NCBI RefSeq assembly: GCF_027257155.1
Contig: NZ_JAPWDU010000001.1
Location: 372,001-436,000, forward strand
Reading direction: 5' to 3'
From: Cerasicoccus sp. TK19100
GTDB lineage: Bacteria; Verrucomicrobiota; Verrucomicrobiia; Opitutales; Cerasicoccaceae
DNA: 64,000 bases
Every line of letters begins with the position of its first letter. Within the stretch, counting starts at the first letter, position 1. The notes beneath the pieces are model-generated. The model was not told the DNA's origin. It saw only the letters and a program-made list of their open reading frames with translations, and ran no database searches. This document shows positions 1-64,000 of the stretch, piece by piece. A program made the translations under genes and the position numbers.

Positions 1-348
1 GGGGTTGAGGAACGGACGCACCACCTGATCGAGCAGGATGGGCTTTTTGAGCACTTCGATGCCGCACATTTGCAGCTGGTTGTATTCGGAGCGCAAAATG
101 GCGGGGGTCAGCACAACGACATGTAGCTCGGGGTCGGCCGCTTTGGCTCCCATGATGAAGTTCATGCCATCGGACTCATCGGCCTTATGGTCGGCGATGA
201 AGAGGTCGATTGGTGCCTCCTTGTTTTGGAGGGCAGTTTTGCAATCTTCCAGCGTGCGGGCTGGCACGACATTGTGACGCAGCTTCTCGAGTTTTTTGGT
301 AACATTTTCGAGAACGGCGTCAGAATCATCCCAATAAAGAATCTTCAC
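1..348 (-). CDS. response regulator receiver-domain protein (3' end outside window)
   Basis: This reading frame runs from a GTG at 348 off the left edge, giving 116 residues. It shows all the marks of a two-component receiver domain: the acidic pair D7-D8 (YWDDSD), phosphoacceptor D53 (IADH), a conserved threonine T81 (VVLTP) and K102-P103 (LKKPI). The protein would be phosphorylated by a histidine kinase. Whether an output domain follows cannot be seen, because the sequence ends just after the receiver fold. The GTG start places the first beta strand (KILYWDD) at the very N-terminus, as usual in the family; an upstream TTG is the alternative. No Shine-Dalgarno sequence is evident. Confidence 0.8.
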   Translation of the reverse strand, partial: MKILYWDDSDAVLENVTKKLEKLRHNVVPARTLEDCKTALQNKEAPIDLFIADHKADESDGMNFIMGAKAADPELHVVVLTPAILRSEYNQLQMCGIEVLKKPILLDQVVRPFLNP

Positions 349-475
349 AATTATCAAATGTTAGCACCATCTTGCCCTAAATCAAGTGGACTTTTGCCCC
401 TTGCGGGTATTTACAACTCAATTACAAGGTGAATGCCCTAATGGAACTAAGTGTTTCCCGAATAAAGGGTTAGCG

Positions 476-1720
476 CTATTGGTAAAGCCAATAGGCCCGG
501 CTTTGGCGCTGAAACTCCTCGGCCTGCTGTTTCCAGCGCTCTAAAAACATCTCTACGCGGGCGTTCGCGCCCCGTGTCTGGAGCTCTTCCAGCCAGGCGG
601 GGTCGCCCATATGAATGAGGAATCCGCGCCGCTGGTCGCCGATGTTGACAAAGGGATTTTCCGGGCTCCATTGGCAGGCTAGCCGCATCATGTAGAAGCT
701 GATCGCACACGGGTCGAGACGGTCCCAATCGGTGACGGTCAAATACACGCCGGGAAACTTTTTGCCGGACGCATTTTCCCCCTCCGTCACCTGAAAGCCG
801 AGTCCGGGGATTTGGTAGGCTTCCATGACGCGCTTGACCAGCTCCGGCGAGCGGCCTGGGTAGTAGATCATGCGGAAATTATACTGCGTGCCGACACCGT
901 GACCCCACTTGCCCACGTAGGCACCGAGCCCGGTCATCGAGTAGCCCATTGCGGCGGACAGGTCGGGGATCGCAGGGGAGGTGGCCACCCATTTGAGACC
1001 GGTTTGCGGCCAAAGCATGTCGCGATGCCAGCCCTTCATCGGGACGACCATCAGACGGCCGCGGCGGCGAACATCCTCGCTCACGCCGAGTACGCCGGGC
1101 TTCTTTTTGCACATGACGGCCAGTTCGCCAATCGTCATGCCGTAAACGTAGGGCACCTCGAATTCGCCAACGTAAGACATCCACTCGGGGTCAAGGCCAG
1201 GGCCGTCGACCTTGAGCCCGCCGAGGGGGTTGGGCCGGTCGAGCACCATGACGTCGATGCCTTGCTCAAAGCAGGCGGCCATGGCGTATTTCATCGCGCT
1301 GATGTAGGTGTAGCTGCGCACACCGAGGTCCTGCAAATCGATGACTAACACATCCAGCCCGGCCAACATCTCGGGCGAAGGCTTGCGGTACTCGCCGTAG
1401 AGCGAATAAGCGGGCAGGCCGGTGGGGCCGTGGGTGGCGTGGCCGACTTTTTCATTGGCCTGCGCCTTGCCGTCGATGCCGTGCTCCGGGCCAAACAAGG
1501 CCACGAGGTTGACCTGCGGTGCTTTCTGCAAGACGAGCCAGGACGGGCGGCCGTATTTATCGACGCCAGCGGGGTGGCTCAGCAGCCCCACACGTTTGCC
1601 CTGTAGCTTGTCAAAACCGCTCTGGCGTAGGGTGTCGATGCCGAGGTCGATCATGGGCGCAGCGTGAGCGAGCGAAAAGGTGGCGAACAGTATCAGGAGC
1701 GTCAGCAGGCGCGAGCGCAT
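476..1720 (-). CDS. NamZ-like exo-beta-N-acetylmuramidase (DUF1343, GH171)
   Basis: A 414-residue secreted protein with a clear signal peptide (residues 1-20, ending LAHA). The mature part matches the DUF1343/YbbC family, whose studied member NamZ removes non-reducing terminal MurNAc from peptidoglycan fragments (GH171). Family blocks visible are GLLSHPAGVD near the N-terminus, LFGPEHGIDG, LPAYSLYGEYRKPS, VLVIDLQDLGVRSYTYI and VLDRPNPLGG. The length is normal. It lies 6 nt downstream of the DUF2062 gene on the same strand, so the two are probably co-transcribed. Its likely role is periplasmic cell-wall turnover or recycling. The family call is strong; the exact substrate is inferred. Confidence 0.85.
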   Translation of the reverse strand: MRSRLLTLLILFATFSLAHAAPMIDLGIDTLRQSGFDKLQGKRVGLLSHPAGVDKYGRPSWLVLQKAPQVNLVALFGPEHGIDGKAQANEKVGHATHGPTGLPAYSLYGEYRKPSPEMLAGLDVLVIDLQDLGVRSYTYISAMKYAMAACFEQGIDVMVLDRPNPLGGLKVDGPGLDPEWMSYVGEFEVPYVYGMTIGELAVMCKKKPGVLGVSEDVRRRGRLMVVPMKGWHRDMLWPQTGLKWVATSPAIPDLSAAMGYSMTGLGAYVGKWGHGVGTQYNFRMIYYPGRSPELVKRVMEAYQIPGLGFQVTEGENASGKKFPGVYLTVTDWDRLDPCAISFYMMRLACQWSPENPFVNIGDQRRGFLIHMGDPAWLEELQTRGANARVEMFLERWKQQAEEFQRQSRAYWLYQ

Positions 1721-1726
1721 ACAAAG

Positions 1727-2539
1727 TCAGGAGTTTTTTGGTTGGATATTTTTCAAGTTCTTGGCGTTCTTCAGCGCCTCGGCTTCGCGCAGACGGACCT
1801 TGTGGTATTGGGTCCGCAGGTCAAACATCTTGGCGCTGGCGCGACGTGCGGTGAACTGGTAGGCGAGGCTCAGGAAAAAGCCAATAAAATACCCAATAAT
1901 CGCGCCGCCAACGAAGGTCGCCTTGAAGCCCAGGCCGACGATTTCGGGCAGCGTCATCCCGGTCTCATCGGCGAGCGTTTCCATGGAATTATTCATCGTG
2001 CTGGGCCCGACAATGCTCAGGAAGGCGTCCTTGAGGTTGTGCGCGATTAGCACTGCAAAATCGTAAACTGAGTCCCCGGGTATCTCGAAACCGAACATGC
2101 TGAAAACCAACAGACCCACGTAGCATCCAGCCAAATAGAGTGGCCCGGCGGTAATGGGATTCGTCACGAACTGCGTGGCCACCATGACCATCAAATTACT
2201 GCGAAAGACTATGGCCAACAGGAAGGCCGTCGGCACCTGGATGCCGTAGATGGGCAGCATCGAGAGGATGCACCCAATGTAAATCGCCGGTACGACGTCT
2301 TCCCGGCGAAAAGACCACAAATACGAACGCTTGCGGGCGGCTCCGGCAAACCAGCCGAGCACCGGGTAGCGGTGGATTGTAGCACGGCGGGGCAGGGGGC
2401 GCAGCCAACGCTTGGCGCGCCGGATGCGTTTAAAATATTCGTGCCTATGTTTTTCGTCCGCCGTCACAGGGTATTGGGAAAGGGAACACTCTGAAGCGGT
2501 TCCCTCAATATTGACAACACTTCTATGTGCTCGGGTCAA
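1727..2539 (-). CDS. DUF2062 domain membrane protein
   Basis: A 270-residue protein whose middle and end carry three hydrophobic segments: roughly VPAIYIGCILSMLPIYG, MVMVATQFVTNPITAGPLYLAG and the region around FVGGAIIGYFIGFFLSL. The block FRREDVVPAIYIGCILSMLPIYGIQVPTA with NPITAGPLY is typical of DUF2062, a small inner-membrane family of unknown biochemical function often found near cell-envelope and glycan genes. A basic N-terminal stretch (RRAKRWLRPLPRR) precedes the membrane part, which suggests a cytoplasmic N-terminus. It precedes the NamZ-like gene by 6 nt, suggesting an envelope operon. The start at 2539 gives a long polar N-terminus with no family match, so a later start is possible. 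Confidence 0.75.
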   Translation of the reverse strand: MTRAHRSVVNIEGTASECSLSQYPVTADEKHRHEYFKRIRRAKRWLRPLPRRATIHRYPVLGWFAGAARKRSYLWSFRREDVVPAIYIGCILSMLPIYGIQVPTAFLLAIVFRSNLMVMVATQFVTNPITAGPLYLAGCYVGLLVFSMFGFEIPGDSVYDFAVLIAHNLKDAFLSIVGPSTMNNSMETLADETGMTLPEIVGLGFKATFVGGAIIGYFIGFFLSLAYQFTARRASAKMFDLRTQYHKVRLREAEALKNAKNLKNIQPKNS

Positions 2540-2578
2540 TTAATTCGCAAAGGGCTGCGCAGAGAATCGCCTTTGATT

Positions 2579-2594
2579 TTTATCGTAAGATAAA
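2579..2594. promoter_or_regulatory. short palindrome upstream of a PEP-CTERM gene
   Basis: TTTATCGTAAGATAAA is a perfect 6+4+6 inverted repeat in AT-rich DNA between the divergent DUF2062 and PEP-CTERM genes. It could be an operator. A related string (TTTATCGTAGA) occurs near 60763 upstream of another PEP-CTERM gene. Confidence 0.25.
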
Positions 2595-2673
2595 TATTCG
2601 ACTTAATTTATCTATCAATTTAGGCCCTTTTTCTTGCCACATAACGAGTTTTGTGCAAAATCAAGGGTATTCT

Positions 2674-2698
2674 AACCCCTTAAATACCCTTACCCCCT
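2674..2698 (+). promoter_or_regulatory. C-rich leader shared by PEP-CTERM genes
   Basis: Directly before the ATG lies a C- and A-rich, G-free tract beginning AACCCCTTAAATACCC and ending CTTACCCCC. Closely similar tracts sit at the same place before the other two PEP-CTERM genes in the window (30348-30366 and 60735-60753). No Shine-Dalgarno is present, so the tract may matter for translation or mRNA binding. This is inferred from recurrence only. Confidence 0.35.
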
Positions 2699-2699
2699 T

Positions 2700-3905
2700 A
2701 TGAAAAAACCGCTTCCCGTTTCGGCAGTTATTTTGTCCTTATCGACAATTTCTCTCAGCGCCATACCCTTTACCTGGGAAGGCGATGATCCGACAAATCC
2801 CACTTGGTTTGGCGTGGGTGCCAACTGGTTGGAAGGCTCGGTCCCGAACTTCAACAACTACTATGTGCTGCCCAGTGGTGCGGCCTCGAAAACCATCGAG
2901 ATGGTCAACGGCTCAGGGGCCAGCCTTTTTCGCACCGGAGTGCAGGGGGTCAACTTCGAGGATGCCGGTTGGGTGATCCAGGACACCGTGGGCGATGGCT
3001 CGGGCGGCTGGCGCTATGACTTCAATGGCAGTTCGGGGTCGATCGGCACCCAGCCCTACGGAATCAACTCATCCGGTGTCGGTGTGAACGAAATTCGGGC
3101 CCGTTTCCAGATTTCGAGCACCAACAATGCCGACACGGGGCAGCCGATCCGCCCAATCACGGTCAACAGCGGCAACACACTGCTGTTTTCCGGCGAATAT
3201 GTAGATGGGCAGGCATGGACGCTGCAGGGCGGCGGGACGATGGTCGTTAACAACACCAACGACAACCGTGGGAACAGCTTTAATGCAGGCCTGGGCCTGA
3301 ACGATGCGACCACCTTGCTCAACCGTGGCACGATGCAGATTGCGTCTTCGTCGCTTTCGCTGACCGATGGTACCATCGGCGGAGACGGTACTTTCTATGG
3401 GCGCATGGACGCCACGATTACCTTTGATGGCACGACGCTCGCGCCCGGGGGAGATGGCAGCATCGCGGGTGGCGGTGAAGCTGGCGATCTGACCTGGATG
3501 TCCGGCTCCGCAGGCTCTTTAACCCGGGTTGCCATTGGTGCGACCGGCACGTTTGAGGCCTACATCGGTCCCGGCGGCGCAGCGGACAACGCCCGCCTCG
3601 TCCTCGACCTTGATGGCGGCACCTTCAACATCGTCTCCGGTGCCACGCTGAACATCGTGGGTTCGACGATTCAAGACGGCACCTATGAGATCATTGTGGA
3701 TGGTGATGACACGGCCGACTTCACCGGCACGTTCAGCTCGATCCTCTTTAACGGCGCGGCAGCGGATCCGGAGAACTTCAGCGTCAACTACGGCCTCGAT
3801 TCAATCACGGTTGATGTGTCCGGAATGGTCCCTGAGCCACAGACCTACGCATTGCTGGCCGGCCTCGGTTGCTTTGCCTTGGTGATGGTTCGCCGCCGCC
3901 GGTAA
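2700..3905 (+). CDS. PEP-CTERM sorting domain protein
   Basis: A 401-residue exported protein. Residues 1-21 form a signal peptide (MKKPLPVSAVILSLSTISLSA). The body is rich in Gly, Thr, Asn and Asp with repeated short beta-strand phrases, as in passenger-like surface proteins. The C-terminus is a full PEP-CTERM signal: VPEPQTYALLAGLG, a hydrophobic helix and a final RRRR. In organisms with exosortase such proteins are cleaved at PEP and delivered to the envelope or extracellular matrix; no exosortase gene lies in this window. It is a single gene with its own intergenic promoter region and a strong terminator downstream. Its molecular function is unknown. Confidence 0.85.
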   Translation: MKKPLPVSAVILSLSTISLSAIPFTWEGDDPTNPTWFGVGANWLEGSVPNFNNYYVLPSGAASKTIEMVNGSGASLFRTGVQGVNFEDAGWVIQDTVGDGSGGWRYDFNGSSGSIGTQPYGINSSGVGVNEIRARFQISSTNNADTGQPIRPITVNSGNTLLFSGEYVDGQAWTLQGGGTMVVNNTNDNRGNSFNAGLGLNDATTLLNRGTMQIASSSLSLTDGTIGGDGTFYGRMDATITFDGTTLAPGGDGSIAGGGEAGDLTWMSGSAGSLTRVAIGATGTFEAYIGPGGAADNARLVLDLDGGTFNIVSGATLNIVGSTIQDGTYEIIVDGDDTADFTGTFSSILFNGAAADPENFSVNYGLDSITVDVSGMVPEPQTYALLAGLGCFALVMVRRRR

Positions 3906-3929
3906 TTGAGAATCAACGCACTTCTTTGA

Positions 3930-3963
3930 CTCCGGTTGCCTGCAAGCGCCGGAGTTTTTTTTG
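3930..3963 (+). terminator. rho-independent terminator after PEP-CTERM gene
   Basis: The stem CTCCGG/CCGGAG (3930-3935 with 3949-3954) is followed by eight or more T residues. It ends the PEP-CTERM transcript and separates it from the oppositely oriented helicase gene. Confidence 0.9.
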
Positions 3964-3979
3964 TGATCTGCGACACTGG

Positions 3980-6529
3980 CTAAACCGCCATCGTGCCCTC
4001 AAAACGCGTACGCTGCGCGGGCGTGAGCGGCGGTAGCTCGGCGAGGCGGATGATGCCGAAGTGGCTTAGGACGTATTGGCGAGCGAGCTCCTTGAAGTCC
4101 ATCCAGCGGTCCCAATAAAAATCGGGTGCGAAGGCAATGTGGTTCAAGATGCTGCGCCATTCGAGGTTCGCACGCTCGATGTCGCCGGGGCGCAGTTCGT
4201 CGCCCAGGTAGCGGTGGGCGGTCTCCGGGGCGTCCTTGAGTGCGGCGATTACCTCAGATGCGCCGTTGCCATAGCCGGGTGGCAGCCCGCCCTCCAGATA
4301 GCCCGGTGCGGTGAGGCCGCGGTAGGTCAGGCGGGAGAGGTTGCCCAGGCGGCCGCTGGTGTTGTCAAAGTGCTCGAAGCGGTGCCCGGCGCGCAGGTTG
4401 GCTACGTCGAAAAGCAGGTCGCCGAGGTCGTAGGATTCGTCTTCCAACGCGGCGGCGATCGCGAGGCCTTCACCGTGGTTGAAAAAGCTGAAGATGACGC
4501 CGCGCCGTGTGGGGCGGCGGTGGTCGTCGATCAGGCCAAGCTGTAGCCAGATCTCGGCCGCCGTGCTCTTGGCGACGGTAGGATCATCCCCGGCGATCTG
4601 GGCAAAAGTCGGAAAGGCGGGTGGGACGACTTCGCGCTGCGGCGGGTTGATCAATGCATCGCCGTTGGAGTCGACGCGGGCAAAAACCATGGCTCGTCCG
4701 TAGTCGAGGCGAGCCGTTATGGTGTCTCCCTGCGGGACCATTTCCACGAGACGCCCACCTTGCGTGAGGTAGGGCAGCAGCGGCGCGTAAACCTCCTCCA
4801 GCCGCTCCAGTGAACAGAGACGGGTGGGGGTGCGGTCGTCCGGGCAGTTTTTGAGAAAGTGGTCCTTGAGCGCGCGGTGGAACCACTTAACCAGCGACAC
4901 GCGGCCCTTGCGCTCCTCGGTGGGGAAGGTGGCCAGCGGCACCTGGCGGCCATAGCGGCGGCGACCCTTGGCCTTGAGGCGGCAGAGGTTGCCCACCTGC
5001 ACGCCCTGGAGGGATTCCGGTGCTTCGAGCGCGGGCTTCCAGTCGCCATCCACGTAGAGCATCGCCTCTTCGAGGGGGACTTTGCTGGGTGCCCTGAGGC
5101 GCTCCCATTCGCCGAGGGCGTTGCGCATTTCCTTGATTTTCTTGGTGGTCGGCTCGCGGAAATTAAACTCACCCAGTGCATTCTCGAAGACCTCGCCGGA
5201 CTTGGTGCGCGACAGCTCGTCGGCGGGTATGGCGCGCCGCTGGGCAACGAGTTGAGCACCCGGCTGGGCCTTCTTGCCGGGGGGGGGCAGACGGCGCAGA
5301 CCGAGGCGCAGGCGGTTCTCGGTAAAGAGGCGCTCGGCGAGCTCGTCGGCGGCTTGGACGGGGTCGTTGCCCGCTTTGTCGGCCTCATGCATGACGGCTA
5401 GAAAGCTCGGCCAGTCGACGGTCGATGCGCGCTTGAGGCTCAGCGGGCGGGCCTCGGCCATGCGGGGCTTACCCGGGGCGACGAGCACGAAGCCCTTGTC
5501 GTCCAGGCCCCGGCGGCCAGCGCGGCCAAACATCTGCATCAGCTCGTCCGGGCGGACCTGGAATGTCCGGCCGCTGTGTTTGTATTCACGCTCGGTGACG
5601 AGCACACTGCGCATGGAAAAGTTAATCCCGGCGGCCAGACCTGTCGTTGCGACGATTACGCGGAGCTGCCCGGCCTTGGCCAGCGGCTCGATCAGGCCGG
5701 CGCGCTGCCGGTAGTTGAGCCCGCTGTGGTGAAACGCGATGCGGTTGCGCAGGAGTTTGGCCAGGTCGTCCCCGGCAATCTCGCGCTGCTCATGGGTCAG
5801 CTCCAGCCACTCGGGCAGGGGGAGGGCGGCGCTGAGCTTGGCGGCGAGGTTTTCGGCCTCCCGGCGCTGCGGGGCAAAGACCAGGATCGGGCCAAAGTCT
5901 TCTGCCAGCGCGCGGGCAATCATCCGTGGCCAAAAGCCACGCACGCTGTTGGGCACGTTGTCGGGGAGGGATTGGAGCAGCACTTCGTCCTGCGGGACGG
6001 GGCGCTGGGTGTGCTCGACGAGGACAGCGTCACGGCCAATCGACTGCAGCCAGCCGACGAGTTTTTCCGGGTTGGCCACGCTGCCGGAGAGCATCAGCAG
6101 CTGGGTGCCGGGGGGTGCCAGGGCGATGGCGAGCTCGTAGTTAATGCCGCGACGGGCGTCGCCGAGCATCTGGTATTCGTCAATGACGAGCAGGCCTGGG
6201 CCCTTGCCCCGAAGAAATTTCGCTTTCTGCGTCTCCAGCGTGGCGACGACGAGTGGGGCATCGAGCTTGTCGGCAACGTCACCCGTGCACAGGCCAACAT
6301 TCCACCCTTTGGCACGCCATTCGTACAGCTTGTCGTTGGCGAGCGCTCGGGTGGGCACCGTGTAGATTGCCTGACTTCGCAGCCCGCGCTCCACCAGGAG
6401 CTCGAAGATGTAGGTTTTGCCTGCCCCAGTGGGTGCATTGACGACGACGTCGCGCCCGGCCACGAGGTGATTTACCGCATCTTGCTGCCAAATATCGGGA
6501 ATCCGTAGATTATTAGGGATACCTTCCAC
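3980..6529 (-). CDS. Ski2-like DEAD/DEAH-box helicase
   Basis: A superfamily 2 helicase of about 849 residues. Motifs in order are Q-region WQQDAV, Walker A APTGAGKT, motif Ia VPTRALANDK, motif II DEYQ (a DEAH variant), motif III SGS, motif IV VFAPQRREAENLA, motif V TTGLAAGINF and motif VI MFGRAGRRG. The FHHSGL and GRAGRRG combination is typical of the Ski2/Mtr4-like group, which unwinds RNA or DNA with ATP. The large C-terminal region past about residue 430 has no motif I recognise. A TTG at 6583 gives 18 more residues without family likeness; the GTG at 6529 starts just before the conserved core, so I prefer it. The gene stands alone on its strand. Substrate unknown. Confidence 0.8.
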   Translation of the reverse strand: MEGIPNNLRIPDIWQQDAVNHLVAGRDVVVNAPTGAGKTYIFELLVERGLRSQAIYTVPTRALANDKLYEWRAKGWNVGLCTGDVADKLDAPLVVATLETQKAKFLRGKGPGLLVIDEYQMLGDARRGINYELAIALAPPGTQLLMLSGSVANPEKLVGWLQSIGRDAVLVEHTQRPVPQDEVLLQSLPDNVPNSVRGFWPRMIARALAEDFGPILVFAPQRREAENLAAKLSAALPLPEWLELTHEQREIAGDDLAKLLRNRIAFHHSGLNYRQRAGLIEPLAKAGQLRVIVATTGLAAGINFSMRSVLVTEREYKHSGRTFQVRPDELMQMFGRAGRRGLDDKGFVLVAPGKPRMAEARPLSLKRASTVDWPSFLAVMHEADKAGNDPVQAADELAERLFTENRLRLGLRRLPPPGKKAQPGAQLVAQRRAIPADELSRTKSGEVFENALGEFNFREPTTKKIKEMRNALGEWERLRAPSKVPLEEAMLYVDGDWKPALEAPESLQGVQVGNLCRLKAKGRRRYGRQVPLATFPTEERKGRVSLVKWFHRALKDHFLKNCPDDRTPTRLCSLERLEEVYAPLLPYLTQGGRLVEMVPQGDTITARLDYGRAMVFARVDSNGDALINPPQREVVPPAFPTFAQIAGDDPTVAKSTAAEIWLQLGLIDDHRRPTRRGVIFSFFNHGEGLAIAAALEDESYDLGDLLFDVANLRAGHRFEHFDNTSGRLGNLSRLTYRGLTAPGYLEGGLPPGYGNGASEVIAALKDAPETAHRYLGDELRPGDIERANLEWRSILNHIAFAPDFYWDRWMDFKELARQYVLSHFGIIRLAELPPLTPAQRTRFEGTMAV

Positions 6530-6716
6530 TCTTAGGATCGAGTTAAACGGTTTCGCGCGGTAAAAGCAAACCCAACTTACCAAATGCCCGGCGCAGAGGA
6601 TGGCCTCGGTCTAGATTTCATGCAGCGATCAGGCTTGGCGGGTGAAGGGGTCGTTAAAATATTACTTTCTGCCAGCCCATGCTTTACATCGGATGCCCAT
6701 GTCTCATAGTGGCGGC

Positions 6717-7457
6717 ATGAGCTGGTACTACGTTCACAATGGCGAGACGGTCGGGCCCGTTACGCAGGAGGAATTTGATGAATTGCGCTACTCGGGCGTG
6801 CTGAACGACCAGACGATGGTCTGGCAGGATGGCTGGACGGAATGGATGCCGCTTGGGCAGGCCAACTTGGCCCCGGTAGCTTCTCCCGCCGCGCCTGCTG
6901 CTGGCCTGAAGCTTGGCCAAAAGCGAGCGCCGATGGAGTCCTACCAGCAGCCGACCGTGGAAGCCTCGCACGCGCAGGAGGTGCCGGTGAATACGGAAGA
7001 GATCGCTGCAGGCATCCCCCTGGAGTTTGAAGAAGACGCCGCGCAATTCGTCAGCGGTGCCCGCTGGTTTTACTGGATCGCAGCGTTCTCGGTAATTAAC
7101 TCCGTGATCGCGTTTTTCCAAGGCGGCGTTTACTTCGTCATCGGGCTGGCCTACACGCAGATTGTTGATCTCATTGCCTTTTCACTTGAGCCGGAAATCG
7201 GGAACATTGCGCTGATTGTGGGCCTGGTGATCAACCTGGTCATATCCGGCGTCTTTGCGCTGTTTGGCTTGTTTTCGCTCAAGGGAATACGTGCCCTGAT
7301 GGTCTGCGGTATCGGCCTGTATGTTATTGATGGCCTGATATTTCTGCTTTCGGCGGATTGGCTGTCCGTCGCCTTCCACGGCTATGCAAGCTTCTGCCTG
7401 ATCCGCGGTTTCATCTCGCTGAACACGCTGAAAAAGGCCGGCGTCAAGGTGGCGTAG
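6717..7457 (+). CDS. GYF_2 (DUF4339) domain membrane protein
   Basis: A 246-residue protein with two parts. Residues 1-50 form a GYF_2 domain (SWYYVHNGETVGPVTQEEFDEL, then WQDGWTEWMPLGQ), a small protein-interaction fold often joined to bacterial membrane proteins. After an acidic, Pro/Ala-rich linker come four hydrophobic segments: FYWIAAFSVINSVIAFF, IALIVGLVINLVISGVFALFG, LMVCGIGLYVIDGLIFLLS and VAFHGYASFCLIRGFISL. The ATG at 6717 is preferred because the GYF_2 domain begins immediately; an open frame extends upstream to 6642 but adds residues of no likeness. Function is unknown; the topology suggests an inner-membrane adaptor with a cytoplasmic domain. Confidence 0.75.
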   Translation: MSWYYVHNGETVGPVTQEEFDELRYSGVLNDQTMVWQDGWTEWMPLGQANLAPVASPAAPAAGLKLGQKRAPMESYQQPTVEASHAQEVPVNTEEIAAGIPLEFEEDAAQFVSGARWFYWIAAFSVINSVIAFFQGGVYFVIGLAYTQIVDLIAFSLEPEIGNIALIVGLVINLVISGVFALFGLFSLKGIRALMVCGIGLYVIDGLIFLLSADWLSVAFHGYASFCLIRGFISLNTLKKAGVKVA

Positions 7458-7458
7458 C

Positions 7459-8205
7459 TCAGCTCTTTTTCCGGGCGGACATGATCAGCGTGCGGCTGGT
7501 CATGACGTTCCAGGAGTGATGCTGGGCGGCGAGTTCGTCGCTGATTGCGGAGATCGAGCGCCCCTTGCGGTCGCGGCGTTTCTTGGCGCTGGCGGTGGCC
7601 CACTTGGCGATGGGCGCGGCCAGCCAATAGAAGGCAGCGGAAAATTTCTGGGTTTTGCCCGGGTAGTGCTTCACGTTTTCAAAGCCGTTGTCGAGCAGCG
7701 ACAGCGCGAGGTGGAAGAATGTGATCGGCGAAATGTGGCGCATCCAGGCGTCTTTGCCCATGTCTTCCTTGGTCGAAAGCGCATCGTAAAACAGGAAGAG
7801 TCCGCGCGTCATGAAGATGCATCGCGAGCGCAGGCTGAGCATGTTGGGCACGGAGACGAAAAAGATGCCGCCGGGCTTGAGAATACGCTCAATTTCCTGA
7901 ACGGCGTGGTGGTAATTTTCGATGTGCTCGAAGGCCTCGGTGCACGTGACGACGTCGAAGGTGTTGTCCTCGAAGGGTAGGGTATCGCTGTTGAGATTAG
8001 CGGTTTTGCCCGGGATATCGCCCAGATCGGGCATGAGCTCGAAATCGCACGCCTCGGATTGCATGTGGGGGCGCTCCTTGTTCAGGCGGCGGATGAGGTG
8101 ACCCCAACCGGCGGAAACGTCGAGGTGACGGCGTGGTGTGTCGTCCAATTCGCCCAAAATAGCCTGGGCAACGTAGTCAACGATCATCGGTGGTTCAGAA
8201 GACAT
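7459..8205 (-). CDS. class I SAM-dependent methyltransferase
   Basis: A 248-residue Methyltransf_11-type enzyme. The degenerate SAM-binding motif I is LDVSAGWGHLIRRL, motif II is FEDNTFDVVTCTEAFEHIEN and the post-motif is ILKPGGIFFVSVPN. The C-terminal third is basic and hydrophobic (FYWLAAPIAKWATASAKKRRDRKGR), suggesting contact with membranes or nucleic acid. It converges tail to tail with the GYF_2 gene, only 1 nt apart, and lies downstream of accA on the same strand. The substrate cannot be told from sequence; glycolipid, quinone or polysaccharide methylation are all compatible with the fold. Confidence 0.75.
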   Translation of the reverse strand: MSSEPPMIVDYVAQAILGELDDTPRRHLDVSAGWGHLIRRLNKERPHMQSEACDFELMPDLGDIPGKTANLNSDTLPFEDNTFDVVTCTEAFEHIENYHHAVQEIERILKPGGIFFVSVPNMLSLRSRCIFMTRGLFLFYDALSTKEDMGKDAWMRHISPITFFHLALSLLDNGFENVKHYPGKTQKFSAAFYWLAAPIAKWATASAKKRRDRKGRSISAISDELAAQHHSWNVMTSRTLIMSARKKS

Positions 8206-8261
8206 GGCAGCAGGAAATCAACTGTGAAACTGGCTTAACCGGGCCGGGTGCGGTGCTCTAA

Positions 8262-9233
8262 TTAGGCACCGACTTCGGTAAACTGACCCATTGCGCGGAA
8301 CTTCGCGTAACGGCCGTCGAGGAGGGCCTTGGTGGACTTCTTCTTGAGCTTGGCGAGGTTCGCTTCGAGTGCGGCCTTCAGGTTTTGCGCAGCCGTTTCG
8401 GGGTCCACATGGGCACCGCCAAGCGGCTCGGCAACGATTTCATCGACGACGCCGAGATCGACGAGTTTATCGGCCGTGATCTTGAGAGCTTCCGCCGCGC
8501 GGGGGGCATGGACGCGGTCTTTCCAAAGAATCGCGGCGCAGCCTTCCGGCGAAATGACCGAATAGTAGGCGTTGTCCAAAATCAGAATATGGTCTGCCAC
8601 AGCAATGCCAAGCGCGCCGCCGGAACCGCCTTCACCGATAACGGTGGCAATGATCGGTACGGTCAGGGCGCTCATTTCGCGAATATTGACGGCGATGGCC
8701 TCGGCCACGTGACGCTCTTCCGCGCCAATGCCCGGGTAGGCACCGGGGGTGTCAATCAGGGCGATGATCGGCATCTGGAACTTCTCGGCCATCTCCATGA
8801 GGCGCAGGGCCTTGCGGTAGCCTTCCGGATTGGGGCAACCGAAGTTGCGCTTCAGGTTTTCCCGAGTGGAGCGGCCCTTTTGTTGAGCGATGATCATGAC
8901 GGGCTCACCGTTGAGGAAGGCCGGGCCGCCAATGATGGCCTGGTCGTCCATGTAGCGGCGGTCGCCATGGAGCTCTTGAAAGTCTTCGAATATGGCTTCG
9001 ATGTAGTCCAGCGAGTAGGGGCGCTGCGGGTGGCGCGCGAGCTGGATCTTCTGCCACGGGGTGAGGCTGGCGTGGATGCGTTTGCGCGTGTCCTCAATTT
9101 TACCTTTGATGGCCTTGATCTCGTCGGTCACGTCGAGGTTGCTCTCTTCGGACATGCGTTGGAGATTCTCGAGCTGCACTTGTAGCTCGTGGATTGGCTT
9201 TTCAAAATCGAGGGTGTGCTTCGGTTTTTCCAT
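8262..9233 (-). CDS. accA: acetyl-CoA carboxylase carboxyltransferase subunit alpha
   Basis: A 323-residue AccA, the half of the carboxyltransferase that with AccD moves the carboxyl group from biotin to acetyl-CoA, giving malonyl-CoA for fatty-acid synthesis. Family blocks visible are LDFEKPIHELQ at the N-terminus, ARHPQRPYSLDYIEAIFEDFQELHGDR, the oxyanion region PEGYRKALRLMEMAEKF, LIDTPGAYPGIGAEERHVAEAIA, VIGEGGSGGALGI and YYSVISPEGCAAILWKD. The start at 9233 (MEKPKHTLDFEKP) matches the family; an in-frame ATG at 9284 adds 17 unmatched residues. AccD is not in the window. Cytoplasmic. Confidence 0.95.
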   Translation of the reverse strand: MEKPKHTLDFEKPIHELQVQLENLQRMSEESNLDVTDEIKAIKGKIEDTRKRIHASLTPWQKIQLARHPQRPYSLDYIEAIFEDFQELHGDRRYMDDQAIIGGPAFLNGEPVMIIAQQKGRSTRENLKRNFGCPNPEGYRKALRLMEMAEKFQMPIIALIDTPGAYPGIGAEERHVAEAIAVNIREMSALTVPIIATVIGEGGSGGALGIAVADHILILDNAYYSVISPEGCAAILWKDRVHAPRAAEALKITADKLVDLGVVDEIVAEPLGGAHVDPETAAQNLKAALEANLAKLKKKSTKALLDGRYAKFRAMGQFTEVGA

Positions 9234-9352
9234 AGCGTATAAACCGGTCACTATCTGGGGGCATGCGCGGCAGGTCAAATCCAAAGGTAGGTGTTTGAAA
9301 CGTCTTTATGGCGTTGGCTGCGTGGACTCATTTTCCATGTATGCGCATTTTG

Positions 9353-9525
9353 TAACCACGAAGGACACGAAGCGCACGAAGGCCAATGATGCGTTAATAA
9401 CTCACGCCAAGACCCAAAGACCCCAAGAATGCATTCCTAAAAAAGTAAAACTTTGGATCCTCGGGCCTTGGCGTGAGCTATTAACGCATAACTGGCCTTC
9501 GTGCGCTTCGTGTCCTTCGTGGTTA
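9353..9525. repeat. large imperfect palindrome, CCACGAAGG family
   Basis: Two 59-nt arms (9353-9411 and 9467-9525) are reverse complements with only three mismatches, around a 55-nt centre. The outer arm reads TAACCACGAAGGACACGAAG and the inner part CTCACGCCAAGACCCAAAG. Related short elements occur at 22892-23015. No reading frame is evident. It fills the space between divergent accA and tig and would form a very stable hairpin in RNA or single-stranded DNA. Confidence 0.9.
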
Positions 9526-9689
9526 AAAAATCGTCTGCTCAGTCCCCGGGCGAAACTTTCAATCAGTGCTTGATCTTGGCGTCAGCATTCGTTTGGCTGA
9601 AAGGCTTTTTACCGCGGAAATCCGCACGACTGCCTTTGGGCCGTTCCTTCGGGGCGGCCTTTCATTAACACCGAAACCACCCAATCCAC

Positions 9690-11033
9690 GTGAAAGTTAC
9701 CGTCGAAGACGTCAACGATACGCGCAAGAAAGTCCACGTCAGCATCGATGCTGACGAAATTGCCGCTGAATCCAAGAGCCTGCTGGGCCAGTTCGCCAAG
9801 AACGCCAAGCTGCCGGGCTTCCGCCCGGGCAAAGCCCCAGTGAACCTCATTCAGGGCAAATTCAAGAACGAGATCAAGAGCGAGCTCAACCGCAAGTTGA
9901 CCGGCGATGCCTACCAGCAGGGCGTTAAGGAATCCGGTTTGGACGTGTATGCTGTTGTGGAAATGGACGGCGGCGACATTGAGCCCGGTGCACCCGGTGC
10001 CGAGCTTTCCTTCACTTTTGACATCCGCCCGACCTTCGAACTGCCCGAGTATAAGGGCGTCGACATTTCCGTGCCGAAGGCTGAGGTGACCGAAGACGAG
10101 TTCCGCCAGACCAAGGACTACATCCTCAACCAGCGCGCCGAGTACAACGTGTGCGAAAAAGCCGCCGAGAAGGGCGACTACGTTAAGGTGTCCTATGAAG
10201 GCAAAATCGGCGATGAACTCATTGCGGACATCGTCGAGGACAAGAAAATTTACGGCACTCAGACCAACACCTGGGAGCAAGCCGGTGACGAGCATTCACC
10301 CGGCGTGCGCGCAGTGGTGGACGCCCTCGTCGGCATGTCCGCAGGCGACAAGAAGGACGTCGAGCAGAGCTTTGCCGAAGATTTCGAAGTCGAGGCCCTG
10401 CAAGGCAAGACGGCCACTTATTCGCTCGAAGTGCACGAAGTGCGCGAGAAGAAGCTCCCCGAAATGGACGAAGAGTTCCTGAAGGGCTTCCAGGTCGAAA
10501 CCGTTGAAGCCTGGGAAGAGCGCATCAAGCAGGACATCAAGAATCAGAAGCTCCAGCAGGCCCATGGCGAAAAGCGCAACCAACTGATCGAGCACCTGAC
10601 CGGCCTGATCGACATCAAACTGCCGGAAAGCGCTATTAATAATGAGCGCGAGGCGATCCTCCGCCAGCACGTGCAGCAGGCCATGCAGCAAGGTGCCAGC
10701 GAAGAACAGCTCGAAGAGCACAAGGAGTCCCTCTTTGCGCAGGCTGGTGATGCCGCCGTCAAGCGTGTGAAGACTCAGATCGTCCTTGGCCGCATTGCTG
10801 AAGCCGAGAAAATCAATGTCGAAAACGAAGACTTGCAGCGCGCAATCATGAACCAGGCGATGCAGACCCGCACCCAGCCGGACAAGATCGTGAAGGAGCT
10901 TCAGAAGAATCAAGATCAGCTTCGTGAGCTGCAACGCGCAGTTCTTTTTGAGAAGACACTTGATTTTCTGATCGAACAGGCGAACGTTACGGAAGTCGAA
11001 CCAGAGGCCGAGGCAGCAACCGCTGAAGCCTAA
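9690..11033 (+). CDS. tig: trigger factor
   Basis: A 447-residue ribosome-associated chaperone with peptidyl-prolyl isomerase activity. The N-terminal ribosome-binding domain carries the signature PGFRPGKAP at about residues 43-51. An FKBP-type PPIase domain follows at about 155-245 ([15 protein letters not shown]), then the helical chaperone arms and a Glu/Ala-rich tail. The start is a GTG at 9690 ([14 protein letters not shown]), which fits the family N-terminus. It is the first gene of the order tig-clpP-clpX, common in bacteria; only 17 nt separate it from clpP, so co-transcription is likely. It acts on nascent chains at the ribosome exit tunnel. Confidence 0.95.
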
Positions 11034-11050
11034 GTTATAGATTTCCCATC

Positions 11051-11644
11051 ATGAGCTATATAATTCCATTTGTAACGGAGCGCGACGGCCGCGGTGAGCG
11101 CCGTGACGATATTTACAGCCGCTTGCTGCGGGACCGTATCATCTTTCTCGGCACGCCGATTTATGATGAGGTCGCTAACGCCGTGGTCGCTCAATTGCTC
11201 TTCCTGCAGATGGAGGATCCGAAAAAGGATATCCACCTCTACATCAATTCGCCGGGTGGCAGCGTCACCGCAGGCATGGCGATCTATGATACGATCAACT
11301 TCATGCACTGCGATGTCGTCACCTATTGCGTGGGCATGGCCGCCAGCATGGGCACCGTCCTGTTGGCCGCCGGCACGAAGGGTAAGCGATACTCGCTGCC
11401 CAACAGCCGCGTGATGATCCACCAGCCTACTGGTGGTGCCACTGGCCAGACCTCGGACATCTCCATTGCCGCCAAGGAAATCCTCCGCTGGCGCAATACG
11501 ATCAACGATATTCTGGCCAAGCATACCGGCAATTCCGCAGAGCAGATCAACCAGGATAGCGACCGCGATTATTACATGACCGCGGACGAAGCCTGCGAGT
11601 ATGGCATCGTTGACCAGGTAATTAAGCAAAAGCCCAAGGAATAA
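11051..11644 (+). CDS. clpP: ATP-dependent Clp protease proteolytic subunit
   Basis: A 197-residue serine peptidase that forms the tetradecameric proteolytic chamber fed by ClpX or ClpA. The catalytic triad is visible as S99 (GMAASMG), H124 (MIHQP) and D173 (DSDRDYYM). The handle and substrate-groove blocks [19 protein letters not shown] are present. There is little or no propeptide: the sequence starts [17 protein letters not shown], close to the mature form elsewhere. It lies between tig and clpX on the same strand, the standard quality-control cluster. Cytoplasmic. Confidence 0.97.
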
Positions 11645-11719
11645 TTGGGCAAATTCGCATCTCAGGCTTTGTATCTTGCCTGATCAGTCGATAAATAGTA
11701 GCGTAACGAACTTTTTCCC

Positions 11720-13060
11720 ATGGCTAAGTCCACCAAAATGACCTTCTGCTCCTTCTGCGGCAAATCGCAGAATGAAGTCCGCAAAATGATTGCGGGCCCG
11801 GCGGGGGTCTATATCTGCGATTCCTGTGTTAATGTCTGTAAGACGATCATTGACAGAGAGTTGCGGGACGAGCCTGCGAAGGGAACGCCAGCGCCTAGTA
11901 ACGACTTCGCCGTCAAGTTGGTCAAGCCGTCTGAGATCAAGGCCGGCCTTGACCTTCATATTGTCGGCCAGGAGCACGCGAAAAAGGTTCTCTCGGTTGC
12001 CGTTTACAATCACTACAAGCGCCTCCAAAACGAGGAGCAGAGTGAGGATGACGCAATTGCTGAGTTCAGCGAAGTTTCGATTGAAAAGAGCAACGTCCTG
12101 CTGGTCGGTCCCACCGGTTCGGGTAAGACTTTGCTCGCCCGCACGCTGGCCGAGATGCTGGAAGTGCCGTTTGCCATTGCCGATGCCACCACGCTGACCG
12201 AAGCCGGTTACGTGGGCGAAGACGTGGAAAACATCGTCCTGCGCTTGCTCCAGTCCGCAAATTTCGACGTGAAAAACGCCGAACGCGGCATCATCTACGT
12301 CGACGAAATCGACAAGATCGGTCGCAAGACGGACAATGTTTCCATCACGCGCGATGTGTCGGGTGAAGGTGTGCAGCAAGCGTTGCTCAAAATCATTGAA
12401 GGCACCGTCTGCAATGTGCCGCCGCAGGGTGGCCGCAAGCACCCGAACCAGGAATACATTCAGGTTAACACTGCGAATATCCTCTTCGTTTGTGGTGGCG
12501 CATTCGTGGGCCTCGACAAGCTGATCTCCGACCGCGCCGGCAAGAAGGTGCTCGGGTTTGATTTGACTGGTGAGCGTGCCCACGTGCCACAGCGTGACGA
12601 AGTGATGCGCGAAGTTCAGCCGGAGGACTTGGTGAAGTTCGGCATGATCCCGGAATTTATCGGTCGTTTGCCGATTGTATCCGTGCTCAACGAGCTCACC
12701 CAGGAAGACTTGGAGTATATCCTGACCGAGCCGAAGAACGCGATGGTCAAGCAATACTCGAAGCTCTTGGCAATGGAAGGCGTCAAGCTGCGCTTCTCCC
12801 GTGACGCGATCAGCGCGCTAGCCGAGAAGGCCTTGGAGCTCAAGACCGGTGCCCGTGCCCTGCGCTCAATCATGGAAAAGCTGATGCTCGACGTGATGTA
12901 TGAGATTCCGCAGGACCGCAATATCGAGGAATGCCTCGTGACCGCGGCCACCGTGCGCCATGGCCACCGTCCGCAGCTCAAGCGCCGTGAAGAAAGCGCG
13001 GCGAAAGAGGAGTCCGAGTCAACCTCATCCGACTCGTCGACGAATAACGACGCTGCCTAA
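11720..13060 (+). CDS. clpX: ATP-dependent Clp protease ATP-binding subunit ClpX
   Basis: A 446-residue AAA+ unfoldase. The N-terminal zinc-binding domain has four cysteines in CSFCGK and CDSCVNVC. The AAA+ core shows Walker A GPTGSGKT, pore loop GYVG, Walker [11 protein letters not shown], the block [15 protein letters not shown] and sensor 2 in [14 protein letters not shown]. ClpX recognises tagged substrates, unfolds them and threads them into ClpP. The C-terminus has an extra Ser/Glu/Asp-rich tail after about residue 420, a little longer than usual. It sits 75 nt after clpP and ends at a strong hairpin terminator. Confidence 0.97.
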
Positions 13061-13064
13061 GGCA

Positions 13065-13095
13065 TTTTCAGACGCTGAGTCACAGCGTCTGAAAA
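13065..13095 (+). terminator. bidirectional hairpin terminator after clpX
   Basis: The stem TTTTCAGACGCTG pairs with CAGCGTCTGAAAA around the 5-nt loop AGTCA. A/T runs at both ends let it serve clpX and the convergent rhamnosidase gene, which stops at 13109. Confidence 0.85.
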
Positions 13096-13108
13096 ACCGT
13101 GTTCCGCT

Positions 13109-15820
13109 TTAAGGTAGCTTGCAGCGGAATTTGTAGTTTCCTGCGCCGACTTCGACGACCCGATAGCCGCTGGCGTCGGATTCAGTGCTCGGCACTTCCG
13201 CGTCGTCTTCGGTAATGCTGGCGGCGTCCGCAGTTGGCAGGTGGATTTCCGCGCTGGCGTTGCCAGGGATTTCCACCTCGAGTTGGAACGTATCGCCCTC
13301 GATCTTCCAATCGCTGCGGATCGAGCCGCGCACGCATTCATGGGTCGCACCGGCGTAGGTGAGACCACCGCCAACACGCGGGCGGATGCGGATTTTGCCA
13401 AATGCCACGTCGAGCAGCTCAATGCCGGCCATGTCGGAGAAGAGCCATTCGCAAACGGCCCCATAGGCATAGTGCGCGTAGCTGTTCATGTTGGGATCGC
13501 CGGGGCCGTCCTCGTCGTGGTAGCCATTCCAGCGTTCCCAGATCGAGGTCGCGCCGTGAGCGATTTCGTAGCCCCAGCTTGGATAGTCCTCTTTGAGCAG
13601 CAGCTCGTAGCAGAGCTCGGTTTGGCCAAAGCGCGATAGCACCGGCAGCAGATACGGCAGGCCGACGAAGCCTGTGCTCAGATGGGTGTCGCGGCTGCGA
13701 ATGTCAGCTACTAGGTGCTCAACGGCCTTGGCGCGATGTGCTTCGTCGAGCAGGTCGAAATGCAGGGCAAGCAGGTAGCCCGTTTGGCTGTCGCTCTCAA
13801 TGCTGCGGCCGACGATGCGGCCATCTTCGGTTAAAAACTCACGCTGGAAATCGGTGCGAATGGCGTCCCACTCTTCGGAAAATTTCTCGGCATCCTCGGT
13901 CTTGCTAAGGATGTAGGCGGCGTTGCAGCACAGTCGTGTGCTCTCGGCGTAAAAAGCGGTGCGGATGATTTCCCCGGCGGTTTTGGCTTCGACGTTCAAC
14001 CAGTCGCCAAACAGGGTCGGGGAGATGACGCCTTTGCCCTCGGGTAAATTATCATACTGATAGCCGTACCGCACCTTGCGGCCGGGGACCGTGGTGCGGC
14101 GGTAAAAATCAACATAGCGCGTCATCATTCCGTAGTGGCGCTCAAGAACACGGCGGTCACCGTAGCACTTGTAAATCGTCATCGGGCAGATGGTGGTCGC
14201 GTCGCCCCAGGCGGCTTCGGCCGTGCCGCGGTTGGGGGAGTTGATCAGCTTTTTGTCGCGACCGCGGCTGCCCGTTGGGGCCACCATCGGCGCACGGCCA
14301 TCGGGCTCGCAGGCGTCCTCGAGGTCAACGAGCCACTTGTCAAAAAACGCCGACACATCATGGAAGGCAATCGCAGTGCGGAGGTAGGCTTGGGCATCAC
14401 CCGTCCAGCCGAGGCGCTCGTCGCGCTGCGGGCAATCCGTCGGGACTTCCAGGTAGTTCGAGCGCTGAGTCCAGACGGCGTTACTGGCCAGCTTTTCGAG
14501 CATCGGGTTACTGCAGCGCAGTTGGCCGGCCTCGGGGCAATCACTGCCCACGAAGATGCCGGTCAAAACATCTTCGGGCGGTTCACCGGGGAAGCCGCTC
14601 AGCTCAACGTATTGGAAGCCGTGAAAGCTAAATTTCGGTGCCCAGGTCTCGTCCGCCTCGCCGGAGGCCACGTAGAGATCGGTCGCCAGCGCGGTGCGGA
14701 GATTGTCGACGTAGATTTCCTTGTCTGGAGTGAGCACCTCAGCGAAGCGCAGCCGCAGCGTCGTGCCAGCGGGCACGTTGAGCTTTAGCCGGGCGTAGCC
14801 GGAAAAATTCTGTCCGAGGTCAAAGATCCATTTACCGGGGCAGGGCTGCCAGCGGTTAACGGGCTTAAACTCCTTCAACTCGCGGACGGGGACGCCGACG
14901 TGGCGCTCGATCAATTCGTCGCCCACGGGTTGCGCTTTGACGTCATACCAGCGCTTTGTGGATTCATAGCCGGGCTGGCTCCAGTCGCCGAGGGTCAGAT
15001 TGGCGTCGTAGCTTTCGCCATCGAGCAGGCTGGCGCTGAGGGTCGGGCCCGCCGCGCTTTTCCAACTGTCATCGGTGACGACCCACTCCACGCTGCCATC
15101 CGGGCGCTCGATACGCAGCATGGCGAGCAGTTGAATCACGCCACCCCAGATACCGTGGAGGCTTTCCCAGGTCATTTTGCCGCGATACCAGCCCTCGGCC
15201 AAGATTGCGCCGATGGCATTGTCACCGGATTTCAGCAGCGCGGTAACATCGAAGCAATGGCTGGGCTGGCGAACGCTGTAATCCGTCCAACCCGGCAGTA
15301 GTTTGCAGTCGGTGATGGGCTGGCCGTTGATTTCAATATCGGCCAGGCCGCGGGCAGTCAGGTAAAGGCGGGCGTCAGCGATCTCGCCTTTTATGGCGAA
15401 CTCTTTGCGCAGGTGTGGGCAGGCGCTGAGCGACGACTGAAAATGGGAAATCCACTGGGCGCGCTTCCACTCCTCGCAGTCGAGGATGCCCATGGCAAAG
15501 CTCGCCGGTTCGCTCCAGCCGGAGGCGGCGTCTTCGGCATCCCAGAGTTGGACGCGCCATTGGTAGCGGCCATGAGCGGCGAGGGGTTCGCCGGAATAGT
15601 GGATGTGCAGTTGGTCGCCGCCAGAGGTTTTGCCGGTGTCCCAGACGCAGTCTTCGTCAAAGGCCTGGCCTTGCGGGGCGACTTGTATTTGCCACGCCGA
15701 TTGCGCGGCGTTGCGCGTTAGAGCCTGGACTTGCCAGCTAAAGGAAGCCTGGCCGTCTTCGAGGCCGAGGGGGGCATTTTTATGGGCACAGCGGAGTTTT
15801 ACGGGGGCGATGGAGCTCAT
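13109..15820 (-). CDS. alpha-L-rhamnosidase (GH78)
   Basis: A 903-residue glycosidase that removes terminal alpha-L-rhamnose from pectic or other plant and algal glycans and glycosides. The domain order is that of GH78: N-terminal beta-sandwich domains, including FILGQNFSGYARLKL-like text at about 330, the catalytic alpha/alpha barrel beginning near CSNPMLEKLASNAVWTQRSN, and a C-terminal beta domain. The hallmark PTDCPQRDERLGWTGDAQ lies near residues 457-474 and holds the acidic catalytic residues; a second block is GATSIWERWNGY. No signal peptide is seen, so the enzyme is probably cytoplasmic and acts on imported oligosaccharides. It is a single gene, convergent with clpX. Confidence 0.92.
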   Translation of the reverse strand: MSSIAPVKLRCAHKNAPLGLEDGQASFSWQVQALTRNAAQSAWQIQVAPQGQAFDEDCVWDTGKTSGGDQLHIHYSGEPLAAHGRYQWRVQLWDAEDAASGWSEPASFAMGILDCEEWKRAQWISHFQSSLSACPHLRKEFAIKGEIADARLYLTARGLADIEINGQPITDCKLLPGWTDYSVRQPSHCFDVTALLKSGDNAIGAILAEGWYRGKMTWESLHGIWGGVIQLLAMLRIERPDGSVEWVVTDDSWKSAAGPTLSASLLDGESYDANLTLGDWSQPGYESTKRWYDVKAQPVGDELIERHVGVPVRELKEFKPVNRWQPCPGKWIFDLGQNFSGYARLKLNVPAGTTLRLRFAEVLTPDKEIYVDNLRTALATDLYVASGEADETWAPKFSFHGFQYVELSGFPGEPPEDVLTGIFVGSDCPEAGQLRCSNPMLEKLASNAVWTQRSNYLEVPTDCPQRDERLGWTGDAQAYLRTAIAFHDVSAFFDKWLVDLEDACEPDGRAPMVAPTGSRGRDKKLINSPNRGTAEAAWGDATTICPMTIYKCYGDRRVLERHYGMMTRYVDFYRRTTVPGRKVRYGYQYDNLPEGKGVISPTLFGDWLNVEAKTAGEIIRTAFYAESTRLCCNAAYILSKTEDAEKFSEEWDAIRTDFQREFLTEDGRIVGRSIESDSQTGYLLALHFDLLDEAHRAKAVEHLVADIRSRDTHLSTGFVGLPYLLPVLSRFGQTELCYELLLKEDYPSWGYEIAHGATSIWERWNGYHDEDGPGDPNMNSYAHYAYGAVCEWLFSDMAGIELLDVAFGKIRIRPRVGGGLTYAGATHECVRGSIRSDWKIEGDTFQLEVEIPGNASAEIHLPTADAASITEDDAEVPSTESDASGYRVVEVGAGNYKFRCKLP

Positions 15821-15831
15821 AGGGGGAATTC

Positions 15832-15942
15832 GTTCGAGGGTTCGAAGGTTTGAAGGTTTGGAAGTTCAAACAGATATAACGTGTAATGATCAAGCTCTAC
15901 CTGAACAAACTTTCCAACCTTCTAACTTTCGATCCTCCGAAC
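15832..15942. repeat. imperfect inverted repeat, GTTCGAAGGTTTGAAGG type
   Basis: Two 35-nt arms (15832-15866 and 15908-15942) are imperfect reverse complements, made of GGTTYGAAGG-like heptad phrases, around a 41-nt centre. It lies between the rhamnosidase gene and the PNPOx-like gene and contains no gene. Confidence 0.7.
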
Positions 15943-15950
15943 GCCCCGTC

Positions 15951-16472
15951 TTAACCGTGGCCCTTGGAGCCGCTGGCTGCGCGTTGCTCCAGTTGGTCCC
16001 AGTTGTCACCGGTCACGCGGAAGGCGGCGGCAAAGCCGAGCACCACGCGGCCGCTGGTCGGCTTGAGGCGGATCATGTGGAAGTCCTTCATGCCGGCGAG
16101 CATGTCGATCATCTGGCCGAACTTGGCGCGGAAGGCGTCGAGCTGCGTTTGGCAGTCTTCGCTGTCGCGGGGAAGTTCTTCCGGCTGGACGGTGAAGGTC
16201 GCGCGGCGGCGGGCAAAGATCTGCTTCGCCTTGGCTTCGTCTTCGATCAGCATAACGCTGGCGTTGCCGCCCTTGCGCAGGTTGATCGTGTGGCGAGCCA
16301 TCTCGCTGACGAACACGTAAAAATTGCCCTGAGCGTCGCGCACGTGCGGCACGTAGGAAGCCTCGGGGGTTGGCGATTCGCCACCGGAGGCAAGGATCAG
16401 GGTTTGCGTTTCTTCGAGCAGCTGGGCGTAGTCGGCCTCGGCTGCGGCAATAGCGTCTTCAGTTACTGGCAT
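15951..16472 (-). CDS. pyridoxamine 5'-phosphate oxidase-fold (HugZ-like) protein
   Basis: A 173-residue flavin-binding split-barrel protein. The N-terminal part LLEETQTLILASGGESPTPEASYVPHV and YVFVSEMARHTINLRKGGNASVMLIEDE are typical of the PNPOx-like superfamily, and the C-terminal VVLGFAAAFRV resembles the end of HugZ-type haem-related proteins. The likely cofactor is FMN or F420; the substrate is unknown, and haem use is only a possibility. An ATG at 16502 in the same frame adds 10 residues (RQKASRSAA); I prefer the ATG at 16472. It follows the pirin gene on the same strand. Confidence 0.7.
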   Translation of the reverse strand: MPVTEDAIAAAEADYAQLLEETQTLILASGGESPTPEASYVPHVRDAQGNFYVFVSEMARHTINLRKGGNASVMLIEDEAKAKQIFARRRATFTVQPEELPRDSEDCQTQLDAFRAKFGQMIDMLAGMKDFHMIRLKPTSGRVVLGFAAAFRVTGDNWDQLEQRAASGSKGHG

Positions 16473-16560
16473 AGCCGCTGATCGTGACGCTTTTTGCCGC
16501 ATTGAAAAGATGAAAACGAGTTTCTGTCTCGATTTTCTACCGCCGAGGGACTGGCCGGGC

Positions 16561-17268
16561 TTATTTTAAGTCAAACAAGAGCCCTTCGATGGCTTCGTTG
16601 GCCGTGATGGTCAATGCTCCGGAAGCCTCTGTAGCAAAGGCGTCGCCAGGATTCAGGGTGGCGTCGCCGAGCTGCGCCTGGCCGGATATCAACTGGAACC
16701 ACGCGCCGCGACCCGGAGCGACCTCATGAGACAGGGACTCACCCGCTGCCAGCTTGACGCGATAAACATAGGCGTCCTGGTGGATGACGGCAGAGTCCTC
16801 GCGACCATCTGGCGAGATCAGCAGTGACTTGGCGGCGTCTCTCCGGGACTCCCAATCCGAGTAGCTGGGGGTGAGCCCGCGCTGCGCCGGCTGAATCCAG
16901 ATTTGCAGCAGGTGCAACGGGTTTTCGCTGGAGGGATTGAACTCCGAATGCGTGATGCCGGTGCCCGCGCTCATTAGCTGGACGTCGCCGGGGCGCAAGG
17001 TGCGCTCGTTGCCCATGCTGTCCTTGTGCGCCATCTCGCCCTGAAGCACGTAGGAGAAGATTTCCATGTCGCGGTGCGGGTGCGTGGGGAAGCCGCCGCC
17101 CGGGGCGACGATGTCTTGGTTGATCACGCGCAACGAGCGAAAGCCCATGAACGCGGGGTCGTAATAACTGGCAAACGAAAACGTGTGCCATGACTTCAGC
17201 CAACCGTGGTCGGCGTGACCGCGCTGCTGAGAGCGACGGATGTGGGTGTTGCTGGAGGTGTGTTGCAT
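16561..17268 (-). CDS. pirin family protein (YhhW-like bicupin)
   Basis: A 235-residue bicupin. The N-terminal cupin holds the metal ligands H63 and H65 (PTHPHRDME), H107 and E109 (GTGITHSEFN). Blocks GHADHGWLKSWHTFSFASYYDP and RVINQDIVAPGGGFPTHPHRDMEI are diagnostic of pirins. Some members have quercetin 2,3-dioxygenase activity and others are redox-responsive regulators; no role can be assigned from sequence. The C-terminal cupin (GAWFQLISGQAQLGDATLNPGDA) is less conserved. It is cytoplasmic and transcribed towards the PNPOx-like gene 88 nt downstream. Confidence 0.85.
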   Translation of the reverse strand: MQHTSSNTHIRRSQQRGHADHGWLKSWHTFSFASYYDPAFMGFRSLRVINQDIVAPGGGFPTHPHRDMEIFSYVLQGEMAHKDSMGNERTLRPGDVQLMSAGTGITHSEFNPSSENPLHLLQIWIQPAQRGLTPSYSDWESRRDAAKSLLISPDGREDSAVIHQDAYVYRVKLAAGESLSHEVAPGRGAWFQLISGQAQLGDATLNPGDAFATEASGALTITANEAIEGLLFDLK

Positions 17269-17412
17269 GTTATGTTTGTCTCGATATCAAGATAAACCTT
17301 GCAGCTTATTTTTCAAGGGTAAGTGTGCGATTCTACTAGGGCGGCGGCTCAATTAACCGATTGCCATGTTTGATCCGAGGGTTACAATCCATTGAAATTA
17401 TATTTTCCTGCT

Positions 17413-19929
17413 ATGGCTGACACTGAACTCTCTGCACCGCTTCGTCGTACCCTGCTGCTTAAAATTATCTCCAATAAGGAGCCACAACCAGAGGATGTTG
17501 ATGACATCATCGAACTGACCTCGAGCAAGATCGTTGAGCTACTTCAGGCGCAGTCGATGACTTTCTACCTCGTGCAGGGGAACAAAATTCGCTTTAAGCA
17601 CGTTTACTACTCGCCTTCGCTTTGGGGTGATAACCAAGCCAAGGCCAAAGATTTTGCCGAAAAGGAAGTGAAGCTCAAGGAGCTGGAGCTACCGGTAGGC
17701 ACTGGTATCGTGGGTAAGGTGATTGAGCGCGGTGAACCAGCGTTTTTCTCGCTGTCCAAGGAGAACACGCGGCCGATGTTCAACATGGCCAAGGACACCG
17801 GCTTCGACGTCAATTCGATGGTCACCGTGCCACTGATCGGCAGTAAGTGCATTGGCGCGATCCAGGTGCTCAACAAAGAGCCTGATGCGATCCACCCGGA
17901 GTTCCGCCGCGACGATTTAAAGGTCCTTGAGGAAGTCGCCGAATACACGGCACCGCTCATCCAGCGCCTCATCGACCCGAAGTATGAGATGCCGGATGAG
18001 AAGCTCGCGATGTATATTGCGAAGTTTACCGACTCCCATCTGGTGCTGGATAAGGCCGAACTGGAGATCGACGAAAAGCTACTCGAAGTCGTTGGCGAGG
18101 ACATCATTAAAAAGACGGGCGTGGTCCCGACCAAAAAGCTGACCCCGACCAGTGTCGCCGCGGTCATGGTCAACCCCTACGACTACAACTCCCGCGAGGA
18201 GTTTGAGCGGGTTTCCGAGCTGCACTTGGAAGAGGTCATGGTCGCCCCGGAGTCGTTGATCAATTCCCTGTTGGGTGAGTATTTCCAGTCGGCAGCTGCG
18301 CCGGAGATGAGAGCCTCGGACGACGAGGAAATTTCCGGTCTGGTGGACGTCATCGGTGCCGAGATGGAGTCGGGGGCCGAAGCCGGCGGCGGCAAGGATC
18401 TGGAAGACGAAGACTCCGCGCCGATCATTACTTTGGCCAACCGCATTGTCGAAGACGCCTACGTCCTCGGCGCGTCGGACATCCACGTGGAGCCGCAGGA
18501 AAACGACCTGATTGTCCGCTACCGTATTGACGGCGTTTGCCAGGAAAAGCTGCGCCTGCCCAAGCAGGTGGCCGGCGCCTTGAGCGCGCGCTACAAGATC
18601 ATGTCGGAGCTCGATATTGCCGAAAAACGCCTCCCGCAGGACGGCCGTATCGTCTTTAAGAAATATACGAAGAAGAACATCGATATCGACCTGCGCGTGG
18701 CCACCGGCCCGATGAACTTTGGCGAGAAGATCGTCATGCGTATTCTCGACAAGACCAAGAGCGCCTTGCCGATCACCGCGCTGGGTTTCTCGGAGTATAA
18801 TTTGTCCAAATACCGCGACTGTATCCGCCAGCCTTACGGGATGATCCTGCACTGCGGGCCGACCGGTTCCGGTAAGTCGATGACGCTGTTCTCCGCCTTG
18901 CGCGAAATTGCCACGCCGGACATCAACATCCAGACCGCGGAAGACCCGATCGAATACACCATCCCGGGCATCAACCAGATGCAGATGCACAAGCAGATCG
19001 GGCTGACCTTTGCCCGCGCGCTGCGTGCTTACTTGCGTATGGACCCGGACATCATTCTGGTGGGGGAAATTCGTGACCAGGAAACAGCGGAAATCGCCGT
19101 CGAAGCCGCGCTTACCGGTCACTTGCTGCTCTCCACGCTCCATACCAACGATGCGCCATCCACGGTCGCGCGTTTCACGGACATGGAGATCGAGCCGTTC
19201 ATGATTTCCGCCTCGCTGCTCGTCGTCTGCGCCCAGCGTCTGATGCGCCGCGTCTGCAAAAGCTGTAAGGAGGAATACATGCCCGAGGGCAACGAATTGG
19301 AAATCCTCAAGCGGGCGATGCCAGACTGGGAGCCGCACCCGATTTTCCGCGCCTCCGAAGGCGGTTGTAAAGCCTGTGGCGGCAATGGCATGAAAGGCCG
19401 CGTCGGCATCCACGAACTCATGCAAAACAGTGATGAGCTGGTTCGCGCGATCAATGAAGGCCGCGAGACGGCTGACCTGAAGCGCATCGCCATGGCCACC
19501 GGCATGTATACGCTTCACCAGGACTCGATGCTGAAGGTCACCGAGGGCGTCACGACGATTCTGGAAGGCGTGGGCACCGTGCCGCCTGATATTACCGCCG
19601 CGGATGCCGAGATCGCCCAAAAGCAGCAGGAAAAGCACCATCAGGATGAGGAGCGCATGAAGGAGCAGGAGGCAATGGACATTCGCAAGAAGGCCCAGGC
19701 AGCCGAAGAGGGCGCTAAGCCCAAGCCAAAGACTCCGGCCGAAGACGACGAAGAAATGGCCGCCCTCAAGAAGCTTGCCGAGTCCGCCGCCGCCTCCACC
19801 GACGAAGACATCATGTCGGACATGGGCATGTCGCTGGACGATGACGACCTCAGCGAAGAGCCCAGCCCGAACAAGTCCTCGACCTCTGACGACGACGACG
19901 ACCTCGATAGCTTCTTGCCGAAGGGGTAA
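17413..19929 (+). CDS. GAF domain-containing PilB/GspE-type secretion ATPase
   Basis: An 838-residue traffic ATPase of the type IV pilus/type II secretion family. A GAF-like domain covers about residues 1-190 ([40 protein letters not shown]). A GspE N-terminal-like stretch follows ([17 protein letters not shown]). The motor core has SDIHVEP, Walker A GPTGSGKS at 482-489, the Asp box EDPIEY, Walker [11 protein letters not shown] near 545 and the [13 protein letters not shown] His box. A tetracysteine zinc motif follows (CKSC and CKAC). The last 120 residues are a highly charged, Lys/Glu- then Asp/Ser-rich tail. I chose the ATG at 17413 over a TTG at 17392. Its stop overlaps the next start. Confidence 0.9.
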
Positions 19930-20258
19930 TGGCGAGCAGCAAGAAACGACGTTCTTTGGTTTGGGCATTCGTAATTTTTGTCACAGTTAGCGTTGCGTTA
20001 ACTTTCGAAGTTGCCGAAGAATTCTATTCAAACGCTGAAGTTGACGTTCTGCTCGATGATACAAATCTCGATCTATTGACGGACGAAGGGAGAAATCTCG
20101 AAGACTTTCAGACACAGGTAAAGATGTTGAGGGAGGGCACATTTCCTTTCGAGGAGTTAGAGGAAGCCCCAACAACTTCCGTCTCATTTGAGGTGAAGAC
20201 GCCATCTCTGCAATCGGTAGAGAAGAGCAGGCCAACTGAAGCAACTGAGCCAAAATAG
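19929..20258 (+). CDS. small single-pass membrane protein coupled to the PilB-like gene
   Basis: A 109-residue protein whose ATG shares its A with the TAA stop of the ATPase gene (TAATG), which implies translational coupling. After a basic start (MASSKKRRS) comes one membrane span (LVWAFVIFVTVSVALTF), then an acidic, largely polar periplasmic part with VEKSRPTEATEPK at the end. I do not recognise a family. The coupling to a pilus or secretion ATPase suggests an accessory of that machine, perhaps an inner-membrane anchor; this is inference. Directly downstream lies an array of short palindromic units. Confidence 0.6.
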   Translation: MASSKKRRSLVWAFVIFVTVSVALTFEVAEEFYSNAEVDVLLDDTNLDLLTDEGRNLEDFQTQVKMLREGTFPFEELEEAPTTSVSFEVKTPSLQSVEKSRPTEATEPK

Positions 20259-20269
20259 CGTTTCCCTAC

Positions 20270-20475
20270 GCTGTGTTTTGCAAAAGCCCCATGCTTCTTT
20301 TCCGAAAAGCCTACTGGGGCTTTTTCAAAAAGCAGCATGCTATGTTTTGAAAAAGCCACTACTGTTGTTTCCTCAACACAACCACTGTTGTTGCTGCAAC
20401 ATAGCCTGTTGTGTTGGGGCAACATAGCTACTGTTGTTTTGCAAACACCCGAGGGGGCTTTTTTCAAACGCCGCA
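20270..20475. repeat. array of about nine degenerate 20-26 nt palindromic units
   Basis: Units share the plan CT-(A)CTGTTGT-loop-CAACATAGC or an A/T version (GCTTTTTCAAAAAGC). Examples are TGTTGTTTCCTCAACA at 20362-20377, TGTTGTTGCTGCAACA near 20386-20401, TGTTGTGTTGGGGCAACA near 20407-20424 and GCTTTTTCAAAAAGC at 20319-20333. Each unit is a small hairpin, and the linkers AGCCTACT/AGCTACT recur. It follows the small coupled membrane-protein gene. It is not a CRISPR: there are no constant repeats with unique spacers. Function unknown. Confidence 0.75.
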
Positions 20476-20819
20476 AGAAGCCATGTGTCCAAGCATGAAT
20501 CGGCGCGGACTCCGAACAGGCTCGCACCCAACCCAATGCGCTGGATGTATCCATGGCAAGCTGATCTTCATATTCCGTTCGGGTGTCAACAGAGGGGTAT
20601 CTAAATGTATATCCGCATTTACGTGGGCAATTATCAACATCGCACCAAAAGTTACGAACTGAAATACCAGCGACCACTAAAGCAGAACTACTCGTAATAC
20701 GCTGAGACCTTGACGAACAAGACCATTACAGCCACTCTCAAGTTATGAAATACACCAATAACACTCCCAGTTCGTAAGTTTTAGGTGTGATCAATAATTC
20801 TGTTCTGCAGAAGAAAACC
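20476..20819. other. 344-nt stretch without recognised gene
   Basis: Between the palindromic array and the orphan gene at 20820 I see no gene, tRNA or terminator that I can support. The stretch is less GC-rich than the surrounding operon and presumably holds the promoter of the next gene. Confidence 0.5.
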
Positions 20820-21263
20820 ATGAGCCCTCCAAGTAGAATTTCTATCAATCACGATGAATACGCGGCGAAGCATATAGGTTGTTTGCCAGACGGTAGACAA
20901 TTCTTCCTAACCAGCCCATTTGAGCCAGCATGGAAAGATAGAAAAGGTGGTGAATACATTGCACTCTATCTCTGGGACGAACTCGGCAATTTCCTTGAAG
21001 CCAAGGTTGAGGGCCTCGGGCCACGCTCAGAATTGGATATGGAACATGCGAGGGCCTCTTACTACGAGATTTTGGATAGTTTAGGGCAAATCGAATTTAA
21101 GAGAATTAATGTCGCACCATTTTCAATCGAACGTTTCGGAGTCGAGTTCGGTTTAGTTCTACGAGAACCCGAAGAAGATGGAGATGCTTGGGCAGTCGAA
21201 GCACAACCAGGCAACTACATGGCATTCTTTGAACCCTGGGATAGTGGATACTACGACACTTAG
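20820..21263 (+). CDS. conserved-looking hypothetical protein
   Basis: A 147-residue soluble protein without signal peptide or membrane span. It contains IGCLPDGRQFFLTSPFEPAW, EYIALYLWDELGNFLEAKVEGLG and ends FEPWDSGYYDT. It is acidic and rich in aromatic residues. I do not recognise a family; the composition recalls small accessory or immunity-like proteins, but there is no toxin partner next to it. The ATG at 20820 is preferred; a GTG at 20787 would add 11 residues. Base composition is lower in GC than its neighbours, which suggests later acquisition. It is isolated, flanked by gene-poor DNA on both sides. Confidence 0.5.
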   Translation: MSPPSRISINHDEYAAKHIGCLPDGRQFFLTSPFEPAWKDRKGGEYIALYLWDELGNFLEAKVEGLGPRSELDMEHARASYYEILDSLGQIEFKRINVAPFSIERFGVEFGLVLREPEEDGDAWAVEAQPGNYMAFFEPWDSGYYDT

Positions 21264-21549
21264 AACGAAAGAAGGCAGATCTACTCGGAGTAGGTGACAA
21301 AAAATGCTGGCGCATTTTCGCCACCTATCCTCAACGATCAATCCTTCGCAAGGAGTTGTCCGATTGCATCATGATTGCGCTGGCCTACCACCGTCGAAAG
21401 CATCTTCTAAACCTCGGTGTCGAAATCGAGACGGCCAATCGATAACCGCAGAGTACGCTTGGGATCGCACTAACTTTAAGCTGCGGCTTATCTGGCATTC
21501 ACTGGATTTCTTCGCGCCTTTGCGTCTTCGAGTAAGATTCACTTCAAGG

Positions 21550-22836
21550 CTATTTGCCCAACTTTCCAACCAGCGCGTCCACTACGCGATTCGCAGCACC
21601 GCGGTTGTTGGTGTGCCAGCGTTGGGCGCAGGTGGTCATGGTTTGGCGTTGAGCGGGGTCGCGGAGCAGGGTGAGTAACTGGTGGCGGGCGTCGGCGGCG
21701 TCGGTGGCGCGGATGGCGGCGGCTTCGGCCTGGAGGGATTGGCAGACGCGGCGGAAGTTGCCCATGCCCGGGCCGTAGACAATGGGCAGGCCGAGCGCGG
21801 CGGCTTCGATGGGAGTCTGGCCTTCGGTGTGCGGCGGCAGGCTTTTGCCGATGAAGGCCACGTCCGCGGCCTGGCTCAGCATGGCGAGCTCGCCCGTGGT
21901 GTCACCCACATAGATGTCCAGCGCGCCGTCGGCCTTTTCCTCAGTGCGGAAGGCAAAGCGAAAGGGAAATTGCTCCAGATCGCGGCGGATTTCCTTACGG
22001 CGCTCGGCGTGGCGGGGGATGATCAGCAGGTGGATATTGGGGTTGTCTTTGCGGGCGTCGAGGAGGGTCTGCGCAAGCATGACTTCCTCGCCCGGCCAGG
22101 TGGACGAGCCGAGCAGCACGAGCGCGTTTTCGGGGAAGCCCAGCTCGGTGCGGAGGGCGCGGCGCTCGGCGGCGTCGAGGATGGGCTTTACCTGGACATC
22201 GAACTTGATGTTGCCCGTGGTTTCGAGGCGGTCGGTGGGGACCCCCAGTTCGCGGAAGCGGTCGGCGTCCTGCGTGGAGCCGGCGTAAACTTGATCAATC
22301 TGCGCGAAGAGCCACTGGGCCAGCCCGCCGACTTTCTGGTAACGGCGGAAGGAGCGGTCGGACATGCGGCCGTTGACGAGGATGGCCGGCACGTTGCGCT
22401 TTCTTGCCTGATGCAGGTGTTCGGGCCAGAGATCGCCCTCCATCAGCACCGCGAGATCGGGCTGAATGCGGTCCCACGTGCGGGCGGAAAAGGGCAGCCA
22501 GTCAATGGGGAAAATGCCGTTTGCCAGACAACTGTCGCGGTAGTGTTCGCGGGCGAGGGCATAGCCGGTGCTGGTGGTCGTGGTCAGGACGATTTCGATA
22601 TCCGCGCGCTCGTTGAGGCCATCAATCACGGGCTGGATGGCACGGATTTCCCCCACGCTCACGGCCTGAACCCAGATGCGCTTGACGCCCGGCTTGCGCG
22701 GGGGCAGCGGGTCGATCCTCCCAAACCGGTGGCGCAGGTCCTTCCCGTAGCCGCCGCGCTTGAGCATCCGCGCGCCGTAGTAGGGCAGGGCGAGCAGCAG
22801 CAGAAAGGGAAATAGAATGCGGTAAAGGACGATCAT
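21550..22836 (-). CDS. waaA: 3-deoxy-D-manno-octulosonic acid (Kdo) transferase
   Basis: A 428-residue GT30 glycosyltransferase that attaches Kdo from CMP-Kdo to lipid A precursor at the cytoplasmic face of the inner membrane, which makes the cell a lipopolysaccharide-bearing Gram-negative. It begins with a membrane anchor (MIVLYRILFPFLLLLALPYYGARML). Family blocks are IWVQAVSVGEIRAIQPVI, TTTTSTGYALARE, IQPDLAVLMEGDLWPEHL, NGRMSDRSFRRY and the C-terminal LGSSTWPGEE, GQTPIEAAALGLPIVYGPGMGNF. The usual ETELWP is EGDLWP here. The start may also be the ATG at 22854. Single gene; a repeat element lies upstream. Confidence 0.9.
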   Translation of the reverse strand: MIVLYRILFPFLLLLALPYYGARMLKRGGYGKDLRHRFGRIDPLPPRKPGVKRIWVQAVSVGEIRAIQPVIDGLNERADIEIVLTTTTSTGYALAREHYRDSCLANGIFPIDWLPFSARTWDRIQPDLAVLMEGDLWPEHLHQARKRNVPAILVNGRMSDRSFRRYQKVGGLAQWLFAQIDQVYAGSTQDADRFRELGVPTDRLETTGNIKFDVQVKPILDAAERRALRTELGFPENALVLLGSSTWPGEEVMLAQTLLDARKDNPNIHLLIIPRHAERRKEIRRDLEQFPFRFAFRTEEKADGALDIYVGDTTGELAMLSQAADVAFIGKSLPPHTEGQTPIEAAALGLPIVYGPGMGNFRRVCQSLQAEAAAIRATDAADARHQLLTLLRDPAQRQTMTTCAQRWHTNNRGAANRVVDALVGKLGK

Positions 22837-22891
22837 TGCGGCGTTAAATATCATCTATAATCGAGCGGACTACCCGTGACGCATTTTTAAA

Positions 22892-23015
22892 TAACCACGA
22901 AGGACACGAAGGGCACAAAGCTTTTTAAAGCTATAATTTTCTCACGATCATGATCCGCAGACTTGCGAGTCGTTCTCCGGCGATAACATCTGACCTTCGT
23001 GTTCTTCGTGGTTTA
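22892..23015. repeat. second CCACGAAGG-type inverted repeat
   Basis: Arms TAACCACGAAGGACACGAAG (from 22892) and its near reverse complement CTTCGTGTTCTTCGTGGTTT (ending about 23014) flank 77 nt of unrelated DNA. The outer arm is the same 20-mer as in the larger palindrome at 9353-9525. It lies between the divergent Kdo transferase and M16 peptidase genes. Confidence 0.8.
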
Positions 23016-23161
23016 AATATGCAGTATGGGATGAGTATTGTAGCCATTTTGCGGGCCCATTACTCAAAAAGGGGAACTTGATAACGTGCTGGGCGTCAAA
23101 GGAAACACAAACTTTTTGGCCTTGGCTTGCGAGCAGGCCTTGTGCGTGAATATCCTTATCC

Positions 23162-25984
23162 ATGAGATTCGTTTCAAAACCCTTCCTCAGCCTTTTACTT
23201 TGCCTCCCCTTGGTCTGTGCGATTGCCCAGGCAAAAGACAGCGCTTCCCCGGGCTTGCCGGCGGATTCATCCGTCACGTTTGGCGCGCTGGATAATGGCC
23301 TGCACTACGCGATCATGCCCAACAACGAGCCGCCCGGCCGCGTAAGCCTGCGCCTGCTCGTAGAGGCTGGTTCGCTGCAAGAGGCGGAGAGCCAGCGCGG
23401 CGTTGCACACTTCTTGGAGCACATGGCCTTCAACGGCTCCGAGCACTACCCACCCGGCGAGCTAATCGAATACCTGCAACGCCTGGGCATGAGCTTTGGT
23501 GCCGACACCAACGCCCACACCGGCTTCGACGAAACCGTTTACAAGCTGGAGCTGCCGGAGAACAACCCTGAGCTTTTCCACGAGGGCATGCAGGTGCTGC
23601 GCGATTACGCGGGCGGCCTGCTACTGCGTGAGCAGGAGATCGAGCAAGAGCGTGGCGTGATCCTCAGCGAAAAGCGCGACCGCGACTCCGTTGGCTACCG
23701 CACGTTTGTTGCCTACTGGGAGTTTCTGTTTCCCGAGGCGCGCATGCCCGAGCGCCTGCCGATCGGCTTGGAAGAGGTCATTAAAAACGCCCCGCGCGAT
23801 GAATTTGTTTCGTTTTACCAGACCTGGTACCGCCCGGAAAATATGGCGGTGATCATCGTGGGCGATGTCGACGTGGCCAAGACCGAGGCGACGATTAAAG
23901 ACATGTTTGCCAATATGAAAAACCCGGACGCGCCGATGCCAGAGATCGATATGGGCGCGCTGACCCGCCCCCAACTGGCGACGAAACTACACTCCGAGCC
24001 CGAAGCGCCGTCGACCGAAGTTTCCCTAATGACTCTGCGCGAATATCACGGCGAGCCGGACAGCCGTGAGGTGCGCGTCCGCGACATGATTACCGCGGCG
24101 GCGAATCGCATTGTGACCCGCCGACTGGAGATCCTCGCCAAGCAGGAGGGCGCACCGTTCACCACGGGCAATGCCTTCTTCTGGGACTACCTGGACTTTT
24201 TCGAGATCGGCGGCATCGAGTTGACCTGCAAGCCTGAGCAATGGCAGGACGCCGTTGCCGTGATTGAGCAGGAGCTGCGCCGCGCCCTGGAGTTTGGCTT
24301 CACGGAGGCGGAAGTGGCCGAAGTAAAGGCCAAGATTATCAATGACTACGAGGAAGCCGTGAAGGCCGCGCCGACCCGCAAATCACGCGATCTCTCGGCT
24401 AGCATCGTTAGCAGCATGTCGCGGGATTACGTGTTTACCTCGCCGGAGACCGACCTCTCCATCGCGCAGGAGGCCATGGCACAACTGACGCCAGATTCCG
24501 CGCAGGCCGCCTTTGACAAAGTCTGGGATGGCGGTGGCCGGTTCCTCTTCGTCAGCGGAAATCTGGAGCTGGAAAACGGCGACGCCGAGCTGGCCAAAGC
24601 CTTTACTGCGAGCGCCGCGACGGGGGTAACCGCGCCCGAAGTGGGCGAGGCATTGACATGGCCTTACACGAACTTTGGCGAACCCGGCAAAGTCGTGGAA
24701 AAGAAGTTTATTGAAGACCTCGGCATTTGGCAGGTGACCTTTGAAAATAACGTCCGCTTCAACTTCAAGCAGACCGATTTTGAGGCGAATTCGGTATCGG
24801 TCGTCGCCCGCTTTGGCGGGGGTGAGCTGGCCATGAGCGCCGACCAAAAAGGCATCGCGACCTTTGCGAACATGGCGTTCTCCGCCGGGGGGCTGGAAGC
24901 GCTCTCGGTCGACGAGATGGAGCGCGTGCTCGCCGGGCAAAGCGTGGGTGGCTCTTTCTCCGTGGGCGAAGAGTTTTTCACCCTCGCCGGTGGCACTACG
25001 CCCAAGGATTTGGAGCGCGAGCTCGAGCTGCTCGCCGCTTACTTGACCGCGCCTGGCTACCGGGAGGAGGCTGCGCGGCAGGCCCGGAAGGCCTACGACG
25101 AAATGGCGATCCAGGTCGAGCGAACCGTAGAGGGCGTCTGGGGCAATCAGGTGGCCAAATACATTGCGGGTGATAACTTCCGCTTTGGCTTTCCATCGGA
25201 GAGTGACTTTGCATCGCAAAGTATGGACAAGCTTAAAGCTTGGCTCACCCCTGCGCTGACCAGCGCCTACCTCGAGGTGAGCATTGTTGGCGATGTGGAT
25301 TTCGAGACCGCGCTGCCGCTGGTGCAAAAGACGGTCGGTGCCTTGCCTCAGCGCAGCGCCGAGCAGGATCTCTACAAATCCGAGCGCAAGGGCGTGGCTT
25401 TCCCACAGGAAACGCAGGAGCAGGTCTTCACGTTTGAGTCGGACATTCCACGCGCGCTGGCTTCAGTCTATTGGCCGACCACGGACTTCTGGGACATCAA
25501 GCGCACGCGTCGCCTCAACGTGCTGGCGAGTATCTTTCGTGACCGCTTGCGCCTGGAAGTGCGCGAGAAACTTGGCGAAGGCTACAGCCCCTACGCGCGC
25601 AACAGCTCCAGCGAAATTTACGACGACTACGGCTATATGTTTGGCCTGAATTTTGCCGACCCGAATAAGGTGGAAACCGTCGTGAGCATCATCCGCGATC
25701 TGGGCGTAAACCTGGGCGAGGGCAACATCACCGAAGACGAGCTGCAACGCGCCGTGCTGCCGATGCAAAAATACGTCGAGGAATACGTCCGCAAAAACAG
25801 CTATTGGCTGCAGCGCGTGTTGGCCGGATCTACGGTTTACCCGCAGCAGCTTGACTGGGCGCGGACACTGGCCTCCGACTACGAAGCGATCACGCTGGAC
25901 GAAGTCAACGGACTGGCCAAGGAATACCTCGGTGCCGGGCCAGGCTTGCCTATTGTGATCAAGCCTGCGGACAAGCCGGAGTAA
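23162..25984 (+). CDS. M16 family zinc peptidase (pitrilysin-like, two-domain)
   Basis: A 940-residue exported metallopeptidase. Residues 1-24 form a signal peptide (FLSLLLCLPLVCAIAQA). The inverted zinc motif HxxEH is H83-F-L-E86-H87, followed by NGSEHYPPGELIEYLQRLGMSFGADTNAHTGFDETVYKLELP, with the downstream glutamate region EQEIEQERGVILSEKRDRDS. Two further M16 domains follow; the second half (from about residue 500) lacks the zinc motif but keeps SVVARFGGGELAM and AREKLGEGYSPYA-like text (VREKLGEGYSPYARNSS). Such periplasmic enzymes resemble PqqL-type proteases that cut imported or misfolded peptides. Single gene. Confidence 0.88.
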   Translation: MRFVSKPFLSLLLCLPLVCAIAQAKDSASPGLPADSSVTFGALDNGLHYAIMPNNEPPGRVSLRLLVEAGSLQEAESQRGVAHFLEHMAFNGSEHYPPGELIEYLQRLGMSFGADTNAHTGFDETVYKLELPENNPELFHEGMQVLRDYAGGLLLREQEIEQERGVILSEKRDRDSVGYRTFVAYWEFLFPEARMPERLPIGLEEVIKNAPRDEFVSFYQTWYRPENMAVIIVGDVDVAKTEATIKDMFANMKNPDAPMPEIDMGALTRPQLATKLHSEPEAPSTEVSLMTLREYHGEPDSREVRVRDMITAAANRIVTRRLEILAKQEGAPFTTGNAFFWDYLDFFEIGGIELTCKPEQWQDAVAVIEQELRRALEFGFTEAEVAEVKAKIINDYEEAVKAAPTRKSRDLSASIVSSMSRDYVFTSPETDLSIAQEAMAQLTPDSAQAAFDKVWDGGGRFLFVSGNLELENGDAELAKAFTASAATGVTAPEVGEALTWPYTNFGEPGKVVEKKFIEDLGIWQVTFENNVRFNFKQTDFEANSVSVVARFGGGELAMSADQKGIATFANMAFSAGGLEALSVDEMERVLAGQSVGGSFSVGEEFFTLAGGTTPKDLERELELLAAYLTAPGYREEAARQARKAYDEMAIQVERTVEGVWGNQVAKYIAGDNFRFGFPSESDFASQSMDKLKAWLTPALTSAYLEVSIVGDVDFETALPLVQKTVGALPQRSAEQDLYKSERKGVAFPQETQEQVFTFESDIPRALASVYWPTTDFWDIKRTRRLNVLASIFRDRLRLEVREKLGEGYSPYARNSSSEIYDDYGYMFGLNFADPNKVETVVSIIRDLGVNLGEGNITEDELQRAVLPMQKYVEEYVRKNSYWLQRVLAGSTVYPQQLDWARTLASDYEAITLDEVNGLAKEYLGAGPGLPIVIKPADKPE
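25207..25221. repeat. 15-bp palindrome CTTTGCATCGCAAAG (copy 1)
   Basis: An exact copy of a palindrome that recurs inside coding genes. Here it lies in the M16 peptidase gene, extended by A and T on the two sides, and encodes FASQS in frame. Confidence 0.8.
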
Positions 25985-26038
25985 TTCGGCAACGGGAGAT
26001 TGCCAAGGCTAACCTTTGCGTGTTGCGTGGTGGATTCG

Positions 26039-28057
26039 ATGGCCGACGATTTGCCCAACAGCTGTTGCCATACCGATGCCTCGCCCGGGGTGACGGAGGA
26101 TGAGCGCGCCTGGACGATGACGTGGCTCAAGGTCGGCGTTGCCGCCGTGATGGCCGGGCAGGGGATGATCTTTGGCCTCGGCCTGAACACCTCGGAGACG
26201 CCGCTCACGCAGGAGCAGCCGATCTATTGGGTGCTGCACATGGGGCTGCTGATCTCGGCGCTGGTTGTGATCGCGCTGCTCGCACCGCCGCTCTTGCAGA
26301 ACGCGTGGCAGGCCATGCGCGAAAAGCGCATCACCGTAGAGGCCTTGTTTTTAATCAGTGCGCTAGGGGCGCTCGGGGCCTCGCTGACGGCGACACTGAC
26401 CGGCGAAGGCTCGGTCTATTATGAAGTCGTCGCCATCGTGCTCGCGATTTACACCGTCGGTAAAACGCTCGGCTCGCGTTCCCGCGAGCGTGCCTTGGAC
26501 GCCGTTCGCGAGCTGCGTGACGCGTTTGACTTTGCGTATTTGCAAACCTGCTGTGGGCAGCGTCGCCGCGTGCCCGTGGCCGAGCTGGCCAATGACTCCG
26601 AGGTGTCCGTTGCGCCCGGCGAGCCGGTGCCGGTCGATGGCGTGATCCGCTCCGGGGTGGGGGACATTACCGACACCGCCGTGACGGGAGAACTCGCGCC
26701 AACGCGCCGACAACCGGGTGATCAGGTCTGGGCCGGTTCGTATTCGGTGGACGGCACATTCGTGATCGAGCCGCGCGCACTGACCGGTGAGCGGCGGATC
26801 GACGCCGTGCTCGAAGCCGTGGAGCAGGCGCGCCTCAAGCCATCCGAATTGCAGCTGCAGGCCGATCGCTTGATGCGTTGGTTTGTGCCGAGTGTGATTG
26901 CGATTGCGGCTGTGACTTTTCTGGCGTGGGCCATGATCGGCCCATGGACGACGGCTCTCTTTAACGCGATGGCCGTGCTGCTGGTGGCCTGCCCGTGCGC
27001 GCTGGGGCTGGCGACACCCATTGCGGTGTGGAGCCAGTTGCTACAGTTTTCCCGCTTGGGCTTGACGGTGCGGACCGGCGATTTTGGCGACCAACTGGCG
27101 CAGGCGGATCGCATTGTCTTTGATAAAACAGGCACGCTCAGCTTTGAGTCCCTGCGCGTGGAAGACATGGAGGTCGCACCAAGCTTTGCATCGCAAAGTA
27201 ATGAGCTGCTTGCCGCAGTCCGCGCCGTAGAGAGCCTGAGTCCGCATCCCGTAGCGCGCGCCTTGGCGCAGATCGAAGTCGAGGCAATCGACATCGAGCC
27301 GCTGGAGGTCACGCAGCATCCGGGCCATGGCGTCGAAGCCGTGGTGCGTTTGCTTTCCGGTCGCGAAGCAAGGCTCCGCATCGGCAGTCGGGACTTTGTT
27401 GAGCAAAGTTTATCCGGCAATGTGCTGACCCGCACGCGCACGCTGGGGAGCAAACGCGAAGTGCTGGCCAGCCTGGATGGCGAGTTCGCTGCTGCCTTTG
27501 ATCTAAGTGAGCAACTGCGTCCCGACCTCGAGCCCGCTTTGCGCGCCTTGCAAGAGCAGGGCGTGACGCTGTCGATTCTAACCGGTGACCCGAAGCCCGC
27601 GCAACGCGAGCTCGCGGGCGTGGCGGTGGAGTGCGGGCTGACGCCGGCCGATAAATTGGATCGCGTAACCGCCTGGCAGGCCAGTGGCGAGCGTGTGGTC
27701 TTCGTCGGTGACGGCCTGAACGACGCGGCTGCGATGAGCCATGCCGATGCATCAATCGCCATGGGGCAGGGGGCTGACTTGAGCCGCGCGGCATCGCCCG
27801 CCGTGCTGATGGGCGACTCGCTGATGCCGATTGCACGCGGGTTAACTTTGTCTCGCAAAGTTCGCCGCGCGGTGCGGGGTAACCTGCTCTTTGCTGGCGC
27901 GTATAATTTCCTGGGAATGGGGCTGGCCGCGGGCGGGATTTTGCACCCGGTGGTGGCCGCGCTGTTGATGTTGTTTTCGAGCGTGGGTGTCTCGGTTCGC
28001 GCGGCCAGAAGCGCACGCATGGAGACCCCACAGGGCGGGACGGGCGTCGCACAATAG
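26039..28057 (+). CDS. heavy-metal-translocating P1B-type ATPase
   Basis: A 672-residue cation pump. It has eight predicted membrane segments, the transport motif CPC (residues 318-320, in VACPCALGLATP), actuator TGE (AVTGELAP), phosphorylated D362 in DKTGT, the P1B signature SPHP and the hinge GDGLNDAAAM. CPC pumps move Cu(I) or related soft metals. The usual N-terminal HMA metal-binding domain is missing; instead there is a short Cys-rich leader with SCCHTD, which could bind metal. I prefer the ATG at 26039 to a TTG at 26000. Four palindromes of the ACTTTG..CAAAGT kind lie here or just upstream. Metal specificity is inferred. Confidence 0.9.
   Translation: MADDLPNSCCHTDASPGVTEDERAWTMTWLKVGVAAVMAGQGMIFGLGLNTSETPLTQEQPIYWVLHMGLLISALVVIALLAPPLLQNAWQAMREKRITVEALFLISALGALGASLTATLTGEGSVYYEVVAIVLAIYTVGKTLGSRSRERALDAVRELRDAFDFAYLQTCCGQRRRVPVAELANDSEVSVAPGEPVPVDGVIRSGVGDITDTAVTGELAPTRRQPGDQVWAGSYSVDGTFVIEPRALTGERRIDAVLEAVEQARLKPSELQLQADRLMRWFVPSVIAIAAVTFLAWAMIGPWTTALFNAMAVLLVACPCALGLATPIAVWSQLLQFSRLGLTVRTGDFGDQLAQADRIVFDKTGTLSFESLRVEDMEVAPSFASQSNELLAAVRAVESLSPHPVARALAQIEVEAIDIEPLEVTQHPGHGVEAVVRLLSGREARLRIGSRDFVEQSLSGNVLTRTRTLGSKREVLASLDGEFAAAFDLSEQLRPDLEPALRALQEQGVTLSILTGDPKPAQRELAGVAVECGLTPADKLDRVTAWQASGERVVFVGDGLNDAAAMSHADASIAMGQGADLSRAASPAVLMGDSLMPIARGLTLSRKVRRAVRGNLLFAGAYNFLGMGLAAGGILHPVVAALLMLFSSVGVSVRAARSARMETPQGGTGVAQ
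27184..27198. repeat. 15-bp palindrome CTTTGCATCGCAAAG (copy 2)
   Basis: An exact copy inside the P1B ATPase gene, again encoding FASQS. Variant palindromes lie in the same gene at 27393-27409 and 27844-27862. Confidence 0.8.
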
Positions 28058-28103
28058 GCATTGCGCCGACGCTGTCGTGTGATATGTTTGAGCCTTTACT
28101 TTC

Positions 28104-28565
28104 ATGAGCCAACTCCAGCCCAAGACCGACGATACGCCAGCAACCGAAGAAGCGACCCCAGTCGACACCACACCGTGGATCGGCGTTGATCTCGACGGCA
28201 CCCTAGCAAAGTTTGCCTCCTGGCGCGGCATTGGTCACATCGGCAAGCCAATCCCCGACATGATGGCGCGTGTGCGCCGCTGGCGCGAAGAGGGCCGCAA
28301 GGTGAAAATTTTTACGGCCCGCGCCGCGCACGAGGAATACCTGCCGCCAATCCGCAAATGGCTGAAAAAGCACAAGCTTGCGGACATGGAAATTACCAAC
28401 GAGCTTGACCCCTACGTGATTGAAATTTGGGACGACCGCGCGATCCAGGTCATGACGAACACGGGGCAGATTTATCGTCACGCATCGGTGACGGCCCGGC
28501 CCAAAGCTCCGCTGCTGGAGGAGGCGTTTCCACACGAGAAGCGTCCAAAACTGAGCTTCATGTGA
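28104..28565 (+). CDS. HAD-like hydrolase
   Basis: A 153-residue protein with the HAD phosphatase motifs: motif I GVDLDGTLA (both aspartates present), motif II FTAR and the acidic motif IV near WDDRAIQV. The N-terminal 24 residues are a polar, Pro/Thr-rich leader. The cap is minimal. Small HAD proteins of this form hydrolyse phosphate esters of nucleotides or sugars; the substrate cannot be read from sequence. It follows the metal pump by 46 nt on the same strand and may be co-transcribed with it, but no functional tie is obvious. Cytoplasmic. Confidence 0.75.
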   Translation: MSQLQPKTDDTPATEEATPVDTTPWIGVDLDGTLAKFASWRGIGHIGKPIPDMMARVRRWREEGRKVKIFTARAAHEEYLPPIRKWLKKHKLADMEITNELDPYVIEIWDDRAIQVMTNTGQIYRHASVTARPKAPLLEEAFPHEKRPKLSFM

Positions 28566-28687
28566 ATTTGAAGCGAATGGGCTCTATGGAAATGGGCCTG
28601 TGACATCGCGTTGCCGAAAGAAATCTGCGGTTTGCGTGAACTTGCGCTTCCCATGGGGTGGGGATGTGCTATACGGTTTGCTCAGCC

Positions 28688-30103
28688 ATGAAGCACTATG
28701 ACTTGATTGTGATCGGATCGGGCCCCGCTGGGGAAAAAGCCGCGGTGAAAGCCGCCTACCACGGCAAGAGCGTTGCAGTGGTCGAAAAAGAGTCCATGCT
28801 GGGAGGCGCGGGCACGAATACCGGCACGCTGCCCTCCAAGACCTTGAAGGAGACGGCTTTGTATTACTCCGGCCGCAATGAAAGCGGGTTGTGGGGCGTC
28901 GATAAGGAGCTAAAGCACGCCGCCAATGCCGAGGATTTTTTCTTCCGCAAGAACGAGGTGCAGGACTCGCAGGAGCTCGGCATTGAGAAGAATTTTCTGC
29001 TCCACAATATCGATGTTTACAAGGGCAAGGGCTCGGTGATTACGCCAAACCGCGTCCAAGTCTTCGGCGAGGACGATGCGCTGATCGAGGCCGACAATAT
29101 CCTGATCGCGACTGGCTCTTACCCGTTCCACCCGCCGGGCATCCCATTTGACGGTAAGTTCGTGCACGACTCGGACACGATTCTGAACATTAAAGGCATC
29201 CCGAAGTCGATGGTCATTGTTGGAGCCGGCGTTATTGGCTGCGAATACGCGACGATTTTTGGCATCATGGGCGTCAAGGTGAAGCTGGTGAACAGCCACC
29301 CGGACATCCTGAGCTTCCTCGACCCGGAAATTCGCGACCTGCTCGTCGAAAGCATGAAGACGGATAACATCGAGTTCATCTTCAACCAGCGCATTGACGA
29401 GGTGACGATTTTGCCGGATGAGCACGAATTTAACGTCCACGCCAAGCTTTCAGATGGTGATCCAATCCAGGCGGACATGTTCCTCTACGCGGCTGGTCGC
29501 TCCGGTCAATGCGCGGGTATCGGCCTGGAAGAGGTCGGTGTGGAAATTGGCCAGCGCGGCAATATTGTCGTCGATAAAGAGTACCGCACCGCCGTGCCGA
29601 GCATTTACGCCGTGGGCGACGTGATCGGCTTCCCCGCACTCGCCAGCACAGGCATGGACCAGGGCCGTGTAGTCGTGTCCCATATGTTTGGCTTCGCGGA
29701 CCAGCTTCAGCTCACCGAGCACTTCCCGTATGGTATTTACACGATACCTGAAGTAAGTGTTTACGGTCTGACCGAAGCGGAGGCTAAGGACAAAGGCCAC
29801 GAAGTCGTCATCGGCCGCGCTCGCTACGTGGACATGCCCCGCGGCAAAATCATGGGTGTGAAAAAAGGCGTCTTGAAGCTCGTCGCCGACCGCGAAACTC
29901 AGGTCATTCTCGGCGTGCATATTTTCGGCAAAATTGCGACAGAACTAGTCCACTACGGCATGGCCTTGGTCGATAACAAAGCCACGCTGGAGGTGGTCAT
30001 TAACCGCGTTTACAACATGCCAACTCTCCACGAGCTCTACAAATACGCGGGCTACAACGCACTCATCGAGGGCCACTACCTCGACGCCCCAGCCGGCCAC
30101 TAA
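28688..30103 (+). CDS. sthA: soluble pyridine nucleotide transhydrogenase (SthA-type)
   Basis: A 471-residue FAD flavoprotein. The FAD-binding motif is IVIGSGPAGEKAA, the NAD(P) motif is VIVGAGVIGCEYATIF and the second FAD block is YAVGDVIGFPALAS. The place of the redox-active disulfide reads GAGTNTGTLPSKTLKE, with no cysteine at all, so this is not a lipoamide or glutathione reductase. Together with YGIYTIPEVSVYGLTE and the dimer interface, this fits SthA, which equilibrates NADPH and NADH in the cytosol. The ATG at 28688 is chosen because the flavin motif starts at once; an in-frame start at 28658 adds 10 residues. A strong terminator follows. Confidence 0.88.
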   Translation: MKHYDLIVIGSGPAGEKAAVKAAYHGKSVAVVEKESMLGGAGTNTGTLPSKTLKETALYYSGRNESGLWGVDKELKHAANAEDFFFRKNEVQDSQELGIEKNFLLHNIDVYKGKGSVITPNRVQVFGEDDALIEADNILIATGSYPFHPPGIPFDGKFVHDSDTILNIKGIPKSMVIVGAGVIGCEYATIFGIMGVKVKLVNSHPDILSFLDPEIRDLLVESMKTDNIEFIFNQRIDEVTILPDEHEFNVHAKLSDGDPIQADMFLYAAGRSGQCAGIGLEEVGVEIGQRGNIVVDKEYRTAVPSIYAVGDVIGFPALASTGMDQGRVVVSHMFGFADQLQLTEHFPYGIYTIPEVSVYGLTEAEAKDKGHEVVIGRARYVDMPRGKIMGVKKGVLKLVADRETQVILGVHIFGKIATELVHYGMALVDNKATLEVVINRVYNMPTLHELYKYAGYNALIEGHYLDAPAGH

Positions 30104-30129
30104 AGGCCGACTGCCATTCAAATTTATAG

Positions 30130-30164
30130 ACTCCGCGCTATACCAATTATAGCGCGGAGTTTTT
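30130..30164 (+). terminator. rho-independent terminator after sthA
   Basis: The stem ACTCCGCGCTATA pairs with TATAGCGCGGAGT around a short CCAAT loop and is followed by five T residues. Confidence 0.92.
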
Positions 30165-30261
30165 GTATGTGGATGCGGCAAGGCTGGAGGAAGCTAAGGA
30201 GATGGATTTACCAACCGCTTCGCAGGGTTTTCGTCATTTGTATGTCCACATAGATGTCATT

Positions 30262-30295
30262 GCGCAACAGTTTGAGCAATGGTGAGTTTGCTCAA
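30262..30295 (+). promoter_or_regulatory. candidate LacI-family operator upstream of PEP-CTERM gene
   Basis: The palindrome-like TTGCGCAACAGTTTGAGCAA lies about 90 nt before the ATG, with an extra half-site TTGCTCAA at 30288-30295. The core CAACAGTTTGAGCA is identical to sequences beside lacI (33553-33566) and upstream of the lyase operon (47781-47798). It is called an operator by recurrence and palindromy only. Confidence 0.6.
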
Positions 30296-30347
30296 TCTCG
30301 TTGTCTATCTATGAATGGACGTCATAGATTAAATTCTTCCACCAAAA

Positions 30348-30366
30348 CAACCCCTAAACCTTATAG
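30348..30366 (+). promoter_or_regulatory. C-rich leader before PEP-CTERM gene
   Basis: AACAACCCCTAAACCTTAT just upstream of the ATG resembles the leaders at 2674-2698 and 60735-60753. The shared core is AACCCCTWA (ACAACCCCTAA here). Confidence 0.35.
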
Positions 30367-30370
30367 AATT

Positions 30371-31663
30371 ATGAAAAACTACTCACCCCTCGCGTTGAAT
30401 CGCTACGCAGTTATCGCCACCGGCGCTTTGCTCCTTATTGCCAACGTCAGCTCCGCTGTTGACCTGACTTGGAATCTCCCCGGCGATGGTAACTGGAACA
30501 CGACCGATTTGAATTGGGACAATGGCGGCTCCAGCGTTGCCTGGTCTGATGGCAACGCCGCCATTTTCGATGGTTTTGCCGCCTCGGCGGATGTGACTTT
30601 GCAAAACGACATTGTTGCCACGAACCTCACGCGCACCAGTGTGAATGGTGATCAGATTTTGCGCCTTTATGACTTCTCCATCGATGTGTCGCAGGTGACG
30701 ATTGTTGGCACGGGTGACATCGACTTGTTCTCCACGCTAACCGGCGATCACGACTTTACGCTGACTTCCGATAACAACGGTGGTCGACTGAACATCAAGA
30801 CCGCAGCGAGCTACACTGGCGACACCTTCTTGCAAAATAACGCCTATTTCCTGTCCGACGGCGTTAGCAACGCATTGCCCGTGACCACGACTTTGAACAT
30901 GACGACGAACACCACGTTCCGCATGCTCAATGTCAATCAGGAGCTGGCTGGTTTGGAAGGCCGCGGCACGATTCGCAGCTCGAACGCCACGCTAACTATC
31001 AACACCAAGACTGGCGCGGTGAATAATTTCAATGCGACGATTCAGGACAACATGAACCTCGTCGTAACTGGTGATGGCTCACAGCGTCTTTTCAGCACGC
31101 TGAACTACACTGGAACCACGACGGTTTCAGGTGGCACGCTCATTCTCGGCAACAACCTAAACAACTCTTCCGCTGTCATCGTAAATGGCGGTGATTTGCA
31201 GAACGATGCTGGTGAAAGCATTACACTCGGTTCGGGTAACTTTTCGATGAGCTCTGGCTCGATCACTCCTGGAGGCGTAGGTGCAGCTGGCACGCTCAAT
31301 GTCGCAACTAATCAAAACTTCACCGTTACCGGTGGCACGCTAAACTTTGATGTGGGCACGGATATGGACCAAATTCTGGGTTCCGGTTCGGGCATCTACA
31401 GCATTGAAGGTGCGACCATTGCACTCAGCCTTGGTGCTGGTTTTGACTACGAGAATAGCTACGAGCTGATCGGCGGTTTCGCCAGCGGCACGTTCGGTGA
31501 TGTAACCGTGACGGGCTATGACACGGCAAACTACGTTGCCAACCTAGACAACTCCGGAGGCGCTTTAAACCTGAGTTTCGCAGCGATTCCAGAACCGTCG
31601 GAGATTGCATTGATCCTTGGTGGTCTTATGGGGGTGCTCGCTTTCATCAAGCGTCGTCGCTAA
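30371..31663 (+). CDS. PEP-CTERM protein with passenger-like repeats
   Basis: A 430-residue exported protein. A long signal peptide (about 1-29, hydrophobic core YAVIATGALLLIANVSSA) is followed by VDLTWNLPGDGNWNTTDLNWDN, a WxGxGDGNWNTxxLNW motif common at the start of autotransporter-like repeats in this phylum. The phrase TLNYTGTTTVSGGTLILGNNLNNSS is the usual passenger-type strand repeat. The end is IPEPSEIALILGGLMG plus KRRR, a PEP-CTERM signal. It has a candidate LacI-family operator upstream and shares orientation with the carbohydrate-binding gene 72 nt downstream, so it probably belongs to the polysaccharide locus. An earlier ATG at 30254 is unlikely, as it would bury the signal peptide. 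Confidence 0.85.
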   Translation: MKNYSPLALNRYAVIATGALLLIANVSSAVDLTWNLPGDGNWNTTDLNWDNGGSSVAWSDGNAAIFDGFAASADVTLQNDIVATNLTRTSVNGDQILRLYDFSIDVSQVTIVGTGDIDLFSTLTGDHDFTLTSDNNGGRLNIKTAASYTGDTFLQNNAYFLSDGVSNALPVTTTLNMTTNTTFRMLNVNQELAGLEGRGTIRSSNATLTINTKTGAVNNFNATIQDNMNLVVTGDGSQRLFSTLNYTGTTTVSGGTLILGNNLNNSSAVIVNGGDLQNDAGESITLGSGNFSMSSGSITPGGVGAAGTLNVATNQNFTVTGGTLNFDVGTDMDQILGSGSGIYSIEGATIALSLGAGFDYENSYELIGGFASGTFGDVTVTGYDTANYVANLDNSGGALNLSFAAIPEPSEIALILGGLMGVLAFIKRRR

Positions 31664-31735
31664 GTCGGATTCATTCTGACCAATAGTTATATAGGGGCCT
31701 TGTTACTGGGGTATTAATATAAAATATTGCTGAAT

Positions 31736-32377
31736 ATGAAATTGCTTAGCTTATTCAATGTTGCGGTGGCGGCGTCTGCTTTCGCAGTCATGACCTGTCA
31801 GGCTGAGAATTTGCTCTACAATGGTGACTTCGAAGAGAGCGAAAGCAATTGGTCATTATTCGCACCGGGGGATGCCTCCGTTAGTGGTTGTGGATGGTCG
31901 ATCACCTTGGAAGATCCCCATGGCGGAACTTCGGCGGCTGTCTTGACTTCGCCCGAGGCCGTTCGCTACGGCATTGTGAACTACGTTAAAGACCAAGTGT
32001 TCATGCCGGGGCAGCGCTACCGGGTGACTGCCTGGGTTAAGGCCGGTGAAGACTTTCAGCCAAGCGTTAGCTCACCCGGCTTTCTGTTGCGCGTCACGAT
32101 GTTTGCCACCGAAGTTGGTTGGGACAACGCGACCGACGGTATTCTCTATTTGGGGGCCAATGACAAGGTAATGCGTGGTAAGGACATCAGTGTATTTGAT
32201 GGCCAGGTGATGCCGACCGAGTGGACGAAATTAGAGGCGGTGTTCGAAGCATCTCCCGATACGGCCAAGATGAATGTCTCGCTGTTCGTTTGGGAAGCCA
32301 GTGGAAGCTTTTATGTAGACGATGTGTCGCTTGAGTTGGTGGATGACTCAACACCTCTCACGGCGAGTATCGAATAA
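31736..32377 (+). CDS. secreted carbohydrate-binding (CBM4/9/22-like) protein
   Basis: A 213-residue protein with a signal peptide (MKLLSLFNVAVAASAFAVMTCQA). The remainder is one galactose-binding-like jelly roll of the CenC type: NLLYNGDFEESESNWSLF at the start, RYRVTAWVKAG in the middle and FYVDDVSLELV at the end. Such domains bind beta-glycans. No catalytic domain is attached, so it acts as a free or surface binding protein. It follows the PEP-CTERM gene and precedes a terminator, in the flank of the polysaccharide locus. The ATG at 31736 is preferred to a TTG at 31727. Confidence 0.8.
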   Translation: MKLLSLFNVAVAASAFAVMTCQAENLLYNGDFEESESNWSLFAPGDASVSGCGWSITLEDPHGGTSAAVLTSPEAVRYGIVNYVKDQVFMPGQRYRVTAWVKAGEDFQPSVSSPGFLLRVTMFATEVGWDNATDGILYLGANDKVMRGKDISVFDGQVMPTEWTKLEAVFEASPDTAKMNVSLFVWEASGSFYVDDVSLELVDDSTPLTASIE

Positions 32378-32434
32378 TTTTTTGAGTATAGTATTGTCAG
32401 ATGGGGGTTGGGGGATCCCCACTGATTTGAAAAG

Positions 32435-32470
32435 GGCCGGCAGCTAGGTTTAGCTTTGCCGGCCTTTTTT
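32435..32470 (+). terminator. rho-independent terminator after CBM gene
   Basis: GGCCGGCA pairs with TGCCGGCC around a TAGGTTTAGC-type loop and is followed by six T residues. The right arm lies inside the 3' end of the convergent lacI gene. Confidence 0.85.
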
Positions 32471-33520
32471 GCGCCGCTCTTTGAGCTGCGATTGTGGTAG
32501 TAAGGTTTGGCCGGGGCGCCAAGTGCCTTCCACGAGCATGCGAATCGGGGTTTCCGGAACGCCGCGCTCGCCGCGCTGCAACATACCCACGAGGAAGTCG
32601 ACGGCGGTTTGCCCGATCAACTGGCCCTTCTGGTCGATGCCGGCGCGGACGTCTTTCTCACCACTTTGGCTGAGCCATGCACAGCCAATGTCTTGGGGAA
32701 CGCTCAGTCCCAGCATCGCTAACATCTCGGTCGTGGGTTCATCCGTATCGCTAATGATGACATCGGGTTTGTGTTTGCCGATCCACTCGACCAGGGCGTC
32801 GCGGTCGCTTTGCTCATCGGGCACGATACAGGCTGGGATGTGCTCTCGCTCAGGGTGGCGTTGTTGGAAGCGCCAATAGCTGGAGGTGTAGGCGTTGTCT
32901 GTCTTACTATCCACATACTCATGCAGGAAGACGCCGATTCGCTGATAGCCGAGTTGAGCGAGCTCTTCCAGCGCGAGACTCATGCTGTGGTATTGGTGAT
33001 TCGTCACCAAGTGGAACAGGTGCGGTGAGATGCTGTAGCCAAATGTGACGGTCGAAAATTGCTCGTAGTCGAGCTCCAGCGGATTGCCGGGGTTTTCAAC
33101 GGGCGGCAGCAACAGGCCTACAATTCCACGGCTGACCAATATCTGTGAAAGCCGTTTGGGGCTTAGTTCGCTATCGCGCAGTTTGAATTCCTCCAAGGTA
33201 TAGCCCAACTGCCGTGCGCGTTCAGAGGCACCGGTGAAGTAATCGTCGAACGTGGGCTGATCGCGCAGTTCATATTGGCCGCCCCAAGTGTCGATCCACG
33301 CAATCGTTGATTTGTAGTGAACCGGCAATTTGGTTTTGCGATAGGCGTTGAGCGCCGACAGGGCAGGGTCCGGTACGTAGCCCATTTTCTGCGCCAGCTC
33401 TTTGATTTTTTTGCGAACGGCTTGGGAGACGCGGGGATGATCGCGAAGTGCCAGACTGACGGTGCTATAGTGGACATCTGCGGCTTCCGCAATATCGCGG
33501 AGCGTTACCCGTGTATTCAT
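32450..33520 (-). CDS. LacI family transcriptional regulator
   Basis: A 356-residue repressor. The N-terminal helix-turn-helix is TLRDIAEAADVHYSTVSLALRDHPRVS, followed by the hinge helix VRKKIKELAQKMGYVPDPALSALNAYRK. The rest is a periplasmic-binding-protein-like sensor domain (PDVIISDTDEPTTEMLAMLG). The start at 33520 is set by the HTH; the open frame continues upstream to 33799 but those 93 residues have no likeness and cross the divergent gene. It is divergent from the 2-hydroxyacid dehydrogenase operon with only 91 nt between, where an operator-like site lies. It probably senses a sugar derived from the polymer degraded by its neighbours. Confidence 0.93.
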   Translation of the reverse strand: MNTRVTLRDIAEAADVHYSTVSLALRDHPRVSQAVRKKIKELAQKMGYVPDPALSALNAYRKTKLPVHYKSTIAWIDTWGGQYELRDQPTFDDYFTGASERARQLGYTLEEFKLRDSELSPKRLSQILVSRGIVGLLLPPVENPGNPLELDYEQFSTVTFGYSISPHLFHLVTNHQYHSMSLALEELAQLGYQRIGVFLHEYVDSKTDNAYTSSYWRFQQRHPEREHIPACIVPDEQSDRDALVEWIGKHKPDVIISDTDEPTTEMLAMLGLSVPQDIGCAWLSQSGEKDVRAGIDQKGQLIGQTAVDFLVGMLQRGERGVPETPIRMLVEGTWRPGQTLLPQSQLKERRKKGRQS

Positions 33521-33551
33521 GGTTTTATTGGAAGCCTTACCGAGAAGAGTG

Positions 33552-33566
33552 TCAACAGTTTGAGCA
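33552..33566 (+). promoter_or_regulatory. candidate LacI-family operator in the divergent promoter
   Basis: TCAACAGTTTGAGCA lies 31 nt from the lacI start and 45 nt from the dehydrogenase start. The reverse complement, TGCTCAAACTGTTGA, matches 15 of the 18 bases of the perfect palindrome at 47781-47798. The placement suits autoregulation and control of the plus-strand operon. Confidence 0.6.
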
Positions 33567-33611
33567 TTGATTGGCTCGTTCCTGAATCCTGGCGCGGTAA
33601 CAATGGCGTAA

Positions 33612-34658
33612 ATGCCCCAGGAATCTGAATCGCAGACGACTTTACTTAACCCAATCGACTCGGCCAACACGCGTCGTATTCTCTGTGCATTAACGGATGA
33701 TGAGCTCGCGCTTTTTTTTCCAAAAGGATTGCGCGTTGCGGGGGCAGAGATTCGTCGATTTGATCTTGAATCCAACACGGAAGATTTCCGCGGCAGCATT
33801 CTGGAATTCGAGCCGGAGGTGATTGTCAGCTGCTGGAATACACCGTTGCTCGAAGAAGATTGGCGGGCAGATTTTCCGTTTTTGCGCTACGTTTGCCATG
33901 CCAGTGGCTCGGTGCGTAGTCTGTTGCCGCGCTCATACATCGAGCATGGTCTGGTGGTTACGAATTGGGGGACACTGGTCGCGGCAAACGTGGCCGAGCA
34001 TGCGCTGCTGTTAATTTTATCCGGTCTGCGTCGTTCATCGGAATGGCCCAGCGTGATCTCTGGTGAGCGTGAATGGCAACCTTCGCCGATTGTTACGCGC
34101 ACACTGTTTGGTAAGCGCGTCGGTTTGCATGGTATGGGCAATGTCGCGCAGAACCTGATTCGTTTGCTGCAACCATTTGACGTGTGCGTTTTTGCCTATT
34201 CTGAAGGCGCGCCTGAGAAACTATATGGTGAGCATGGTGCCCAACGTTGCGACAGCTTGGAGGCGCTCTTTGCGCAAAGCGACATCCTGGTGGAGTGCGA
34301 GGCGCTCAACGAGCAAACGCAGGGCGTGGTGACCCGGGCAGTGCTTGAGCAATTGCCGGAGGGAGCCTTGTTTGTCAACGTCGGGCGTGGCGCGGTAGTT
34401 GATGAAAAAGCGTTAGCCTCGCTGGCTTCGGAAGGCCGTCTCGACGTGGCGTTGGATGTTTACCAGGAAGACCCGATTGAGCCTGATTCGCCGCTCCATC
34501 AGGTGGCGGATGCCGTGTTGTCTCCCCATATTGCCGGGCCGACTTCTGATCAATTCGCCCGCTGTGGTGAACAGGCATTACGCAACCTTACCGCCTATCT
34601 GAAAGGTGAGCCATTGGAAGCAGTGGTTACCCTTGAAATATACGACCGCGCGACATAA
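33612..34658 (+). CDS. D-isomer-specific 2-hydroxyacid dehydrogenase
   Basis: A 348-residue NAD(P)-dependent oxidoreductase. The Rossmann motif is VGLHGMGNVAQNLI, preceded by the GTLVAANVAEHALLLILSGLRR block. The catalytic Arg-Glu-His set fits NVGRGAVVDE (Arg), VYQEDPIEPDSPL (Glu) and LSPHIAGPT (His). It would reduce or oxidise a 2-keto/2-hydroxy acid, perhaps one arising from uronic-acid breakdown in this locus. It is the first gene of a plus-strand run with the lyase (60 nt away) and symporter and has an operator-like site upstream. No signal peptide; cytoplasmic. Substrate inferred only from context. Confidence 0.87.
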   Translation: MPQESESQTTLLNPIDSANTRRILCALTDDELALFFPKGLRVAGAEIRRFDLESNTEDFRGSILEFEPEVIVSCWNTPLLEEDWRADFPFLRYVCHASGSVRSLLPRSYIEHGLVVTNWGTLVAANVAEHALLLILSGLRRSSEWPSVISGEREWQPSPIVTRTLFGKRVGLHGMGNVAQNLIRLLQPFDVCVFAYSEGAPEKLYGEHGAQRCDSLEALFAQSDILVECEALNEQTQGVVTRAVLEQLPEGALFVNVGRGAVVDEKALASLASEGRLDVALDVYQEDPIEPDSPLHQVADAVLSPHIAGPTSDQFARCGEQALRNLTAYLKGEPLEAVVTLEIYDRAT

Positions 34659-34718
34659 ACCGTAGTTGCCCACCTTACTTTTGCCCGTGTCATTTGAACA
34701 AGTGACCATTGATGCTTT

Positions 34719-36986
34719 ATGAAATTTGGTTTCCGAATTTTCTCGTGCTTTTGTTTCCTAAGCCTGACTGCTTGGGGCAGTAGCGAGGTAGGATACGTCA
34801 CCCCTGAAGCGGTGGGGGAGTCATTGCGTGAGCATGCCGCGCAGTGGGAGTCGGCTGTGCAGTCACATGAGCCGCGACTATTTTATGATAATGAAAAATG
34901 GTTGTCCATCGCATCCGGCATTGAGTCCATGGCGGGGGCGCGCGCGGATTACCGTGAGCGCTTTTTTGCAGAAGCTGATCGATTGCTGAAGGAGCCCGTC
35001 CCGCAGTATTTGCCACCGGAAAAAGTGGCTGGCACCCGTGGCGATGCGCGCACACTTTACAGCGCCCGGGAAGAGCTCTGGCAGCGCGATGTGGGCAACC
35101 AAATTTATGGCTACGCCTTTGCCGTGCGCTTACGTCCGGACAACGAAAGTTATCGCGCGCGCCTACACGATCTCGTGATGGCTGCGACGCAATACCAGAC
35201 TTGGGGGCGGCACGATCCGCCGATGGGGGCGAACGCCGACTTGGCGGCCGGGCACATTGGCCGAGGCATTGCATTGGCCTACGACTGGCACCGCGATTTG
35301 TTCTCCGACGACGAGCGGGCGAAGATACGGCAGACGATGGCCCGCCGCATGCCGAATCTGTTGCGCGCGCTTTACGGCGATGCCTATTGGGCGCGTGGTT
35401 ACGAGGAGAACCATAACCACGTTAGCGTCACAGCGCTGGCTTACAGCGGTATCGCGTTTTATGACGAGATTCCCTCGGCCCCGATTTGGCTGGCGGCAGC
35501 GCGCTTGAATTTCATCAACGTCGGTCGTAGCATGGCGGCCGATGGCAGCTCGGTGGAGGGCGTCTCTTACTGGACTTACGGGATGGAATACATCTTGCAG
35601 TTCATCGAAGCGACGCGTCCAATCATCGATTCGGAGACGCTTTACGATTTGCCATTTTTGCAGAATGCGGCGAGCTACCGACTGATGGCGTCGACGTCCG
35701 GGCTGGGGGGTAACTTACTTTGGGGCGATGCTGTGGCGCGCGATTGGCATGGCCCGCATCACATTCTTTTTGGCCTGGCCTCGGTATACGATGATCCAGA
35801 CGCGGCCTACCTCGCGGAGAATATCGCTTATCCGCTCAATGGCGGGCTCGACCAGTATGCACTGCAAATGCTTTGGGCCAGCTTGGCACCGACGCCGGAG
35901 CACGCACCGGAACAGCTGGACCATCGCCTGACGGTTAACGACATGATAACCACCCGCAGCGGATGGGCCGAAGATGATTACCTGCTCAGCATGAAGGCCG
36001 GCTATACGAACCGCAACCACAGCCACCTGGATGCTGGCGCGCTGACGCTGGCCTTCGGGGATGATTGGCTGCTGACCGCGCCGGGCTACGGCAAGGGCGG
36101 CGGCGAGAGTAATTTCTGGCAACGTCACGGCCCGCGCTGGGAGTATTTTTCCAACGCCACCGAGTCGCATGCTACGCTTTTGATAAATGGCAAGAACCAG
36201 CGTTTCGATAACGACGCCAAGGCGGTGGTGACATCATTTTTATCGGCCCCGGATTGGAGTTGGGCAACGGCGGACCTGGCGGGTGCGTATAATGACGTCA
36301 GTGACGTGCAGCGCGCGGTGCTGCACCACCGCAGCGAGTACATCCTTGTGTTCGATTACATCCGTGCGCCTTCACCGGTAGCTGTAGAGTGGCTGGCGCA
36401 CTTCCGCTATGAGCCGACTGCATCAGATGGCGGGCTACTCATCAATGGCAAGAAAGGTGATTTGTTTGTCCGGTCGCTTGTCCCAGCGGAGAAGTTTTCA
36501 CCGCGCGAACCAACGAAAGAAAAAGTCGACGTAAAGATGGAACGCCACCTCGGTTATGCCATTGCGCAAGAAGGCAGCGACTTGTCGTTTGCCACGCTGC
36601 TTCAACCCATTGCCAAGGGCAGTGCCGTTCAACCGCTCGAAACCAAAGTGATCGCTAGTGGGCCGGACTATTGTCAGCTCACGGTAAGCAATGGCGAGTG
36701 GACGGATATGGTTGCGTGGCAACCTGAGAAGCCGGAGCAGCCCATCATGTTGGGTGCTGCAAACCTGCAGGCCAAAGCGGTTGCCTTGCGCACCATCGAT
36801 GGCGCTGTAAGTTCCCTTATCACCATGGGCGCGCAGCAGATTTCGTTTGCCGGGTTTGAATTCCAATCCAAGGAACCCCGCGACTTTGCCGCCCGGTTGG
36901 GCAGTGATGGCGTATGGGAAATTACGGCGATTGATGATCGTGATGAGCCGGTAGTTCTGACCGATGGAATGCGTGCCGGCCAATAG
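34719..36986 (+). CDS. heparinase II/III-like polysaccharide lyase
   Basis: A 755-residue exported protein. Residues 1-20 form a signal peptide (FRIFSCFCFLSLTAWG). An alpha/alpha toroid covers about residues 60-390, with YEENHNHVSVTALAYSG and SVEGVSYWTYGMEYILQF. The heparinase II/III C-terminal beta-sheet domain begins near MITTRSGWAEDDYLLSMKAG and includes NRNHSHLDAGALTLAFGDDWLL, the most conserved part of the family. Members eliminate uronate linkages in alginate, heparin-like or other acidic glycans. The polymer cannot be told from sequence. It sits between the dehydrogenase and the symporter, 24 nt from the latter, so it most likely forms one transcript with them. Confidence 0.85.
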   Translation: MKFGFRIFSCFCFLSLTAWGSSEVGYVTPEAVGESLREHAAQWESAVQSHEPRLFYDNEKWLSIASGIESMAGARADYRERFFAEADRLLKEPVPQYLPPEKVAGTRGDARTLYSAREELWQRDVGNQIYGYAFAVRLRPDNESYRARLHDLVMAATQYQTWGRHDPPMGANADLAAGHIGRGIALAYDWHRDLFSDDERAKIRQTMARRMPNLLRALYGDAYWARGYEENHNHVSVTALAYSGIAFYDEIPSAPIWLAAARLNFINVGRSMAADGSSVEGVSYWTYGMEYILQFIEATRPIIDSETLYDLPFLQNAASYRLMASTSGLGGNLLWGDAVARDWHGPHHILFGLASVYDDPDAAYLAENIAYPLNGGLDQYALQMLWASLAPTPEHAPEQLDHRLTVNDMITTRSGWAEDDYLLSMKAGYTNRNHSHLDAGALTLAFGDDWLLTAPGYGKGGGESNFWQRHGPRWEYFSNATESHATLLINGKNQRFDNDAKAVVTSFLSAPDWSWATADLAGAYNDVSDVQRAVLHHRSEYILVFDYIRAPSPVAVEWLAHFRYEPTASDGGLLINGKKGDLFVRSLVPAEKFSPREPTKEKVDVKMERHLGYAIAQEGSDLSFATLLQPIAKGSAVQPLETKVIASGPDYCQLTVSNGEWTDMVAWQPEKPEQPIMLGAANLQAKAVALRTIDGAVSSLITMGAQQISFAGFEFQSKEPRDFAARLGSDGVWEITAIDDRDEPVVLTDGMRAGQ

Positions 36987-37010
36987 TGAAAGACTTGGGG
37001 ATTCCCCGTT

Positions 37011-38780
37011 ATGAAAGTTGAATACATTACCCTCGCGGTTTACCTCGGCGTCCTGTTACTGCTCGGGGGGCTGTTTGCCCGCTTTAATAAAAACCTGAGC
37101 GACTTCGTTCGCGGCGGCGCTCAGGGAACCTGGTGGATGGTCGGCACAAGCATGCTGATGAGCGGCATCAGCGCGTTTACCTTCACGGGTAATGCGGCTG
37201 CAGCCTACGAAGGCGGGCCGAGCCTGCTCATCATTTACGCGGCCAATTGCTTGGGCTTTGCCATTGGTGGATTGTTCTTGGGTAAATGGTTTCGGCAAAC
37301 GCGGGCCTACACCACGGCGGATGTTGTGCGCACGCGGTTCGGCACCGCGGTGGAACAGTTTTCCGCAATCTCTGGTGTGTTCCTTGGGCCCTTCGGCGCG
37401 GCGATCCAGCTCTACGCGCTCTCATTGTTTGCGAGCACCGTACTGAAGATCGATTTGGTGACTATGCTGATTGTGATTGGCGTCATCGTGACGTTCTACT
37501 CGACGACCGGGGGTAAGTGGGCCGTCATGGCGACGGATTTTGTGCAGGCGCTGGTCATGTATTCGATAACGCTGCTGGTCTGCTTTTTGGCGCTGCGGGC
37601 TGTGGGCGGATTTAGTGGGTTCATTGACTTTTTCAGTGATCCGCGAGTCGCGGAGGATTACCGCTTTATCAATGACGCCGGTCAATTTCAGGGAGATCGC
37701 TTTACCTACCAATGGGCCGTGGTCGTGTTCTTCATGCAGATCTATTCGCAGATCAGCATGAGCGCGGCGGGGCGTTACATCGCAGCGCGCGACGGCCGCG
37801 AAGCCTCCCGCGCATCCTGGTGGGCATTTGCAACAATGGCCGTTGGCAGTGCGGTGTGGTTTATCCCGCCTATGGTCGCACGCTTCATGTTTGAGACAGA
37901 GCTGATGGGTAGTGGTCTGGATAAACCGTCGGAGAGCTCCTATGCTTTTATCGCGACGAAGCTCCTGCCTAACGGTATGCTGGGTATGCTGATTGCTGCG
38001 ATGTTTGCGGCTACGATGAGTAGTATGGATTCCGGCCTCAATGCGCAGGTGGGCAACATCGCACGTAACATTGTGCCGCGTTTACGTGGTGCGTTGGGCT
38101 ACAAAAATGAACTGGCGCCGAAGACCGAGATTCGCATCTGCCACCTGTCAACGATTGTGCTGGGTGCTATCATCATCACCTACGGTCTGCTGATTGCCAG
38201 CCAGACGAAGTTTGCACTCTTTGACGCCTATTTGATCCTCGGCTCAGTGATCGGTGTGCCGATGGGCTTTCCGATGTTGATGGGTCTATGGATCAAGAAG
38301 CTGCCGAAGTGGTCTTATTTCCCGATTTTTGGCGGCTGCATGCTGCCCTCGATATGGTCGTTTGGGTTGCAGCATTCAACGGGAGAAGAATGGACCATTC
38401 AAGAGCGCACGATGTGGATTTTAATCTTCGGATTGGCCGCGACGATTATTTGCCGGCTGTTCTACCGATCGACCTCGGAGCAAGCGCGTGCCGATGTAGA
38501 TGAGTTCTTCGAGACAATGCACACGCCGATCGATTATGAGAAAGAAGTCGGCTCGACCAACATCGACTACGATCAGTATTTTGTGTTGGCCAAGGCGGTG
38601 TTTGGTGTGGGGGCAGCGGTGCTGTTGATTTTATTCGTGCCGAACGATTGGATGGACCGCGTGTGCATCTTGTTCGTTTCCGGATTCATCCTGGCCTCCG
38701 GCGGGCTGCTGTACTGGGGCGGCCTGCGGGCCCGTAAGCAGGTGCAGGCACTCATTGCTGAACGCGATGCTGGCCAGTAA
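37011..38780 (+). CDS. sodium:solute symporter (SSS family)
   Basis: A 589-residue transporter of the SSF/LeuT fold with about 14 hydrophobic segments. The family block GGRKSWWMV-like text appears as RGGAQGTWWMVGTSMLMSGISAFTFTGNAAAAYEGG, followed by TTGGKWAVMATDFVQALVMY and GMLGMLIAAMFAATMSSMDSGLNAQ, the sodium-site helix region. It imports a small solute, here probably a uronate mono- or disaccharide, with sodium, which would suit a marine habitat. It is the last gene of the plus-strand run and ends 10 nt from the convergent operon, with no terminator between them. Confidence 0.9.
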   Translation: MKVEYITLAVYLGVLLLLGGLFARFNKNLSDFVRGGAQGTWWMVGTSMLMSGISAFTFTGNAAAAYEGGPSLLIIYAANCLGFAIGGLFLGKWFRQTRAYTTADVVRTRFGTAVEQFSAISGVFLGPFGAAIQLYALSLFASTVLKIDLVTMLIVIGVIVTFYSTTGGKWAVMATDFVQALVMYSITLLVCFLALRAVGGFSGFIDFFSDPRVAEDYRFINDAGQFQGDRFTYQWAVVVFFMQIYSQISMSAAGRYIAARDGREASRASWWAFATMAVGSAVWFIPPMVARFMFETELMGSGLDKPSESSYAFIATKLLPNGMLGMLIAAMFAATMSSMDSGLNAQVGNIARNIVPRLRGALGYKNELAPKTEIRICHLSTIVLGAIIITYGLLIASQTKFALFDAYLILGSVIGVPMGFPMLMGLWIKKLPKWSYFPIFGGCMLPSIWSFGLQHSTGEEWTIQERTMWILIFGLAATIICRLFYRSTSEQARADVDEFFETMHTPIDYEKEVGSTNIDYDQYFVLAKAVFGVGAAVLLILFVPNDWMDRVCILFVSGFILASGGLLYWGGLRARKQVQALIAERDAGQ

Positions 38781-38790
38781 GTGCGCTGTG

Positions 38791-39504
38791 CTAATTCGTC
38801 GGCTTCGGCGCGCGTTCGATAAAGTTACGCACGAGCAATTCCTCGGTCACCGGACGGTCTTCTGATGGCTCTTGATCAACGAGGACAATCGTTGAGCGCG
38901 AATTGGGAATCAGCACTTGCGGAGCACTGACGCGTAGGCTCCACTTTTCTTTGTCGAGCACGGCGGCCTGTAGCCACACTTGCAATTTGTTGGAGTAAGG
39001 GAACTGGTGAGACTCCGCGGTTTCGAGCTCGGCCACTTCATCGCCTACTTTGATCATCGCCAGGCGCGGCGAATAATTAAACACGCGCATGAAGCCCGTT
39101 GGGTGAATTTCCCAAGAGTCGTCGACGACTTTGATGTGCACTTCGTCGGTCTTCAGCGGGTTGACATGAAACAAGATTAAATACGGTCCGGTGTCATCCA
39201 ACGTGAAGTCGGCGATGTCGAGCTTCTGTGGTGGATCACCGGGCTTTTCGCCGGGAACCTCACGGTAGATATCGACGCGCTGGCCGATGTCGGCCTTATA
39301 CGGCGCGGAGAATCCTGTGCTGCCCGCCATGAGGCTTTTAGCTTCGCCGTCGTAATCGTAAAATACGTTAGACAGGGTTTTCCCCAGGGCCAGGGTGCGA
39401 AAGCTGGCCGAGCTGTTTGTGGTATCTTGCGCCTGAGCGCTGACGCCTGCCAGTGTGCAAAGCAGGCCGCAGAGGCATGATTTTAAACCAAGGTTGGGGC
39501 GCAT
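38791..39504 (-). CDS. secreted protein of unknown function, coupled to the giant prepilin
   Basis: A 237-residue exported protein. A signal peptide (LKSCLCGLLCTLAGVSAQA) is followed by a beta-rich mature part (ASFRTLALGKTLSNVFYDYDGE; SWEIHPTGFMRVFNYSPRLAMIK). I do not recognise a family. The start is the ATG at 39504, whose A is the last base of the prepilin TAA stop (TAATG); an upstream ATG at 39528 lies within the prepilin gene. Similar small exported proteins stand beside Verru_Chthon-type prepilins, but any shared structure is an inference. It is the last gene of the minus-strand operon. Confidence 0.6.
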   Translation of the reverse strand: MRPNLGLKSCLCGLLCTLAGVSAQAQDTTNSSASFRTLALGKTLSNVFYDYDGEAKSLMAGSTGFSAPYKADIGQRVDIYREVPGEKPGDPPQKLDIADFTLDDTGPYLILFHVNPLKTDEVHIKVVDDSWEIHPTGFMRVFNYSPRLAMIKVGDEVAELETAESHQFPYSNKLQVWLQAAVLDKEKWSLRVSAPQVLIPNSRSTIVLVDQEPSEDRPVTEELLVRNFIERAPKPTN

Positions 39505-42500
39505 TAGATTTCTTCTGGAGTGAGCCATCGAAACGAGATGATATTAAATTTACGACCGAACAACCGGTTTTGCTGATTCAAGTTGTTCAAGTTGTCTTCG
39601 GGTGAATTCGCGTCGGCGTCGATGTAATCAATTTGCCGTTGGACGACGGCTTCACACCAAGCGCGGCTTTCCGTCTCTTGGGTAAGTGGATTGATTGCCT
39701 CACCATAAGTACGGATGACGAACGTGTCCGAGCGCGCGGTTAAGGCAGAGCCAATGGCGGACAACACATCGGCCTGCGTGAGGAATTGTGGCGCGAAGGC
39801 AGACGTCGATCCATAAGGAACTTCGCCATCGGGGGTGCCTTCGTAGCCCTGCATTAGCTCCAAGTCGAATTTGTTGCCCCGGTAGTTGGGCAGATCTGCG
39901 GATGGGTGGTGGAACGGGTTGGTGCCGGAATTCCCGTAGGCAAGATCCTCACCTCTGTTTATTGCGGGCGTGCCGGACATGGTGGCGTCGATGGCAGCCT
40001 GCAGCGCGCCTTTGAAGCGTTCGTCGATAACCGTATCGGGATTGTCCGTCAGGCGACGATTGATGAAGTCAGCCAACGATACAAACGGGCCGCGGTTGCG
40101 GATTTCGGTGACGATATTTTTCGCTAGTTCGGCGATTTGCTCATCCGTTAATTGGCGATAGCCTTGCCAGGCCCAAGCCTGCGAGTTATCGACATCGGGT
40201 GCCTCTGTCGGGCGGCTGAAGCGGGGGAGGGCGGAGCCGAGTTCCACGGCGGATGATTCATCGGCAACCGGATCATATGGCAGTTGGTTGAGCCCGCCCA
40301 GAATGGCGCGCCATGCTTGCTCCGAAGTACTGTTGATATTAAAGCCGCCCTTGAGGCTGAGCCCGGAGGCGGCGAGTTCGGCATCGCGTAAATCCTCATC
40401 GTTCAAGCGACCATTTTCCGCGATACGCGGATTGGGCAACTCGGACGGAATGGGGCTTACATTGGTGTCAGTGGATATGCCGGTGCCTTCGTAGGGAATG
40501 GTCGAGACGAAGTAGCGATCCCACAGCGCTCGATTGAGCAGCCAGGATATGTCGTAGTAGGAGGTGATTTTATCACTCGGCGTGACTAGCCCGCTGGCAC
40601 CATCGTAAACGACTCGCACTTCACCGCGGTTATCGAGGAAATGGTAGTCCGCCAGACTATTGCCAATGGGGTAGGCCGGATAAGTGTTGATGTAAGATAA
40701 GTTAGCGTGCTGCAACTGCCCCAGTGACATCAGCGGCATATTTTCGGAGCGAAATTCAAACAACGTAGCATCGACGATGTCCGTGACCGAATCCAAGCTA
40801 GTTCCGGCGGAAGCGCGTTTGCCGGACGTTTCGGCGTTAAAAGTCATCCATGGGCTTTCCATACCTCCGCCTGCGCTGAAGTTCGACGGGTTCACGCTGG
40901 AGTCACCCTCGGACTCTGTGATGTAGAGTGAGCGGGGGTTGCCCTGTGCGATCCAGCGCACGTCCGGAAAGATGGGGGACGAAGGAGGTGCCGCCGCAAA
41001 GTTTCTTTCCACATACATCACCGAGCTGGGCTGCACTAGGTAGTCATCGAGCGGTGCGGGGCTTTGCAGGAACTCATTGCGGTTGTTGTGGAGGTTGTTA
41101 TTACTGTCTTGGGCAGGTGAGAGTCGGGTAATGGTCTGGTGCCACTGCTTATCGTTGTTGTCCGAGGTGTCGTAGCCACGTGGGGCTTGCTGCATGGCTT
41201 CACCGAAGTAAACCGCGACTTCCCCGCCGGACATGCCGAAGGAGTCCGTGACGGGGTCGACCATGCGCGAGCCGCTTACGCGGAATTGCGCGTCGACCTC
41301 GTCAGCTTCGAACCTCGCGGTGTTTGAACCGAAGTCCAGATAGACATGGCCCGCTGCGTATAGGCCGTTGGTGAGGATGTTGTTCGCCGGGCCATTGCGG
41401 TCGGCATCGTAGGCCACGCCGCTTTGGTCATTTTGCAGCGTAAAGATCAAGCTAGCACCCGGCGGTATTTCGGGGCAATCGATTTGGAAGCGCACGTAGG
41501 ATTCGGTCGGGTATTGGCTCAGCGAGGCACCGGAGCCGAAGTTAACGGCTTCCTTATGCTCCCATTCCCCCGTGCCATCGTTGTAAACCTGAAGCTGATA
41601 CCAGGCGCGATAGCGGCGGTTAATGCCTATTTCATAGGTGTGCGCGTTGATTGGCGTGGTGTAGGGATTCCACAACACTACCAGCGGCATCAGGGCGAGG
41701 CGAATGGGGGAGCCGGGGACCCGGGCGCTTGGTGCATAATAGCGCATGCCGAGAGAAAAATAGGTTAACACAGGCGCCACACCGACATCAGTGGTTGTGG
41801 GCACGCGCGGCTCCAGTCCGCCGGTGTTGGGCACCGTGGTTTGCACAAAAGAACGCAGAGCTCCCCAGGTGGGGACGGCAAAGGTGTCGTTGGCGTCGTC
41901 AGTATCCGGCGTAAAGATGTAATCGGTGTCGGCGGGCGTGGTGACCTCGGTGGTGAGTAATGCTGAGAGGTCTTTTTTTAATCCGCCAGCATAGCTGTCT
42001 ACGAGGAGAGATTCCGAATGAATAGTGATCGCATGCGGATTGGCCCGCATGGCGTTGATCATGGCATCGGAATCATTGGTCGCCAGAAAGGAGAGCTCGT
42101 TGAGGGAGTTCAGCAGCGGCAACGCACTGGAGTTTGGGTTGAAATTATCGGCAATGAGCGTATCCGGGTCAAACCGGTCGGCACCAGCCTTGTCAATGAG
42201 TTCGATAGCCGAGCGCTGTGCGGCAACGAATGCCTTGTCGTAATTGTTGGCATCGGCCATATCGAGTGTCGCGTTGGCTTTGGCCCCTTCATCGCCAATC
42301 CACCATGCGTAGCGCCCGGTGGTAGTGGCAGCATCGCCGTCCTCAATATCAACCAGCGGGGCAGCAACGAAATCTTCAGTGGATGAGGCCGTGCCCGCAC
42401 CCATGAGGAGCACCTGCGTGTCATTCGGATCGGGCTTGGCGTTGACCTGAGTCAGGTCGACTGCGCTCGTTGGTAAGAAGGAAAATGCATTGGGAGCATT

Positions 42501-43001
42501 GAGGATATGCCCGTCGGCGGCGACGTCGTTTTCCGGGGTGAAGTTGACGTTCTCATTGCCGCTGACCAGCCAGTTTAGGAGCACTGCCTGCGAGCCCTTG
42601 GCGTTGGCATAGCTGGTAATGGTTTCGGCAACCGTTGATGGCTTCTCGGCATAGTCGATGGGGGCAGCGTTGCCATAAACGCCGATCCAGTTGCCGTTGG
42701 CGGTGGTGGTGTTCGCCAGGGTCGCGTCGATGTTGGCGCTGGCGGTGGTGCGCTGGTCGGGGCCCGCATATTTCTGCAATTGGCCGATGGCGACGTTGAG
42801 CGCGAACAGGGCGTTTTGTCGGGCAATGGATGACTGCTTTTTCTGGGTGGAAAGCTCGGTCTCGACCCGGGTCAGTGTTGTTAAAGAAATTAACAACAGG
42901 ACCATCATGGCCATGAGGAGGATCGCAATCACCAACGCGAAACCGCTGTGGCGAGCGGTGCGGGCAGCGGCCCGCTTTCGGAGTTGGTTTGGGTTTTGCA
43001 T
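39504..43001 (-). CDS. Verru_Chthon cassette protein A-like giant prepilin
   Basis: A 1165-residue protein with a type III (prepilin) signal: a basic leader of 20 residues ending HSG, then the helix FALVIAILLMAMMVLLLISLTTL. There is no glutamate at mature position 5, as in GspK/PilX-type minor pilins. The C-terminal block with FVSLADFINRRL, TQADVLSAIGSALTARSDTFVIRTYGEA and RAWCEAVVQRQ recalls the Verru_Chthon cassette A family, seen in Verrucomicrobiota. It would be processed by a prepilin peptidase and take part in a pseudopilus. Unusually it lies within an operon for polysaccharide breakdown, between esterase and secreted protein. The other cassette members (B, C, D) are not here. Confidence 0.75.
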   Translation of the reverse strand: MQNPNQLRKRAAARTARHSGFALVIAILLMAMMVLLLISLTTLTRVETELSTQKKQSSIARQNALFALNVAIGQLQKYAGPDQRTTASANIDATLANTTTANGNWIGVYGNAAPIDYAEKPSTVAETITSYANAKGSQAVLLNWLVSGNENVNFTPENDVAADGHILNAPNAFSFLPTSAVDLTQVNAKPDPNDTQVLLMGAGTASSTEDFVAAPLVDIEDGDAATTTGRYAWWIGDEGAKANATLDMADANNYDKAFVAAQRSAIELIDKAGADRFDPDTLIADNFNPNSSALPLLNSLNELSFLATNDSDAMINAMRANPHAITIHSESLLVDSYAGGLKKDLSALLTTEVTTPADTDYIFTPDTDDANDTFAVPTWGALRSFVQTTVPNTGGLEPRVPTTTDVGVAPVLTYFSLGMRYYAPSARVPGSPIRLALMPLVVLWNPYTTPINAHTYEIGINRRYRAWYQLQVYNDGTGEWEHKEAVNFGSGASLSQYPTESYVRFQIDCPEIPPGASLIFTLQNDQSGVAYDADRNGPANNILTNGLYAAGHVYLDFGSNTARFEADEVDAQFRVSGSRMVDPVTDSFGMSGGEVAVYFGEAMQQAPRGYDTSDNNDKQWHQTITRLSPAQDSNNNLHNNRNEFLQSPAPLDDYLVQPSSVMYVERNFAAAPPSSPIFPDVRWIAQGNPRSLYITESEGDSSVNPSNFSAGGGMESPWMTFNAETSGKRASAGTSLDSVTDIVDATLFEFRSENMPLMSLGQLQHANLSYINTYPAYPIGNSLADYHFLDNRGEVRVVYDGASGLVTPSDKITSYYDISWLLNRALWDRYFVSTIPYEGTGISTDTNVSPIPSELPNPRIAENGRLNDEDLRDAELAASGLSLKGGFNINSTSEQAWRAILGGLNQLPYDPVADESSAVELGSALPRFSRPTEAPDVDNSQAWAWQGYRQLTDEQIAELAKNIVTEIRNRGPFVSLADFINRRLTDNPDTVIDERFKGALQAAIDATMSGTPAINRGEDLAYGNSGTNPFHHPSADLPNYRGNKFDLELMQGYEGTPDGEVPYGSTSAFAPQFLTQADVLSAIGSALTARSDTFVIRTYGEAINPLTQETESRAWCEAVVQRQIDYIDADANSPEDNLNNLNQQNRLFGRKFNIISFRWLTPEEI

Positions 43002-43044
43002 AGAGTGAAGGTCTTATTGGTTATAGACTTTATCGGCGCTAATG

Positions 43045-44388
43045 TCACTTCTTCAAGTGCTCCATGATGAAGCCCTCGTATTCCCGACGTAGCTGGGCAG
43101 TCGGAACGGACATTTGATGATGCCCCTGGTTGGGCACGCTGATGATGCGCTTCGGTGAAGGCAGTTGGTTATAGGCGGCAAAAATTCCGGGCGGCGGGCA
43201 AGTCGTGTCGATCAGGCCTACCGACAAGAGCATATCGGCCTTGACGCGAGCGCTGAAGTAGACGGCGTCAAAGTAGCGCATCGTGTTGACGATGGCGTCG
43301 CCCTCGGGCGTACCGGCTTCGACTTTGCCCAAGCCGGGCCAGCCGGAGGCATCGCCTGAGATGTCACACAGGCCGGGCACGATGGCAACTGCGGCGGACA
43401 CTCGCTCGTCGAGTCCGGCGGCAGCGATTACCTGGCCACCGCCCTGGCTGATGCCATAGGCGATCAGGTGCTGGCCATCCCACTCCGGCTGAGCGCAGAG
43501 GAAGTCGATCGCACGCATCAGGCGTAGGAACATGCCGAGGAAATAAAAATCGTCACGGCTTTGATTGCCCAGATAGCGGTAGTCCTTCAGCTCACCTTTG
43601 GCGAGCTCGTCGTAGTATGATTGCGGTTGTCCGTTGAGCATGCCGTGGGCGTTGATGTCGATCACGATGGCGTTGTATTTTTCGGCATAGGACAAGGTTT
43701 GCACGAGGCTGGAGCGACACCAACCGCCATTGACGCCGGCAGCGTGAAATAGGATAATTGCCGGGGAACTGCCGGGCGCGGCGTCTTTTGGCGCGCTGTA
43801 GTAGCCGCGCACGGGTTCCACATCGAGGCAGGGAATTTCGACATTGGCGTAGGTAAAGCGTTCGGCGATGCGATTGATCTTATTGCGGTGGTCCGGGTTT
43901 TTGGCTTCCAGCTCAAATTGCTCCGGAGTCAGTGGCTCAATGACCGGACTCGCCGGCGAAGCGGCAAGACGCTCCTTTTGTGCGGCCCAGAACGCATCGA
44001 AATCTTCTGGTGCCGGATGCGCGGGTTGAAACTTATCCGTGCCAAAGACAACGCCAGCTTCCGCAGCCGGGCGCTTCACGTCGGGCAGGCGCACTGAGCA
44101 ACGGAACCACCCTAACTCCGGCGGTGCGAAGCTAATGGCTTGATCGTCCAATTGGGAATCTAGCGGCTGCGTGGTGATGGTGTCCCAACGGTTTTGCCAA
44201 ATGCGGTATTCCGCGCTATCACCAATGGCTGCTTCGTCGCGCCGGACCTGAAAGACTGCGGTCTCGCCCTCGGCGTAAATGCCGTCAGCATGGTTAACGC
44301 TTAAAGTGTATTGCGACTTCGCTGCTTGAACCGAGCCCCACGAAAGGGTGACGAGTAGGGCGGCGAGGATGGTTGTTTTGAATTGCAT
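43045..44388 (-). CDS. acetylxylan-esterase-like (AXE1/CE7) hydrolase
   Basis: A 447-residue exported alpha/beta hydrolase. The signal peptide is MQFKTTILAALLVTLSWGSVQA, which fixes the start at 44388 rather than an earlier in-frame ATG at 44475. The AXE1-like core shows AIILFHAAGVNGGW, nucleophile elbow AYGISQGGG (Ser), SVGLIDTTCPPPGIFAAYNQL (Asp) and NQGHHQM (His). CE7 enzymes remove acetyl groups from xylan or other acetylated sugars. The N-terminal 130 residues form an extra beta domain. The start overlaps the stop of the trehalase-like gene (TAATG). It lies in the middle of the minus-strand polysaccharide operon. Confidence 0.82.
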   Translation of the reverse strand: MQFKTTILAALLVTLSWGSVQAAKSQYTLSVNHADGIYAEGETAVFQVRRDEAAIGDSAEYRIWQNRWDTITTQPLDSQLDDQAISFAPPELGWFRCSVRLPDVKRPAAEAGVVFGTDKFQPAHPAPEDFDAFWAAQKERLAASPASPVIEPLTPEQFELEAKNPDHRNKINRIAERFTYANVEIPCLDVEPVRGYYSAPKDAAPGSSPAIILFHAAGVNGGWCRSSLVQTLSYAEKYNAIVIDINAHGMLNGQPQSYYDELAKGELKDYRYLGNQSRDDFYFLGMFLRLMRAIDFLCAQPEWDGQHLIAYGISQGGGQVIAAAGLDERVSAAVAIVPGLCDISGDASGWPGLGKVEAGTPEGDAIVNTMRYFDAVYFSARVKADMLLSVGLIDTTCPPPGIFAAYNQLPSPKRIISVPNQGHHQMSVPTAQLRREYEGFIMEHLKK

Positions 44389-45716
44389 TACAGTGTTATC
44401 GAAAAGTTGCTTTCCGCCATGTTTTCGGAGGATTGCAGGTAGGCGACGGCGTCCACGAAAACGCCTGCAGTCCAACCCATCATGGCCGGTGGTTCTGCTG
44501 ATCCATTGGCCGGTCGTTCCGTTGCGAGATTCTCGGGGTTGATCAGGTAGCCAGCTTCTTCAACGGTGCGGTGCGTGCCGTCGATTACGTTGTATTTCTC
44601 CCACAAGTCGCCGGTTTCCTCGAAGGTTTGAACGACACTGGTTATGTATTTAGCGGCAATGCGACGGGCATCGTCGTGATAGCCATAGCGGGCCAGCGCG
44701 CGGTAAACCAGATGCTGAACGCAGGCCCACGCATTGGGATAGTCCCACTGCTGAGGCTGTTTTTGCGGAACGCCGCTTGCGACGCCAAATGCATGCTCCA
44801 ACTGCGGCAATACATTTCTCACGACGGCATCTGCCTGCGCCTCAGTTGCCAACCCGGCCCAGAGTGGCTGGAAGGCGGCAGCGGTTGGCTGTGCGCCGGG
44901 CGTGCCTTGCGCGAAGTCGTAGTCGGTGAAGCATTGGAGGTCTTCGTTCCAGCAAAACTTTTCAATCAATATCTGCCGGTCAGCTGCTTTTTGGTGCCAT
45001 TGCCCGACCTCTTCCTCGGGAGCCCATTGCGCCAGAAGCTTTTCATAAAGCCACAGGTTGGCGTTGAGGTCGATCGGGCAAAACTCCGGGCAGCGATGAT
45101 CAAAGCGGGAATTAAAGTCCCAGCCCGATTCGCATTCCGCGAGGGCCAGCCCGGTTTCGGTTAGGCAGTCCTCCGGCTGGCGATGAGCCAAGCCCAGGCG
45201 GTATTTGATGGTTTCAAAAAAGGTGAGCAACTCGTCCCGGCTGGCGTGTTGCCCATAGCGCGAAAGACCGGTGGGGGAGAGCCGCTGCGTCGTCCAGAAT
45301 GCATATTCACGCTGAATCAGCGGATAAGCTTCAACGGTGAGCGTCGGGTGGTTCAGCCGTCGGGCTACGACATCCACGAGCGGTGCCAGATAGGGTGGCT
45401 GGGAGCGTGTCAGGTAGTAGGTGCGATTACCATTGGGGACGAAGCCAAAGCGATCCACCTGCGCCAGCAGATTACGGGTGTTGCTTAGCGCTAAATCGTC
45501 AAAACCGGTTTCGAGCAGACCCAATGTCGTGAAATAGGTGTCCCAGTAATAGAGCTCTTGGAAGGCCCCTTTACGGCAGGGAATCGTATACGGATGTGGC
45601 AGCCCGATCAGCGTGCCGTCGTCCTCGGGGCAATGGCGCACGGTGTCCTCCCAATGTCCGGCGATGAAATCGCGGACTTGGTTAATGCGTGCTTCACTGA
45701 TGAAAATTGAGCTCAT
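44388..45716 (-). CDS. trehalase-like glycoside hydrolase (GH37-type fold)
   Basis: A 442-residue alpha/alpha-barrel hydrolase with no signal peptide. Trehalase-type blocks are visible: GAFQELYYWDTYFTTLGLL (signature 1 position), ECESGWDFNSRF (acidic region holding the putative general acid), and QQWDYPNAWACVQH (signature 2 position), with EKYNVIDG near the base. Real trehalase is possible, but in this locus it may cleave an imported oligosaccharide. It lies 9 nt after the lyase gene, and its stop overlaps the esterase start, so translation is likely coupled. Confidence 0.8.
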   Translation of the reverse strand: MSSIFISEARINQVRDFIAGHWEDTVRHCPEDDGTLIGLPHPYTIPCRKGAFQELYYWDTYFTTLGLLETGFDDLALSNTRNLLAQVDRFGFVPNGNRTYYLTRSQPPYLAPLVDVVARRLNHPTLTVEAYPLIQREYAFWTTQRLSPTGLSRYGQHASRDELLTFFETIKYRLGLAHRQPEDCLTETGLALAECESGWDFNSRFDHRCPEFCPIDLNANLWLYEKLLAQWAPEEEVGQWHQKAADRQILIEKFCWNEDLQCFTDYDFAQGTPGAQPTAAAFQPLWAGLATEAQADAVVRNVLPQLEHAFGVASGVPQKQPQQWDYPNAWACVQHLVYRALARYGYHDDARRIAAKYITSVVQTFEETGDLWEKYNVIDGTHRTVEEAGYLINPENLATERPANGSAEPPAMMGWTAGVFVDAVAYLQSSENMAESNFSITL

Positions 45717-45725
45717 GCCAAACCT

Positions 45726-47720
45726 TTACGGGTTAAGAATCTCCGCTGAATCGACTATGACATCGTCGATATATAGGTGATAGCTCGCCGGCGTATCGCT
45801 GGAGCTAAAATAAACACGGTCAATGAAACTGACCGGATTGCGTAAGGCGGCACCTTGCAGGCATAGTGTTCCGTTAAGATAGATGTCGGCCAGGTCGGAG
45901 CCGGGATTGATAATCGCTTCGACCTGATGCCAGGTATTGGCCGGGATGGCACCGAGCACTATATCGCTGCCGCCTGATTGCCGATAAAGCAGGTTACCAG
46001 CGCCATCCGTGACGAGCTCGATCGCGGCGCTGTCTCCGGCTAGCACTTTCATGGCGTGTCCGTCGACAAGGCCGTTTTCACGGAACTCCCACGATACGGT
46101 CACGGGATTACTTTGCGGCACAAAGCTTTTCCAAAGACTTGGGTAGCCGCTGGTGTTTCCATCCCAGAGTTGAATGCATTTATCAGTGGCGCTGGTGATC
46201 TCACGCACGGCAACATTGGTGCTGCTGTCCAGTTTGTAAGTCCAGCTTTCCGGGCGGCTGTTGGTCGCCAATTCGTCAAAGGTCTCATGAAGCGCCGGTG
46301 TCAGGTTGGAAATAGCGATGTCATTCACGTAAAGGTGGTAGGTGTAGGACTCATCGCTTGTGCCAAACAAGATGCCGTCGAAGTAGTTTGCCGATGTTTG
46401 AAACGTAGCGCCGCTAAGGCGACGCACACCGTCGACATATACATCCGCGTGGCCTTTTGCCGGATCCACGACGAGATCGACGTCATACCATGCTCCCGTG
46501 GGAACGGCTTGCAGCACGTGATCACCATTGGCATCGCGATAGACGAGATTGCCACTGAGCGTGAGCAACTCAATCGCCGCATCGTTACCCGAGAGCAGCA
46601 CCATGTGATGCCCCTCGCCAAGCAATGATCCGCCGCCAGTTTGTTTGAAACTGAAGTGGGTGTTGAACGGTGCCGTGAGCTGGGGAATGCTGCGCCATGC
46701 CTCAATTTTTCCCAACGGATTACCGTCCCAAAACTGCATAGATTTATCAGCGGTACTGGGCGTCTCGCGGACGAAGACATTGGTCGTGGAATCGTTGTCC
46801 ACACTCCAACCAGTAGGCCAGGAGCCAGTGGTCATCGTGTCGTAGGTCTCGTTGAAAATTACATCGCCAAGGGTGGGCTGATGGTAGCCGGTTCCGTAGT
46901 CGCTCGGCTTGACCAGATTGAAGGCATTGGCGGGATTGCCGACGATGTAGGCAATGTCGTCGTAGAAAATTTCGCGCGTTTCGTTAGTGTCATAGTGAGT
47001 GTGGTCCCAGCAATACTGACCCCATTTTACATACGCGCCGTGGGTCATTCCCTCGTCAGTGTTCCAGGCACCGTTGCCGAGATTGATGCCGGTGTATTCG
47101 ACCGTGGGCGCGGATTCAGGAGCGCCGTCATACCATGCGAGCAGAATACCCGTTTCATTGCGGGAAAGTTTGCAGTAGAGGATGAAATCGTGCCACTCGC
47201 CCTTGGTCAGGCTGGGAGCGATCGTGGAATAAACGGTAACGGTTTTGCCGCCATTTCCGTTGCCATAGGCACCCTCCAGTATGAGCGCGCCCGTTGCCTC
47301 AACACCGACGGTGATCGTGATGTTTGTCGCGGGCAGGCTTGAGTGCCACGCATGAATCTGGCCTAAGACAACGGCTTTGCCCGGAGTGGGAAAGCTCTCT
47401 GGCGCATACAGGCTAAAGCCAAACCAGCCTTCGCCCGTGATGCGCTCCAAGTGGAAGCCGGAGGAGCCCTCGACGCCTTTACTCGAGCGATTGCCGTTAT
47501 AGAACTCGGAGTTCCAGACCAGGCGGTGCACTTTGTTGCCAGAGCGCGGGGAGAAGCCGATTGGTGTGATGATCTCTGAAATATTGCCAGAGATAACCTC
47601 TACATTAAAAGGAGACAGACTGACGTCCTCAAAGTCTTCATCAATAATTTGCGCATTGGCATAAATAAAACTGAGGGCGAACGATAAGCTAAGCCTAAGG
47701 ATTGCGGGGATGTATTTCAT
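45726..47720 (-). CDS. secreted polysaccharide lyase with two LamG-like repeats
   Basis: A 664-residue exported protein. The signal peptide MKYIPAILRLSLSFALSFIYANA sets the start at 47720; an ATG at 47744 is less suitable. Residues to about 270 resemble the heparin-lyase/glucuronan-lyase beta-jelly-roll family (PF14099-like): GNKVHRLVWNSEF, VVLGQIHAWH, KGEWHDFILYCKLS, GAYVKWGQYCW. Two similar lectin-like units follow (about 285-470 and 475-660), each beginning ETFDELxTxSxPxxW and ending YHLYVDDI. The substrate is an acidic glycan or glycosaminoglycan by family; the exact polymer is unknown. It is the first gene of the minus-strand operon and has a perfect operator-like palindrome upstream. 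Confidence 0.72.
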   Translation of the reverse strand: MKYIPAILRLSLSFALSFIYANAQIIDEDFEDVSLSPFNVEVISGNISEIITPIGFSPRSGNKVHRLVWNSEFYNGNRSSKGVEGSSGFHLERITGEGWFGFSLYAPESFPTPGKAVVLGQIHAWHSSLPATNITITVGVEATGALILEGAYGNGNGGKTVTVYSTIAPSLTKGEWHDFILYCKLSRNETGILLAWYDGAPESAPTVEYTGINLGNGAWNTDEGMTHGAYVKWGQYCWDHTHYDTNETREIFYDDIAYIVGNPANAFNLVKPSDYGTGYHQPTLGDVIFNETYDTMTTGSWPTGWSVDNDSTTNVFVRETPSTADKSMQFWDGNPLGKIEAWRSIPQLTAPFNTHFSFKQTGGGSLLGEGHHMVLLSGNDAAIELLTLSGNLVYRDANGDHVLQAVPTGAWYDVDLVVDPAKGHADVYVDGVRRLSGATFQTSANYFDGILFGTSDESYTYHLYVNDIAISNLTPALHETFDELATNSRPESWTYKLDSSTNVAVREITSATDKCIQLWDGNTSGYPSLWKSFVPQSNPVTVSWEFRENGLVDGHAMKVLAGDSAAIELVTDGAGNLLYRQSGGSDIVLGAIPANTWHQVEAIINPGSDLADIYLNGTLCLQGAALRNPVSFIDRVYFSSSDTPASYHLYIDDVIVDSAEILNP

Positions 47721-47780
47721 GGGGATCGGGGATACTTCCACCACCTAATTACAAACCCTCTTTAGCGGCAATATTCGGCC

Positions 47781-47798
47781 TGCTCAAACTGTTGAGCA
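47781..47798 (-). promoter_or_regulatory. candidate LacI-family operator upstream of the lyase operon
   Basis: TGCTCAAACTGTTGAGCA is a perfect 7+4+7 inverted repeat 60 nt upstream of the lyase start codon. Near-identical sites lie at 33552 and 30262; relative to the gene they serve, all three read CAACAGTTTGAGCA. Confidence 0.65.
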
Positions 47799-47944
47799 TT
47801 GTTCAGATACCCATTGGATCAGTGGTCGAGCTTACGTAAATCAGTCCGCATCGCTCTCTGGGCTACAAAGACCAATCCAGTTCGCCCCAAAAGAAATCCA
47901 AATACTGTACTAACGTATGGGCTACGTTTGGCCTACGGCCTCTC

Positions 47945-48303
47945 CCCGGCGATAGCCTCAGTCGTCGTTTTTCTGAACGAATTTGATGCACAACTGACGG
48001 ATGGCTTGCATGCGGTTTTGCCCTTTGGTGTTAACCGTGCGCTTTGCCGCGTATTTAAGCGCGATCAGGCAGCGATGCCATGCGATCAGGTTTTCGGCGT
48101 GACCAAATTGGCGTATTTTTCGAGCTGGTTTTTGCCGAGTTTTTGGCTTTTTCGACGAGGCTGCGACGCTCGCAGTCGTTCAGTGCGAGTTTCTTACCAG
48201 TGGTGTCGAACTGCTGTTTGAGCGCTCGATTCTCCTCATGCAGATACTCAATAACATCCTGTTGTTTTCGGTTCATCCAACCAGCCAACGTTGCTAGAAT
48301 CAT
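47945..48303 (-). pseudogene. decayed IS transposase/integrase fragment (N-terminal part)
   Basis: Read on the minus strand with two single-base shifts, the segment gives MILATLAGWMNRKQQDVIE, then ENRALKQQF, ALNDCERRSLVEKAK, LGKNQLEKYANLVTPKT and LIAWHRCLIALKY, followed by FVQKNDD-stop-GYRR. This is the usual order of the N-terminus of a common rve-type transposase (EENRxLxxQL, LxxxERRxL, TPxTLxxWHRxL, WGYRRI). The faults are a base lost after GCCAAAAA, a second before CTGATCGC and a TGG to TGA stop at the WGYRRI tryptophan. The catalytic rve domain is missing and no terminal inverted repeats are apparent. Confidence 0.7.
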
Positions 48304-48487
48304 TCGTGCTTGCGTCTTCAAGGCAGGAATTTCTAGAGTTTTGTATAAAGGCTTACAATCAGCTTGTTCATCCTGTGCGGCGTAAGTTTGCGCCCACCAC
48401 GTTGCCAATCATGTAATCTAGCATTGCTCGATGCTGGCCTGCAAACAGGGTAATAACCCTCGACGAAAGTCCGCAACTGATCCTTTA

Positions 48488-48565
48488 TGGTCGGGCTGAG
48501 AGGATTCGAACCTCCGACCCCTACACCCCCAGTGTAGTGCGCTAACCAGACTGCGCTACAGCCCG
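48488..48565 (-). tRNA. tRNA-Pro (anticodon GGG)
   Basis: The minus strand folds into a complete cloverleaf: acceptor CGGGCTG with CAGCCCG, D arm AGCGC..GCGC, anticodon stem CTACA/TGTAG with loop CTGGGGG (anticodon GGG), T arm with GGTTCGAATCC, discriminator A and an encoded CCA. It reads proline codon CCC. Confidence 0.95.
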
Positions 48566-48865
48566 CCAAAAAACGGAAAGGACGAAAACATGACACCTGA
48601 CGCCCCTTGTCAACCTATTCTTGGCGGGAAATTCGTTGGCTTTCGCTTTAAGCCCTAAAAATAAGAAGGGGTCGACGGAAACCCCGAAACGTCGACCCCT
48701 TAACAATTGGTGACTTCGCATTAGCGGAAGCCGCCTTCGATTAAGTTTAAGCATCGCTTGTGCCAATTCTCGGGAGTTTGTCGATTTGGCCAATATTTAC
48801 TCGAATTGGTTGGTGCTTTGGAGTTGGACAAACAAATTTTTTACAATAGAGTCTTAATCCTATTT
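48566..48865. other. 300-nt stretch without supported gene
   Basis: Between tRNA-Pro and the hybrid kinase I see no gene I can support. It holds the 12-bp stem hairpin at 48666-48701 and, presumably, the promoters of the tRNA (leftward) and the kinase (rightward). Confidence 0.5.
48666..48701 (-). terminator. 12-bp stem hairpin, terminator-like on the minus strand
   Basis: AAGGGGTCGACG pairs perfectly with CGTCGACCCCTT around a 12-nt loop. On the minus strand it is followed by TCTTATTTTTAG, as in an intrinsic terminator. No gene on that strand is evident upstream, so a small unrecognised transcript is possible. Confidence 0.5.
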
Positions 48866-51223
48866 ATGGCCGAGATCTCATCAATCGACGCCTCGGTGCG
48901 GCTGTTGTTGGTCGGCGAGTGCGCTGAGCATTTTTCCCCAACACGAGTTGCTGGCTATACTTGCGTCAATTGCCCTGCAGAACTGGCTAGTGTTGCGAAA
49001 GCCGTTCGCAGCCAAAGGGATAGCGATTGGGTCGTGGTCGCGCCGGTTGCGCTTTTTAACGTAGATGGGGCCCGTGAAATATTTGCCTCTCTGCGAAAAA
49101 GTGCAGCGATTCTCGGTTTAGGCGAAGGAACTGAGCAAAATGCTTCATTCACTTTTTACGATGCATTATTGCCTGTAACGGCGATGGATGTGGGCACAGT
49201 CACGCTTTCGGCTTTAGCTGAGTTGGCGCGAGCACGTCGACAGTTGAAAAAGATGGAGGCGGACTTCGAGCAGCAAGTCCGGATGATGGATCAGGTGTCG
49301 ATGGCTATTATTGGCACGGATCTGAGCGGTAATATCAAGGCTTGGAACAATCGCGCGGAGACGATGTTTGGCTTTGAAAGTGATGAATGTCTGGGGCAGC
49401 CGCTCAGTGCTGTTTTCCAGAAGGGCCGCTCGTCGGATTTCAACATGCACACCTTGTTGGAACCGCTGCTGATTCATGACCGCCATCAATTTGAGACAGA
49501 TATCCGACGACGTAATGGCGAGTACCTGCCGATTCAAGTCTCCCTGAGCCTGGAAAAAAATAACCACGGCGACATCGTTGGCATCATTTGCTGTTGTCGG
49601 GACATCAGTTTGCGTCGTCGCGTGGAAGGCGAGCGGCGGGAAGCTTTTCAACGGATGACATTTTTCATTGAAAGCATGCCGCTGGGCTTCATTGAGTGGG
49701 ATATCAATGGGGACATCCTGGCATGGAATCAGTCTTCGGAACAGATTTTCGGTTACAGTCAGCGAGAGGCAATTGGCCAGTCATTTTCAATGTTGATTGA
49801 AAAGTCCTTCACCGAAAACGCGCGTGGCATTTTTAATCAGATGCGCGAACGTAAAGGTGGAGTGCAGAGTCGCAATAACAACATAACACGCGATGGTCGG
49901 GTGATCATCTGCGACTGGACCAACTCCGCGCTCATCGATGATAAAGGCAACGTCGTTGGGTTTGCTTCGATTGTCTCTGACGTTACTGAGCAAATTCAGA
50001 TCGAGGAGGAGCTAAAGGCGTCACGAGAATCCGCCTTTGCCGCGAACCGAAGTAAAGATGAATTCCTCGCGGTGATGAGCCATGAGGTGCGGACGCCAAT
50101 GAACTCTATCATCGGCTTCGCTGACTTGCTCATGGAGTCACTGGAGGACGATGAGCAGGGCGAATTGGTAAACATCATTAAGGCCAATGCGTTTAACCTG
50201 CTGGAGTTGATTAATAATGTCCTGAACTACAGTCGCCTGGAGGCGGGCGAGGTCAACCTCATGCAGCAGGAGACGGATTTGATCGCGCTGTTCCATGAGA
50301 TTGAGGAGGTTACACAGGCTGAAGCTAAGGAGAAGGGCTTGACGTTTGCTGTCGAGTTCATGCCGGAGACGCCGCATCAGGTCATGGCCGACCATTCGGA
50401 GTTGCGGCAGGTCTTACTCAACTTGACTGCGAATGCGTTGAAATTCACACAACGTGGGGGAGTGGTGATCACAATCAGCGCCAAGCCCTTACCGGGGGCA
50501 GATCCGTGGTCTTGGGAGCTGCTTTTCGCGGTGAAGGACACCGGAATCGGCATTGCACAGGCCGATCAGGGAAAGCTCTTCCAGTCATTCACGCAGTTGG
50601 ACTCCAGCTCTACACGACGCTTCGGCGGCACGGGATTAGGGCTGGCGATTTGCCGCCGTATCGTGGAGCTTTGGTCGGGGAAGATTTGGGCAGAAAGCAA
50701 TGTCGATGAAGGCTCTACGTTTTTCTTCACCCTGCCGACGACGGAGTGTCAGCGCGAAGGCCATCGCCGCAATAGCGATGTTCCATATGAGGAGATCGAG
50801 GATCATCGGTTTGCGGAAATTTTCCCTCTGCAGATACTGCTCGTGAGTAACACCAATGCGACGGTGGAAGTAGTGGAGAAGATTATGGCCAGTCTCGGCT
50901 ATGAAATCGGTATTCAGCAGGACGGCATTGAAGCGATCAGCCACATGCAGGACGCTGCCTATGACATCATCTTGATCGATGATGACTTGAGTGATTTTTC
51001 GAGCGCCGAAATGCTGGAGATCATAAAGACGGGTCAAGCTGGAGCGCAGAACGAGACTGCGCACCTGATCGCTCTCATCGAGAAAGGTCCGCAGAACAAA
51101 GACTCTTCGCCGTCCGTCTCATTGCAGGTTGAGGTCGTGAACAAGCCGATCATCGCGCGCAACATTCGTATGGCGCTGCGCAAGATCGCTATTGGCCGCG
51201 ACGTGGCGAAGTCCAAGCACTAA
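48866..51223 (+). CDS. hybrid sensor histidine kinase (PAS-PAS-HisKA-HATPase-REC)
   Basis: A 785-residue two-component sensor without evident membrane spans. An unassigned N-terminal region (about 1-130) is followed by a short coiled coil, PAS 1 (QVSMAIIGTDLSGNIKAWN) and PAS 2 (SMPLGFIEWDINGDILAWN). HisKA has the phospho-acceptor H406 in FLAVMSHEVRTPMNSIIGF; the ATPase domain has the N box LLNLTANALKF, G1 DTGIGIA and G2 GTGLGLAI. The C-terminal receiver-like domain keeps LIDDDLSDF and VVNKPI, but the N-terminal acidic pair is replaced by VSNTN. It is probably a cytoplasmic sensor. The ATG at 48866 is preferred; an open frame starts at 48758. Single gene. Confidence 0.9.
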   Translation: MAEISSIDASVRLLLVGECAEHFSPTRVAGYTCVNCPAELASVAKAVRSQRDSDWVVVAPVALFNVDGAREIFASLRKSAAILGLGEGTEQNASFTFYDALLPVTAMDVGTVTLSALAELARARRQLKKMEADFEQQVRMMDQVSMAIIGTDLSGNIKAWNNRAETMFGFESDECLGQPLSAVFQKGRSSDFNMHTLLEPLLIHDRHQFETDIRRRNGEYLPIQVSLSLEKNNHGDIVGIICCCRDISLRRRVEGERREAFQRMTFFIESMPLGFIEWDINGDILAWNQSSEQIFGYSQREAIGQSFSMLIEKSFTENARGIFNQMRERKGGVQSRNNNITRDGRVIICDWTNSALIDDKGNVVGFASIVSDVTEQIQIEEELKASRESAFAANRSKDEFLAVMSHEVRTPMNSIIGFADLLMESLEDDEQGELVNIIKANAFNLLELINNVLNYSRLEAGEVNLMQQETDLIALFHEIEEVTQAEAKEKGLTFAVEFMPETPHQVMADHSELRQVLLNLTANALKFTQRGGVVITISAKPLPGADPWSWELLFAVKDTGIGIAQADQGKLFQSFTQLDSSSTRRFGGTGLGLAICRRIVELWSGKIWAESNVDEGSTFFFTLPTTECQREGHRRNSDVPYEEIEDHRFAEIFPLQILLVSNTNATVEVVEKIMASLGYEIGIQQDGIEAISHMQDAAYDIILIDDDLSDFSSAEMLEIIKTGQAGAQNETAHLIALIEKGPQNKDSSPSVSLQVEVVNKPIIARNIRMALRKIAIGRDVAKSKH

Positions 51224-51234
51224 GACGAGCTGAC

Positions 51235-52428
51235 TTAAGCGGTGACTTCAGTTCTGTGTGCGCCGGGCCCGGTTTGGGTGTGGAAAAAGGTAGCCTGCTG
51301 GCCGAATTTATCCTGATAGGCTTGGACATTTTTCTCGGCCTGCTTTTGGTCGAAGGCGGAATTCGTCACGGCCATTACGGCACCCCCAAAACCACCACCC
51401 GTCAGGCGTGCTCCCCAGACATTGTCCGTTCGGCGCAGCTCGTCAACCAGCAGGTCGAGCTCGGCGATGCTGTTTTCAAAGTTGATGCGCGAGCTGTCGT
51501 GCGATTCAAACAGCATTTTACCGACCGCGCGCATATCGCCGGATTTTAGCGCGAGCTCAACGGCGCGGACACGTTCGCACTCACCTACGATGTGGCGTGC
51601 GCGGCGGAGCAGCACATCGCCAAGTAGAGCGTGGTTTGCCTCAAGTTGCTCGGAATTCACCTGTGCCAGGCAGGTAATGTTGGGTAGCGCGGCCTGCAGC
51701 CGTTTGACCGACTCCATGCATTCGCGGTGACGCTCGCCATACAGCGAGTCTACAAGGGAGTGCTTTTTCGCGGTGTTAAAAACCCAGAAGTGTACGTCTT
51801 GGGGGAGGGGGAGGCGGTTGAATTCCTCGCGCTCGCAATCGATCTTCACCAGGCAATCGACGTCGCCAAAGGCGGACACGCCTTGGTCAAGTATACCGCA
51901 TGGCATGCCAACAAAGTTGTTTTCGGCACGACGGCCTACGCGGGCCATATCGGCGCGCTCCAGTTCAAAATCGAACAGCGCGCTCATGCCATAGCCGCAG
52001 GACAGCTCGAATGCGGCGCTGCTGCTGAGGCCGGCACCCGGCGGCAAGTCGCTATCCACCGCCATATCGAAACCGTGAGGTGTTTTCATGCCGGCATCAA
52101 TAAGCTCTTTCAAGACGCCGAGAGCGTAGTTGGCCCAGGAGTCTTCACCGGTAAGCGGGGTGATCGAATCGAGATTCGTGATCGTTTCGCGGTCCATTGT
52201 GGCGCTCCAGAGGTGTACTTGCCGATCGGCACGCGGTGCCAGGGCTACGGAAATGCGCCGATCCACGGAGACGCCGAGCACGGGCCCGCCATTGTAGTCG
52301 GTGTGGTTCCCGATAAATTCCAGGCGGCCCGGGGCTTGAGCGGAGACCGCTGGTTCGCGGTCAAATTTTTGGGTAAACTGCTGATTGATCACGCAACCCA
52401 AGGAATGGCTCGCTGCCGAAGTGATCAA
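51235..52428 (-). CDS. galK: galactokinase (GHMP kinase)
   Basis: A 397-residue sugar kinase that phosphorylates galactose at C1 in the Leloir pathway. The galactokinase signature reads GRLEFIGNHTDYNGG, with Asn where E. coli-type enzymes have Glu (IGEHTDY). The GHMP ATP-binding motif is LPPGAGLSSSAAFELS, and the C-terminal motif LTGGGFGGAVMAV is present. GILDQGVSAFG carries the putative catalytic Asp. The substitution at the signature suggests a variant group; a related sugar 1-kinase role cannot be excluded. It ends 12 nt from the convergent kinase gene. Cytoplasmic. No other gal gene lies in the window. Confidence 0.85.
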   Translation of the reverse strand: MITSAASHSLGCVINQQFTQKFDREPAVSAQAPGRLEFIGNHTDYNGGPVLGVSVDRRISVALAPRADRQVHLWSATMDRETITNLDSITPLTGEDSWANYALGVLKELIDAGMKTPHGFDMAVDSDLPPGAGLSSSAAFELSCGYGMSALFDFELERADMARVGRRAENNFVGMPCGILDQGVSAFGDVDCLVKIDCEREEFNRLPLPQDVHFWVFNTAKKHSLVDSLYGERHRECMESVKRLQAALPNITCLAQVNSEQLEANHALLGDVLLRRARHIVGECERVRAVELALKSGDMRAVGKMLFESHDSSRINFENSIAELDLLVDELRRTDNVWGARLTGGGFGGAVMAVTNSAFDQKQAEKNVQAYQDKFGQQATFFHTQTGPGAHRTEVTA

Positions 52429-52489
52429 ATCAAAAAATCAACTTTTGCTAAGGGCTTTGCAGCGCTACAGAGGTTACTTGGGAACGCCA

Positions 52490-52513
52490 AAGGCCAACCA
52501 GCAGGTTGGCCTT
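52490..52513 (-). terminator. hairpin after the EF-hand gene
   Basis: AAGGCCAACC pairs with GGTTGGCCTT around the loop AGCA. It lies between the stop of the EF-hand gene and the galactokinase start. There is no T run, so it may be a processing or attenuation structure. Confidence 0.5.
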
Positions 52514-52536
52514 GAGGCTAATTCCTGGCGTGAGTA

Positions 52537-52800
52537 TTATTGCTCGCCTTCCGGGGGAGCGTCTTTTTTGGGCTTCTTCTCGCCCTTGATGATAATTGCT
52601 TTGTCGGTGAGGGCTTTGGCGAGTTCGTCCGCGGAGAGTGATCCGTCGCCGTTGGTGTCGTATTTCTCGATGAGGGCGGTTGCCTTTTTCTCGGCAGATT
52701 TCTGAGCTTTATCAGCCTTGTCGCCTTCTGCGTGGGCGATTGTTGCGCCAAAAATGGCAAAACTAAGGGTCAGCAGACCGAGGGTTTGAGTTAACTTCAT
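52537..52800 (-). CDS. small exported EF-hand protein
   Basis: An 87-residue protein with a signal peptide (MKLTQTLGLLTLSFAIFGATIAHA), fixing the start at 52800. The mature part has one canonical calcium loop, DTNGDGSLSADE, within IEKYDTNGDGSLSADELAKAL, followed by a Lys/Pro-rich tail. Single-EF-hand exported proteins may bind calcium in pairs; the role is unknown. It lies upstream of galactokinase on the same strand, with the hairpin at 52490 between them. Confidence 0.75.
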   Translation of the reverse strand: MKLTQTLGLLTLSFAIFGATIAHAEGDKADKAQKSAEKKATALIEKYDTNGDGSLSADELAKALTDKAIIIKGEKKPKKDAPPEGEQ

Positions 52801-53046
52801 GTCGTTTATGTTCGCCTTGCCAGCCAACACCGCAACCCGTAGCAGGCGTCATGCACTGCGACCCACGTGTGAAGGCTGGAAAGCTAAGATATATATAACC
52901 TCAAATATCTGAAATTGTTGATGCTGGAATGCAGATTTTTTCGAAATATGCGTAGCCAGCCTGGAGCGCAGGCTAATTACCAAATTTCGGCCTGGTCGCT
53001 TTGCTAAGTGCCTGATATGCAAAGACTTGATTGCTGTAGGTGCCCC
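52801..53046. other. intergenic stretch without supported gene
   Basis: Between the EF-hand gene and the HU terminator I see no gene. The stretch is AT-richer than average (TAAGATATATATAACC near 52884) and probably holds the EF-hand promoter. Confidence 0.5.
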
Positions 53047-53079
53047 AAAAAAAACCCGCGCCATGAAGCGCGGGTTTTT
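53047..53079 (-). terminator. bidirectional terminator after the HU gene
   Basis: AAAAACCCGCGC pairs with GCGCGGGTTTTT around the loop CATGAA; a run of eight A on the plus strand gives the T tail on the minus strand for the HU transcript. Confidence 0.9.
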
Positions 53080-53101
53080 AAGTGAGATAATCTCGTAGGG
53101 G

Positions 53102-53383
53102 TTAGGCAATCAGAGCCTTGAGGCCGGTGCCGGGCTTGAACTTGACCGTCTTGGAGGCCTTGATCTTGATCTTTTCCTTAGTCTTGGGGTTGACACCCAT
53201 GCGAGCGGCGCGCTTGGCGACAGTGAAGGTGCCGAAACCGATGAGCTGAACGCCCGTCTTGTCCTTCTTAAGGCCCTTCTTGATCGCATCGAGCACTGCT
53301 TCTACGGAGCGTTCGGCTGCTGCCTTGGTGGCATCCTTGCCGAGATTCTTTTGTACTTCGATGACCAGTTCTGCTTTATTCAT
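53102..53383 (-). CDS. HU family DNA-binding protein
   Basis: A 93-residue histone-like protein. It has the HU/IHF fold text MNKAELVIEVQKNLGKDATKAAAERSVEAVLDAI, GVQLIGFGTFTVAKRAARMGVNPKTKEKIKIKASKTVKFKPGTGLK, with the arm motif GVNPKTKEKIKI. It binds and bends DNA and compacts the nucleoid. Asn-Pro at the arm tip is present. It is a single gene with a strong terminator. HU rather than IHF is suggested by the basic composition and the ending FKPGTGLK; the paralogue cannot be named. Confidence 0.93.
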   Translation of the reverse strand: MNKAELVIEVQKNLGKDATKAAAERSVEAVLDAIKKGLKKDKTGVQLIGFGTFTVAKRAARMGVNPKTKEKIKIKASKTVKFKPGTGLKALIA

Positions 53384-53512
53384 ATCTATTTAGATTAGGA
53401 TTTTTGCGTTAGTATAATGGTGTTTAACCGCAGCCCTTATGACTCTTTCCGAGCATGCTCGTCAACGAAATTAGCACAAGAAAGTGCATTTTTTTTATTT
53501 TTTGAAACGGCT

Positions 53513-53743
53513 CTAGCCTTTTTCTGGTGGGCGATCTAGAGGATTAATCCCTTGACTCCCGCTTATCAAAAGGGTTAACAAGTGTTCCATCGCCTCAACC
53601 CGCTTTATGCCACGTTCTCGGGCGATCTGTTCGGACCGTTTCAATAGCTGGCGGGCCATCTGCCTTGCCTGCGCTTCCGGTGCCCCCAGGCGCTGGCATA
53701 GCTGCGTTAAGCTTTCTTCGTTCTGACCTGCGTCGTCATCCAT
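53513..53743 (-). CDS. small hypothetical protein downstream of ygfZ
   Basis: A 76-residue acidic protein (MDDDAGQNEESLTQLCQRL) rich in Gln, Arg and Leu, predicted mainly helical, with no signal peptide. I do not recognise a family. It starts 1 nt after the ygfZ stop (TGAAATG), so it is very likely translated from the same message. Possible roles include an accessory in the same pathway, but nothing in its sequence shows this. Confidence 0.6.
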   Translation of the reverse strand: MDDDAGQNEESLTQLCQRLGAPEAQARQMARQLLKRSEQIARERGIKRVEAMEHLLTLLISGSQGINPLDRPPEKG

Positions 53744-53744
53744 T

Positions 53745-54626
53745 TCAAGCCGTGATTTCAGAAATAATTTTCACCGGCGCACCATCTTGCTTTGCGATGC
53801 AAAGTTGGGCGTCGTTGTTCACGTAGCGTCGCTTCAGTAAGGCTAGCCCAACGCCATCTACATGCGAGGTAATACTTCCCACCTGACGCTCTCCCGAAAA
53901 GACTGGCAGCAGACCCGTTTCACTTTGCGATGCAAAGCTTACGCGGTAGATCGCACGCTGAGCTTGCCCCATGGAGTGAAGGCGCGCCATGACTTCCTGG
54001 CCGAGATAGCAACCCTTGGTGTAGCTAACGGCGATCTTCGAAAGGTCGCCGCCTTCGTGTGGTAAATCACTGCTGCCGATGTCCTGAGGGATCGCCGGAA
54101 AGCCTGCATCGATGCGGGATGCGCGTAATGCGTCTGCGGTGGATTCTGTTGCCGAAAATCCAGTGGGGCACCAGTCGATATCCGATGGAATCAAGCAATC
54201 CAGGCTGCCCACGCCACCCATGCGACTGTGGAAAATAAGCGCGCCATCCACTTGGCTAAAGCAATTTTTTGCCGGCGAAATTTTTGCCAGTGCGTCATCG
54301 TCACCCCATAGCGTGATGAGCCGAAACTGCGCGGAAACGTCTTCAATCACCACTTCGTCAGCGATGATATTTTCCTCTACTTTGTGTTGCAAAGTTTCTG
54401 CATCACTGTGGTAGCTGATCAGAAGAAAATCTTCCGGGCCCCGCTGAAGGATGAACGCATCGTGCTGCACCTTGCCCTTGCGATCGAGGAATAGCCCGTA
54501 CGTTACCGGGTTGCTTTCGCTACGGCGCAGGTCGTTGGAGAATTGACTTTGGAGATAGCTGGCTGCGTCCTCATCGGTTACGGCAAGGACGGTGGGTTGC
54601 GAAGTGTGGCACTGGAGAGTCGGCAT
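53745..54626 (-). CDS. ygfZ: YgfZ/GcvT-like folate-binding protein
   Basis: A 293-residue tetrahydrofolate-binding protein of the YgfZ group, which helps keep or build Fe-S clusters. The signature KGCYLGQEVMAR, including its cysteine, lies near residues 200-212, preceded by DLSKIAVSYTKGC. Upstream blocks YLQSQFSNDL and GLFLDRKGKVQHDAF are typical. Two exact copies of the CTTTGC..GCAAAG palindrome and a variant (54379-54395) lie within the gene. It is followed 1 nt later by a small helical protein and preceded by an exported protein gene 11 nt upstream. Cytoplasmic. Confidence 0.85.
   Translation of the reverse strand: MPTLQCHTSQPTVLAVTDEDAASYLQSQFSNDLRRSESNPVTYGLFLDRKGKVQHDAFILQRGPEDFLLISYHSDAETLQHKVEENIIADEVVIEDVSAQFRLITLWGDDDALAKISPAKNCFSQVDGALIFHSRMGGVGSLDCLIPSDIDWCPTGFSATESTADALRASRIDAGFPAIPQDIGSSDLPHEGGDLSKIAVSYTKGCYLGQEVMARLHSMGQAQRAIYRVSFASQSETGLLPVFSGERQVGSITSHVDGVGLALLKRRYVNNDAQLCIAKQDGAPVKIISEITA
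53790..53804. repeat. 15-bp palindrome CTTTGCGATGCAAAG (copy 3)
   Basis: The same palindrome in opposite orientation, inside ygfZ. Here the coding frame differs: it encodes LCIAK, so selection on a common peptide does not explain it. Confidence 0.8.
53923..53937. repeat. 15-bp palindrome CTTTGCGATGCAAAG (copy 4)
   Basis: A second copy in ygfZ, encoding FASQS on the gene strand. The variant ACTTTG..CAAAGT lies at 54379-54395. Confidence 0.8.
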
Positions 54627-54637
54627 GTAATTCGGGA

Positions 54638-55282
54638 TTAATCAGGCTGAACAAATATCAGGGACGGCTTGCCTATGATTTGGGCGTCCTCTGGCAATAC
54701 CTTGAACAGCTCGGTGATGTTGTCAAATTGTGCGGTTTCTTGGGCTTCGATGAAGTAGGACGTCCGCCAAATCATGGTTTTCTTACCTTCTATGGTCTTA
54801 CTTTCCATATTTTGCTGCGTGCTGACCACCTTGAAAGTCGGGGATTTCTTGAGGCTTAGTTTTGGTTGGGGGCTATTTGCAAGAATGTGAATCAGGCCGA
54901 TTTCACCCACCGGGAGCTCACTGTTTCTATTTAGAATAAGAACGCTTGTCTCCGGCGCTGGAATCACGGTGTAGGTAACGCGGTTCGAGGTGAGCTGCGA
55001 ATTGCCGAAATCAACCGTGTAGGGGCCCGCGGTTTGCTGCCCGGTAGTCTCGGCTAAGAGCATGATTCTCTGTGAAAAGTTTGGGCTCTGGTTGGAAAAC
55101 TTTGCCATAGGGCTTAGTTCCCCGGGATCCGGGGAAATTTCCACGTCGGTGATGACGAGTTTCGCCATAATCTGCTCACCCTTAATGAAAACATCGCTAT
55201 CCAGCAACAGTTTCAGCTGAGCCTCCGCGAGTAGATTGGCGGCTGAGGCAATCAGTAAGAGCAGTATGGAAAGCGATTTCAT
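54638..55282 (-). CDS. exported protein of unknown function
   Basis: A 214-residue protein with a signal peptide (MKSLSILLLLIASAANLLA) and a beta-rich mature part (AQLKLLLDSDVFIKGEQIMAKLVITD; NRVTYTVIPAPETSVLIL). The start resembles BatD/oxygen-tolerance-type Ig-like domains, which begin with similar strand phrases, but the match is too weak to name. No membrane span follows. It lies 11 nt upstream of ygfZ on the same strand and could be co-transcribed with it. Confidence 0.6.
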   Translation of the reverse strand: MKSLSILLLLIASAANLLAEAQLKLLLDSDVFIKGEQIMAKLVITDVEISPDPGELSPMAKFSNQSPNFSQRIMLLAETTGQQTAGPYTVDFGNSQLTSNRVTYTVIPAPETSVLILNRNSELPVGEIGLIHILANSPQPKLSLKKSPTFKVVSTQQNMESKTIEGKKTMIWRTSYFIEAQETAQFDNITELFKVLPEDAQIIGKPSLIFVQPD

Positions 55283-55403
55283 CGGTTGGAGCAGTGGGAG
55301 GCCTCAGGGGCAGACGGCCTGGCCAAGGTTTTTGGCTTGAGTCTGGCGCTGGCATGGGCGTTGATGTCCGTTTTTTCCAAGCCTAATTCTGGCCCCAGTC
55401 AAC

Positions 55404-56474
55404 ATGCAAGTTCAGCCCGTGATTAACACGACCGACATCAATATCGAATCATTCCGCGAGTTGCCGACTCCGGAAGAGCTGCTCGCGTCCATTCCCAAGA
55501 CCGACGCGCAGGCGGAATTCGTCACTGAGGCACGGCAGACCATTCACCGCATCATTTTTGGCGACGATCCTCGCCTGCTCGTGGTGGTGGGCCCGTGCTC
55601 GATCCATGACCTGGAGGCAGGCCGCGAGTATGCGCGCCGCCTGGTCAAGCTCGCGGAGGAGCTGAAGGATCGCGTATACATTGTCATGCGTGTCTATTTT
55701 GAAAAGCCGCGCACCACGGTTGGTTGGAAGGGCCTGATCATGGACCCGCAGCTTGATGGCCAGTGCGACATCCCTGAGGGCTTGCAAGTCGCGCGCAACT
55801 TCCTGCGTGAGGTGATCGACATCGGCCTGCCGACCGCCACGGAGCTGCTGGACCCGATTACGCCGCAATACATTGCCGACCTCATTTGCTGGACGGCGAT
55901 TGGAGCGCGCACCACGGAGAGCCAGACCCACCGCCAGATGGCCTCAGGCCTCTCCATGCCGCTCGGCTTTAAAAACAGCACTGACGGCAGCATCGAAGCG
56001 GCGATTAATGCGATCAAGGCCGCCAGCCAGCAGCAGACATTCCTCGGAATCGGGGCCAATGGCCGCGCCTCCGCAGTCACCACCCGCGGTAACCCCAATT
56101 GCCACCTCGTCCTGCGTGGCGGTAAGGCGGGCCCCAACTATTCGGCGGACCAAGTCAAGGCTTACACGGAACAGTTAAAGTCCAAGGGTCTGATCCCGGC
56201 GGTCATGGTTGACTGTGCGCACGACAATAGCGGCAAAGACCCGGCCAAAAGCCCGGAAATTCTCGAAGAAGCCGTGCAGCAAATTCTCGATGGCAACCAC
56301 TCAATGATTGGCGCAATGGTGGAGAGCAATCTGAAGCATGGCAGCCAGAAATTCCCGCAACCGCTCGAAGATTTGGAATACGGCGTCTCGATTACCGACC
56401 CATGCCTGGGCTGGGATGATACCGAGAAGGCTTTGCGCGCCGCCTACGAAAAGCTGGCCCCGCGCTTTCAGTAA
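55404..56474 (+). CDS. 3-deoxy-7-phosphoheptulonate (DAHP) synthase, class I
   Basis: A 356-residue enzyme for the first step of aromatic amino-acid synthesis, joining phosphoenolpyruvate and erythrose 4-phosphate. Type I-alpha (AroF/G/H) blocks are clear: VVGPCSIHDLEAGREYARRL, VMRVYFEKPRTTVGWKGLIMDP, ATELLDPITPQYIADLICWTAIGARTTESQTHR, MPLGFKNSTDG and MVDCAHDNSGKDP. These include the metal-binding Cys of GPCS. Feedback specificity (Phe, Tyr, Trp) cannot be judged. It is 17 nt upstream of the alpha/beta hydrolase gene, which may share its transcript. Cytoplasmic. Confidence 0.95.
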   Translation: MQVQPVINTTDINIESFRELPTPEELLASIPKTDAQAEFVTEARQTIHRIIFGDDPRLLVVVGPCSIHDLEAGREYARRLVKLAEELKDRVYIVMRVYFEKPRTTVGWKGLIMDPQLDGQCDIPEGLQVARNFLREVIDIGLPTATELLDPITPQYIADLICWTAIGARTTESQTHRQMASGLSMPLGFKNSTDGSIEAAINAIKAASQQQTFLGIGANGRASAVTTRGNPNCHLVLRGGKAGPNYSADQVKAYTEQLKSKGLIPAVMVDCAHDNSGKDPAKSPEILEEAVQQILDGNHSMIGAMVESNLKHGSQKFPQPLEDLEYGVSITDPCLGWDDTEKALRAAYEKLAPRFQ

Positions 56475-56491
56475 ATAAAACGCATTTTGCC

Positions 56492-57304
56492 ATGACCACT
56501 GCCGACATCATTCGGTTGGGCCCTGATGACGAATGTCCGGGCGTAACGCATGAGGCCGACGTTAAGCTGCGCGAAGTGGACGGATGGACGCAGACGGCGA
56601 CCATCGTCCAACCGGAAAAACCGACCGGTGGTGGCATTGCAGTTTTGATTCATGGCGGCGGTTTTAGCATGCGCAACCTTCGGCCAATGACGAACATGGG
56701 CCGTATTCTGGCCCGTGAGCTTGGCATGACCACCGTAGTGCCGATTTATCGCCTCGGTGGGGAGGGAAACCCGAGCTATCCGAAGCCAGTGGAAGACGTC
56801 GCCTTTGCCTGGGAGTGGGCGCAAGCTCACGCGGCAGAGTGGGGTGCGGATGCGGAGAAAATGGTCGCCGGCGGCTCATCGGCGGGCGGCACCTTGTCGG
56901 CTCTGGCCTTGGTTAAGGGCATGCTGCCGGGCTGCCGTGGATTGCTCGAATATTGGGGGCCGTTGGACTTCATTGCCCGCTGGTTTGACAACGGTGAGAA
57001 GCAGGGCGGCGATTTCAATTTACTGGGCGCAAATTACCCGGACAATGTGACGCTCTACCATGATGCCAGCGTGGTGACGCATGTTACGCCAGGCCTGCCG
57101 CCAGCGGTTTTCATCTACGGACGCCAAGACCAAACCGTGCATCTGCGCCAGGGAGAACTGGGCTGCTCTGCTTGGAAAAAAGCGGGCAACGAAGCCGATC
57201 TTCTCGTGCTGGATAATATTGGCCACGGTATGGTCGGTGATAACACTGGGCAAATGGTCAAGGTGGCAGATCGCTCGGTTGCCTTTGTGCACGGGCTGTT
57301 TTAG
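56492..57304 (+). CDS. alpha/beta hydrolase (HSL/esterase-like)
   Basis: A 270-residue serine hydrolase with no signal peptide. The oxyanion motif HGGGF, nucleophile elbow GGSSAGG (Ser), YGRQDQTVHLR (Asp) and NIGHGM (His) form a hormone-sensitive-lipase-type catalytic set. Such enzymes hydrolyse short-chain esters, and relatives in glycan operons remove acetyl or feruloyl groups. It follows the DAHP synthase at 17 nt; no pathway tie is evident. Cytoplasmic. Confidence 0.85.
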   Translation: MTTADIIRLGPDDECPGVTHEADVKLREVDGWTQTATIVQPEKPTGGGIAVLIHGGGFSMRNLRPMTNMGRILARELGMTTVVPIYRLGGEGNPSYPKPVEDVAFAWEWAQAHAAEWGADAEKMVAGGSSAGGTLSALALVKGMLPGCRGLLEYWGPLDFIARWFDNGEKQGGDFNLLGANYPDNVTLYHDASVVTHVTPGLPPAVFIYGRQDQTVHLRQGELGCSAWKKAGNEADLLVLDNIGHGMVGDNTGQMVKVADRSVAFVHGLF

Positions 57305-57424
57305 GGGTGTGGCGTCTGCGGGCCGTTGAGTGATTCTGCAAAGTTATTGCTCGTCGCCGCTATTTCAATTTGTGCGCAGTTGGTTTAAGCTATCGCCTGA
57401 TCAGCTAACCCAAGACATCAGACC

Positions 57425-58981
57425 ATGCCCCACATACTCGGACTCGACGCCTCCACGCAAAGCTTCTCGGCTTTGGTAATTGATACCGATAGCGGTGCTG
57501 TTGTCGCCGATGCGTCGGTTAACTTCGGGCAGCGATTGCCCCAGTATCAGTCGCCTAGCGGGTTTCTGCCGAATGGTGCTAACGGTGAAGTTCATACGGA
57601 CCCGCTGATGTGGCTGGATGCCTTGGAGCTACTACTTGACGATTTGCGCGCTCGGTGTGACCTCTCTCAAATTGCGGCGATTTCCGGAGCAGGGCAGCAG
57701 CATGGTTCGGTATATCTAAATGATAAATGGCCAGCGTGTATTGGCGAGCTCGACGCAAACGGCAAACTAAGCGACCAAATAGCACCCTGTCTTGCTCGGT
57801 CGACCTCGCCCATTTGGATGGACACTGCCACTGGGGAGGAATGCCATGAAATTGCTGAATCCGTCGGGGGCAATGCCGAGGTGTGCGCGAAGTCTGGTTC
57901 GGTGACGATCGAGCGATTTACCGGGCCGCAGATTCGCCGGTTCTTCAAAACATCTCCTGCTGATTATGCGGCAACGGCGAGCATTCACTTGGTTAGCTCT
58001 TTTGTTTGCTCGGTGCTCTGTGGCGAGGACGCGCCGCTGGATACCGGTGATGGCGCGGGCATGAATCTGCTAAATGTCGAAAGCTGGCAATGGGACGATG
58101 ATTTGCTCGATGCCACGGCACCGGGCTTACGTAATCGGCTACCATCCGTCGTGCCCGGCGCGAAGCAGGCCGGGGTTGTGTCGACGTTTTTCGTGGAAAA
58201 ATTTGGCTTTCGCGTCGGGACTCCGGTGACGGTTTTTACCGGCGATAATCCCAGCAGCCTCGTTGGCATGGGCGCGAGCCAGCCGGGCAAAGTGGTGGTG
58301 TCGCTGGGGACTTCAGACACTTTTTTCGCCGCGATGCCAGGCATCGTTACCGATCCCGATGGCTGCGGTCATGTCTTTGGAAATCCGCTAGGTGGCCCGA
58401 TGTCGTTACAATGTTTTGTCAATGGCTCACTGGCGCGCGAGGAGGTAAAAAATCGTTTTGGTCTGGACTGGAGTGATTTCACAGCGGCGCTGAAGTCCAC
58501 CCCCGCTGGCAATGATGGTAACGTAATGTTGCCGTTTTTCCGCCCGGAGATCAGTCCGCGTTTGGATTTGGAGGCACCGGTCCTGAGCGGCGCAGAAGGC
58601 TTTATGGACTGGCGTGATCCGCGGGCCGCGGTTCGCGCATGCGTGGAAGGGCAATTTATGAATATGAAGCTCCGCAGTGCCTGGATGCGTTTGGCACCCG
58701 ATGTGATCTACCTCACGGGCGGTGCTTCGCAAAACGACGCCATTGCGCAAGTGGCAGCTGACATTTTCCAGACCCGCATCGAACGGCTCACGGTGAGCGG
58801 TTCGGTGGCAATGGGGGCGGCAATGCGTGCGGCAAATGGCTGCCTGGGCATTGAGATTGCCGAACTGGAAGCAGCGTTCTGCCAACCGGAAGCTGGCAGC
58901 GAAATCCAGCCTCAGACGCTGGCCGGTAGCTACGATGAGGCGCTTGAGCAGTTCGCCCAACTGCTAAGGAGACAGAATTAA
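57425..58981 (+). CDS. FGGY family carbohydrate kinase (xylulokinase-like)
   Basis: A 518-residue sugar kinase of the hexokinase/actin fold. The phosphate-binding loop is GLDASTQSFSALVID at the N-terminus; the FGGY signature region includes GMGASQPGKVVVSLGTSDTFFA and the C-terminal adenosine motif VIYLTGGASQNDAIAQVAADIFQ. GAGQQHGSVYLN is the xylulokinase-type QQHG region. The overall layout recalls the longer, eukaryote-like xylulokinase group. Likely reaction: xylulose or a related ketose to its 5-phosphate; the substrate is inferred. Single gene, convergent with a PEP-CTERM gene. Confidence 0.85.
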   Translation: MPHILGLDASTQSFSALVIDTDSGAVVADASVNFGQRLPQYQSPSGFLPNGANGEVHTDPLMWLDALELLLDDLRARCDLSQIAAISGAGQQHGSVYLNDKWPACIGELDANGKLSDQIAPCLARSTSPIWMDTATGEECHEIAESVGGNAEVCAKSGSVTIERFTGPQIRRFFKTSPADYAATASIHLVSSFVCSVLCGEDAPLDTGDGAGMNLLNVESWQWDDDLLDATAPGLRNRLPSVVPGAKQAGVVSTFFVEKFGFRVGTPVTVFTGDNPSSLVGMGASQPGKVVVSLGTSDTFFAAMPGIVTDPDGCGHVFGNPLGGPMSLQCFVNGSLAREEVKNRFGLDWSDFTAALKSTPAGNDGNVMLPFFRPEISPRLDLEAPVLSGAEGFMDWRDPRAAVRACVEGQFMNMKLRSAWMRLAPDVIYLTGGASQNDAIAQVAADIFQTRIERLTVSGSVAMGAAMRAANGCLGIEIAELEAAFCQPEAGSEIQPQTLAGSYDEALEQFAQLLRRQN

Positions 58982-59010
58982 AAAGCGCCAATGCTAGATA
59001 GCATTGACGC
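58980..59010 (-). terminator. terminator for the PEP-CTERM gene on the minus strand
   Basis: CAATGCTA pairs with TAGCATTG around GA, extended by GCG/CGC. On the minus strand it is followed by TTTTT. It lies just after the stop of the PEP-CTERM gene at 59037 and abuts the FGGY kinase stop. Confidence 0.8.
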
Positions 59011-59036
59011 AGAAAATTGAGCGAGTGTTGGCTCGC

Positions 59037-60728
59037 TTATCGTTTGCGCCGACGGATGACGAAGAGCAGCACGCCGGATGCGGCAAGTAGCGCATAAGTG
59101 CTCGGCTCGGGGACCGCAGTCAGCTCGTATATGCCCTCGCCATCGATGATGTTATAGCCAGCACCAAAACCGTCGAAGATGATTTCGCTTTGGTCCCAAA
59201 TGCTGGTAAATTCGCCGGGTTCGCCACTGAAGGTCAGGTGATCGCCGCCCAGATTCCAGTTAGAGATGGTGATTGTGGAGCCATCGGTTAGCTGTGTTGG
59301 GGCGGAGCCGAAGAGCAGGGTCACGTTGTCACTGGAGCCGAAGTCGAGGGTGGAGGTTTCGCCAAAGGCACCGGCAATCGTCAGGCTTTGGATTTCCTGG
59401 GTCGTCGTTGCGTTGGTGGCCGATGTCGTGAGCACGCCAGTGCCGCCACCGGTGCGGGTTTCGGTGTAAATGTCCTGCCCGATGATACCAGTCACGAAAT
59501 AGGTGGTGATACTGCCGTCCTTGTCGATGGTCAGCTCTTGGCCAACCGTCAGCTCGTCGGCAATAGCCTGTGATGATACGGTGATGTAGTTGCCATACTG
59601 TTGGGTGACAACGTTGTCAGTCACGGCTCCGCCGTCTTCGCGACCGACAATGGCAAATGTCGTTCCGCCGCCCATTGTGAGGTCTGATGTCGTGGAGAAG
59701 TAGTTCGCTGCGTCGCTGGTTTGGCTGATGCCAATTTGGGTGAAGTCGACCGTTAAGGTGCCTTCATTGATCGTAGTGCTCCCGGTGTGCGTTGCAACGC
59801 CAGCAAAAGTCTGATTGCCGGACCCGATCTTGGTGACGCTCAACGTGCCGGTAGCGCTGCTGGTATTTGCTTTATCTCGCACGCGCCCCATGAAGTTGGC
59901 CGTTGTGTCATTTGCGCCAATTGTGAGCGTGGAGTTCGTGTCCCCGCCGTTTTCGATGACTTGGTTGAAGTCCTTGTTACGCATGTTGGGCTCGTAGTAG
60001 CCCTCCACACCATTGACAGTTTCATTGAACCCGTTGAGGCGGAAAACTGAGGAGTGGGAACCTTCGCCGTTGGCCTCGATCTGGATGTTGCCGGCGCTGG
60101 CTCCGTCGGGAATTACGTTGCTGGCACCGAGGGTCAATGCGCGGATGCCACTAACCGTGCCACTGGTATAGATGCGAGTGTTGCCGCTCCAATTGTTGGA
60201 GGTGTTGGTCAGCGTAATGATCGCATTATCGCCCGCTGATCCGGAGAAGTCGATATTGAACGCGCCGCTGATCTGTCCGTTGAACGTGACGTTGGTATCC
60301 GTGGAAATATTGATGTCGTCGGACAGGATGATGTTATTGTTTACAGTCAGGTTGGGTTGCACGCTGCCGCCTGGGCGAATTGAAAAAACGGGACTCGTCG
60401 ATCCATTCGCTACGAAGTTTAAAGCGCCACCAGAAAAGGTTATTTCGGGGGCGGTGCCGGTCGCGGGACCGTCGTAGCTGAAATTTAAGCGGTTGAGCAG
60501 AAACGGATCGGAGAGGTCATTGTTGCTGGTCAGGGTGGCACCATCGGCGAGACTACCGGAGTAGGTGAGAATCGTGTCTGATGCACTGACTGGGATTTGG
60601 CTCCAGTCAGTACCGGATGACCAATCGTTGCTACCGGACAATCCGGTGAATGTGTACTCAGTCGCCAAGGCGCTGGAGCACGAAAGCAGCATCAAGGCCG
60701 CTGATGCGGGTACAAGCTTTTTTGCCAT
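59037..60728 (-). CDS. PEP-CTERM protein with passenger-like repeats
   Basis: A 563-residue exported protein. The signal peptide (MAKKLVPASAALMLLSCSSALA) is followed by a long beta-helix-like body, with NWSGNTRIYTSGTVSG and THTGSTTINEGTLTVDFTQ phrases typical of autotransporter passengers in this phylum. The C-terminus is VPEPSTYALLAASGVLLF and RRRKR, a PEP-CTERM signal. There is no beta-barrel, so exosortase-type processing rather than autotransport is expected. It is a single gene with a leader like those of the other PEP-CTERM genes. Function unknown. Confidence 0.85.
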   Translation of the reverse strand: MAKKLVPASAALMLLSCSSALATEYTFTGLSGSNDWSSGTDWSQIPVSASDTILTYSGSLADGATLTSNNDLSDPFLLNRLNFSYDGPATGTAPEITFSGGALNFVANGSTSPVFSIRPGGSVQPNLTVNNNIILSDDINISTDTNVTFNGQISGAFNIDFSGSAGDNAIITLTNTSNNWSGNTRIYTSGTVSGIRALTLGASNVIPDGASAGNIQIEANGEGSHSSVFRLNGFNETVNGVEGYYEPNMRNKDFNQVIENGGDTNSTLTIGANDTTANFMGRVRDKANTSSATGTLSVTKIGSGNQTFAGVATHTGSTTINEGTLTVDFTQIGISQTSDAANYFSTTSDLTMGGGTTFAIVGREDGGAVTDNVVTQQYGNYITVSSQAIADELTVGQELTIDKDGSITTYFVTGIIGQDIYTETRTGGGTGVLTTSATNATTTQEIQSLTIAGAFGETSTLDFGSSDNVTLLFGSAPTQLTDGSTITISNWNLGGDHLTFSGEPGEFTSIWDQSEIIFDGFGAGYNIIDGEGIYELTAVPEPSTYALLAASGVLLFVIRRRKR

Positions 60729-60734
60729 ATATTT

Positions 60735-60753
60735 GGGGTTAAGGGTAGGGGTT
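60735..60753 (-). promoter_or_regulatory. C-rich leader before PEP-CTERM gene
   Basis: On the minus strand, AACCCCTACCCTTAACCCC lies 6 nt before the ATG. It resembles the leaders at 2674-2698 and 30348-30366. The region from 60754 to 60932 holds no gene I can support. Confidence 0.35.
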
Positions 60754-60932
60754 TTTAGGGTGATTTATCGTAGAATGAATTCTATGACGTGGTTGGTCAA
60801 TAGTTAAATCAAGCCCTTGCATGCAGGAGAATTAAATTCGCATGTGCGATCCATTTGAGCGGCCATGAAGGCTGCAGATTTGCTTGCGGTGGGCGCTGGC
60901 AAACTGCATATTTGCGCGTTTTACCGGCAATT

Positions 60933-60970
60933 GGGGGAGTAGCTCAATGGATAGAGCAGCGGTTTTCTAA
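60933..60970 (+). pseudogene. 5' half of a tRNA-Arg (anticodon TCT), cut in the anticodon loop
   Basis: GGGGGAGTAGCTCAATGGATAGAGC and the following GCGGTTTTCTAA match the usual 5' half of tRNA-Arg, through the anticodon TCT. After TTCTAA the sequence (CGCGAAAACAGC) cannot pair to close the anticodon stem, and no T arm or acceptor follows. The break falls where tyrosine recombinases commonly integrate, and the DNA beyond it is accessory in character. I see no matching 3' half in the window. Confidence 0.75.
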
Positions 60971-61157
60971 CGCGAAAACAGCAAATTTTCCCACTTTTGC
61001 CCGAGTCTTCAGGCCTAATCAACTTGTTGAAATTCAGTGATTTCCGAGTTTTTGATTTTGTCCTGAATCATCCCGAAAAGGCCCATTTTTTTCAATGGGG
61101 TTACACATGTGGGTTACACAAAAGCAACGTTTTTGACCGTTGATCGATCTAATCTCG

Positions 61158-62069
61158 TTAGGACTCGCTGTTTAGAGCTTTTAGGATGGCCTTTTTATAA
61201 ACGTTTTCCTCGGGAAGGGTGACGTTGTTGAAAGCTTCCTGAACTTTGTAAACGGTCGTTGAATGATCTGAAGTTCGTTCTAACTTCACTAGCTCGGCAT
61301 CCGTCGTATTTGCTGAGTTTTTAAAGTCGTAGGCTAGGAACGAAATGGATGCAGGTTGAAGACTATATTTTACAAGCCCTTCTTTACCTCCCAGCCTAGT
61401 CATGATTTTTCTATAGACCGGTTCTGGGCAAACAAAGAACAAACCCTTCTTGCACAGTTCTTCCCTTTGTAGAACTTGGCCCTTATAAATCAGTTGAGGC
61501 AAAATTCTCTTTGAGACGTTTTCCCAATTTAAGCCAGCAGTAGTTTTTACGATTTGACGATTTTCAGTAAGAGCATGGTAGCCATTGCGGTAATTTCCGG
61601 TCGTATCAATCGTCTGAACCTCAACGGCGATAAATTCAACTAATTGCCCATTCGAATCGATCTTGGCCAGAATCCAATCAACAAAATAGCTCCCGCTTCC
61701 AGATTTTTGGGGCAGTCTCAATTCTCCTCCTTTGCGTTTGCCGAAAACGGCGACACACGCGCATTTCTTTGATTTTGCATGCGCTATCGCAAGGGGGCCT
61801 GTTACTAATTCGAGGCGCTCCTCGAAAGCCTTCAGGGCGACATCGCTTAGGATTTTGTAGTTGTCAGCATACAGCCTTATTGGGCAGCAGATGACGGGGC
61901 CAGTAGTCATCGGCTTTACGCTACAAACGCCAGAAACGATTCCATCGTTAAAAGTCTTTTCGCAGCGTTCGTTTATGATTGGACAAAGCTCCTTTTGGGC
62001 TGCGTCGACTGCGCGATCCGATTGGTCATCTGATCGATAACCAAAGAATTCATATATTGTAGATGCCAT
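61158..62069 (-). CDS. NotI-like type II restriction endonuclease
   Basis: A 303-residue protein resembling NotI along its length: IYEFFGYRSDD at the N-terminus, a cysteine cluster (C29, C36, C49 and C61/C62), KRKGGELRLPQKSGSGS, and then FVDWILAKI with AVEVQTID. In NotI four cysteines hold a structural iron; D131, E150 and Q152 here take the places of its PD-(D/E)XK active site. It cuts DNA, protected by the methyltransferase that lies directly upstream: the ATG follows the methyltransferase TAA by 1 nt. GC content is lower than the chromosome. The target sequence cannot be deduced. Confidence 0.75.
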   Translation of the reverse strand: MASTIYEFFGYRSDDQSDRAVDAAQKELCPIINERCEKTFNDGIVSGVCSVKPMTTGPVICCPIRLYADNYKILSDVALKAFEERLELVTGPLAIAHAKSKKCACVAVFGKRKGGELRLPQKSGSGSYFVDWILAKIDSNGQLVEFIAVEVQTIDTTGNYRNGYHALTENRQIVKTTAGLNWENVSKRILPQLIYKGQVLQREELCKKGLFFVCPEPVYRKIMTRLGGKEGLVKYSLQPASISFLAYDFKNSANTTDAELVKLERTSDHSTTVYKVQEAFNNVTLPEENVYKKAILKALNSES

Positions 62070-62070
62070 C

Positions 62071-63294
62071 TTAGGCTTGTTTTCTTATTTCGGAAAAACC
62101 GCTCAGAATATTTGATAGCGAGCGACCAATGGCATTTGCAAGTAAAGGTGGCACGGCATTCCCAACTTGCTCATATTGCTCTACTCTAGAGCCTAGGAAG
62201 GTAAAGGAATCTGGGAACGTTTGTATTCTTGCTGCTTCTCGGACAGTGAAAATCCGATCTTGGTTATAGTGGATATAGGCACCCCAGTGCGGATCGCATT
62301 TTGTCAAAATTGTAGATGCAAGGCCATCAGGAGAGACGCGACCATATCTCTTTGTATGATCTGACCTGCGGGCTCTCTGCATACCCTTGGGGAGCAACTC
62401 TGTCGGAATATTGGTCCAATTGCCGCCTGGTGGAATGAATTTAAGTCTTTCAAGGTTTACGTTTCCAAGCCGGGCAGACTCATGATTGGTGACTTGTGTC
62501 GAGTTTAGACGCATCAATCGCTGAAAGTCGTTTTGCGGTTGCATGCGATATTCCTTAGTCTTGGGACCTGATTCACCATTTTTAAGGACTGGTAAATCAT
62601 CCAATGCGTCTTTTACGGAGACGTGTGCTTGCAACTCAATGTTCGTTGGCATCGACACGATATTGCGCCCTTCAAAATTGGAGGTGAAATTTACCCTGAT
62701 TGGAGCATTATACAGAGGAGTGGGAAATGCGTCTTCAAGACACTGACTATGGTCTCGTAGGCCGACAATGATAGTCCTCCATCTAGTTTGCGGCACTCCA
62801 AAATGAGGTGCATAAAGAATTTTCACATCAGCTTTGTAGCCGCGGTCCGCCAAGCTCGAAAGAATTGATTGAAGTGTTTGACCGCCTTCAAAAGACACCA
62901 GCCCCGGAACGTTTTCAATCAGAACTGCACGCGGGAAAAACTCATCAACAAACCTCAAGAATTCTTTGAAAAGGTGATTTCTCTCGTCTTCGGTTGAGCG
63001 AGTAGGCGCATTAATCGAATATCCTTGGCATGGGGGGCCACCTGCAATGAGGGCTAATTCACCTCTTTCAACACCAAGAAGATTACGAACAGATTTTGCA
63101 TCTAGGCTCCTGATGTCGCTGTTATCTACTGTCGTATGTGGATGATTTAGGCGGTAGGTCTCAGCATAACGATTGACTAGCTCATTGGCATATACGCATG
63201 AGAATCCTGCCTGTGTTAATCCCTCGGACAATCCTCCGGCACCAGCGAATAGATCAATCATCTTGAGTTCTTGGGCTGGATTAGCAGGTCTCAT
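62071..63294 (-). CDS. DNA (cytosine-5-)-methyltransferase
   Basis: A 407-residue C5-cytosine methyltransferase. Motif I is MIDLFAGAGGLSEGL, motif IV is GGPPCQGYS with catalytic C89, motif VI is ENVPG, motif VIII is QTRWRTI, and motifs IX-X give LASTIL, VREAARIQTFPDSF and QVGNAVPPLLA. The target-recognition region (about 190-320) has no recognisable specificity. It is translated immediately before the NotI-like nuclease and supplies the protecting methyl group. Lower GC than the chromosome and position next to a cut tRNA suggest arrival on a mobile element. An internal start at residue 12 (MIDLF) is possible. Confidence 0.93.
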   Translation of the reverse strand: MRPANPAQELKMIDLFAGAGGLSEGLTQAGFSCVYANELVNRYAETYRLNHPHTTVDNSDIRSLDAKSVRNLLGVERGELALIAGGPPCQGYSINAPTRSTEDERNHLFKEFLRFVDEFFPRAVLIENVPGLVSFEGGQTLQSILSSLADRGYKADVKILYAPHFGVPQTRWRTIIVGLRDHSQCLEDAFPTPLYNAPIRVNFTSNFEGRNIVSMPTNIELQAHVSVKDALDDLPVLKNGESGPKTKEYRMQPQNDFQRLMRLNSTQVTNHESARLGNVNLERLKFIPPGGNWTNIPTELLPKGMQRARRSDHTKRYGRVSPDGLASTILTKCDPHWGAYIHYNQDRIFTVREAARIQTFPDSFTFLGSRVEQYEQVGNAVPPLLANAIGRSLSNILSGFSEIRKQA

Positions 63295-63433
63295 GGTTTT
63301 CTAGGCTTAGGATTAGCGGCGTGCAAAGTGAAAGTTAGGCTAGTCTGGCTACTTTGAATCGTCAATAATCGAGCTCAAAGTTTTATAGCGTTATGAGACA
63401 TTGGACAGTTATTGACTATGTAAACAAGGAAAA

Positions 63434-63475
63434 AGGGCGGGTGGTGCGCGCACCCGCGCGCATCCACTCCGCCCT
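63434..63475 (-). terminator. GC-rich hairpin terminator downstream of the 63493 gene
   Basis: AGGGCGG pairs with CCGCCCT, with further pairing GTGG/TCCAC and GCGCG within. On the minus strand it is followed by TTTTTCC. It ends the small operon that enters from the right edge. Confidence 0.75.
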
Positions 63476-63492
63476 AAGTTCGCTTGGATTGG

Positions 63493-63813
63493 CTATGCAA
63501 TGACTTGGCCGCGCTTGATGACGGTTCGGCCTTTGCTTGCTTCCATTGCTGATACCTGGACCGTCACCGGCTTGTAGAGGTCAAGCTTGGGGTATTCGGC
63601 TACTTGGTCGTCTTTTAGGCGAACGTCGGTTCGCTCGCGCGGGTCTAGGAATTGATCCCAGATCACGACGCCAGGTTGAGTCCCGATTTCGTGCGAAATG
63701 ATGACCCGCGGGCCGCTCCCGTCTTTCATTTGGATGGCTTTGGCCGTGGAGCTGACGACGACCCCACGGACGAACAGCCCATTTTCAGTGATGTTTACTT
63801 TGTTGTTTTGCAT
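63493..63813 (-). CDS. small protein of unknown function, possibly phage-like
   Basis: A 106-residue beta-rich protein (MQNNKVNITENGLFVRGVVVSS; YPKLDLYKPVTVQVSAMEASKGRTVIKRGQVIA). Its length, charge pattern and strand-rich form recall OB-fold single-stranded-DNA-binding proteins of small phages or plasmids, but I see no diagnostic motif, so this is only a possibility. Its start overlaps the end of the upstream partial gene by 19 nt, and a strong terminator follows. It belongs to the accessory segment beyond the cut tRNA. Confidence 0.6.
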   Translation of the reverse strand: MQNNKVNITENGLFVRGVVVSSTAKAIQMKDGSGPRVIISHEIGTQPGVVIWDQFLDPRERTDVRLKDDQVAEYPKLDLYKPVTVQVSAMEASKGRTVIKRGQVIA

Positions 63814-64000
63814 TTTATGTATGGTTCGAGAGCCATGAAATGTGGCTCACTGGTTATCTTGATTTGCCCTCGGCCTAGGTAGCGGCCTGCCAGAGCAATG
63901 TTAAAAACGATTTCGCCGAGTAGTTGCTGATAGGGCATGGTCAGATCGTAGGTCGCAAAGCAGTCGTTCATGTCGTGGAAAACAACTTTGTGCTCCCATT
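63795..64000 (-). CDS. partial protein entering from the right edge
   Basis: An open frame reads from the right edge, first full codon at 63998, to a TAA at 63795-63797. It gives 67 residues, including WEHKVVFHDMNDCFATYDLT, MPYQQLLGEIVFNIALAGRYL and FMALEPYIKCKTTK. I do not recognise it. It overlaps the next gene by 19 nt in another frame, a compact arrangement common in phages and mobile elements. Its start is outside the window. Confidence 0.55.
   Translation of the reverse strand, partial: WEHKVVFHDMNDCFATYDLTMPYQQLLGEIVFNIALAGRYLGRGQIKITSEPHFMALEPYIKCKTTK

Follow-up and report, generated by a model that had tools for sequence, protein, structure and literature searches.

A predicted LacI-type regulon at a polysaccharide-use locus of Cerasicoccus sp. 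TK19100, and a recurring spacing between LacI-linked palindromes and TTG in Opitutales

Results

Genes and sites at the locus

The window analysed is a stretch of 64,000 nucleotides from Cerasicoccus sp. TK19100, and all positions are counted from its first letter. The locus comprises the following features:

30261..30278, plus strand: operator 1, TGCGCAACAGTTTGAGCA, ahead of the PEP-CTERM-like and CBM genes; all three species have the same 14-bp core
30288..30293, plus: TTGCTC, -35-like hexamer 9 bp past operator 1 (putative promoter element)
30371..31663, plus: PEP-CTERM-like surface protein ending in IPEPSEIALILGGLMGVLAFIKRRR (named from its sequence; NCBIfam PEP-CTERM subfamilies below cut-off)
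31736..32377, plus: carbohydrate-binding module protein, CBM_4_9 (PF02018, E 2.3e-10)
32450..33520, minus: LacI-family regulator (PF00356, E 8.5e-13)
33549..33566, plus: operator 2, GTGTCAACAGTTTGAGCA, between lacI and the dehydrogenase operon
33550..33555, minus: TTGACA within operator 2, read toward lacI (candidate lacI -35)
33576..33581, plus: TCGTTC, 9 bp past operator 2, with AACAAT 17 bp on
33612..34658, plus: D-2-hydroxyacid dehydrogenase family protein (PF02826, E 8.7e-38)
34719..36986, plus: heparinase II/III-type polysaccharide lyase (PF07940)
37011..38780, plus: sodium:solute symporter (PF00474, E 8.2e-30)
38791..39528, minus: small protein, last gene of the lyase unit (no Pfam match)
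39504..43001, minus: giant GspK-like pseudopilin, 1165 aa (N-terminal Verru_Chthon_A and GspK matches, below cut-off)
43045..44397, minus: acetyl-xylan-esterase family protein, AXE1 (PF05448, E 1.1e-33)
44388..45716, minus: trehalase-family glycosidase (PF01204, E 7.8e-79)
45726..47720, minus: polysaccharide lyase with a laminin-G-like domain (PF14099)
47766..47771, minus: TTGCCG, -35-like hexamer 9 bp past operator 3 (putative promoter element)
47781..47798, minus: operator 3, TGCTCAACAGTTTGAGCA, written in the direction of the lyase unit

The PEP-CTERM-like protein was recognized by eye from a PEP motif, a transmembrane stretch and a run of arginines at its C-terminus; a Pfam search returned no match for it, PF07589 included. 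The LacI protein has a helix-turn-helix domain (PF00356, 48.3 bits against a cut-off of 27) with the recognition helix VHYSTVSLALR, and a match to a periplasmic-binding-protein-like sensor domain that stays below cut-off (PF13377, 24.6 bits against 26.5). The best sequence matches of the heparinase-type lyase among solved structures were the PL35 chondroitinase 9o3q and also the oligoalginate lyase 3a0o, and the PF14099 lyase had no such match at E 0.001. The giant pseudopilin, which had no Pfam match, belongs to a set of 23 paralogues in this genome (counted after merging matches); its predicted structure is a poor model (mean pLDDT 37.9) with a helix at residues 20-78. Homologues of the small protein are found at the equivalent place in G002, G003, and G076. 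A Pfam search among the 11 genes did not reveal a SusC/SusD pair of the kind found in Bacteroidetes-type polysaccharide utilization loci.

Three predicted operator sites unique in the genome

The exact 14-mer CAACAGTTTGAGCA occurs at 30265-30278 (plus), 33553-33566 (plus), and 47781-47794 (minus), where the initial annotation had placed it, and these are its only copies in the 5.07-Mb genome. A chance repeat was rejected as their source. Four copies with one mismatch exist elsewhere, all within open frames of at least 570 codons; the reversed control pattern gave three matches with at most one mismatch. The 18-mer TGCTCAAACTGTTGAGCA has perfect 7-bp arms around a 4-bp centre (ACTG/CAGT) that is not palindromic, so the site described earlier as a perfect palindrome is one in its arms only. 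Only the site at 47781 matches the full 18-mer exactly; the versions at 30261 (one mismatch) and 33549 (three mismatches) deviate solely within the less conserved arm. As had been claimed, all three sites face the genes they serve in the same orientation, operator 2 being judged toward the dehydrogenase. This operator ends 28 bp from the lacI ATG, with lacI on the minus strand and the dehydrogenase gene on the plus strand.

This genome was also scored with a sequence-only model from the nine sites of three genomes, the three window operators among them. These three rank at the top (19.3-21.5 bits), followed by a site of 13.4 bits; the ranking is circular for the training sites, because the model was built on them, and is informative on the lack of others. 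A wider regulon was considered and rejected: 12 of the 13 outside matches with at most one mismatch in four congener genomes, including all four of this genome, fall within open frames of at least 100 codons, and the remaining one is at G002 C13:46988. The pattern TGCNCAANNNNTTGNGCA is found at five places in this genome (reversed control: 0), namely operators 1 and 3, one place in the second regulon described below, and two in open frames of contig 10, which are taken as chance matches.

Conservation and regulon membership

All three sites are retained at orthologous places in two congeners (9/9 positions), one of which is apparently Cerasicoccus frondis. The upstream alignments around them are 25-54% identical over the three species. 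In G076, a member of another family, the three sites are retained beside a LacI gene whose product is 71% identical. One precedes lacI/dehydrogenase, another the lyase, and the third a LamG gene whose product ends in a PEP-CTERM-like manner. A third family has a 45%-identical LacI with related sites. The regulator was found in 5/177 genomes and the lyase in 5/273, and these are the same five genomes of the order.

Since the sites, the LacI orthologue, and the locus are retained together in the two congeners and in another family, a single 11-gene LacI-type regulon, made up of lacI and three transcription units, as first proposed, is well supported at the level of sequence, with binding predicted. 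The inclusion of a PEP-CTERM-like gene and a prepilin-like gene is likewise supported. That the sites serve another regulator, with the adjacent LacI a bystander, is very improbable: four genomes from two families carry both the site and the LacI orthologue, a third family has related sites, and the regulator's own gene is preceded by a site in G000, G002, G003, and G076. G001, which lacks the orthologue (best 39%), also lacks the lyase, and its single exact 14-mer is inside an open frame.

A fixed distance to TTG

At 9/16 sites of this regulon (regulon 1) and its counterparts, the operator is followed by a TTG that begins exactly 9 bp downstream; every other offset has fewer than five. For the 12 close sites, the sigma70-like score also peaks at offset 9 (11.31; next 8.71; mean 6.36). 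The TTG is present past operator 1 in 3/3 species and past operator 3 in 5/5 genomes. The dehydrogenase promoters carry TCGTTC or TGGTTC instead (4/4): past operator 2, TCGTTC and AACAAT are both conserved in 3/3 congeners, and G076 has TGGTTC and no AACAAT. In G057, three of four sites have no TTG at this offset. The TTGACA inside operator 2 is shared by the 3/3 Cerasicoccus genomes having the LacI orthologue and is absent from G076.

The same offset was found in a second regulon, which belongs to a paralogous LacI and also includes a PEP-CTERM gene (3/4 sites at the PEP-CTERM gene, 4/4 at a GH gene). Its PEP-CTERM protein scores 27.2 bits, above the cut-off of 20.7, and the G076 counterpart just below it (20.0). 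At LacI genes outside regulons 1 and 2, nine palindromes have TTG at offset 9, and no other distance has more than 4 (looser setting: 14, with no more than 5 elsewhere); the loci outside this genome in this set (set 1) were chosen by likeness to this LacI. Two other families served as a replicate, selected by Pfam with the best matches first, and gave 3 and 4 against means of 0.26 and 0.56; at the loosest palindrome setting offset 9 did not stand out in the replicate (4, equal to the maximum of 4 at other distances).

Pooled over 226 other LacI genes, TTG at offset 9 was counted 20 times, against a mean of 2.38 and at most 5 at other distances, and ranks first among all trimers and distances. 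A recheck found the pooled set free of regulon 1 and 2 LacIs, and the counts were unchanged. As a control, 257 kb of genomic DNA contained 11 gapped palindromes with TTG at this distance (mean 3.2, maximum 8), a result not independent of the finding because 9 of the 11 fall in regulon 1 or 2 loci; at the looser setting there were 8 (mean 5.15, maximum 12 elsewhere), 7 of them in these loci. Alignments of orthologous LacI upstream regions yielded few clear operators. An excess of AAC-W-GTT cores (12 against 4.1) was set aside because orthologues contributed part of it.

Could the TTG be a second half-site of an extended operator instead of a promoter element? Such an arrangement, compatible with either sign of regulation, draws on the hexamer past operator 1, which overlaps the half-site TGCTCAA. 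It is nonetheless very improbable, as the TTG is common to regulators with differing half-sites, and the -10-like score at the pooled sites is best 16-17 bp further on, in a modest peak (3.65 and 3.2 against 1.9-3.1 for other spacers).

The operator centre and the LacI hinge

The centre was noted from the start as unlike the usual CG of LacI operators, and it is AG in 12/12 sites of G000, G002, G003, and G076. The operator is otherwise of the common LacI form, an even palindrome of 16-22 bp (here 18 bp with 7-bp arms). The hinge PDPALSALNAYR contains Leu51 and Leu54 (GalR numbering). Camas et al. 2010 (PMC2978694) linked hinge Ala51 to the central CG. Leu54 of that hinge is retained here, but Leu51 replaces Ala51, and the even operator has an asymmetric centre. 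Leu54 is present in 142/166 LacIs examined and in 28/42 of this genome. Ala51 is found in 10/42 LacIs of this genome and in 11/166 of the larger set, which was selected partly by likeness to this LacI.

For the 155 LacIs without Ala51, palindromes with a gap of 2 are in excess (24 against 8.0 in shuffled sequence) and gapless ones are not; gaps of 4, 6, and 8 are raised less (16, 13, and 15 against about 8). The centre of the gap-2 palindromes is non-self-complementary in 21/24, which alone says little given the 18 expected by chance. For the 11 Ala51 LacIs, 10 of which come from this genome, gaps 0, 2, and 6 each gave 3 palindromes (against 0.5, 0.6, and 0.5). In the replicate families, where the alignment leaves position 51 empty for 25/70 proteins, gaps 4, 6, and 8 are raised above gap 2. 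The second regulon has TA at the centre in 7/8 sites, which is non-CG and self-complementary. A non-CG centre may be lineage-wide. The raised gaps 4, 6, and 8, the gap-2 and gap-6 palindromes of Ala51 LacIs, and the TA centre of the second regulon weaken a rule for the centre.

Discussion

Textbooks present LacI regulators as repressors, and searches for their operators usually look for palindromes with CG at the centre. Content, conservation, and spacing of the present regulon are supported by sequence, and the spacing suggests that these LacI proteins act from a fixed spot upstream of the promoter and not by simple blocking. The mechanism therefore probably differs from the one first pictured. 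We read these LacI-family regulators as positioned like activators, a predicted role in which the sign of regulation is unproven.

It is probable that the LacI protein encoded at 32450-33520 binds all three sites from an upstream, activator-like position and governs one 11-gene polysaccharide-use regulon. The predicted operator is an 18-bp even pseudo-palindrome (arms TGCTCAA and TTGAGCA around CAGT) with an oriented, non-CG centre, its edge exactly 9 bp upstream of the TTG of the -35-like hexamer in the PEP-CTERM and lyase promoters. The dimer would sit near -54 with one subunit facing RNA polymerase, and transcription would rise when a breakdown product of the polymer, which probably contains uronic acid, is present. 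At the shared operator 2 the protein would cover the TTGACA that possibly serves lacI, resulting in autorepression. Other LacI-linked palindromes of Opitutales show this spacing too.

An ordinary operator-blocking repressor is less likely, because the fixed 9-bp gap to TTG fits contact with RNA polymerase from upstream. The same LacI and sites could still form a repressor that contacts or hinders the polymerase from upstream, or loops the DNA, until sugar releases it. LacI-family proteins mostly repress; three operators within 17.5 kb would permit looping, and the TTGACA within operator 2 points to lacI being repressed by its own product. Furthermore, most LacI regulators occupy their DNA sites in the ligand-free state (PMC4052901). 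Overall this alternative is judged less probable, as blocking needs no fixed distance, yet the 9-bp spacing is seen in both regulons and again at other LacI genes, and the -35-like hexamers have little in common apart from TTG, as would be expected of activator-dependent promoters. The dehydrogenase promoters and G057 sites lacking TTG, and the peakless loosest replicate setting, are observations that go against an activator.

Activation by an upstream LacI-family dimer has a precedent in CcpA of Bacillus (ackA, pta, ilvB; PMC3463425). Its sites upstream of -35 activate as a rule, in a manner dependent on the helix face, and an upstream site can also repress (lev operon). CcpA is global and HPr-dependent, whereas the regulators here are local and share one fixed spacing, at offset 9 to a TTG hexamer, a putative -35, that the dehydrogenase promoters lack. 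Compared with the local sugar regulons of the LacI family (Ravcheev et al. 2014, PMC4052901), the regulator likewise adjoins its targets and has an autoregulatory site and an even palindrome. The sites lie 28-92 bp before start codons (most at 30-140 bp in that survey), but the centre is not CG. Even palindromes were assigned there to 1251/1303 regulators, of which 1173 have a central CG, 49 a different pair, and 29 a degenerate centre, and the string "Verrucomicrobi" is absent from the main text of that paper. In literature listings, no LacI operator study was found for marine Verrucomicrobiota.

For the verrucomicrobial Verruconatronum, over-expression of a pseudopilin during growth on alginate has been described (PMC13274419). 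The pseudopilin of that cluster is PulG-like, whereas the one here is giant, GspK-like, and accompanied by a predicted regulator and operator; the main text of that report mentions neither LacI nor PEP-CTERM. PEP-CTERM proteins and giant pseudopilins are here tied to loci that look substrate-controlled.

More tentatively, and as a possibility that falls somewhat short of probable, many LacI proteins of Opitutales may belong to a separate class in which Leu, Val, Ile, or Met takes the place of Ala51, whose operators lack the central CG, and which bind 9 bp upstream of -35 as polymerase-contacting activators, one of them switching on a polysaccharide module with a PEP-CTERM protein and a giant pseudopilin. 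If many LacIs of an order use another operator at a fixed distance, searches for CG palindromes would miss their sugar regulons. Through the single hinge residue Ala51, the reason for the CG centre could then be tested directly, and the rule of an 18-bp palindrome, 9 bp, and TTG could serve for reading polysaccharide regulons in marine Verrucomicrobiota. In this class the centre would often be oriented relative to the promoter, a bias noticed after the fact.

Operator-like sites and the genes they serve

The core CAACAGTTTGAGCA was found, as the initial annotation had reported, at 30265, 33553 and 47781 (reverse), with no further exact copy in the whole genome (5,068,619 bases). The 18-mer has a CAGT centre flanked by the 7-bp arms TGCTCAA and TTGAGCA; only the copy at 47781 is exact, while those at 30261 and 33549 have one and three mismatches, respectively. 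The sites and the genes downstream, with transcription units delimited by gene strand and spacing, are as follows.

30261-30278 (+), site 1: upstream of genes for a PEP-CTERM-like protein and a CBM_4_9 protein
33549-33566 (+), site 2: between the LacI-family regulator gene lacI (32450-33520, -) and a + strand unit of a 2-hydroxyacid dehydrogenase, a heparinase II/III-type lyase and a sodium symporter
47781-47798 (-), site 3: upstream of a five-gene - strand unit of a PF14099 lyase, a trehalase-family glycosidase, an AXE1 esterase, a giant GspK-like pseudopilin and a small unknown protein

Four one-mismatch copies occur elsewhere in the genome, all within open frames. A genome scan with a sequence-only model (built on nine sites from three genomes) gave 19.3-21.5 bits for the top three sites and 13.4 for the next, so that no other site of like score exists. 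Among solved structures the heparinase-type lyase matches a PL35 chondroitinase first and an oligoalginate lyase second, and the substrate is therefore likely a uronic-acid polymer. A whole-genome PF07589 search (E up to 1) returned 114 PEP-CTERM matches, most above the cut-off; the protein at 30371-31663 was not among them. Between operator 3 and tRNA-Pro (48488-48565) the stretch 47800-48480 contains no clear gene, and its ORFs are short or overlapping.

Conservation of the proposed regulon

Synteny of the locus extends to two congeners (G002 and G003), and with the window genome counted in, 9/9 orthologous positions carry the site, seven of them exactly; the lyase site has two mismatches in G002 and one in G003. 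Aligned across the three species, the upstream regions (some coding sequence included) show three-way identities of 31%, 54% and 25%; at sites 1 and 2 the core does not vary among the species. The congener G001 has neither a LacI orthologue (best 39%) nor the lyase, and its one exact 14-mer is located inside an open frame. Among the order genomes drawn, LacI (E < 1e-90) was detected in 5/177 and the lyase (E < 1e-60) in 5/273, in the same five genomes.

G076, from another family, has a 71%-identical LacI and a site upstream of each of three places: lacI/dehydrogenase, with 3 mismatches in 15; the lyase, with none; and the gene of a LamG protein, with none in the full 18-mer. This LamG protein has a PEP-CTERM-like end (Pfam 20.0 bits, cut-off 20.7). 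In G057, from a third family (LacI 45%), related TCAA-N4-TTGA sites lie upstream of a pseudopilin gene, the GspK-like gene and the lyase; they were selected in part by eye, and their centres are not CG. The proposed regulon under the neighbouring LacI-type regulator is thus supported as strongly as comparison can support it, with binding predicted.

Promoter geometry

A TTG starts exactly 9 bp past the operator, read toward the served gene, in 9/16 sites, and every other offset has fewer than 5/16. It is found in 3/3 PEP-CTERM promoters, the G076 LamG promoter and 5/5 lyase promoters. The four dehydrogenase promoters have TCGTTC (three) or TGGTTC (one) at this offset, and in G057 TTG is missing from 3/4 sites. 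The sigma70-like score, averaged by promoter class over 12 sites with G057 left out, is highest at offset 9 (11.31; next 8.71; mean 6.36). Under standard promoter numbering the operator centre would lie near -54.

In the three TCGTTC dehydrogenase promoters AACAAT is conserved 17 bp beyond TCGTTC, and AACAAT and AAATGCCCC are kept in three species. In the stretch 33599-33612, if AACAAT serves as the -10 element, transcription of the dehydrogenase gene would begin on or beside its own ATG, giving a leaderless transcript. The less conserved arm of site 2 contains a TTGACA facing lacI in three Cerasicoccus genomes, not in G076, which would allow autorepression of lacI. Within 30288-30295 the window genome has an extra half-site, TGCTCAA, that shares bases with the -35-like hexamer of operator 1; G002 keeps part of it.

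The window genome, G001, G002 and G003 each have a paralogous LacI locus with two sites of the GCAACTAGTTGC type (counted at up to four mismatches). The loci are L178 (window genome, contig 2, about 717900-726000) and L179-L181. One site is upstream of a PEP-CTERM gene (offset-9 TTG in 3/4) and the other separates a divergent gene from a GH-like gene, whose GH113 match is weak and under the cut-off; TTG is present in 4/4 toward the GH-like gene and 1/4 toward the divergent gene. The site centre is TA in 7/8, self-complementary and not CG. Additional GCAATCTATTGC sites near a giant pseudopilin gene (window genome) and another gene (G001) have TTG at the same distance. A giant GspK-like gene shares the locus in the window genome and G002.

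The 9-bp distance seen in the two regulons was next tested on LacI genes belonging to neither. Upstream of LacI genes in a first set (those from other genomes chosen by likeness to the window LacI), gapped palindromes with TTG at this distance numbered 9, 14 and 18 under three increasingly loose settings (other distances ≤4, ≤5 and ≤9). For Pfam-chosen G057 and G076 LacI genes the counts reached 3 and 4, where other distances averaged 0.26 and 0.56 (maximum 2), and the loosest setting gave no distinct peak (4, mean 1.24, maximum 4). Pooling 226 LacI genes yielded 20 sites (19 genes) at the middle setting against 2.38 (maximum elsewhere 5), the highest count in the test, with 10 for the next-best trimer and distance; stricter and looser settings gave 13 against 1.54 and 26 against 5.36 (maximum 10). 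The -10-like score in pooled sites peaks modestly at spacers 16 and 17 (3.65, 3.2).

Operator centre and orientation

The non-CG centre initially described holds: it is AG, with CAGT between the arms. Excerpts of Camas et al. (PMC2978694) link Ala51 plus Leu54 to a central CG and call exceptions rare, and those of Ravcheev et al. (PMC4052901) give CG centres in 1173/1303 LacI regulators, so non-CG centres are uncommon but already known. Among 155 LacI genes with a hinge residue 51 other than Ala, 6-bp-arm palindromes with gap 2 were in excess (24 vs 8.0 shuffled), gapless ones were not (8 vs 7.4), and gaps 4, 6 and 8 were raised less (16, 13 and 15 vs about 8). Random, mostly coding genomic stretches contained 9.9 gap-2 palindromes for every 155, a rate at which ≥24 would arise with a probability of 5e-5. 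In 11 Ala51 genes gapless palindromes numbered 3 vs 0.5, and gaps 2 and 6 were raised as well. CG centres occurred in 1/24 non-Ala51 gap-2 palindromes vs 3/3 Ala51 gapless ones, one of which looks like a terminator. The gap-2 centre is not self-complementary in 21/24, near the 18 expected. In the G057/G076 families gap 2 gave 8 vs 3.5 and gap 0 gave 4 vs 3.6; the excess was larger at gaps 4, 6 and 8 (12, 9 and 9 vs about 3.3), and hairpins may therefore contribute to the signal in these families.

Read toward the promoter, the 20 pooled centres have G without C in 13 and C without G in one, six being uninformative (three CG, GC, TA, AA). This bias (two-sided binomial about 0.002, computed after the fact), with which the window AG agrees, suggests that the shared site orientation may follow a rule and not be coincidental.

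Putative activation and the giant pseudopilins

LacI-family proteins habitually repress, which counts against the window LacI being an activator, as do the spacing exceptions. CcpA sites upstream of -35 activate in a helix-face-dependent manner, with the lev operon as counter-case (excerpts of PMC3463425); window operators 1 and 3 are likewise predicted upstream of a -35-like TTG, at a fixed 9 bp. By this analogy, an upstream regulator contacting polymerase is the favoured reading, and the window LacI is more likely a putative activator. A literature search on LacI operators in Verrucomicrobiota gave no such study among the titles and abstract openings listed.

The genome contains 42 LacI matches and 23 giant GspK-like genes, merged by the author from 49 match segments with one gene end assumed: the window gene (39504-43001) and 22 others, with frames of 968-1520 codons. 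Ten of the 23 have a LacI gene no more than 5 kb away, where random placement predicts 2.6 (0/5000 trials had as many); at 3, 8 and 10 kb the counts are 7, 11 and 11 vs 1.8, 3.7 and 4.3. Such closeness does not prove LacI control of pseudopilins, because sugar-use loci cluster. A substrate-linked pseudopilin is itself not new, since one is over-expressed on alginate in Verruconatronum (excerpt of PMC13274419). The window gene lies 6.1 kb from lacI.
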